Source of the DNA: a virus
Strand: one strand, 5' to 3'
DNA length: 27,258 nt
IMG/VR virus record: IMGVR_UViG_3300025168_000527
Location: 1-27,258 of that record
Shown here: piece by piece, positions 1 through 27,258 of the stretch
Layout: the number at the start of each line of letters is the position of its first letter
Position numbering within the stretch: the stretch's first letter is position 1
Made by a program: the position numbers and the translations under genes
Notes under the pieces: model-generated
Databases searched by the model: none
Told to the model about the DNA's origin: nothing
The model's input: the letters and a program-made list of their open reading frames with translations, nothing else

Positions 1-107
1 TCATCAATAACTGCTTGAGTCGTTGATAGAGAGAATGTTTGTGTCATTGTCCAACCACCTAGGGCTATAAGTAAGCCTAGAAGTAGCATTACAATCTGGT
101 CTTTCAC
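1..107 (-). CDS. Small membrane protein, C-terminus cut by window edge
   Basis: The gene starts at a GTG that overlaps the TAG stop of the gene upstream (TAGTG) and runs off the left edge; 35 codons are visible. The start MKDQIVMLLLGLLIALGGW is followed by a short polar stretch. It has one hydrophobic segment at about residues 6-19, so it is probably anchored in the inner membrane. It is the last visible member of a trio of tiny genes after the fiber genes, next to a lipoprotein, a place where phages often keep lysis or envelope genes. The function is not recognised. The reading frame is supported by the overlap and the membrane-protein pattern. Confidence 0.6.
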   Translation of the reverse strand, partial: MKDQIVMLLLGLLIALGGWTMTQTFSLSTTQAVID

Positions 108-259
108 TACCTACTCCACTTGAAATTCTGTTGTGCCTTAATTGTAGGTACAGCATCAGCAGTAGCTTTGGTAGTTGCACTTATAGATGTAGTGCTAGGA
201 AAGACACTACATCCAACCATTATTAATGCTGAGAGTATTAGTATTATCTTAATTGCCAT
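107..259 (-). CDS. Small lipoprotein (50 aa)
   Basis: A 50-residue protein whose ATG overlaps the stop of the gene upstream (TAATG) and whose own stop overlaps the next start (TAGTG). The N-terminus has a lysine at position 4, a hydrophobic core and a lipobox-like MVGC with the cysteine at residue 17, typical of a type II signal peptide. The mature part is short, Ser/Thr/Ala-rich and without other cysteines. A small lipoprotein beside a small inner-membrane protein suggests a spanin-like pair, but the genes do not show the overlapping Rz/Rz1 arrangement, so this is only a possibility. The lipoprotein call is firmer than any role in lysis. Confidence 0.7.
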   Translation of the reverse strand: MAIKIILILSALIMVGCSVFPSTTSISATTKATADAVPTIKAQQNFKWSR

Positions 260-432
260 TAGTCAGCTTCTGCTATTGTTATGTCACCATCAGCGACTTG
301 TTTAAGAATTTCTACATAATGTCTGTTGTTTTCATCTAAAGGAACACTACATCCCACTCCATCTATTGTTGCAAAGATACCTGTATTTGTATCTGAATCA
401 GCATTATGGTATTTTGCATTCTCAATAATCAT
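259..432 (-). CDS. Conserved small phage protein (57 aa), unknown function
   Basis: This 57-aa ORF starts MIIENAKYHN and ends ITIAEAD. A good Shine-Dalgarno (AGGAG) lies about 6 nt upstream of the ATG on the minus strand, and the stop overlaps the next ATG. It contains NNRHYVEILKQVADGD, a pattern I associate from memory with short hypothetical proteins next to fiber genes in marine phages. It is soluble, acidic and has one cysteine. It is coupled to the large fiber gene upstream, 12 nt away. The coding call rests on the ribosome-binding site, the tight spacing and the protein-like composition. Confidence 0.72.
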   Translation of the reverse strand: MIIENAKYHNADSDTNTGIFATIDGVGCSVPLDENNRHYVEILKQVADGDITIAEAD

Positions 433-444
433 ATTAATCTCCTG

Positions 445-1785
445 TTAAAGTTCTGCATCACCACTAATGTAAGCAGCAGAATCATTCTGGTTTCTAATTA
501 CCCCGCCTCTACCAGTAGTTCCACCAGATATACTTAAATTAAGTCTTACACAATCTAGATTAATTCGAGTAAAAACCACCGTTCCAGTAATTGAACTACC
601 TTGCAATACACTAAACGACCCAGAGGCTGCCATTGTTGGTACTCCTCTCATTAAAACAGGGTATCTAAATGATGTTATAACCTCTGTTGAGCTATAAACC
701 ACCCCACTTGATAGGGCACTATAAGGTTCACCTGTTGCAGTACGCCAATAATACCTCTTGCATCTAGCTAAACTATCTCCAAAACTTTCGTGTTGGAAAG
801 GCGGTAGAGTTGCTGCTGTATAAGTTCCTACTTCTAATTGAACTCCAGTTATATGCCAGTTATTAGAGGTACTGTCAGCGTTATTAACTTGTCCAAACAG
901 TCTTTTATTTGTAGTCCAAGAAGCCCAAGAAGTTTGTAAAGAACCACCAGAACTATACTCTGAGCCACCATATAAACCAAATATAAGCCTCATACCTTGT
1001 CCATTCTCTCCTTGATAGTATGAACCAGCACCAATAGAACCTGTTGTATCTGCTGCAAGATTAATGACTTTCTTTTCCCAAGTATTAGTTGTATTAATAG
1101 TATATGTTGCAGCAATATATCTATCGTTAGTTCTATCTCCTAGATTAATACAATTCGTTCCAGTTTTTGTTGCCTTTACCCAAAAAGATACTGTATATGT
1201 TTGTGCGTTTGGTGTTCCTTTTTTAAATGCTTTTACATCTGCACCTTCTATCATATATTGTATAAAGTTACCATCACTAGCAGCTGGACTAGCTTCAGCA
1301 GTTGTACAATCCATTTTTAATGCTTTGGTAAACCCATCTTCCCAAGCAGCTCCACTTGTTAGAGTTTCTTGAGTTTGAGTCCATTCAGCACCTGATGTTA
1401 TGTGTCCAGCTGTAGGCTCATTCCAGTTCCACCTATCTACTGTATGATAACCACTATCACCATTTCCAATACCTGTTACTGAAGTAGACCTTTGTGCAAT
1501 AGCCATATCACCATTAATGATTATTGGTTTACCACTAGGTCTATAGTCACTACTACCCGAAATACCAGTAAGGTTAGCACCGCTTATAGCTGGAAGAGTG
1601 CCAGTTAATTGTGCTGCTGGTAGAGCAGTTAAACTAGCACCACTACCAGCAAAGGTAGTCGCAGTTAATAACCCAGCTTGGTCTAGCGTGGCTACATTCG
1701 AGCCATTACTCTGAAAGATAATATCGTTATTAGCACCATCAGCATTAAGCGTTAGGTTTTCTGCGGATGATTTTATTGTACTCAC
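445..1785 (-). CDS. Tail fiber / receptor-binding protein
   Basis: A 446-aa protein and the longest of the fiber set. The N-terminus (about 1-75) is a low-complexity beta-repeat region with NADGANNDIIFQSNG and TLDQAGLLTATTFAGSG, typical of trimeric fiber shafts. From about residue 85 (IINGDMAIAQRSTS, then HTVDRWNWN) to about 345 (WHITGVQLEVG, PPFQHESFGDSLARCKRYY) it follows a pattern well known in marine phage fibers: a jelly-roll, carbohydrate-binding-like domain. The C-terminal 100 residues are variable and beta-rich. The likely role is host-surface binding at the end of the tail fiber. Its start overlaps the stop of the XkdW-like gene by 4 nt. The host receptor cannot be predicted. Confidence 0.85.
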   Translation of the reverse strand: MSTIKSSAENLTLNADGANNDIIFQSNGSNVATLDQAGLLTATTFAGSGASLTALPAAQLTGTLPAISGANLTGISGSSDYRPSGKPIIINGDMAIAQRSTSVTGIGNGDSGYHTVDRWNWNEPTAGHITSGAEWTQTQETLTSGAAWEDGFTKALKMDCTTAEASPAASDGNFIQYMIEGADVKAFKKGTPNAQTYTVSFWVKATKTGTNCINLGDRTNDRYIAATYTINTTNTWEKKVINLAADTTGSIGAGSYYQGENGQGMRLIFGLYGGSEYSSGGSLQTSWASWTTNKRLFGQVNNADSTSNNWHITGVQLEVGTYTAATLPPFQHESFGDSLARCKRYYWRTATGEPYSALSSGVVYSSTEVITSFRYPVLMRGVPTMAASGSFSVLQGSSITGTVVFTRINLDCVRLNLSISGGTTGRGGVIRNQNDSAAYISGDAEL

Positions 1786-2075
1786 TTCGGATGCCTCCCT
1801 TTAATTTCGTTTATCTTATCAACCCAAGTAGTTGTAGTGTTTTCCTTATCATCGAACTGCATCTCGTATTGATTTAGTTGGTCGTATTCTGCTTTGCGAT
1901 TTCTAGCGTAGGCTTGGGAGTCATAGACTGCTTGGAGTCTTATAATCTCTGCATCTAACTCTGCTTGGGTAGGTTTAGTTTGAGAACCATCTAACCAATT
2001 AATTTCATCACCTACTGCTGTCCATTCCGCATTAGGTGTTAAAGAATGTAATGCATCTGTAATTTCTATAGTCAT
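1782..2075 (-). CDS. XkdW-like fiber-associated protein
   Basis: A 97-aa protein. The segment from about residue 8 to 45, with LHSLTPNAEW and INWLDGSQTKPTQAELDAEI, fits the XkdW-type pattern of small proteins found beside phage fiber genes. The middle, YARNRKAEYDQLNQYEMQFDD, and the end, DKINEIKGRHPK, match the usual layout of fiber-associated proteins in which a helical C-terminus closes with a proline-lysine motif. The role is not proven in the family; an assembly or chaperone function for the fiber is a reasonable guess. It lies 11 nt downstream of one fiber gene and overlaps the start of the next by 4 nt. Confidence 0.75.
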   Translation of the reverse strand: MTIEITDALHSLTPNAEWTAVGDEINWLDGSQTKPTQAELDAEIIRLQAVYDSQAYARNRKAEYDQLNQYEMQFDDKENTTTTWVDKINEIKGRHPK

Positions 2076-2086
2076 ATTATTTACCT

Positions 2087-2713
2087 CTATGTATTTTCTT
2101 CAAATTCTTGAATCGTAATATAATTAACAGTTGAATCTAATGAACGATGTAAAAACATAGTTCCACCATTACTTGAGCGATACCAAAACCTAAAAGTTTT
2201 AGCAGCCGTAGAAGTATTAACATATCTAGCATCAACTTTTACTGAACCGAACAAAGTCCAGTTAGGAACACCAGCAGCATAATGTCCAAATTCATTTGTA
2301 GAAAGAATATTAGTAGAAGAAGTTTCACTATCACGATTCCATCTTGTAAATAATAAATGCTCGGCAGAGCCTTGGTCTAATGCAACCTGTCCAAAATAGG
2401 TCATAATTATTGTGCTGCTACTGCTTTGAGGTGTATAGGCTATTTCTGCTGCCTCTGCATATGTCGAAGATGTTGTTGATATATTTGAACTTCCAATAGT
2501 TTGTGACTTAAAGCCTACTAATTTACCGCCTCCAGCTTCTGCCCAAGCATTATCACCTCTGAGGAATGTAGAGGAGCTCGCTGTACCTGTGGCTGCTAAT
2601 TTTGCGATAGTAACTGCATCAGTTGCTAGAGTTCCACTATCGACTATTACATCTGGCAATCCACCGACTGATATGCCAGTTACTGTTCCACTTCCGTTAA
2701 TTACTATTGCCAT
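2087..2713 (-). CDS. Tail fiber protein with shared repeat module
   Basis: A 208-aa protein. The N-terminal part (1-60) is a fiber shaft repeat, including ATGTASSSTFLRGDNAW, which is nearly the same as a stretch in the 235-aa fiber protein encoded at 3947-4654. The rest (about 65-208) is a beta-rich domain with no motif I recognise, ending FEENT. The ATG overlaps the stop of the upstream 74-aa gene by one base. It probably forms part of the adsorption apparatus; it could be a second receptor-binding protein or a fiber segment that joins to another. The fiber call rests on composition and the shared module. Confidence 0.75.
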   Translation of the reverse strand: MAIVINGSGTVTGISVGGLPDVIVDSGTLATDAVTIAKLAATGTASSSTFLRGDNAWAEAGGGKLVGFKSQTIGSSNISTTSSTYAEAAEIAYTPQSSSSTIIMTYFGQVALDQGSAEHLLFTRWNRDSETSSTNILSTNEFGHYAAGVPNWTLFGSVKVDARYVNTSTAAKTFRFWYRSSNGGTMFLHRSLDSTVNYITIQEFEENT

Positions 2714-2937
2714 TAGACTGATGCTCCTTTAAGTTGGTCAAGGGTAGTCATACTATCCACTTGAACTGTTATATCTCGTAGCCTCTGCTTCTCTGTAACG
2801 ATTGCCGATGTATCTGAACCAGCTTCCTGTGCTTTCATAAACAAGACATCTTGTGCTTCTAAGAGAGGTTTCCTGTCTACTCTAAGTCTGTCTTTAGTAA
2901 TGACTTTAGCTTTATCCATATTAACTTGCATTGGCAT
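2713..2937 (-). CDS. Small phage protein paired with fiber genes (74 aa)
   Basis: A 74-aa, mostly helical protein containing RLRVDRKPLLEAQDVLFMKA and EKQRLRDIT. I recall these patterns in short proteins from podovirus fiber regions, usually encoded directly beside a partner such as the 90-aa protein upstream. A GGAG site lies 8 nt before the ATG at 2937, which overlaps the upstream stop by one base. An alternative ATG two codons later is possible. The function is unknown; fiber assembly is the likeliest role from context. Confidence 0.72.
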   Translation of the reverse strand: MPMQVNMDKAKVITKDRLRVDRKPLLEAQDVLFMKAQEAGSDTSAIVTEKQRLRDITVQVDSMTTLDQLKGASV

Positions 2938-3209
2938 TATTTATTCTCCGTCATATTGTATTTAGCTAAGTCCTCTGCACTCAAGTCTGCTGAAGTCTTT
3001 TCACTAGCACCAGCTACATATTCCCAAGCATTTCTGAAACTTCTGTCAGAGGTATCTTCATCTGTAATCTCATACTTAGTTCCTGTTGGTAAGTCTTTAT
3101 TGGCTATGTGGATTAGCTTCTCTTCATCTGTACCTGTTAGTGTTGCTAAGAATTTAGGTGCTGGAGTCATTTGAGCAAGTGTTCCACCATTGTCATATAT
3201 TATTTTCAT
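2937..3209 (-). CDS. Small phage protein paired with fiber genes (90 aa)
   Basis: A 90-aa protein starting MKIIYDNGGTLAQMTPAPKF, with DLPTGTKYEITDEDTSDRSFRNAWEY in its centre (residues about 40-65, read here in two pieces: DLPTGTKYEITDED and DRSFRNAWEY). A phrase ending RxFRNAW is common in small phage proteins near tail fiber genes. The C-terminus is acidic. It is followed with a one-base overlap by the 74-aa gene, and the two probably act together. No enzymatic motif is visible. Confidence 0.72.
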   Translation of the reverse strand: MKIIYDNGGTLAQMTPAPKFLATLTGTDEEKLIHIANKDLPTGTKYEITDEDTSDRSFRNAWEYVAGASEKTSADLSAEDLAKYNMTENK

Positions 3210-3212
3210 ACC

Positions 3213-3935
3213 TTAATCTCCAAATACTATTACATTATTTTGTTCTCTATCCGCAAGTTGGTCAGCACTACACTCACGAACATCTACTCTACACTTTGCT
3301 GTTGTTTGGTGAGAGTGTCCTGACATAATAAGAACGTGATGATAACTTGTTGTACCTACCACACTATTCTCAGAGGTTGCTAAAGAATTAGCGTAATTAA
3401 TATCATAATCACCTACTTGTAAATCTGTAATACTACTGACATTATGAGAATCCTTTACACTTAGCGTTCCAGTAGCGTCAAAGTTCACCCAAGCCTTCGC
3501 AGTAAATTGCGACAAGCCTCTGCCGTCTGAGGTTATAGACATACGCACAGTATTGTTAGTGGCAAATTCTGTTGCACCAGAACTTGCTGTACCAAATACT
3601 GCTGCATAAGCAGAACTACCAACAAAAAGTCCACCACCCGCTGCACGCTCTACTCCAACAGTTGCCCGTACCGCATTTGAATTTGTTATATAATCGGTAG
3701 ATGCGTGTGAAGTTCCAGTACCAATCATATCTACGTTTGGCGAAGCAGTATTAACAACTAAGTTACCTGTCAGAGTACCACCAGCTAAAGGTAATTTATC
3801 GTCATCTCCTGTAGTAAGTGCTAGAGTTCCTGTGCCATCAGGTAGTGTTATAGTTCTATCCGTACTCGTATTCGGAGCAGTAACTGTCAGAATACCTGTT
3901 CCTGAAGCGTGTCCTTGAATTTTTACTTTAGCCAT
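3213..3935 (-). CDS. Tail fiber protein
   Basis: A 240-aa protein starting MAKVKIQGHASGTGILTVTA, with the repeat-like NTSTDRTITLPDGTGTLALT (about 22-41) typical of phage fiber shafts, then LPLAGGTLTGNLVVN. The C-terminal third (from about residue 160) has TSYHHVLIMSGHSHQTTAKCRVDVRE split over a beta-rich domain with several histidines (HH, HSH). That resembles the head domain of short fibers, but I cannot name a family. It sits between the 235-aa fiber gene and the 90/74-aa pair. Confidence 0.78.
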   Translation of the reverse strand: MAKVKIQGHASGTGILTVTAPNTSTDRTITLPDGTGTLALTTGDDDKLPLAGGTLTGNLVVNTASPNVDMIGTGTSHASTDYITNSNAVRATVGVERAAGGGLFVGSSAYAAVFGTASSGATEFATNNTVRMSITSDGRGLSQFTAKAWVNFDATGTLSVKDSHNVSSITDLQVGDYDINYANSLATSENSVVGTTSYHHVLIMSGHSHQTTAKCRVDVRECSADQLADREQNNVIVFGD

Positions 3936-3946
3936 TCTTTACTCCT

Positions 3947-4654
3947 TTATACGATTACCCAAGTGCTACCAGTTGGTACTGTCACACTTATGGATGAATT
4001 AATTGTAACTGGGCCGGCAGTCATTGCGTTGTTACCACTTGTAATGCTGTAGTTAACAGCAATAGTGTGGGCGTGTTCATACAGTCCTTTAGTGGTAGTG
4101 TTGGCATCTGTGTCTAAGGTTGCCCAACTTGCACTTGAAGCATCAGTCGTTAAATATTTGCCAGCGTGTCCACTCTGTGAAGGTAGTGCATCTACTGTAG
4201 ACCAAGCATTGTCACCTCTAAGGTAAGTAGAACTTGATGCTGTACCTGTAGCACTAAGCATTGCAATATCTACTGCATCAACTGCAATAGTCAGAGCTGT
4301 ACTACCAGTCACATCACCAGTATGTGTAACATTTGATACCTTCGCTGTATTAGCTGCAACAGCAGTTTCCAAGTTAGCTATATTAGGAATTGCAACTGTA
4401 CCTGTAAAAGTTGGACTAGCTAATGGTGCTTTTGTATCCATCTGCGTTTGAATAGCAGAGGTCACACCATCTACATAATTAAGTTCAGTATCTGTTGGAT
4501 TTACAGCACCTGTTACATTTGGAAAGGTAGTCTTTAGTACATTCTTAATTCCTCGTATATGGTCATCACCTTCAGAGACATTATCGCCTGCTGCTGGATT
4601 TGACGAATTGAGGTCATCTATGTACTTAGTACCTGTTAAATCCTCTAAAGCCAT
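3947..4654 (-). CDS. Tail fiber protein with shared repeat module
   Basis: A 235-aa protein. The N-terminus, GTKYIDDLNSSNPAAGDNVSE followed by DDHIRGIKNVLKTTFPNV, is a widespread virion-attachment motif in phage fibers, and TELNYVDGVTSAIQTQ with PLASPTFTGTV is the classic fiber repeat. Residues about 130-155 contain ATGTASSSTYLRGDNAW, shared with the 208-aa fiber protein downstream. The C-terminus is beta-rich and ends WVIV. The DDHIRG motif suggests that this protein is the one anchored to the tail, with later fiber proteins adding to it; this is an inference. Confidence 0.82.
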   Translation of the reverse strand: MALEDLTGTKYIDDLNSSNPAAGDNVSEGDDHIRGIKNVLKTTFPNVTGAVNPTDTELNYVDGVTSAIQTQMDTKAPLASPTFTGTVAIPNIANLETAVAANTAKVSNVTHTGDVTGSTALTIAVDAVDIAMLSATGTASSSTYLRGDNAWSTVDALPSQSGHAGKYLTTDASSASWATLDTDANTTTKGLYEHAHTIAVNYSITSGNNAMTAGPVTINSSISVTVPTGSTWVIV

Positions 4655-4665
4655 TCTCTACTCCT

Positions 4666-5157
4666 TTATGCTGAAGCAGCTGTTACTGTTACTGTTACCT
4701 GTAGTGTGTCACCAGAGATTACTGCACGAGAAGAACTAAAATCAACTACACCATATAGTGTACCACCAGTTCCTGTTGCTGCGGTGTTTAAAAAAGCACC
4801 AGCGATTGTTGCTGTTGCATTGATTGTAAAGTCTACGCTAGAACTGTTAGTCATACTGCCTGATGAAGATGCACCTTCTGTCCATTCTTTTCTGTTGCCA
4901 GCATAGCCAGCTAATTCAGCCCAGCTTGAATGTGATGCCATAGTATCAGCAGCTATTGGTGTACCAGCACCTTTAAGTCCTATATACCAAGCTGTAACTT
5001 GAGTTGTTGCGTGAAATTGAACATCAAGAATATGGTTCAGACCTGCTGTAACTATTATATTCTTTTTGTTTTCTTCCCATTTGATGTTGCCATCTTTGTC
5101 AAGACAAGTAACTTTCCAAAAGTTAGCCAGCCCTACGTTTACATTATCTAATGTCAT
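4666..5157 (-). CDS. Virion structural protein of the tail region
   Basis: A 163-aa protein. The start at 5157 is chosen because AGGAG lies 6 nt before it; an in-frame ATG 14 codons upstream would overlap the neighbouring gene and add a poly-Asn tail. Residues NIIVTAGLNHILDVQFH, TAWYIGLKG and ADTMASHSSWAEL follow a pattern common in phage tail or base-plate-associated proteins, with a beta-sandwich C-terminus (GDTLQVTVTV). It lies just before the fiber genes. The exact role is unknown. Confidence 0.78.
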   Translation of the reverse strand: MTLDNVNVGLANFWKVTCLDKDGNIKWEENKKNIIVTAGLNHILDVQFHATTQVTAWYIGLKGAGTPIAADTMASHSSWAELAGYAGNRKEWTEGASSSGSMTNSSSVDFTINATATIAGAFLNTAATGTGGTLYGVVDFSSSRAVISGDTLQVTVTVTAASA

Positions 5158-5182
5158 TGTGTTCTCCTTAGAGTTGTTGTTA

Positions 5183-5614
5183 TTATTCGTCTGGGTCACT
5201 TATCTTTGTCCAAAGTGTATCCTCGTCTTCCTCTACATCGTTCCATAAGAAGGTGTTGTCACTTGAAGCTGAACCAGTCAGACTCATAGTTCCACTCTCT
5301 TCAAAGTTTACGTTGTTCTTTATATTACTTGTTCCAGCCAGAGTTCCAGAAACTGGCATAACGTGACTAGCTGAATCTGCTACTGTACCACTTTCACTAA
5401 GTGTTATTGATGCTGGCATAACGTGTGCTGTTGTTCCAGACATTCCATAATTACCACCTATTGTTACTCCTCTAGGGAATACAGTATCTTCTAGTAATGA
5501 CTGAGTAAAATTAGTCTGAGTCATAACAGCTGTTGCTTGGTATGTGCTATTATTCCATATGTAGGAATTGCCTGACCATACCGATGAGTCTGCCGACCAA
5601 GTGCTTGAAGCCAC
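5183..5614 (-). CDS. Hypothetical structural protein, Trp/Ser/Thr-rich (143 aa)
   Basis: A 143-aa protein that starts at GTG 5614, overlapping the TAG of the adaptor gene (TAGTG), with a GAGGG ribosome-binding site just before. The N-terminus has spaced tryptophans (STWSADSSVWSGNSYIWNNS), and the middle carries two similar segments, TAHVMPASITLSESGTVADS and SHVMPVSGTLAGTS, an internal repeat of about 27 residues. The C-terminus is very acidic (DVEEDEDTLW). No family is recognised. Between the adaptor and tail genes, it may be a minor virion or tail-tube component. Confidence 0.65.
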   Translation of the reverse strand: MASSTWSADSSVWSGNSYIWNNSTYQATAVMTQTNFTQSLLEDTVFPRGVTIGGNYGMSGTTAHVMPASITLSESGTVADSASHVMPVSGTLAGTSNIKNNVNFEESGTMSLTGSASSDNTFLWNDVEEDEDTLWTKISDPDE

Positions 5615-6258
5615 TAGCCCTCAACTCCAGAATAAATATTTCTTACTCTCATTGCTGAACCTGAGTGTCTGTCATTCTGGTCTGCCTTTTGTAATTTGTC
5701 TATACCATCTCTGTATGCTTGTAGCCACACAGGAATCCTCTCATCATTCTTAATAAAAGGTTCTGCTTCCATAAGAGCACCATATAATAATACGTCTGGT
5801 GCATTTGTAGTTAGCCAGTTATTAGTAACAGTACCTGAAGTACCATCACCTAATGCTGTGAACTTCTCATAGAAAGCCATCTCTAATGTGTATGCTGAAT
5901 CTGGTATAGGTGCTAGTTGTATTTCATCACCTATAAGTGTATAAGCTCTAGGCTTACCAGTAGCACTACTACCATATAATCTATCTAACATCTCTGGTGT
6001 AATATACTCAAGAGCTGCAGTAGGATTTGTATTTAGTTGTATGTTACGCATTTGTAAGTAACCACCTGGTAGATTAAAATACTTCTGACCAGATGTAGTT
6101 TCCATAGAACTTCTTACTTCCATAGGGCGTATGCGTAGTTCCCTACTTATACGTGCTTCTGCTAGAGTTATGAAGTCTGGTATCCTAGCTGTCAAATCTG
6201 ACCTATCTAGCCAGTCTGCTATTGCATCTTTTAATTCTGTGAATGTACCTAGTGCCAT
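5614..6258 (-). CDS. Head-tail adaptor (SU10-type adaptor family)
   Basis: A 214-aa protein. The N-terminal FTELKDAIADWLDRSDLTAR and IPDFITLAEARISRELRIR (residues about 6-44) match the adaptor proteins that sit below the portal in SU10-like and related podoviruses. Further landmarks are YFNLPGGYLQMRNIQL, PRAYTLIGDEIQLAP and the late helix EPFIKNDERIPVWLQAYRDG. These proteins form a dodecameric ring connecting the portal to the tail. The ATG overlaps the stop of the 97-aa gene by one base. The length and order (portal, capsid, adaptor) fit the family. Confidence 0.85.
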   Translation of the reverse strand: MALGTFTELKDAIADWLDRSDLTARIPDFITLAEARISRELRIRPMEVRSSMETTSGQKYFNLPGGYLQMRNIQLNTNPTAALEYITPEMLDRLYGSSATGKPRAYTLIGDEIQLAPIPDSAYTLEMAFYEKFTALGDGTSGTVTNNWLTTNAPDVLLYGALMEAEPFIKNDERIPVWLQAYRDGIDKLQKADQNDRHSGSAMRVRNIYSGVEG

Positions 6259-6551
6259 TATACTTTTCCTTTAGTAGTTCTCCAAGGAGCATTGTCTGGG
6301 TGGTTTAACCACTCTCTCATCCTTTCTTGATTTCCCCAAACCTTATCTCTCATCATCTTCTCTACTACAATTAATGGTATACTAGCTACCTTGTGTGAAA
6401 AAGTTGAGTCACCTTTATACTTTGTATTTGTTGTATGGAACTTGTCTTTACTATTTAAGTCATATAACTTCTTGACTATCTTGTCATCTTGTCCACTAAC
6501 AAGAGTAAGACTTCCATCTAAATTTGTTATTAAATCTGATTTTACTGTCAT
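6258..6551 (-). CDS. Hypothetical protein between capsid and adaptor genes (97 aa)
   Basis: A 97-aa protein that I do not recognise. The ATG at 6551 is preferred over an in-frame GTG four codons upstream because GGGGTGG lies 8 nt before it. That G-rich sequence is also the 3' arm of the hairpin behind the capsid gene, so folding could hide it from ribosomes. Landmarks are MTVKSDLITNLDGSLTLVSG, KVASIPLIVVEKMMRDKVWG and a C-terminal MREWLNHPDNAPWRTTKGKV. The last phrase looks conserved in style and may bind partner proteins. It could be a head-completion protein, by position only. Confidence 0.68.
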   Translation of the reverse strand: MTVKSDLITNLDGSLTLVSGQDDKIVKKLYDLNSKDKFHTTNTKYKGDSTFSHKVASIPLIVVEKMMRDKVWGNQERMREWLNHPDNAPWRTTKGKV

Positions 6552-6557
6552 ATAATA

Positions 6558-6584
6558 AACCACCCCAGTTGCCTAGGGTGGGTT
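6558..6584 (-). terminator. Hairpin after the major capsid gene (weak terminator or RBS switch)
   Basis: On the minus strand CCACCC pairs with GGGTGG (6 bp, extendable with a one-base bulge) around a loop of about ten bases, followed by TTTATTATA. It lies between the capsid stop and the next start. The U-run is interrupted, so any termination would be partial; that would leave capsid mRNA in excess over downstream genes. The 3' arm doubles as the best ribosome-binding site for the 97-aa gene. Confidence 0.55.
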
Positions 6585-6597
6585 AGTTGGTTAGTTA

Positions 6598-7500
6598 TTA
6601 ACCAGTAGTGTAACGTATCTTACCGTTAGCAGCTTCGTTGCCACAACGTAGACCGTACTCAACTAGAAGCATCTTCTTCTCAGAGTCACCTTCTTTAGCA
6701 ATATCCACAGTTTGGAAATCACGTAAGTAGTCAACTGACCACATATCGTGGTCTAGGAAGTAGACAACATCTTGGTCACAAAAACGGTCTAGCATAATGT
6801 TGAATGTACCAAAGTCTGATACATATACATCAACCGCATTTTGGATTGTTGTGTTGCCATCTGCTACTGAGCGAATTGCATCAGCACGACCTGACATTGC
6901 TGTTACTAACTTCTTGTTAGTAGCACCAAGTAGGATAGTTGATGGTTCGCCACCAGCGTTCCAAGTAGACTCAGCTACTGCAAGAATATCAGCTTCAACA
7001 ACTGCAGCGTGAGTACCAGAAGTACCAGCATCAGTTACGTTTGTTGAAATGAAGTTTGCAGCACCACGAGTCTCACGAGCTGTTGATGCGTTACCAGCGG
7101 CAGCGGCGTTATCAGCTAGAAGTGAGCCTTCCATATCACGCTTAATCTCTTTCGAGGCTTTAGCGAGTTGGTGGGCCATCTCAGATTTTTTACCAGCGTT
7201 GTTTACTGTCTCGTGAGTTCCAGTAACCTCAACAACTTTCTTAGAAATTTGTGTTTGGTTAGTTAGACGAGTAGTAGCGGTAGTTGCAGCTGTACCAGCA
7301 GCAGCTCCCTCAACGTGGTAGTTATTTATTACAGCTGCAGCGAGTGCATCTGTTTGCCACTCAAATAGAGTGTTAGATACTGAACCCTTGCCAGCAATGC
7401 TGGACATAAAAGGTGTATCTGTGGGTGAAATATCATATATTACATCAGACAAATCCTCTCGAATCGCTGTTGCATCATATGTCTTAAATTGCGTTGGCAT
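6598..7500 (-). CDS. Major capsid protein (SU10-type)
   Basis: A 300-aa protein starting MPTQFKTYDATAIREDLSDV, then ISPTDTPFMSSIAGK, the characteristic N-terminus of the SU10 major capsid family (HK97 fold). It ends with VDIAKEGDSEKKMLLVEYGL and CGNEAANGKIRYTTG, also typical. It builds the icosahedral head around the scaffold encoded just upstream. A GGAG site lies 7 nt before the ATG. The codons look more biased to C-ending triplets than in the neighbours, as expected for the most abundant virion protein. A hairpin follows the stop. Confidence 0.93.
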   Translation of the reverse strand: MPTQFKTYDATAIREDLSDVIYDISPTDTPFMSSIAGKGSVSNTLFEWQTDALAAAVINNYHVEGAAAGTAATTATTRLTNQTQISKKVVEVTGTHETVNNAGKKSEMAHQLAKASKEIKRDMEGSLLADNAAAAGNASTARETRGAANFISTNVTDAGTSGTHAAVVEADILAVAESTWNAGGEPSTILLGATNKKLVTAMSGRADAIRSVADGNTTIQNAVDVYVSDFGTFNIMLDRFCDQDVVYFLDHDMWSVDYLRDFQTVDIAKEGDSEKKMLLVEYGLRCGNEAANGKIRYTTG

Positions 7501-7512
7501 TATTATTCTCCG

Positions 7513-8553
7513 TCAAAGCATATCATAAAATATAGAAGCGGCATCATCTTGCTTGCCTGACTTCTGTAACCTCGCACGCTTTTTCTTAATAGCTTCAGCA
7601 GCTATATCTTCATTTGAGTTTCCTCTTCCAGATTTTTGTACTTTAGGGACTTTCTTAACCGCCTTCTTCTTTGGAGCAACCTTAGTTGTTAGCTTATCAT
7701 ATTCCATAGCTTTCTTAATTATTAATACACTACGGTGGTCTGCTAACTGGCTAATCTCTTCTGGTCGAAAACCTACTGAGACAGCGTACTCTTGTACGTC
7801 TTTCTTTATAGTAGATTCCTTATCATTCCACTCAGGTAAAGCATCAACTAGTCTACTGTATTCTTGTTGAACAAAGTGTGACCTAGCTTTCTGTACCTCT
7901 TCAGCTTGTTCTTGTTGTATAAGAACTTGCTGTTGTGCTACGTTCTGTACTTTTTCCTGGGCATCTCTGTACTCATCTTTCTTAAGCATATACTGATATG
8001 GGTCTTCTTGTTTCAAAGCTGTCCAATCTGTACCTTCAAACTCTTGAAGTTTACTGCTCTGTTGTTCTTGCAACATCTGTAAGCCATTAGCGTACATTTG
8101 CCTCTCTTGCTCTAGACGCTGACGCTCGGACTGGATGTTCTCCGTCTCCTTACGTTGCTCTGCTAGTGCCTGAGACTTACGAGTATAGTCAGCCTGCCTT
8201 TGATAACCGTTCTTAAGTTCATCTATACCAACTTCCAATTCCTCTCCGTCTACTTTTATTGTATACTTTAAGTCCTCTTCCGCTACTACTTCATACTCTT
8301 CTTCTTCAGTTACCTCTTCTTCGGTTTCTTCTTCAGCTTGTCCTTCCTCTTCCGATTCTGGGGCTTCTTCTTCTACCTCTTCAGCTTCCTGTGTTTCCTC
8401 TACCTCCGTCTCGTCAACAGGGGTTTCGGTTACCTCGCTTGCGGTTTGCTCTTCTGAGTCCCACATACTAAGGATTTTATTACTTGCTTCAGCAGTTGTA
8501 CCTGCTGGTGCTCTGTTATTTACAACTTCTTGGGTGTTCTCTGCAGAATCCAT
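7513..8553 (-). CDS. Capsid scaffolding protein
   Basis: A 346-aa protein directly before the capsid gene. Residues about 35-95 are extremely acidic with runs of Glu (for example EEEAPESEEEGQAEEETEEE). They are followed by DLKYTIKVDGEELEVGIDEL and GYQRQADYTRKSQALAEQRKE, a motif frequent in podovirus scaffolds, then a long Gln/Glu/Lys coiled coil (about 130-215). The C-terminus is Lys-rich (VAPKKKAVKKVPKVQKSGRG) and helical, as needed to contact capsid protein. It acts inside the procapsid and is lost from the mature virion in known families. AGGAG lies 6 nt before the ATG. Confidence 0.88.
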   Translation of the reverse strand: MDSAENTQEVVNNRAPAGTTAEASNKILSMWDSEEQTASEVTETPVDETEVEETQEAEEVEEEAPESEEEGQAEEETEEEVTEEEEYEVVAEEDLKYTIKVDGEELEVGIDELKNGYQRQADYTRKSQALAEQRKETENIQSERQRLEQERQMYANGLQMLQEQQSSKLQEFEGTDWTALKQEDPYQYMLKKDEYRDAQEKVQNVAQQQVLIQQEQAEEVQKARSHFVQQEYSRLVDALPEWNDKESTIKKDVQEYAVSVGFRPEEISQLADHRSVLIIKKAMEYDKLTTKVAPKKKAVKKVPKVQKSGRGNSNEDIAAEAIKKKRARLQKSGKQDDAASIFYDML

Positions 8554-8569
8554 TGGTTACTCCTCTCAC

Positions 8570-8824
8570 TTAATTAAAAAATTCTTGCTCCCTTTCAGCA
8601 AGTGTGCCTGTCTCAAGCACTGACTGTATGTGCTGATGCACTAAGTCCAATGCTTTGATTGTTATATACAATCTATCTCTCTCCACTTCCTCGGCTACTC
8701 TGGTATTTAAGAGATGCTCTATTAACGCTTCTCTTACTGTGGTTAGAGCCTCTACATATAGAGGATGTTCTAAAATCTGTTTAGCTTGGTCCGCCCTCGC
8801 TATCTCTTCTCCCTTCTTTCCCAT
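8570..8824 (-). CDS. Small helical protein between portal and scaffold (84 aa)
   Basis: An 84-aa protein that is almost all helix. It contains ADQAKQILEHPLYVEAL, a middle TREALIEHLL-like helix and QHIQSVLETGTLAEREQEFF. Proteins of this kind are commonly encoded between portal and scaffold or capsid genes in many phages, with no agreed function that I can state. Its ribosome-binding site (AGGAAAC) lies within the end of the portal gene, one base from the portal stop, which suggests translational coupling. Confidence 0.72.
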   Translation of the reverse strand: MGKKGEEIARADQAKQILEHPLYVEALTTVREALIEHLLNTRVAEEVERDRLYITIKALDLVHQHIQSVLETGTLAEREQEFFN

Positions 8825-8825
8825 A

Positions 8826-10853
8826 TTAGTTTCCTATCTTAACAGCCCTTTCCTGTTCTCTCTCCAATACAAGCTCTTGTTGTTTAAGTGCAAGTTCTGC
8901 TTTCTTAATCTCAAGCTCTTGTGCCTTAATCTGCATATTTACTTGTGCTTCTTGTCTCTTAAGCTCTAAGTCTTGTTGTGCTATCTCAGCATCAACTTGC
9001 ATTTCTTGTTGTTTAATTGCAGACTCTTGTTGTATCTTCTGCATCTTAACTTCTATTTCTTTTGCTTTTAACTGAGCTTCCATCTGCTTGGCTTTCTCTT
9101 CTGGAGAAGGTCCTTGCTTTTGTGGAACATCCTGATCGCCTGGGTCTGTAATAAAGTCATCTACATTCTTCATACCCATAGCCTTTATCTGTTCAGCTAC
9201 TAAGTTATATACATTCTTAGGCTTGAGTAACATACCTGCTGCTGGGTGTTGTGCAATCATTTGTATTGTTTGCGACAATCTACCTAAGTGCATAAGGTTC
9301 ATATCTTTATTACCAAAACCTAAACCAACCTGTGCTACACAATCCATCTTTTCTTTCCACTCGTGTGGGTATAAAGTAACCCAAGTGTTGTTTAGTCTAA
9401 CAAGTTTCTCAGGTTTTTCAAACTTCTGTACCAATTGATATACAGAATTTGCTAGGTCCTTCATACCTGTTTCAGCGAATACTCTTGCTATTAACTCTAT
9501 CTTCTGCTGTGCTGCTGTCATAACTTGACCTACGCCTGTAGCAGTTTGATGTGACTTCAAGCCACCTTCAGATAGACCCATTGACTGCTTACTAACACCA
9601 GTTCGTTCTTCTCTAATACTATCTAGGTAGCCTAGCATATTAAAAGAGTTCTGGTCTAGTTGCGGTGTTCCTAGAGGATTAACCGCACCTGGGGTACGTA
9701 CTCTTACAATACCCCCTGGTCTCGAAGTCATTAGGTCATCTAAATTTACTTGCCCTTCGACTACTTCATAACGCCCATTATTTGTTAGATACATATTATC
9801 TAATAAGTTACGCATTAAGGTAGTCTTAATTAGTTGAAGGTCAGAGATTAAGTCATATATACTCAGACCATAGAACTTATGAGGCATCGGGATAGGTGTA
9901 AGGGAGGAGAAGGGAACACTATCCACAGCCTCATTATCTAACAGTTCGTCTCCAACCTTCGTTATTTTTCTTAATTCGGCTATACCATCATTATCATAGT
10001 CTACTCTTGTGTAGCACTCTGTAACCCATATGCCGTCATCTATGTCACCTTCTGGTGCGTTGTCTTGTTCGTGTGAGAACCTAGCAAGTCTTTCTGATTT
10101 ATAATCTGCTTCATCATTATTAAAAGCATTCTCTATCTTACTCTTAGGATAGCCTTGCTCTATTAATTCTGACTTAGTTCTCTTTACTCTATGAGCAACA
10201 AATCGTGCATCTTGTATTGTCTTAGCATATTTGTTAATCAAAAATTCTTCTGGAGGTACAGCTTCTATTCTAACCTGTCCATCCTCATATGTTCTATTTA
10301 CTACAACATCGTGTGTTATTGGCTGACCTTCCTGATCAGCACCATTTTCAGTGTGTTGTTTTACATCTACACTATCTTCCATCAAGAGAGCTGTGAACTC
10401 TTCTTCTGTTAAGTTCTTATACTCTTCTCTTAATGTCTCACTTTCATCTGACCAGTAGTGCTTTACTATACCGTTCTTCTGTAGTAGAGCATCTTTAAAC
10501 CACTGATATATAATACTGAAGCCTGGGTTCTGACGCATAATAACATAGTTAGTATAGTCAGTAGACTGTTTTGCCATATCGACATCTTCTGGTCCTTGCG
10601 GTTCAAACTGTACCACCTTATCGCCAGAAGTAAATATCTTCATAAGGCTAGGCATAATCCATTCGATTACATCAGCTACATCTCTTGTGACGATTTGAGA
10701 ACGACCCTCTTGCTCGTTACCATACTTCTTACCGTAATAACGGTCCATCGCATCTGAGCGTTGTGTTGTGAGCTTACCATCTTTATACCCTAGAGCAGAA
10801 CTTATCTCTTGCTCTAGGTGAGCGGATAGCTCACGCTTCGTCATCTTAGCCAT
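8826..10853 (-). CDS. Portal protein (head-tail connector)
   Basis: A 675-aa protein, the usual length for podovirus portals. The N-terminus (ITRDVADVIEWIMPSLMKIF-like segment at about 55-75, seen as IVTRDVADVIEWIMPSLMKI) with VVQFEPQGPED and ALLQKNGIVKHYW is typical of the P22/SU10-related portal family. The clip and stem region includes HKFYGLSIYDLISDLQLIKT and GRYEVVEGQVNLDDL. From about residue 580 a very long Gln/Lys/Glu coiled coil (EEKAKQMEAQLKAKEIEVKM onward) runs to the C-terminus, consistent with the portal barrel. It forms a dodecamer at one capsid vertex through which DNA is packaged and ejected. Confidence 0.92.
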   Translation of the reverse strand: MAKMTKRELSAHLEQEISSALGYKDGKLTTQRSDAMDRYYGKKYGNEQEGRSQIVTRDVADVIEWIMPSLMKIFTSGDKVVQFEPQGPEDVDMAKQSTDYTNYVIMRQNPGFSIIYQWFKDALLQKNGIVKHYWSDESETLREEYKNLTEEEFTALLMEDSVDVKQHTENGADQEGQPITHDVVVNRTYEDGQVRIEAVPPEEFLINKYAKTIQDARFVAHRVKRTKSELIEQGYPKSKIENAFNNDEADYKSERLARFSHEQDNAPEGDIDDGIWVTECYTRVDYDNDGIAELRKITKVGDELLDNEAVDSVPFSSLTPIPMPHKFYGLSIYDLISDLQLIKTTLMRNLLDNMYLTNNGRYEVVEGQVNLDDLMTSRPGGIVRVRTPGAVNPLGTPQLDQNSFNMLGYLDSIREERTGVSKQSMGLSEGGLKSHQTATGVGQVMTAAQQKIELIARVFAETGMKDLANSVYQLVQKFEKPEKLVRLNNTWVTLYPHEWKEKMDCVAQVGLGFGNKDMNLMHLGRLSQTIQMIAQHPAAGMLLKPKNVYNLVAEQIKAMGMKNVDDFITDPGDQDVPQKQGPSPEEKAKQMEAQLKAKEIEVKMQKIQQESAIKQQEMQVDAEIAQQDLELKRQEAQVNMQIKAQELEIKKAELALKQQELVLEREQERAVKIGN

Positions 10854-10856
10854 AAA

Positions 10857-10994
10857 TTATTTACCTTTATTAATAGGGTACTTCGTTTCTTTAGGGGGCG
10901 GTGGACTCTTGCTTACAATCTTCATTATCTCTTTGATGTCTTTAATGTCCTCTGCCATATCTAATATTTTATTTTCAAACCATTTCGGATTCAT
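10857..10994 (-). CDS. Small hypothetical protein between terminase and portal (45 aa)
   Basis: A 45-aa ORF with a clear AGGAG site before its ATG, lying between the large terminase and the portal with 8 and 3 nt spacing. It begins MNPKWFENKILDMAEDIKDI, continues as an acidic helix (KEIMKIVSKS), then has a Pro4 run and a Lys-rich tail. It has no membrane segment. Coding is supported by the ribosome-binding site and the exact fit between neighbours. The function is unknown; it may help packaging. Confidence 0.7.
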   Translation of the reverse strand: MNPKWFENKILDMAEDIKDIKEIMKIVSKSPPPPKETKYPINKGK

Positions 10995-11002
10995 ATCTTC
11001 TC

Positions 11003-12292
11003 CTATACTATCCAACTTAAATCAGTCTTAGGAAGTTCCTTTCCCCAGACACTGTCATTGCCAGTAAATACTACATCTGTTACACATAAGTACCTAAAAG
11101 CATCGCTGGCGTGAGAGGTCCAATCGTGGACTGGTCTCTGACTCCAGATTTTTTTCTTATCATCATAACTACTTCTATACTGTAGTAATGCCTCTAAGCC
11201 CTTCTTAGTGTTTTCTGCATCAAACCAACACTTGTTTAAATAAGTTCTAGTGGTATCTATACCATCCATCACTTTTAATTTTGGTGCGACTTGGAAATCT
11301 ATTCCTAAGTCATAAGCCAGGTCCCTTCTCGATTTACCTGTAGAAAACTCTCTAACTACAATATCGTGTGGTGCTATGTGTGCTCCATAATGGTAACCCT
11401 TTCTATTTAATACATCTATATAGTGAGGCAAACCTTCATTTGAGTTCTCATAATAATCTATAACGTGTACTGCTTTATCTACAAATTGTATGAACCATAT
11501 GCTGGTTGCATCTGAAACCCCAAGGTCCCAGCTTGTTACTACTTGTTTAGCCGGGTCATAAGGGACTTTCCCCACTCGGTTTTCTTCATAAGCAGCTTCA
11601 ACCTCTTTAGCATAATACGCACCTCTAAGTGCAGCAGACCAAGAACACTCGTATTCTTGTTCAAATTCATTTTCTGCCATATCTTGCTGCGCAAGTTCCA
11701 ATTCTTCATCATCTAATATCCCTGTCTCACTCGCCTTATATAAGAATCTAGCCCATCCCTTCTTCTCTGGTACTGAGTGATATAAATTATAAAATTCGTT
11801 CTTTCCTTTAGGTGTACCAATAAATATGGCATAACCTTTTCTATCTGATAGTGCTGGTCTTACTACCTCAGAGAACATCTTAGGGTTCATCTGAGCAAAT
11901 TCGTCTAGGACAACTCCGTCTAAATAAATTCCACGAAGAGTGTCATAATTATCTGCACCATACAGTTGTATTCTCGCCCCTAGAAAGTCAGCTCTGAGTT
12001 CTGCCTCATTAAACTTAACATCTGGGAATACAACACACAACCTTTTTAATTCATCCCAAGCAACTGTCTTAGCCTGTTTAAATAGTGGTGCTATATAGGC
12101 ATATCGTGGTGCTCTCTTACCATTACCTATATCCTGTACTGCTGACTTTATTAACTCATTAACAGCAAATACAGTCTTACCAAATCTTCTATGACATACT
12201 ACAACATTAAATCTAGCTAAGTTGGTATGTAAGTGTTTCTGTAATTCCCTGGGTGTATAGGGAATTATTATAGGCTTTCTCTCCTCTTGCAT
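11003..12292 (-). CDS. terL: Terminase large subunit
   Basis: A 429-aa DNA-packaging motor. The ATPase has a Walker A-like VVCHRRFGKT (residues 31-40), a Walker B VVLDE (127-131) and a coupling motif IFIGTPKG (156-163). The nuclease domain starts with TSWDLG (Asp256) and ends with HDWTSHASDAFRYL near residue 400, the usual final acidic motif. The enzyme translocates DNA into the procapsid through the portal and cuts the concatemer at the end. Its ATG lies 6 nt from the small subunit stop. All key motifs are intact. Confidence 0.95.
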   Translation of the reverse strand: MQEERKPIIIPYTPRELQKHLHTNLARFNVVVCHRRFGKTVFAVNELIKSAVQDIGNGKRAPRYAYIAPLFKQAKTVAWDELKRLCVVFPDVKFNEAELRADFLGARIQLYGADNYDTLRGIYLDGVVLDEFAQMNPKMFSEVVRPALSDRKGYAIFIGTPKGKNEFYNLYHSVPEKKGWARFLYKASETGILDDEELELAQQDMAENEFEQEYECSWSAALRGAYYAKEVEAAYEENRVGKVPYDPAKQVVTSWDLGVSDATSIWFIQFVDKAVHVIDYYENSNEGLPHYIDVLNRKGYHYGAHIAPHDIVVREFSTGKSRRDLAYDLGIDFQVAPKLKVMDGIDTTRTYLNKCWFDAENTKKGLEALLQYRSSYDDKKKIWSQRPVHDWTSHASDAFRYLCVTDVVFTGNDSVWGKELPKTDLSWIV

Positions 12293-12297
12293 AAAGT

Positions 12298-12885
12298 TTA
12301 GTGTACCTTATCGTCTTTATTCCTAATAACCTGGTTAGCATCTGCAATATCTGCTTCATTAGTAGCCCACTGTATATCAAACTGTCTGTCCTCTATAACA
12401 ACGTGGTGTTTCGGAGACCAGCCAGCCTGCGTCTTTAACCAAAACGTAGTCATACTAGGAGATTCACCTGATACTGCCATTTCGTAGGCTACACCAGCAA
12501 CGCGGGCGGTGCGTTTCTCTTTACCTACCAGTAAATTGTGCATAAAATATTTTGTTAAGGTGGCATTACTAATACCCATAACTTTAGCTATTGTATGCTG
12601 GTCCAATCCAATAGTAACCATCTCTTCTACCTTAGAATAATCGTCATTAGTAGGTTTATATGTCTGTCCTCGTTTGATTCTAGACTTTTTACCACCTGCT
12701 GCCTTAGATTCCTTAGACAAACCGCCAGTTGGTCTACCCAACTTACGTTCAATCTTGATTACAGCATCTGCTGGTACTATTCCTTTAGCAGAAGCTACAG
12801 CATATCTAGCTTCTTCCTCTAATTCTTCCTCAATTAGCCTTATCTCGGCTTCTGAATCGGTTGAAATTTTGCCTTTATTCGCCAT
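12298..12885 (-). CDS. terS: Terminase small subunit
   Basis: A 195-aa protein at the head of the virion operon. A helix-turn-helix lies at about residues 85-115 (VTIGLDQHTIAKVMGISNAT then LTKYFMHNLLVGKEKRTARV), followed by MTTFWLKTQAGWSPKHHV, the pattern of small terminase subunits that bind the packaging site and recruit the large subunit. The N-terminus is acidic. The Shine-Dalgarno is poor (only AAGG about 14 nt upstream), unlike the other genes, so its translation may depend on the structured leader (12928-12995). Gene order with terL supports the call. Confidence 0.85.
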   Translation of the reverse strand: MANKGKISTDSEAEIRLIEEELEEEARYAVASAKGIVPADAVIKIERKLGRPTGGLSKESKAAGGKKSRIKRGQTYKPTNDDYSKVEEMVTIGLDQHTIAKVMGISNATLTKYFMHNLLVGKEKRTARVAGVAYEMAVSGESPSMTTFWLKTQAGWSPKHHVVIEDRQFDIQWATNEADIADANQVIRNKDDKVH

Positions 12886-12927
12886 ACTTAGTATTATACC
12901 TTAAATTAATATTGTTTTATCTTATAT

Positions 12928-12995
12928 CCTAGAATATTCTAAAGTATTTTTTATAGGGGAGTTGGGAGGGTTACTCTGCTTTAGAACTTTCTAGG
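12928..12995 (-). promoter_or_regulatory. Long hairpin in the leader of the virion operon
   Basis: On the minus strand, CCTAGAAAGTTCTAAAG (12995-12979) can pair with CTTTAGAATATTCTAGG (12944-12928). The result is a 17-bp stem with one A/A mismatch and one G:U pair, and a 34-nt loop containing C-rich CCCTCCCAACTCCCC. Each arm is itself a dyad, TAGAA-N2-TTCTA, with centres 52 bp apart, about five DNA turns. So it may act as an RNA hairpin or as a pair of DNA operator sites. It lies downstream of the -10 box at 13029-13034 and upstream of terS. Confidence 0.6.
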
Positions 12996-13028
12996 TATAG
13001 AGTGTGTTTCCTTGTAAAGATACACAAT

Positions 13029-13057
13029 ATTATATACTATAAGTCCCTCTAGGTCAA
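13029..13057 (-). promoter_or_regulatory. Sigma-70 promoter for the virion operon
   Basis: Reading the minus strand, TTGACC (13057-13052) is followed by a 17-bp spacer and a perfect TATAAT (13034-13029). Transcription should start near 13022 and give a leader of about 135 nt before terS. This is nearly consensus and would be read by host RNA polymerase; timing of expression cannot be told from sequence. Confidence 0.8.
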
Positions 13058-13181
13058 CCCCAATTTATATCATTGTGCCGAAATATATTGAAAAAATAAT
13101 AATTTTACTTATAGGTGGGTTTCGCTCGTGGTGTAAAAAAACAAAAAGGGTGGCGGGGCATCTTCCGTCGGGCAAAAACTC

Positions 13182-13200
13182 CCCTCGAATCGGTCGAGGG
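13182..13200. repeat. Perfect inverted repeat in the divergent region
   Basis: CCCTCGA and TCGAGGG are separated by ATCGG, a perfect 7-bp stem with a 5-nt loop. It lies in the CpG-rich part of the divergent region and has no U-run, so it is not a terminator. It may be a protein-binding site or part of an origin. Confidence 0.55.
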
Positions 13201-13204
13201 ATAT

Positions 13205-13225
13205 GCGAGGATTTTCGCGAGGATT
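13205..13225. repeat. Tandem direct repeat GCGAGGATT
   Basis: Two exact copies of GCGAGGATT start 12 bp apart (13205 and 13217), near one DNA turn. Short iterated repeats next to a hairpin and an AT-rich promoter are seen in replication origins and regulator sites, but two copies are few. Confidence 0.45.
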
Positions 13226-13240
13226 GGGCGCGGGATATTT

Positions 13241-13256
13241 TCGGAACACGTTCCGA
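13241..13256. repeat. Palindrome TCGGAACACGTTCCGA, copy 1
   Basis: Copy 1 of a 16-bp inverted repeat (7-bp arms, 2-bp centre AC). It ends 13 bp before the -35 box of the plus-strand promoter at 13270-13299. This is the only copy far from a start codon (146 nt). It shares the extended context GGGATATTT with copy 3. Confidence 0.85.
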
Positions 13257-13269
13257 GTTTGATATTTTT

Positions 13270-13299
13270 TTGAGGGCGTATTCGTGGTTTTTATATAAT
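13270..13299 (+). promoter_or_regulatory. Sigma-70 promoter for the 245-aa gene
   Basis: TTGAGG (13270-13275) and a perfect TATAAT (13294-13299) are separated by 18 bp. Transcription would begin about 13306, roughly 95 nt before the ATG at 13402. Copy 1 of the 16-bp palindrome lies just upstream, so a bound factor could activate or repress it. Confidence 0.65.
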
Positions 13300-13401
13300 A
13301 ACAATCAAAGCGAAAGTTTTATTATTTCTTTACATCCATATCAAATGAGAGTATTATTCTTTTATCGGATGCACTTTCGCGGACGATAAAATAAGGAAAA
13401 T

Positions 13402-14139
13402 ATGACAACAACAACAACAAAACAATCTAGCCCTAAGACGGGCAACAAGGCTACTACTAAAGAAATGACTCAACGTGTAAACGCGTCTTATAAAGATATT
13501 GTTAAAAGTATCGAAAAAGACAAATTAAAAGACGTTAAAAAATCTGATGTAGTTAATAGTAGCAATTCAATGGGCGATACTTTAGACAGTCTAGACAATT
13601 GTAGCGAGTCAATTAAAACGCTTGACCAAACAATTGACAAGGCTATCGAGGGCGGTTTATCAATCCAAAAACAAATTGAAGAAATTGTTTTTACCGACAA
13701 GGGAATTGACGATTTTGGCGTTGATACTATCGTTGACTATGCAACGCGGTTAAAGAATCAAACCGAGGGCGTTGCGAGTCATAAAAACTTCAAAAAACTT
13801 GATACCTTAAGGCGTCAATTTTCGAGGGCGTTTGATTGGGCTAAAGAGAACGATTTAGTTACCAATAACGAGCGTATGTCGTTGGTCGGCGTTGGCAAGA
13901 AAATGAAAGTATCACCAGATACTGACAATCCGTACCGCGATCAAACACCAGAAGAAAAAATTGCGAGTGACAAGGCAATTGTTGACGCGGAAAAAAGCGA
14001 AAAACGTGAAACGCTACAAAATCACGTTGATTGGTTCATATCCTTAAGTGACAAGGAATTCGACAAATACGACAAAGAGCGTAAAGAATTCAAGTTAATG
14101 ACCAACGATACCGCTACTAAAAAGACCGTTACAAAATAA
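13402..14139 (+). CDS. Unrecognised early protein (245 aa)
   Basis: A 245-aa charged, mostly helical protein with its own promoter and terminator. AAGGA lies 4 nt before the ATG. It starts with a Thr-rich tail (MTTTTTKQSSPKTGN). A helical section spans about 30-95, then FKKLDTLRRQFSRAFDWAKE (about 128-147), NPYRDQTPEEKIASDKAIVD and a Lys/Asp-rich C-terminus. There is no signal peptide, membrane segment or known catalytic motif. Its codons use CGT, GCG and GGC much more than other genes here, which prefer AGG and GGG; it may have been acquired separately. Position at the start of the early block suggests a host-takeover or regulatory protein, an inference only. Confidence 0.85.
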   Translation: MTTTTTKQSSPKTGNKATTKEMTQRVNASYKDIVKSIEKDKLKDVKKSDVVNSSNSMGDTLDSLDNCSESIKTLDQTIDKAIEGGLSIQKQIEEIVFTDKGIDDFGVDTIVDYATRLKNQTEGVASHKNFKKLDTLRRQFSRAFDWAKENDLVTNNERMSLVGVGKKMKVSPDTDNPYRDQTPEEKIASDKAIVDAEKSEKRETLQNHVDWFISLSDKEFDKYDKERKEFKLMTNDTATKKTVTK

Positions 14140-14158
14140 CAGTCTAATTTAACTAACT

Positions 14159-14184
14159 AAGCCCCGCGAAAGCGGGGTTTTTTT
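14159..14184 (+). terminator. Strong intrinsic terminator
   Basis: CCCCGC pairs with GCGGGG over a GAAA tetraloop, extended by A-U and G:U pairs, and is followed by seven T. This is a textbook Rho-independent terminator that closes the single-gene 245-aa unit. Confidence 0.95.
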
Positions 14185-14275
14185 ACGTCTATTGGAAAGT
14201 ATCTAATAGTATCTCAAAAGCCCGAAAATACCTCAAAAATCAATCTTTTATCAAAACCTTATACTTTGTATCAAT

Positions 14276-14304
14276 TTGACTTTATCGTCCAAAAATGAGA
14301 TAAT
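14276..14304 (+). promoter_or_regulatory. Sigma-70 promoter for the early/replication operon
   Basis: TTGACT (14276-14281) is separated by 17 bp from GATAAT (14299-14304). The stretch 14185-14384 has no gene; it is AT-rich with GTATCT repeated at a 10-bp interval (near 14207) and ATCAA-type repeats, then this promoter and palindrome copy 2. Transcription would start near 14311. Confidence 0.75.
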
Positions 14305-14338
14305 ATAACTATGAATCGGGCTTTACTCGTTTCTATTT

Positions 14339-14354
14339 TCGGAACACGTTCCGA
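14339..14354. repeat. Palindrome TCGGAACACGTTCCGA, copy 2
   Basis: Copy 2, exact. It lies about 28 nt after the predicted transcription start and 31 nt before the ATG at 14385, so it is in the mRNA leader. The stem can grow to 11 bp (ATTT/GAAT flanks with one G:U pair). Confidence 0.85.
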
Positions 14355-14384
14355 GAATCAATCCAATAAAAAGGCGGTTTAATT

Positions 14385-14732
14385 ATGAATAGAAAACAAC
14401 AAATACAATTGAATAGTCAACGGTCAAAGTTGACGTCAATTATTAATGAAACACGTGGAAAGTTTTTCACTGTTAAATTTCATAAAATTGACGGTAGCAT
14501 CCGAAAAATGAATTGTAGAATTGGAGTCCATAAGTTTTTAAAAGGTGGTGAATTATCATACCGCCCAGTGGATAAGCCAAATCTAAGAATCGTTTTTGAT
14601 GTCAAATCTAGTGGCTATCGTACTATTAATTTGGATAAGGTTTTTTATATCAAAACTGGTAGGAGGGCTGCAATTACCTACCTTACCGACCAGTTGATAA
14701 ACGATATGACTCACCATAATTATTATAACTAG
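14385..14732 (+). CDS. SH3-fold small phage protein (115 aa)
   Basis: A 115-aa protein. The core GKFFTVKFHKIDGSIRKMNC followed by RIGVHKFLKGG and YRTINLDKVFYIK fits the small SH3-type beta-barrel proteins common in phage early regions. No enzymatic function is established for them that I know. AAGGCGG lies 8 nt before the ATG. It is the first gene after the promoter at 14276-14304. The last codons are TAT AAC TAG, whose bases also form part of a TTATAACTA sequence like the 3' arm of the RNA elements downstream. Confidence 0.8.
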   Translation: MNRKQQIQLNSQRSKLTSIINETRGKFFTVKFHKIDGSIRKMNCRIGVHKFLKGGELSYRPVDKPNLRIVFDVKSSGYRTINLDKVFYIKTGRRAAITYLTDQLINDMTHHNYYN

Positions 14733-14740
14733 GAGGACCT

Positions 14741-14872
14741 ATGTTGGAATCAATTGTAACAATTTTAGTATTTATTATCTTTGCTATTGGATTAGTTGGT
14801 ATGTGGATTTTTGCGACCACTATGAAAATGGATTACAAGGATAAGAAAGGAAATTATTTAGTTAAAAAGTAA
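14741..14872 (+). CDS. Small membrane protein (43 aa)
   Basis: A 43-aa ORF with an ideal AGGAGG site 5 nt before its ATG. One transmembrane helix covers about residues 4-26 (SIVTILVFIIFAIGLVGMWI). It is followed by a charged tail (KMDYKDKKGNYLVKK), probably cytoplasmic. The function is unknown; early phage membrane peptides often affect the host or block superinfection, which is speculative here. Confidence 0.72.
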   Translation: MLESIVTILVFIIFAIGLVGMWIFATTMKMDYKDKKGNYLVKK

Positions 14873-14901
14873 TTCTCCTAGGCCCGCTATACGGCTGAAT
14901 A

Positions 14902-14954
14902 TTAGCGATTAGTTTTGCCAGTTTCTAATCACTAACTTATACACAAAAACTGGT
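14902..14954 (+). ncRNA. Possible H-type pseudoknot
   Basis: Stem 1: TTAGCGATTAG (14902-14912) pairs with CTAATCACTAA (14925-14935), 11 positions with one C/A mismatch. Its loop contains GCCAGTTT (14917-14924), complementary to AAACTGGT (14947-14954): 7 Watson-Crick pairs plus a G:U. Loop-to-downstream pairing makes a pseudoknot geometry. It lies in a gene-free stretch (14873-15041) just before RNA element 1. No homologue is known to me. Confidence 0.5.
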
Positions 14955-14956
14955 TT

Positions 14957-15023
14957 TAGTTGTAAGAAATATGGGATGTCGCTATTATCCCTAGGGGGCG
15001 GCATTCCATACTTTTTATAACTA
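14957..15023 (+). ncRNA. Double-stem RNA element, copy 1
   Basis: The outer stem TAGTTGTAA (14957-14965) pairs with TTATAACTA (15015-15023): 9 bp with one G:U. A 4x4 internal loop is GAAA/CTTT. The inner stem TATGGGATGTCG (14970-14981) pairs with CGGCATTCCATA (14999-15010): 12 bp with two G:U pairs. The apical loop is 17 nt. It ends 19 nt before the next ATG, just ahead of the purine-rich ribosome-binding site. Confidence 0.75.
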
Positions 15024-15041
15024 GGAAAGGAAGGTAAGCAT

Positions 15042-15272
15042 ATGGATGTAAAACAATTAGTGAAAGGTGAGTGGTATCACATCGATAATGGATTAAAAGT
15101 CCAAGCACAATTACTAGAATCACCCAAGCAAGGTAGGGGATTCAAGAAAGTTGTGCTAATGAAAGTGATGGGCAGCCAAGCGGGATTCTTTGACGAGATG
15201 GGAAGTGTTTACGTTTCGGACATAATCAGACCAATAGGCAACCCAATACCACCAACACCTTTTGGTTTTTAA
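15042..15272 (+). CDS. Hypothetical early protein (76 aa)
   Basis: A 76-aa protein preceded by a GGAAAGGAAGG ribosome-binding site. It starts MDVKQLVKGEWYHIDNG and includes QGRGFKKVVLMKVMG and a proline-rich end (IGNPIPPTPFGF). Predicted beta-strands around WYHIDN and VVLMKVM suggest a small barrel, but no family is recognised. It sits between RNA element 1 and a terminator, so it may be expressed as a separate short unit. Confidence 0.65.
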   Translation: MDVKQLVKGEWYHIDNGLKVQAQLLESPKQGRGFKKVVLMKVMGSQAGFFDEMGSVYVSDIIRPIGNPIPPTPFGF

Positions 15273-15279
15273 CTAGGAT

Positions 15280-15298
15280 TAGGGGCAAAACACCCCTA
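15280..15298 (+). repeat. Hairpin before the 15314 terminator
   Basis: TAGGGG pairs with CCCCTA (6 bp) around a caaaaca loop. It directly follows the stop of the 76-aa gene and is not followed by T residues. It may protect the mRNA 3' end. Confidence 0.5.
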
Positions 15299-15313
15299 CC
15301 CTTACTATCACTG

Positions 15314-15360
15314 CGGGCAAGAAGTCCTCTACAATCGAGGATTTCGAGTCCGTTTTTTTT
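15314..15360 (+). terminator. Intrinsic terminator with two stacked stems
   Basis: Outer stem CGGGC (15314-15318) with GTCCG (15348-15352), a 3x3 internal loop, then inner stem AAGTCCTC (15322-15329) with GAGGATTT (15337-15344), with G:U pairs, followed by eight T. It should end or reduce transcription after the 76-aa gene. Its stem-loop-stem plan resembles the nearby RNA elements. Confidence 0.8.
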
Positions 15361-15385
15361 ATAATTTAACAAAATGAGGTGAAAA

Positions 15386-15571
15386 GTGGAAGAAACTATA
15401 CTAAACACAGAACTGACCAAGGATAACCCTTGGAAAATAATACATCTTTTATCTAAGGAATTGGATAAGAGATTTACTGTTGATGAAATACTAGAAGTTT
15501 GGTACTCTGTTTATGGCAAGGATATGGCAGAGCCTAAATTTATAAACGAACTAAGGCAAAGGATTGCCTAG
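15386..15571 (+). CDS. Hypothetical early protein (61 aa)
   Basis: A 61-aa protein that starts at GTG with GAGGTG 5 nt upstream; no ATG lies in frame nearby. It is helical and acidic, with NPWKIIHLLSKELDKRFTVD and PKFINELRQRIA, resembling a small helix-turn-helix-like fold, but no family is recognised. Its TAG stop is also the first three bases of RNA element 2, so translation to the end would disturb that hairpin. Confidence 0.65.
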   Translation: MEETILNTELTKDNPWKIIHLLSKELDKRFTVDEILEVWYSVYGKDMAEPKFINELRQRIA

Positions 15572-15620
15572 TTGTAAAAACTAAGCCTGATCTTTGGATT
15601 AGGCTTACTTGTTATAACTA
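15569..15620 (+). ncRNA. Double-stem RNA element, copy 2
   Basis: The outer stem TAGTTGTAA (15569-15577) pairs with TTATAACTA (15612-15620). The 4x4 internal loop is AAAC/CTTG. The inner stem TAAGCCTGATC (15582-15592) pairs with GATTAGGCTTA (15597-15607), 11 bp with one G:U and a TTTG loop. The first three bases are the stop codon of the 61-aa gene. It ends 14 nt before the ATG of the Gp88-like gene. Confidence 0.78.
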
Positions 15621-15634
15621 AGATAAGGATAATT

Positions 15635-16288
15635 ATGAATATAGAAAACAATTTGTTTGTGCCATTCAAAACACTGAAGGCAGCCAGAGAGTATGTGGAG
15701 GGATTTTCAGACCCGAAGAAGATGCCTGGCTGGAGTTATGGATTGCCTACGGATATGTGCAAAACTGGGATGATACTAAAAAAGATACCCGCATCTGTAT
15801 GTTCTGATTGTTATGCGGATAAGGGATTTTATACAGTCTACCCAGCAGTTAAGGCTGCACAGTATAGACGTTTGAATAGTATTGATAAGCCAAGATGGGT
15901 TGAAGCGATGATATATGTTATGACTCACGCCAAAGCAATACTAAAGGATAATGTCTTTAGATGGCACGATAGTGGGGATATACAAGGTGTTGAGCATTTG
16001 GATAAGATTGTGCAGATAGCACAAGCAACTCCCAACATACAATACTGGCTGCCCACTAAGGAAAGTGCTTGGATACAAAATTACAATAAGCCTATCCCGA
16101 AAAATCTAGTGATTAGGTTAAGTGGTAGTTTTGTGGATGGCAAACCACCCAAGTATACAAATACCAGCACTGTTGTTAGTAATGAGGATGATGCAACTTG
16201 CAGAGCCTTTGATAATGGTGGTGAATGTGGTGAATGTAGACAGTGTTGGGATAATAGTGTAAAAAATGTAAGTTACTTTAAACATTAA
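15635..16288 (+). CDS. Gp88-like phage protein
   Basis: A 217-aa protein. The N-terminal part has SYGLPTDMCKTG and SVCSDCYADKGFY (cysteines about 42, 56 and 59). The middle has VFRWHDSGDIQGVEHLDKIV and PNIQYWLPTKESAWI. The C-terminus has CRAFDNGGECGECRQCWD (about 190-207). Cysteine-rich proteins with an RxHDSGD motif belong to the Gp88 family first named in mycobacteriophages. The clustered cysteines suggest metal or iron-sulfur binding; the biochemical role is unknown. AAGGA lies before the ATG, right after RNA element 2. Confidence 0.78.
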   Translation: MNIENNLFVPFKTLKAAREYVEGFSDPKKMPGWSYGLPTDMCKTGMILKKIPASVCSDCYADKGFYTVYPAVKAAQYRRLNSIDKPRWVEAMIYVMTHAKAILKDNVFRWHDSGDIQGVEHLDKIVQIAQATPNIQYWLPTKESAWIQNYNKPIPKNLVIRLSGSFVDGKPPKYTNTSTVVSNEDDATCRAFDNGGECGECRQCWDNSVKNVSYFKH

Positions 16289-16297
16289 GGAGGTAGT

Positions 16298-16480
16298 ATG
16301 AAAGTAAGTTTAGAAGAACTTGTTAGTGAGTTCAAGCAAGTCCAAAGGGATATGAAATATCTCGGAGTGGATATATCTGTGGATGAAACTAATAAAATAG
16401 AATTGGAAACTGCAATTGCGGTAAACAATAGACTGATAGATGAGTTTCCATACGCTAGGGATTTATTGGCTGATAGATAA
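16298..16480 (+). CDS. Hypothetical early protein (60 aa)
   Basis: A 60-aa acidic, helical protein with AAGGAGG 5 nt before the ATG. It begins MKVSLEELVSEFKQVQRDMK and ends DEFPYARDLLADR. No motif is recognised; it could be a small dimeric helical bundle. It is closely spaced between the Gp88-like gene and the 97-aa gene. Confidence 0.65.
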   Translation: MKVSLEELVSEFKQVQRDMKYLGVDISVDETNKIELETAIAVNNRLIDEFPYARDLLADR

Positions 16481-16489
16481 GGAGGTAAT

Positions 16490-16783
16490 ATGAGTATAAA
16501 TACTGTACCTTTATGGGGATTTACCATAGTTAACGATGAGGTTGACAAATGGGATATGCCTATTGAGGATTTTTGTACTGTTTTTAATTCAAGTGAGTCA
16601 TTAGCATCCGACTCAGTTGCGGGTGAAAGCAGCTACATATTTAATAACATAGATGAGCGAGATAGACAGGCTGATTTGTGGTCACAACGATTGTATGAAA
16701 AATCAGTGGATAAGGCTGATGATTTGATGGATGAGTATAGAGAGCGTGGGCTTTCACCATCAGATTTCTTTAGGCAAGAGTAG
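16490..16783 (+). CDS. Hypothetical early protein (97 aa)
   Basis: A 97-aa acidic protein with AAGGAGG 4 nt before the ATG. It begins MSINTVPLWGFTIVNDEVDK. A C-terminal DDLMDEYRERGLSPSDFF helix is the most regular part. It is unrecognised. Its TAG stop forms the first three bases of RNA element 3, as in the 61-aa gene with element 2. Confidence 0.65.
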   Translation: MSINTVPLWGFTIVNDEVDKWDMPIEDFCTVFNSSESLASDSVAGESSYIFNNIDERDRQADLWSQRLYEKSVDKADDLMDEYRERGLSPSDFFRQE

Positions 16784-16843
16784 TTGTAAAAACTAAGGGA
16801 TATTTCGGAACACGTTCCGAGTATCCTTTACTCTTTATAACTG
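16781..16843 (+). ncRNA. Double-stem RNA element, copy 3
   Basis: The outer stem TAGTTGTAA (16781-16789) pairs with TTATAACTG (16835-16843), 9 positions with G:U pairs. The 4x4 internal loop is AAAC/CTCT. The inner stem TAAGGGATA (16794-16802) pairs with TATCCTTTA (16822-16830). Its apical part is palindrome copy 3. The first 17 bases, TAGTTGTAAAAACTAAG, are identical to element 2. It ends 12 nt before the methyltransferase ATG. Confidence 0.78.
16805..16820. repeat. Palindrome TCGGAACACGTTCCGA, copy 3
   Basis: Copy 3, exact, placed at the tip of RNA element 3, 36 nt before the methyltransferase ATG. It combines both repeated signals of this region. Confidence 0.88.
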
Positions 16844-16855
16844 GAGGAAAAAAAT

Positions 16856-18004
16856 ATGGATAAAGATAACAATCTAGGCATTAACGTGTGTGCTCTGTTT
16901 GATGGTTCGAGCTGCGGTCAAGTTGCACTCGAAAGAGCAGGGATAAAAGTTAATAATTATTTTGCATCTGAGGTAGACCCTTGGGCTGAGAAGATTACGC
17001 TCAAGAACTACCCCAATACTGTGTGTGTTGGTGATGTGAACTTTGTTAGTGGGATACAACTACCAGATATAGACCTGATCTTAGCGGGTTCACCCTGTCA
17101 AGGATTTAGTTTTGCTGGTAAGCAACTAGCGTTTGATGACCCCAGGTCCGCACTGTTCTTTGAATTTCTTAGAATATTGGATGAGTGTAGGGCATTCAAC
17201 CCTAATGTTAAATTCTTATTGGAAAATGTAAGGATGAAGCAAGAGTATCAAGACATCATCAGTGATTATCTAGGTGTGCAGCCAGTAGCGATAAACTCGT
17301 CACTGGTATCAGCACAAAATAGATACCGTTTGTATTGGTGTAACTGGGATATAACTGAGCCCGAAGATAAAGGCATTCTGTTAAAGGATGTACTTGTTGA
17401 GGGATTTGGTGATAGTGTTGGGGATCAGGGCACAACAGTTAGGCGTACTAATATAGATAAGTCTGCTTGTCTATTGGCTAGGGATTACAAGGGATTTGGC
17501 AACCAAGCAATGACTGGTGTTAGAACTTGTGAACTTAGAGAATATAAGGATGAGTCAGACTGTCACCACGTTGGAACGGCCCTGGATATTAGAGGTAATG
17601 AGAGTATCAAGCGTGTGTATTCGGATACTGGCAAAAGCCCAGCCCTCACTACTATGCAAGGTGGTCACCGTGAGCCTAAAGTATTGGTAGCAAGGATGGT
17701 GGGCAGACGCATCAACCCAGACACAGGCAAGAGGGATGATTATAATACAGACATCACACCCAAGCAGAGGCTTGAGCCCAGAAAGGATGAGAAGTCTGGA
17801 TGTTTGACTACTGTTGAGAAGGATAACTTAGTAGTAGAGAAAGGAACGTATCGCCCACTGCTGCCAATAGAGATGGAGCGATTACAAACACTGCCCGATA
17901 ACTATACTGAGGGAGTGAGCAATACCCAACGTAAGAAGATGTTGGGCAACGGATGGACTGTCGATGTGATAGCCCACATACTAAAACAAGGAGGATTTGT
18001 ATGA
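16856..18004 (+). CDS. DNA (cytosine-5) methyltransferase
   Basis: A 382-aa enzyme that methylates C5 of cytosine in DNA with S-adenosylmethionine. Motif I is ALFDGSSCGQVAL (13-25). Motif IV AGSPCQGFSFAGK (77-89) holds catalytic Cys81. Motif VI is LLENVRM (121-127) and VIII QNRYRLYW (154-161). Motifs IX-X are near the end with EMERLQTLPDNYTEG and GNGWTVDVIAHIL (364-376). The variable target-recognition region lies at about 170-340. The ENVRM and RYRLYW forms recall phage and Dnmt3-type enzymes. No restriction enzyme is encoded nearby, so it probably protects phage DNA or marks it. GGAGG lies before the ATG. Confidence 0.93.
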   Translation: MDKDNNLGINVCALFDGSSCGQVALERAGIKVNNYFASEVDPWAEKITLKNYPNTVCVGDVNFVSGIQLPDIDLILAGSPCQGFSFAGKQLAFDDPRSALFFEFLRILDECRAFNPNVKFLLENVRMKQEYQDIISDYLGVQPVAINSSLVSAQNRYRLYWCNWDITEPEDKGILLKDVLVEGFGDSVGDQGTTVRRTNIDKSACLLARDYKGFGNQAMTGVRTCELREYKDESDCHHVGTALDIRGNESIKRVYSDTGKSPALTTMQGGHREPKVLVARMVGRRINPDTGKRDDYNTDITPKQRLEPRKDEKSGCLTTVEKDNLVVEKGTYRPLLPIEMERLQTLPDNYTEGVSNTQRKKMLGNGWTVDVIAHILKQGGFV

Positions 18005-18138
18005 GCAAGTTGTATAAAATACATAAAGCAAAGAAGAAATCTAGAAAGAAAAGTTCTAGTAGAGAACAAAGAAGGAAGGATGAAAGACTATTAAAAAAAC
18101 AAGCAAGGAGGGATAATGAAAGAATGGAAAGACGATGA
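18001..18138 (+). CDS. Small highly basic protein (45 aa)
   Basis: A 45-aa protein, ATGA overlap with the methyltransferase stop, GGAGG site before the ATG. It is nearly all Lys, Arg, Glu and Ser: KAKKKSRKKSSSREQRRKDE, then KKQARRDNERMERR. This suggests nucleic-acid binding, but such composition is not specific. It overlaps the following gene by 23 nt in another frame. Confidence 0.6.
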   Translation: MSKLYKIHKAKKKSRKKSSSREQRRKDERLLKKQARRDNERMERR

Positions 18139-18361
18139 AGTTAAGATAGCCTGGGGTGTACAAATCAACCCCAGTTATCTAGATGGTATCTATTCAAAGC
18201 CTGATTCCTATAAGAAGACAAGGGTCAGGGATAGGTACGGTAAAATTATGAACCACTTTGATGTGGCTAGACTCAACAGATATAGAACTGAGGCTAGGGA
18301 TAAGTGGCGATTAGAAAATAGGGATACAATTAAAAACTTAAAAGAAGGAGGTGACAAGTGA
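18116..18361 (+). CDS. Hypothetical protein (81 aa)
   Basis: An 81-aa basic protein with AAGGAGG 4 nt before the ATG. It starts MKEWKDDEVKIAWGVQINPS and contains RVRDRYGKIMNHFDVARLNR and YRTEARDKWRLENRD. It is helical in its second half, with no recognised family. Its stop overlaps the next GTG start (GTGA). Confidence 0.65.
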   Translation: MKEWKDDEVKIAWGVQINPSYLDGIYSKPDSYKKTRVRDRYGKIMNHFDVARLNRYRTEARDKWRLENRDTIKNLKEGGDK

Positions 18362-18630
18362 TAACTTTTGATACCCACGCTCTCGATAATAGGATTGATG
18401 AGCGTATTGAAGAGGCTTTTAATATCTGGGATAGGTATGGTAAGGAAGCATTTGATGATGATTACAGGCTTGTGCCAAGAGAGGTATATGACTTGCAAGA
18501 TTGTCATCTGTTAAGTATAATTCAAGAACAACAAGAGCAGATAGCTGAAATCCGCCAGGTGCTGCTGACAAATACAGAGATGACACTAACGATGGCGGAT
18601 AAACTAGGTATGAAACCAGAGGAGGGATAA
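18358..18630 (+). CDS. Hypothetical protein (90 aa)
   Basis: A 90-aa acidic protein starting at GTG, coupled to the preceding stop (GTGA), with AAGGAGG upstream. HALDNRIDERIEEAFNIWDR and LSIIQEQQEQIAEIRQVLLT indicate a helical protein with a short coiled coil at about 53-75. The family is unknown. Confidence 0.65.
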   Translation: MITFDTHALDNRIDERIEEAFNIWDRYGKEAFDDDYRLVPREVYDLQDCHLLSIIQEQQEQIAEIRQVLLTNTEMTLTMADKLGMKPEEG

Positions 18631-18875
18631 TGCCAAATTATAAAGTACAGATAGAATCTGTAGTATCGTACAGTTTTGAAGTAGAGATTGAGGATGCTGA
18701 CAGTGAGGATGAAGCAGAAGCAATGGCTGATGATAATTACTGGCAAGATAAGTATCATAGGGAGGCTCGAAACTCACAGATGCACGATGAGTTTGAGATT
18801 ACAAGTGTTGAGGAGATTATCTATGAGGATGATGCTCTCGATGATGATGATGATTACCCACCAAGGGAGGAATAA
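18630..18875 (+). CDS. Hypothetical acidic protein (81 aa)
   Basis: An 81-aa, very acidic protein; the ATG overlaps the upstream stop by one base (TAATG) with GAGGAGG before it. The N-terminus, MPNYKVQIESVVSYSFEVEI, is a beta-strand pair as in many small phage proteins with a following EDAEAMA-type helix. The tail has runs of Asp and Glu (EDDALDDDDDYPPREE). It may mimic DNA or bind basic proteins; the role is unknown. Confidence 0.65.
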   Translation: MPNYKVQIESVVSYSFEVEIEDADSEDEAEAMADDNYWQDKYHREARNSQMHDEFEITSVEEIIYEDDALDDDDDYPPREE

Positions 18876-18876
18876 T

Positions 18877-19068
18877 ATGGGTGTTATGAAGCAAGCAGCG
18901 ATAGCTGTACAAGGGATGTTAGATGGTGAAGAACCTACTGAGGAACAAGTGATAAATTATATGGTCGAAGAATATATGAAATCACCTCAGTATTACAAAG
19001 AACACAGGGATCAGGAAAAAAAGATTGCAAATGACTTGACAGTTCTTAATTCATCAGCTAAAATTTAA
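18877..19068 (+). CDS. Hypothetical protein (63 aa)
   Basis: A 63-aa helical protein. The ATG at 18877 (GGGAGG 6 nt upstream) is chosen over longer in-frame starts inside the previous gene. It has MLDGEEPTEEQVINYMVEEY and SPQYYKEHRDQEKKIAND. The family is not recognised. It is the last gene before the structured SSB leader. Confidence 0.6.
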   Translation: MGVMKQAAIAVQGMLDGEEPTEEQVINYMVEEYMKSPQYYKEHRDQEKKIANDLTVLNSSAKI

Positions 19069-19080
19069 TTGTTAGTACAA

Positions 19081-19234
19081 ACTAAGATAGTCTAGGGGAT
19101 TTGCCAACTAGCTGACTAGATAGCAAAACTCCTAGACATTCTTAGATAGTCTTAGTAAGAGATACACTGGTTTCCTTCCTTATTTTCCAGTGTATCCCTT
19201 AGTAGGATTACCTACTAATGGGGACCTTCGGGTC
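19081..19234 (+). ncRNA. Structured leader of the SSB gene with four hairpins
   Basis: The gene-free stretch 19069-19262 holds four hairpins in order. (a) GTCTAGGGGATTTGC (19090-19104) pairs with GCAAAACTCCTAGAC (19123-19137), inside an outer ACTAAGA/TCTTAGT pair (19081-19087, 19150-19156). (b) GATACACTGG/CCAGTGTATC (19161-19170, 19187-19196) extends to 13 of 14 pairs. (c) TTAGTAGG/CCTACTAA lies at 19199-19218. (d) GACC-TTCG-GGTC is at 19223-19234, a stable tetraloop hairpin. None has a following T-run, so they are probably regulatory or stabilising rather than terminating. Confidence 0.7.
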
Positions 19235-19262
19235 ATTAATGTTAATGTTACAGGAGTTATAT

Positions 19263-19646
19263 ATGAGTGCTATAAGTTTAGCTGGTAAGGTGGTATTCAA
19301 CCACATTACAACACCCGATGTTTATAAGGGTGATACAAAATATTCTTTGACGATTGCGTTGGATAAGGATAGTAAGAAACTTGCTGAGAAAAGCGGGCTT
19401 AAGACTAGTGAGTATGATGGGGCTACCCAAATTACTTGTAAGCGTAAGTTCGATTTCGGTGCACCTAAAATCTACAACACAGATAAGGAGGAGGTAGGTG
19501 TTGGTCACCTATCACTCTTTGGGGATGAGGTAGTTATGAAGGTGAAGCCTGGTAAGGGAGACTGGGAGGCTTTTGCTTATTTAGAAGCTGTCCGAGTTGA
19601 GGCAAAGGCAGAGGGTCAAGAAGACTACGACCAATCTGACTTTTAA
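19263..19646 (+). CDS. Single-stranded DNA-binding protein (T7 gp2.5-like)
   Basis: A 127-aa protein. The start at 19263 is chosen because GGAG lies 6 nt before it; a longer frame reaches into the hairpin leader. It begins MSAISLAGKVVFNHITTPDV and has TKYSLTIALDKDS (beta strands of an OB fold). The C-terminus is very acidic and ends DYDQSDF, with the terminal aromatic residue that in gp2.5-like proteins contacts polymerase and primase-helicase. It binds displaced single strands during replication. It stands directly before the primase-helicase, the order seen in T7-like modules. Confidence 0.85.
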   Translation: MSAISLAGKVVFNHITTPDVYKGDTKYSLTIALDKDSKKLAEKSGLKTSEYDGATQITCKRKFDFGAPKIYNTDKEEVGVGHLSLFGDEVVMKVKPGKGDWEAFAYLEAVRVEAKAEGQEDYDQSDF

Positions 19647-19668
19647 CTAGCGACAGGCATTGTTAGTT

Positions 19669-19695
19669 GGGGCAGTCACTTATGGCTGCCCTTTT
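19669..19695 (+). terminator. Attenuating terminator after the SSB gene
   Basis: GGGCAG (19670-19675) pairs with CTGCCC (19686-19691), followed by TTTT. The stem is short and the T-run only four long, so it probably ends a part of transcripts. That would raise SSB over the enzymes encoded downstream. Confidence 0.6.
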
Positions 19696-19713
19696 AAATC
19701 AAGGGAGGAAGAT

Positions 19714-21381
19714 ATGATTAAAGGTAATATACTTTTAAGGAAGGAACAGTGTCCTAACTGTGCGTCTAAAGGTAAGGATACAGGCAAGGATAACTTGGCT
19801 ATCTATTCAGATGGTCAGACACACTGCTTTGCTTGTGGTCAGCACGGAAACACTAAGAGCCCACCAGGTCCACTTACTAATAAGGACTATCCAGCACATC
19901 CTAAGAAGGATGAAGACTGGCTTGCTGATTATAGAGGTGAGCACTACAGTTTGCCTGATCGCAAAATTAGAGGTGAGACCTTAGAAAGATACAAGGTTAA
20001 GGCAGAGAAGGATGACAAGGGCAACATAATTAAACACCACTACCCCTTTCATAATCAGAAGGGTGAGATGGTTGGTATGAAGACAAGGATAGTGGCGAGC
20101 AAGAAATTCTATGGTAGTGGTAACACTAACAAGACCAACGCTTTGTTTGGTCAGAATTTGTTCAGACCAGGTGGTAAGTTTGTTACTGTCTGTGAAGGTG
20201 AGCTTGATGCTATGGCAGCTTATGAGATGTTTGGTTCTAAGTATGCTTTTGTCAGTGTAACCAACGGTGCTAATTGTGTGGATAATATCAAGGCTAATGT
20301 AGAGTGGCTAGATTCTTTCGAGACAGTCGTTCTAGTTTTTGATAGTGACCAAGCTGGTGTGGATGCAGCCAAAGCTGTTGCACCTGTACTTGGCCCTAAC
20401 AAGTGTAAGATATTAACACTAGCCAAGCACAAGGATGCTTGTGATTACTTAATTAATAGTGATGCTAAAGATTTTGTCCACGAATGGTGGGATGAATCTA
20501 AACCATTCACTGTGTCGGGTGTTGCTAGTGTAGAGGATATGCGTAATGCTATGCTACAGTACAGAGATACTGAACTAATACCCTTGCCCGATTCCTTTGG
20601 CAATCTGAATGAGATGATGCGAGGTGGTGTAGCAAGGGGTGAGTTAGTATCAATCATTGCACACACATCTATAGGTAAGACAACCATACTGAATGAATTA
20701 ATCTACCACTTCTCTGTCAATACAGATGAGAAGATAGGTTGCTTTATGGTTGAGGATAATATAGATGAAACGATCAGGAAAGTTGTGAGTGTACACACTG
20801 GTGAGAATATGCAATTGCTTAAGCCTAATGACTTGAATGTTGAGAGAATTATGGATGATGCTGTTGATATAGGTTTCGCATCTAAGATACAGTTACACGA
20901 TGATGGTGGTGGTAGTATAGACCTTGAAGAGATGTTCAGTAAGATTAGGTATTTCATCAAGGGATTGGGCTGTAGTATTATATTACTTGACCCACTACAC
21001 ACAGCCATTAAGAATCTATCTAACGAAAACATCGAAGAGGTAATGGATAGGTTCATTAAGCTGTGCAAGGAAACAAAGGCAACAGTGATACTCAGTACAC
21101 ACACAAGAAAGCCCGATGATGGCAGCCATCCACATAAGATTAGTGAGTATGATGTCAAGGGTAGTGGTGCTATACCCCAGGCTTGTCACACTAACATACT
21201 ATTCTCTAGAGATAAGCTAGCCGAGGATGACTATGAAAGGAATGCTACTCGAATACGTGTGCCCAAAATGAGAAGAACTGGGCAGACTGGTGAGGCGGGA
21301 TGGTCATACTTTAATAGTACCACTGGTAGGCTGGAGAAGGGGCACGCACCTAGCGTGGGAGATAATGATGCGAACTTTTAG
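19714..21381 (+). CDS. Primase-helicase (T7 gp4-like)
   Basis: A 555-aa replicative enzyme. The start at 19714 follows GGGAGG; an 18-codon longer frame lacks this. A zinc finger lies at the N-terminus (CPNC at 13-16, CFAC at 38-41). The TOPRIM primase has CEGELDA (160-166) and FDSD (209-212). The RecA-like helicase has a Walker A-like AHTSIGKTT (316-324) and a Walker B IILLDPLH (422-429), followed by TVILSTHTRKP. It unwinds the fork and makes primers. It differs from T7 in the exact P-loop wording. It overlaps the polymerase start by 14 nt. Confidence 0.92.
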   Translation: MIKGNILLRKEQCPNCASKGKDTGKDNLAIYSDGQTHCFACGQHGNTKSPPGPLTNKDYPAHPKKDEDWLADYRGEHYSLPDRKIRGETLERYKVKAEKDDKGNIIKHHYPFHNQKGEMVGMKTRIVASKKFYGSGNTNKTNALFGQNLFRPGGKFVTVCEGELDAMAAYEMFGSKYAFVSVTNGANCVDNIKANVEWLDSFETVVLVFDSDQAGVDAAKAVAPVLGPNKCKILTLAKHKDACDYLINSDAKDFVHEWWDESKPFTVSGVASVEDMRNAMLQYRDTELIPLPDSFGNLNEMMRGGVARGELVSIIAHTSIGKTTILNELIYHFSVNTDEKIGCFMVEDNIDETIRKVVSVHTGENMQLLKPNDLNVERIMDDAVDIGFASKIQLHDDGGGSIDLEEMFSKIRYFIKGLGCSIILLDPLHTAIKNLSNENIEEVMDRFIKLCKETKATVILSTHTRKPDDGSHPHKISEYDVKGSGAIPQACHTNILFSRDKLAEDDYERNATRIRVPKMRRTGQTGEAGWSYFNSTTGRLEKGHAPSVGDNDANF

Positions 21382-23092
21382 TTGTGACATCGAGACAGAT
21401 GGCATAGATGCCACCCAAGTTTGGTGCGTTGCTGTTCATAACATAGACACAGACCAGTGTATTACATTTGCTGGTCCTTGTCTTAATCTATTCAAACCTT
21501 GGATGGAGTCAGAGGCTGATTGCCTGATCTTTCATAATGGTATATCTTTTGATGTGCCAGTGCTTGAGAGATTATTAGACATAGACTTTAGTGAGATATT
21601 AATAGAGGATACGTTGGTGATGAGCCAGCTATACAAACCTAGGCTTGATGGTGGTCATTCACTGTCAGCCTGGGGTGATAGGCTTGGCTTTGCTAAAGGT
21701 GACTATGATGATTGGTCTAAGTTTACTTTAGAGATGTTGGACTATTGTATTAGAGATACTAAGGTTACTACTAAATTATATAAGTACCTTCTTGCAAACA
21801 AACTAAGTGAGGATGCAAAAGGACTTGAGTACAAAACAAAAGAACACTGTTCATTACAAGAGAGAACTGGATGGTTCTTTAACATCAAAGGTGCTATAGA
21901 ATTGTTAGTAGAAATAAACGATGACCTAAGACTTGCAGAGGAAGAGGTGCACAAGACATTCGTTCCTCTTGCAGTATGGAAATCTAAGAAGCCAGTAGAA
22001 AATAGGTTTACTAAGAGAGGTCAGAGAACTAAACACTATCAGACAGAGGTGGACCTGGCGTGTCATACTAATGATGATGGTGACTATGGATACTGGACCT
22101 ACCCCGAATTGAACTTAGGCAGTAGGCAGCAAGTAGGCAGACACCTTATGCACTATGGATGGAAACCTACTGTGTTTACTGACACTGGACTACCAAAGGT
22201 TGATGAGTCTACACTCAAGGATGTAGATATACCAGAGGCTAAGATTATTGCTAGGTATCTAATGCTGCAGAAACGCCAGGGCCAAGTGAGTAGCTGGGTT
22301 GATGAGTACAATTATGATACTGGAAGAATACATAGTAGAGTACATACTATGGGCACTGTGACACACCGTATGTCTAGTAGTAACCCGAACTTACAGCAAG
22401 TTACTGCAAGTAACAAGGAGTACGGTACTGAGATGCGTAGCCTGTTCACTGTTCCAGAAGACAAAGTAATTGTTGGTGCTGATTTATCTGGATTAGAATT
22501 AAGATGTTTAGCACATTATATGAAAGATGCAGGGTATACTGAAGAGATTTTAAGTGGTGATATACATACAGCCAATCAGAAAGCTGCTGGTCTAAAGACT
22601 AGAGATGAGTCAAAGCGTTTCATCTATGCCTATCTTTATGGCGGAGGAGATGATTTAATAGGTAAGATATGTGGAGGAGGTAAAAAGTTGGGCAAGAAAA
22701 TTAAACATCAGTTCCTATCTAACACACCAGCATTAGCTGTGCTTAGAAAGAAGATTGAGCACGCATCAAAGAAGGGATGGATCAGGACACTTGATGGTCG
22801 CAGAGTGTATGTTCGTAGCCCACATTCAGCACTTAACTTTTTATTGCAGAGTGCTGGCTCTATTATAGCTAAGAGGGCTTGGGTTATATTCCACACTCTT
22901 GCTAGTGAATATGATTACAAACAGCTCGGTGTTATACACGATGAGATACAGATAGAGTGTGACCCAGCAATTGCGGATGAGATTGGTAGCCTGGTTGTTG
23001 AGGCTATGGAACTAACAACAAATTATTATCACCTAAATTGTCCCATCACTGGTGAGTACAAGGTAGGAACAAGCTGGAATGAAACACACTAA
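21368..23092 (+). CDS. DNA polymerase, family A
   Basis: A 574-aa replicative polymerase. The start at 21368 has GGGAG six bases upstream; an ATG one codon earlier is equally in frame but closer to the site. The 3'-5' exonuclease is intact: CDIETDG (Asp7, Glu9), FHNGISFD (55-62) and DYCIRDT (125-131). Polymerase motifs are A GADLSGLELR (370-379), B RDESKRFIYAYLYG (412-425) and C GVIHDE (521-526). The Tyr420 position corresponds to the residue that makes T7 polymerase accept dideoxynucleotides. No DnaJ-like zinc motif is seen, unlike reports for HMO-2011. It is shorter than T7 polymerase (about 700 aa). Confidence 0.94.
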   Translation: MRTFSCDIETDGIDATQVWCVAVHNIDTDQCITFAGPCLNLFKPWMESEADCLIFHNGISFDVPVLERLLDIDFSEILIEDTLVMSQLYKPRLDGGHSLSAWGDRLGFAKGDYDDWSKFTLEMLDYCIRDTKVTTKLYKYLLANKLSEDAKGLEYKTKEHCSLQERTGWFFNIKGAIELLVEINDDLRLAEEEVHKTFVPLAVWKSKKPVENRFTKRGQRTKHYQTEVDLACHTNDDGDYGYWTYPELNLGSRQQVGRHLMHYGWKPTVFTDTGLPKVDESTLKDVDIPEAKIIARYLMLQKRQGQVSSWVDEYNYDTGRIHSRVHTMGTVTHRMSSSNPNLQQVTASNKEYGTEMRSLFTVPEDKVIVGADLSGLELRCLAHYMKDAGYTEEILSGDIHTANQKAAGLKTRDESKRFIYAYLYGGGDDLIGKICGGGKKLGKKIKHQFLSNTPALAVLRKKIEHASKKGWIRTLDGRRVYVRSPHSALNFLLQSAGSIIAKRAWVIFHTLASEYDYKQLGVIHDEIQIECDPAIADEIGSLVVEAMELTTNYYHLNCPITGEYKVGTSWNETH

Positions 23093-23094
23093 AG

Positions 23095-23110
23095 TCGGAA
23101 CGTGTTCCGA
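23095..23110. repeat. Palindrome copy 4 (TCGGAACGTGTTCCGA)
   Basis: Copy 4, present in the reverse orientation so the centre reads GT. It begins 3 bp after the polymerase stop and ends 31 nt before the nuclease ATG. The short gap 23093-23140 contains nothing else but the ribosome-binding site. Confidence 0.85.
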
Positions 23111-23140
23111 AAAAGAATTTTAATAAGAGAGGAGTAGACG

Positions 23141-23947
23141 ATGAAGTCTATCAACACAGTAGTACAAGATGTATATGATTTAATGAAGTCTAAGGATTAT
23201 GATGGAGACTTGAATGCAATAGCTATGCAAGCTGGTAGGGAGGTTGAGATTGCTCTCAAGGATGCCTTTACCCCAAGAGAAGACAACCGAAATCTAAGGA
23301 TGTCATCTCTAGGTAAGTGTGAGAGAGCACAGTGGTATAACTACAAGGGGTACAAGCCAGAAGAAATAAAAGGTGAGGTATACCTAACTTTCTTACAAGG
23401 TCACATACTGGAGGCTGTGCTTGTTGCTTTGCTCAAGCTGTCAGGTCATACAGTAGAAGACCAACAAAAGAAACATACACTAGAAGGTGTTAATGGCTCA
23501 CAAGATTGCACGATAGATGGTGAACTGGTGGACATTAAGACAGCAAGTGCTTGGTCCTGGGATAATAAGTTCCAAGAGACTGGACTTACTGACGATGCCT
23601 TTGGATATATTAAACAACTATCTGCTTATGGAAAGGCAGACAAAAGAAAGAAAGGATACTTCCTTGCTTTCAACAAGAACAAGTCAACACTCAAGCTATG
23701 TGAACAGCCACTGGAGCAAGACATAGATACTTTTATTGTTGACTTAAAAGAGAAGATGGAATCAGATACACCACCTATGAGACTGGCTAATAATACAACT
23801 TGGAACAAAGCCAAGACAGAAGAGAAGCTATGTATGACGTGTGCATTCTGTGGGTTTAAAGAGGATTGCTACGGTAGTCTGGAGGCTAGACCTATACCAT
23901 CTGGTAAAATAACTAACTACTTTGTATCTAGTGGAGCTAACTTTTGA
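23141..23947 (+). CDS. Cas4/RecB-like PD-(D/E)XK exonuclease
   Basis: A 268-aa nuclease. MSSLGKCERAQWYNYKG (54-70), LQGHILEAVL (85-94; Glu91) and GSQDCTIDGELVDIKTAS (119-136; Asp122, Asp131, Lys133) form the PD-(D/E)XK active site. Four cysteines in CMTCAFCGFKEDC (231-243) resemble the Fe-S cluster of Cas4 and AddB. Members degrade DNA ends, here probably trimming host or phage DNA for recombination and nucleotide supply. GAGGAG lies before the ATG. In phage, this gene commonly follows the polymerase. Confidence 0.86.
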   Translation: MKSINTVVQDVYDLMKSKDYDGDLNAIAMQAGREVEIALKDAFTPREDNRNLRMSSLGKCERAQWYNYKGYKPEEIKGEVYLTFLQGHILEAVLVALLKLSGHTVEDQQKKHTLEGVNGSQDCTIDGELVDIKTASAWSWDNKFQETGLTDDAFGYIKQLSAYGKADKRKKGYFLAFNKNKSTLKLCEQPLEQDIDTFIVDLKEKMESDTPPMRLANNTTWNKAKTEEKLCMTCAFCGFKEDCYGSLEARPIPSGKITNYFVSSGANF

Positions 23948-24108
23948 AACAACTGCCTGAACTGAAGGCATACATCGCAGCAACGTATGATGTATGCCTT
24001 ATCTGTGATGAATTAGAAATTGAACCCGAAGAATTACTTGATGCTTTTGAAAAGAGACTAATAGAAAAGCGAGACAGATTTCTTGAGGAATTTGAGGAGA
24101 GTTATTGA
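23944..24108 (+). CDS. Hypothetical acidic protein (54 aa)
   Basis: A 54-aa ORF starting at TTG, overlapping the nuclease stop (TTGA), with GTGGAG upstream. It is helical: KAYIAATYDVCLICDELEIE then LLDAFEKRLIEKRDRFLEEF. Its stop overlaps the next ATG (TGATG). The family is unknown. Coding is supported by both overlaps and the filling of the gap. Confidence 0.6.
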   Translation: MKQLPELKAYIAATYDVCLICDELEIEPEELLDAFEKRLIEKRDRFLEEFEESY

Positions 24109-24311
24109 TGGACTATCTAAGTCTGAGTGTAGCTTTGATATTGCTTGGTGCTGGTATTATTTTTTACACCAACAAGCAAGCATATGAAAAAGGAATTACT
24201 GATGCTGTGCTGATGCACAGAGAAGGTAGACTAAAGTATAAAGATTATTATGATGATGATGGAGACCCGATGGTTGACATACAAATTGAACCAATAGATG
24301 ATGAAGAATAA
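24108..24311 (+). CDS. Small membrane protein (67 aa)
   Basis: A 67-aa protein starting MDYLSLSVALILLGAGIIF, one transmembrane helix at about 3-21. It is followed by AYEKGITDAVLMHREGRLKY and an acidic tail (YYDDDGDPMVDIQIEP). This wording recurs, from memory, in small proteins of marine phages. GAGGAG lies 8 nt before the ATG. The function is unknown. Confidence 0.68.
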   Translation: MDYLSLSVALILLGAGIIFYTNKQAYEKGITDAVLMHREGRLKYKDYYDDDGDPMVDIQIEPIDDEE

Positions 24312-24441
24312 ACCACACCCTATAGTTAATAAACTTATGCACTCTGTTAGAAATCACAGAATGTGGTCACCTAAAGTATTTTTAAACAAAAAGAAAGAAC
24401 AAAAAAAGAGAGGAGATTATCTTGAACAAACTACCAAATGA
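24301..24441 (+). CDS. Small basic protein (46 aa)
   Basis: A 46-aa ORF overlapping the end of the previous gene by 11 nt and the ribonucleotide reductase start by 20 nt. MKNKPHPIVNKLMHSVRNHR and FLNKKKEQKKRGDYLEQTTK show a Lys/Arg-rich protein like the small basic peptides often encoded before nucleotide-metabolism genes in T7-like marine phages. No ribosome-binding site is strong. The call is moderate. Confidence 0.5.
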   Translation: MKNKPHPIVNKLMHSVRNHRMWSPKVFLNKKKEQKKRGDYLEQTTK

Positions 24442-26389
24442 TTACCAAAACTTTATAGCTCTTAGCAGATATGCTAGGTGGCTACCTGAAAAGAAAAGAA
24501 GAGAGACCTGGGAAGAGACTGTTGCTAGGTACTTTGATTTTATGGAAGAACACTTAAAAGAAAACACTGAGTATGAGCTCACATCAAAAACTAGGAAAGA
24601 ATTAGAGAGTGCAGTGGTTAACCTAGAGGTTATGCCCAGTATGAGAGCCTTAATGACTGCGGGTAAGGCATTAAAAGATAACAACATAGCTGGATACAAC
24701 TGTGCCTATCTAAGTGTTGACCACTGGAAAGCATTTGATGAATGTTTATATATCCTTATGCACGGTACTGGTGTAGGATTCAGCGTTGAGCGACAGTTCG
24801 TTAGCAAGTTGCCCGACATACCAACTGAGATGATGGATGTTGAAGATGTTATTGTTGTGCAAGATTCTAAGGAAGGATGGCAGTCAGCATTCCGTAAACT
24901 AATTACCTATCTATATAATGGAGAGATTCCAAGCTGGGACTTCTCTAAGGTAAGACCAAAAGGTTCTAGACTAAAGACATTCGGTGGTAGAGCCAGTGGT
25001 CCAGAACCCTTAATAGATTTATTTTACTTCACTACTAACATATTTAAAGAGGCTGGTAGTAAGTTAACTTCTTATGAATGTCACCGACTAATGTGTAAGA
25101 TTGCAGAGGTAGTTGTAGTGGGTGGTGTTAGACGAAGTGCCCTGATCTCTCTATCTAATTTAACTGATGAGCGTATGCGTAATGCTAAGAGTGGTAAGTG
25201 GTGGGCAGATACACCTGAGATGGCACTAAGTAACAACAGTGTATGCTACACAGAGAAACCAGACATAGGAATATTTATGAAGGAGTGGCTATCACTGTAT
25301 GAATCTAAGTCTGGTGAGCGTGGTATCTTTAATAGAGAGGCTGCAAAGAAACAGGTAAAGTTTGCTACTAATGGTAGACGTAGCACCGAGCACGAGTTTG
25401 GTTGTAATCCTTGTAGTGAAATTATACTAAGAGATGGACAGTTCTGTAATCTAACTGAGGTTGTGGTGAGAGCAGAGGATACTCAAAAAGACATTACTCG
25501 TAAGGTTAGGTTAGCTACCATACTAGGCACATTCCAATCATCCCTTACAAACATCAGAAGATTACGCCCTAAGTGGGTGCATAATACAGAAGAAGAAGCA
25601 CTGCTCGGAGTTAGTTTAACTGGTATAATGGACAACAGTTTTATGAACGGCAGTAGTAATGACAGAGGACACTATGGTAAGAAGTCTTTGCCCGATTTTC
25701 TTCTTGGTCTTAAGTACCAATCTGTTTCTGTAAACAAAGAGTGGTCAGCACATCTTGGTATCAACCAGTCTGCGGCAACCACAGCAATCAAACCAAGTGG
25801 TACAGTCAGCCAGTTAGTTGACAGTGCCAGTGGCATACACACCAGGCATAATGATTACTACTTACGTAGAGTCAGAGCAGATGCCAAAGACCCAATAGCA
25901 CAACTTATGGAAGATCAGGGCATCCCTTGTGAGCCTGATGTTATGAAACCTAATAGTGTTAAGGTCTTTACATTCCCTATGAAAGCACCAGAGGGTGCAG
26001 TTCTTAGGAATGACAGGAGTGCTATTGAACAGCTAGAGCTGTGGCTTATGTATCAAAGATACTACTGTGAGCACAAGCCAAGCGTTACTGTTAGTGTAAG
26101 AGAACACGAGTGGATGGAAGTAGGTGCGTGGGTATACAAACACTTTGACAAAGTTAGTGGTGTTAGTTTCTTACCACACTCTGACCATTCATACCAACAA
26201 GCACCTTATGAAGACTGCACTAAAGCAGAGTACACAAGACTAGTTAAGAAGATGCCTAAGTTTGTTGACTGGAATTTGATTAGTGAGTATGAATTAACAG
26301 ACCAGACTATAGGTACTAAGACATTAGCCTGTACTGGTAATGTGTGTGAGCTTGTGGATTTAACTGAAGAGGAGATGGAAACAGAATGA
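24422..26389 (+). CDS. nrdJ: Class II (B12-dependent) ribonucleoside-triphosphate reductase
   Basis: A 655-aa monomeric enzyme that makes dNTPs using adenosylcobalamin. The start is TTG 24422, with GAGGAG 6 nt upstream. The radical cysteine is in CNPCSE (Cys331, with Asn329 and Glu333). Cys94 (GYNCAYLSVD) and Cys342 form the redox pair; the distance 331-342 equals that of the Lactobacillus enzyme. The C-terminal CTGNVC (637-642) delivers electrons. The protein appears complete with no inteins. It lets the phage supply its own DNA building blocks and does not need oxygen. Confidence 0.94.
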   Translation: MNKLPNDYQNFIALSRYARWLPEKKRRETWEETVARYFDFMEEHLKENTEYELTSKTRKELESAVVNLEVMPSMRALMTAGKALKDNNIAGYNCAYLSVDHWKAFDECLYILMHGTGVGFSVERQFVSKLPDIPTEMMDVEDVIVVQDSKEGWQSAFRKLITYLYNGEIPSWDFSKVRPKGSRLKTFGGRASGPEPLIDLFYFTTNIFKEAGSKLTSYECHRLMCKIAEVVVVGGVRRSALISLSNLTDERMRNAKSGKWWADTPEMALSNNSVCYTEKPDIGIFMKEWLSLYESKSGERGIFNREAAKKQVKFATNGRRSTEHEFGCNPCSEIILRDGQFCNLTEVVVRAEDTQKDITRKVRLATILGTFQSSLTNIRRLRPKWVHNTEEEALLGVSLTGIMDNSFMNGSSNDRGHYGKKSLPDFLLGLKYQSVSVNKEWSAHLGINQSAATTAIKPSGTVSQLVDSASGIHTRHNDYYLRRVRADAKDPIAQLMEDQGIPCEPDVMKPNSVKVFTFPMKAPEGAVLRNDRSAIEQLELWLMYQRYYCEHKPSVTVSVREHEWMEVGAWVYKHFDKVSGVSFLPHSDHSYQQAPYEDCTKAEYTRLVKKMPKFVDWNLISEYELTDQTIGTKTLACTGNVCELVDLTEEEMETE

Positions 26390-26544
26390 AATATATATTA
26401 TTGGTATTAGTATTACTACTGACAAGTTGTAGTGTTATGCAAGATAAGATGGATTTGATGAAGTCAGAACAATTAGACAACACACTATGTTGTGTTCCAG
26501 ACCCAGACTTTCCACACTCTTGTGGTGGATGGGAATTATGTTAA
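26386..26544 (+). CDS. Small lipoprotein (52 aa)
   Basis: A 52-aa protein; ATGA overlap with the reductase stop. MKYILLVLVLLLTSCSVMQD is a type II signal sequence with lipobox LTSC (Cys15). The mature part has five more cysteines (CCVPD, PHSCGGWELC), unusual for so small a lipoprotein and suggesting disulfides in the periplasm. It may be the outer-membrane spanin or an exclusion lipoprotein. GAGGAG lies about 10 nt before the ATG. Confidence 0.72.
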   Translation: MKYILLVLVLLLTSCSVMQDKMDLMKSEQLDNTLCCVPDPDFPHSCGGWELC

Positions 26545-26555
26545 GGTGGAGGACT

Positions 26556-26675
26556 ATGAATATAATAAAAAGAATTTTAATCTACAGTGCTTTTGTATCA
26601 TCAATAGTTTCTGCAGGTTGTATGGTTTATGTTGTTATGTGGCTTGAGGCTCTTAGAAAAGGTTGGTTAGTTTGA
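26556..26675 (+). CDS. Small membrane protein (39 aa)
   Basis: A 39-aa ORF with GGTGGAGG 3-5 nt before the ATG, chosen over a longer frame that overlaps the lipoprotein. It has a basic start (MNIIKRILIYS) and a hydrophobic stretch through AFVSSIVSAGCMVYVVMW, one transmembrane helix. The C-terminus is RKGWLV. It stands between a lipoprotein and a holin-like gene, so a lysis role is possible. Confidence 0.6.
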   Translation: MNIIKRILIYSAFVSSIVSAGCMVYVVMWLEALRKGWLV

Positions 26676-26755
26676 TAGACTTTACAAAAGACTCAGAGTA
26701 CATAAGGATGTATGGTAAGAAGGGCGGAGATATGTTTAACTTTAAAGGAGTAAAG

Positions 26756-26995
26756 ATGTTAGATAAAATACTAAAAGGTGCTGATGGTGCGATTGACGTT
26801 GGCATAAAATTAATCAGCTTATCAATTATATTACAGGTTGTATTTGGTAGTAAAGTAGCGTTCCTAACTGGAAATGTTATTGGTTCTATACTAGATATAG
26901 TTTGGACACTCGGTAACGCTGGGCTTGCAGGCATTATCGCTGCTGTTCTAATCTGGAAGTTGCTTGACAAAGATGTCACGAGTGGCGGAAAGTAA
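26756..26995 (+). CDS. Putative holin-like membrane protein (79 aa)
   Basis: The start at 26756 is chosen because AAAGGAG lies 5 nt before it; in-frame starts upstream at 26732 (GGAG 2 nt away) and TTG 26672 (overlapping the preceding stop) would add 8 or 28 residues. The protein has two hydrophobic segments (ISLSIILQVVFGSKVAFL at about 20-37 and GLAGIIAAVLIWKLL at about 57-71) with a basic start (MLDKILKGAD) and a charged end. Two transmembrane helices and small size fit class II holins; several staggered starts could give long and short forms. The role is an inference. Confidence 0.6.
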   Translation: MLDKILKGADGAIDVGIKLISLSIILQVVFGSKVAFLTGNVIGSILDIVWTLGNAGLAGIIAAVLIWKLLDKDVTSGGK

Positions 26996-27008
26996 ACAAG
27001 CTAAAAAC

Positions 27009-27045
27009 ACTTGGGGTCTTGTCCGTTTGGATAGGACTTCCAAGT
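27009..27045 (+). ncRNA. Double-stem hairpin before the DUF3310 gene
   Basis: The outer stem ACTTGG (27009-27014) pairs with CCAAGT (27040-27045). A one-base/two-base internal loop follows. The inner stem GTCTTGTCC (27016-27024) pairs with GGATAGGAC (27029-27037), 9 bp with two G:U pairs and a GTTT loop. G:U pairs that keep the stem intact favour an RNA role. It is followed 12 nt later by palindrome copy 5. Confidence 0.65.
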
Positions 27046-27057
27046 TACATAAAAAAC

Positions 27058-27073
27058 TCGGAACACGTTCCGA
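27058..27073. repeat. Palindrome TCGGAACACGTTCCGA, copy 5
   Basis: Copy 5, exact, 24 nt before the ATG at 27097. The region 26996-27096 has this and the double-stem hairpin and no convincing gene. Confidence 0.85.
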
Positions 27074-27096
27074 AAGTTCTAAGGGAGGGACTAAAA

Positions 27097-27258
27097 ATGA
27101 GTGCAATAAACCCACAACATTATAAACAAGGGAACATAGAAGTAATAGATTTTATACTGGACCAGAAGATGAGCTATCTCATCGCCAGTGCCACAAAATA
27201 TCTGTGCCGATTTCCGCACAAGCATTCTGCTGGTGAAGGAAGACTGGATGATTTGAGG
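27097..27258 (+). CDS. DUF3310 protein (T7 gp1.7-like), cut by window edge
   Basis: The first 54 residues of an ORF that runs off the right end. AAGGGAGGG lies 7 nt before the ATG. MSAINPQHYKQGNIEVIDFI, then SATKYLCRFPHKHSAGEG and LDDLR, follow the DUF3310 pattern (NPxHYKxG...IEVIDFI...KYLxR). In T7 the gp1.7 protein of this family acts as a nucleotide kinase; here the activity is inferred. Its place after the reductase fits a role in dNTP supply. Confidence 0.85.
   Translation, partial: MSAINPQHYKQGNIEVIDFILDQKMSYLIASATKYLCRFPHKHSAGEGRLDDLR

Follow-up and report, generated by a model that had tools for sequence, protein, structure and literature searches.

Dispersed palindromes that co-vary with the first early gene of a tailed phage are probably operators of the regulator it encodes

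Introduction

The lambdoid regulators CI and Cro are phage-encoded and act on palindromic operators, which lie at the regulator's own gene and at the early promoter. In phage lambda, the product of a first early gene, N, is paired with boxB, a short palindrome dispersed in leaders, and among the lambdoid phages N and boxB co-vary. In the cluster A mycobacteriophages (L5, Bxb1 and TipsytheTRex), stoperators are present as many copies of a short site, placed at promoters and in operon gaps; between phages, the site sequence and the immunity repressor diverge together, and one site adjoins the repressor gene (PMC6550527, PMC9283540). Temperate phages are thus already known to have repressors of the immunity type that act on dispersed operators, and our literature search found the stoperators and nothing on the palindromes of the phage group described here.

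We analysed a window of 27,258 nt (the whole 27-kb stretch of DNA under study) from a tailed phage, referred to here as W. Its leftward genes, read from the translations, comprise TerS, TerL, portal and structural-looking genes. The rightward genes comprise ORF1 (a 245-aa orphan), an SH3-like gene, GP88, a DNA methyltransferase, a gp2.5-like SSB, a primase/helicase, a DNA polymerase, a Cas4-type exonuclease and a ribonucleotide reductase. Since the best phage-record matches of the polymerase and TerL, mostly marine phages, reach only about 40-52% identity, W has no close isolate.

Results

One palindrome recurs in the intergenic sites of the early half

The palindrome TCGGAACACGTTCCGA is present in five exact copies in the window (O1 to O5, Table 1), as a preliminary description of this DNA had reported. 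At O4 the plus strand reads TCGGAACGTGTTCCGA, which is the identical duplex in reverse orientation. No further match was found anywhere in the window at up to three mismatches, the backwards pattern of TCGGAACACGTTCCGA had no match there, and 100 dinucleotide shuffles of the window gave a mean of 0.04 matches, against the five observed. It is also the sole recurrent palindrome in the window with arms of at least 7. All five copies are intergenic and lie in the rightward (early/replication) half, which is about 87% coding by our own gene calls, so that five of five intergenic positions would be expected by chance with a probability of about 4e-5. The leftward virion block holds no copy, again in agreement with the preliminary description, and the same is true of its claim that four copies stand shortly before a start codon and the remaining one beside a promoter: copies 2-5 precede the next start by 30, 35, 30 and 23 nt, and copy 1 is 145 nt upstream of the ORF1 ATG and 37 nt upstream of a TATAAT. 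The wider context proposed for copies 1-3 held in part, the G after the palindrome being present in all three and the TATTT before it in copies 1 and 2, with TATT only in copy 3.

Table 1. Features of the window and palindromes of its relatives
Feature	Position in window, or relatives	Strand	Basis
Operator O1, TCGGAACACGTTCCGA, 5' of the ORF1 transcription unit	13241..13256	+	exact copy; syntenic in relatives
Candidate promoter P1, TTGAGG-18-TATAAT	13270..13299	+	consensus match and alignment only
Candidate second ORF1 promoter P2, TTTACA-17-TATTAT	13329..13357	+	consensus match only
ORF1, 245 aa, proposed operator-binding regulator, first early gene	13402..14139	+	co-variation with palindrome
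Intrinsic-terminator-like hairpin ending the ORF1 unit	14159..14180	+	similar terminators after ORF1 in most relatives
Promoter-like site P3, TTGACT-17-GATAAT, ahead of early/replication operon	14276..14304	+	recognisable in relatives
Operator O2, 34 nt past the P3 -10	14339..14354	+	exact copy
First gene of the proposed controlled operon, SH3-like/WYL_2-like, 115 aa	14385..14732	+	family match
Operator O3, in-operon, ahead of methyltransferase gene	16805..16820	+	exact copy; dyad lengthened by flanks in several types
DNA methyltransferase gene, behind O3	16856..18004	+	family match
Operator O4, reversed duplex, between DNA polymerase stop and exonuclease gene	23095..23110	-	exact copy
Cas4-domain exonuclease gene, behind O4	23141..23947	+	family match
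Operator O5, 23 nt before next gene start	27058..27073	+	exact copy
Palindrome TTGTAACGYGTTACAR	G003		
Palindromes TCGGAATTATTCCGA, TCGGAATAGTTCCGA	G004, L026, L029		
Palindrome CTCCGAAGTCCTCGGAG	G005, G020		
Palindromes TCGTAACGCGTTACGA, TCGTAACGTGTTACGA	G006, L041		
Palindrome TCGTATCGGATACGA	L034		
Palindrome CAAGCATTTAATTGCTTG	G007, L082, L071		
Palindrome ACGCATTTAAATGCGT	G008; L068 with outer bases		
Palindrome ACACTTCTTGAAGTGT	L073, L189		
Palindrome CACGCAATTWAATTGTGTG	L188		

The gene behind O5 matches nucleotide-kinase-type PHROGs and is incomplete at the window end. Two other repeats were seen among the rightward genes. An 18-nt repeat (TACTTTTTATAACTAGGA-like) stands ahead of several genes (14717-14734, 15009-15026, 15606-15623), with the related CTCTTTATAACTGGAGG downstream of site 3, and looks like a recurrent ribosome-binding leader; an inverted repeat of 34 nt with 79% complementarity (19137-19170 / 19187-19220) precedes the SSB gene.

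Relatives carry other palindromes at the same sites

A search with TerS gave 80 relatives, in which recurrent palindromes were then sought without using the motif. A few viral contigs have the exact 16-mer at these very sites; several single-copy matches to it in other viral contigs look unrelated, judged by their flanks only. The preliminary description had held that absence of the motif from the same sites of close relatives would speak against it. TCGGAACACGTTCCGA itself is indeed often missing there, but another palindrome stands in its place: many relatives have a different recurrent palindrome at the syntenic positions, within conserved flanks (Table 1). Each virus uses one palindrome sequence at nearly all of its own sites, and about 12 operator sequences were found among viruses whose TerS is at least 85% identical. 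O1 has syntenic counterparts of other sequence in relatives, located about +355 to +398 relative to the start of TerS, and across palindrome types the flanks remain constant at site 3 (ctaagggatat before, tatcctttactctttataact after) and at site 4 (gaaacacacta before, ttttaataagagaggag after).

Two genomes deviate from uniformity. G006 (type E) is heterotypic at a single site, site 3 (3300-3700 relative to the start of TerS), where it has the type-C operator TCGGAATAGTTCCGA, perhaps left behind by recombination. In G002, site 4 has been lost via an insertion; both cases look like incomplete exchanges. The last late gene of G002 (minus strand, +14001 to +14471 relative to the start of TerS) begins like the corresponding gene of G003, with the N-terminus MACGTEIVPGY, and that of G004 begins similarly; the C-terminus in G002, ParB-nuclease-looking by eye, is different. 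More distant relatives have two-copy palindromes, GAATGATTATCATTC and AGTATATATATACT, near +525 in G025, L050 and L021 (and at +4152 in G025 and L050) and at two sites in G019, L201, L205 and L209; these may be similar systems with other regulators.

Of the genes tested, only ORF1 tracks the palindrome

Among the genes tested, only the identity of ORF1 follows the palindrome type; that of TerS, GP88, methyltransferase and SH3 does not. G005 and L029 have different palindromes and are identical in TerS and methyltransferase (100% each) and nearly so in SH3 (99%), with 12% identity in ORF1. Likewise, the palindromes of G002 and G004 differ, and these two genomes share 98% identity in TerS, 99% in methyltransferase, 91-99% across most shared early/replication genes and 26-27% in ORF1. 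W and G002 have the identical palindrome, with identities of 87% (TerS), 68% (SH3) and 64% (ORF1). The Mantel correlation between ORF1 and palindrome was r=0.69 (p=2e-4) in the first set (n=12), r=0.93 (p=0.007) in set G (n=6) and r=0.83 in all 19 genomes, where the p-values are rough guides, as the lineages share ancestry and both the palindrome types and the measure of similarity were chosen once the data had been seen. The other genes gave 0.09 (TerS), -0.07 (GP88), 0.19 (methyltransferase) and 0.35 (SH3) in the first set, and the ORF1 signal survived control for each of them in partial Mantel tests. Within the window, ORF1 alone of the genes common to G002 and W groups G002 with W, L016 and G006.

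A first-gene family that looks unrelated to ORF1 (A7, in G026, G028 and L222-L226) has an operator of its own, AATATTGGCGCGCGCTAATATT, in 3-4 copies, and L076 combines a first gene similar-looking to A7 with AATTAGCGACGCCAATTT repeats. No ORF1-like gene was found in L182, where the palindrome is absent at site 4. TerS, which has an HTH-looking stretch, was rejected as the cognate protein, being at least 85% identical across phages with different palindromes.

The palindromes are more readily explained as duplex DNA than as RNA

The preliminary description had offered an RNA 5' hairpin as one reading. We examined whether the palindromes could act in the transcript, as hairpins that serve a translational regulator or, in the manner of nut/boxB, an ORF1 antiterminator. 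Copies 2-5 do fall in mRNA leaders, most deviations in the arms retain a G-U pair (G002 site 3, G003, G005, G020, L068, L073, L189), and the stem is lengthened in several types by the flanks of site 3 (16795-16830; GGGATAT / GTATCC), which may also act as an attenuator. However, reversed sites have an asymmetric centre that exactly reverse-complements the one found at the other main sites (AC/GT, AGTCC/GGACT, TTA/TAA, TAG/CTA), for which an RNA loop gives no reason. Site 4 of W, L016, G004 and G005 shows this, as does site 2 of L029; in L071 the duplex of L082 and G007 is turned round at every site, and in L188 sites 14048 and 1246 are exact reverse complements. Since the reversed sites carry a reverse-complemented asymmetric centre, a DNA duplex, and not an RNA loop, would be what is read. 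Furthermore, there are A-C mismatches on the transcribed strand at L188 site 14048 and L191 site 1807, which, together with the reversed sites, weaken the G-U bias as a sign of RNA; O1 lies upstream of P1, the nearest promoter-like site; and the sequence common to all copies is that of the stem, which RNA-binding proteins read poorly. Hence, recognition at the DNA level appears clearly likelier than at the RNA level, and the hairpin explanation is unlikely.

The layout points to negative control

The direction of control was judged from the layout of the sites. In most relatives a terminator-like hairpin comes after ORF1. A P3-like promoter stands next (19/19 genomes), and O2 lies 24-61 nt past its -10 in these 19 genomes. 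The P3-like promoters match 9-11 of 12 consensus bases, a score attained by the shuffled same region in 0.5-20% of cases; single cases seem weak, and it is the recurrence at one place that would carry the argument. At sites 3 and 4 and the site before ssb, no promoter above chance was found.

An operator past the -10 suggests a block to transcription, and the reverse arrangement at P1 raises the question of whether ORF1 might instead be a DNA-binding activator or a dual regulator. The centre of O1 is some 57 bp upstream from the presumed P1 start, the position of a class I activator. The P1 TATAAT is conserved in relatives, its -35 is poor and not conserved, and in most A-E types a TATAAT without a conserved -35 is found at a similar distance from O1. 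Against an activator stand the position of O2, which follows the -10 of a sigma-70-like promoter in every one of the 19 genomes, the lack of a promoter at sites 3 and 4, and the second O1 copy of G020, which lies over the -35 zone and ends 13 nt before the TATAAT. Activation is, in our judgement, slightly less probable still than the RNA hairpins, and repression by ORF1 would account better for the layout.

ORF1 is an orphan without a recognisable DNA-binding domain

ORF1 has no Pfam family at E<=1, no NCBIfam match and only insignificant PHROGs matches; none of these searches revealed a recognisable DNA-binding domain or a match to any HTH family. Its AlphaFold2 model is a mostly helical core (mean pLDDT 70, with low confidence for residues 1-57), for which Foldseek gave no informative match (best E 0.31) and VIA-align a best Z of 6.1, to unrelated helical repeats. 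The net charge of ORF1 homologues ranges from -29 to +20. By hhalign, the first-gene families A2 and A4 are related (E 6.5e-16), and the analogous families A5, A6 and A7 gave no demonstrable mutual homology; the model for A6 is of poor quality (mean pLDDT 59). Searches of 50,697 phage records and of GTDB genomes yielded no ORF1, those of GTDB genomes and plasmids no TerS, and no tyrosine integrase (PF00589) was found in 28 relative records, many of which are fragments.

With no DNA-binding domain visible in ORF1 and the genome end outside the window, the sites could belong to a host regulator or to another phage protein linked to ORF1. The preliminary description had left both a phage and a host dimeric regulator in play. 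A host factor is unlikely because the palindrome co-varies with a phage gene, and this co-variation supports the phage regulator well. The dozen or so operator sequences among viruses of nearly the same TerS, and the failure of any other gene common to G002 and W to track the type, make a host or second phage protein very improbable. It is barely credible that ORF1 reads the palindromes as centromere-like sites or as marks on the genome, whether for parS-like partition, packaging or exclusion: the dispersed 16-bp palindromes do share the form of parS, but every site is in an operon leader, the virion block has none, copies at operon heads follow the logic of transcription, and ParB/parS itself was rejected, ORF1 having no ParB match.

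Discussion

Conserved sites, palindromes replaced within conserved flanks, co-variation with ORF1, a consistent orientation pattern and a recurrent terminator/promoter layout are found together in these phages. Based on these sequence features, the palindromes are probably operators, read as duplex DNA by a sequence-specific regulator that the phage itself encodes. This regulator would be the product of ORF1, the first of the rightward genes, and its likeliest action would be negative. ORF1 would bind the palindromes, probably as a dimer. Binding to O1, at its own promoter region, would lead to autoregulation, and binding to O2, past the P3 -10, would block or damp transcription of the early/replication operon. 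At O3-O5, in operon gaps without promoters of their own, ORF1 may stop the elongating polymerase in a stoperator-like manner. Such control could lower the expression of early/replication genes at a later stage of infection, exclude another phage of its own type, or both. Under selection to evade the regulators of other phages, ORF1 and all of its sites may then change together.

We put forward more tentatively that this phage clade, which has no detectable integrase, possesses a homotypic repressor-operator immunity built on an undescribed all-helical DNA-binding protein. Exchange of the ORF1 cassette might be followed by rewriting of the dispersed operators in place, yielding many mutually blind types among co-occurring marine phages. 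If true, viruses presumed to be lytic would also compete through private regulatory codes, the same logic as in temperate phages being seen here with about 12 specificities in viruses without a sign of lysogeny or a bacterial-genome match. They would also provide, for a protein without a known fold, a natural collection of regulators with their matching operators. The model is directly testable in G002/G004 and G005/L029, pairs that are near-isogenic for the genes tested and differ in regulator and operators.

Regarding known systems, the GAAC and GTTC half-sites of group A recall LexA boxes. LexA was rejected, as the preliminary description had rightly anticipated: the spacing is 2 (GAAC-AC-GTTC) and not 4, there is no GAAC-N4-GTTC, CTGT-N8-ACAG or GTTC-N7-GTTC, and other relatives lack GAAC/GTTC. 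Lambda N/boxB has in common with ORF1 a first early gene and dispersed leader palindromes that co-vary. In contrast to boxB, the duplex is conserved here in both orientations and not as a loop on the transcribed strand, ORF1 has 200-310 aa and is not a short arginine-rich protein, and O1 lies upstream of the nearest promoter. The lambdoid CI/Cro system is similar in its palindromic operators, its co-diversifying regulator and the placement of operators at its own gene and at the early promoter, but here there is no HTH_3/repressor match (Pfam, E<=1) and no divergent cI/cro switch, sites also lie within the operon and no integrase was found.

As in the cluster A mycobacteriophages, one site is found multiply, at a promoter (O2 at P3) and in operon gaps (O3 and O4, without promoters), it diverges together with the regulator and it lies beside the regulator gene. 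Cluster A stoperators, however, are asymmetric sites of 13-14 bp, numbering 20-30 per genome and oriented with transcription, whereas the sites described here are palindromic, about 3-5 per genome and in both orientations, some against transcription. The cluster A repressor is an HTH-containing monomer and ORF1 has no recognised HTH; cluster A phages are temperate, with an integrase or parABS, whereas the 28 records searched here, many of them fragments, yielded no tyrosine integrase. Hence, the comparison suggests that the ORF1 system works like the mycobacteriophage stoperators but is not a member of that family.
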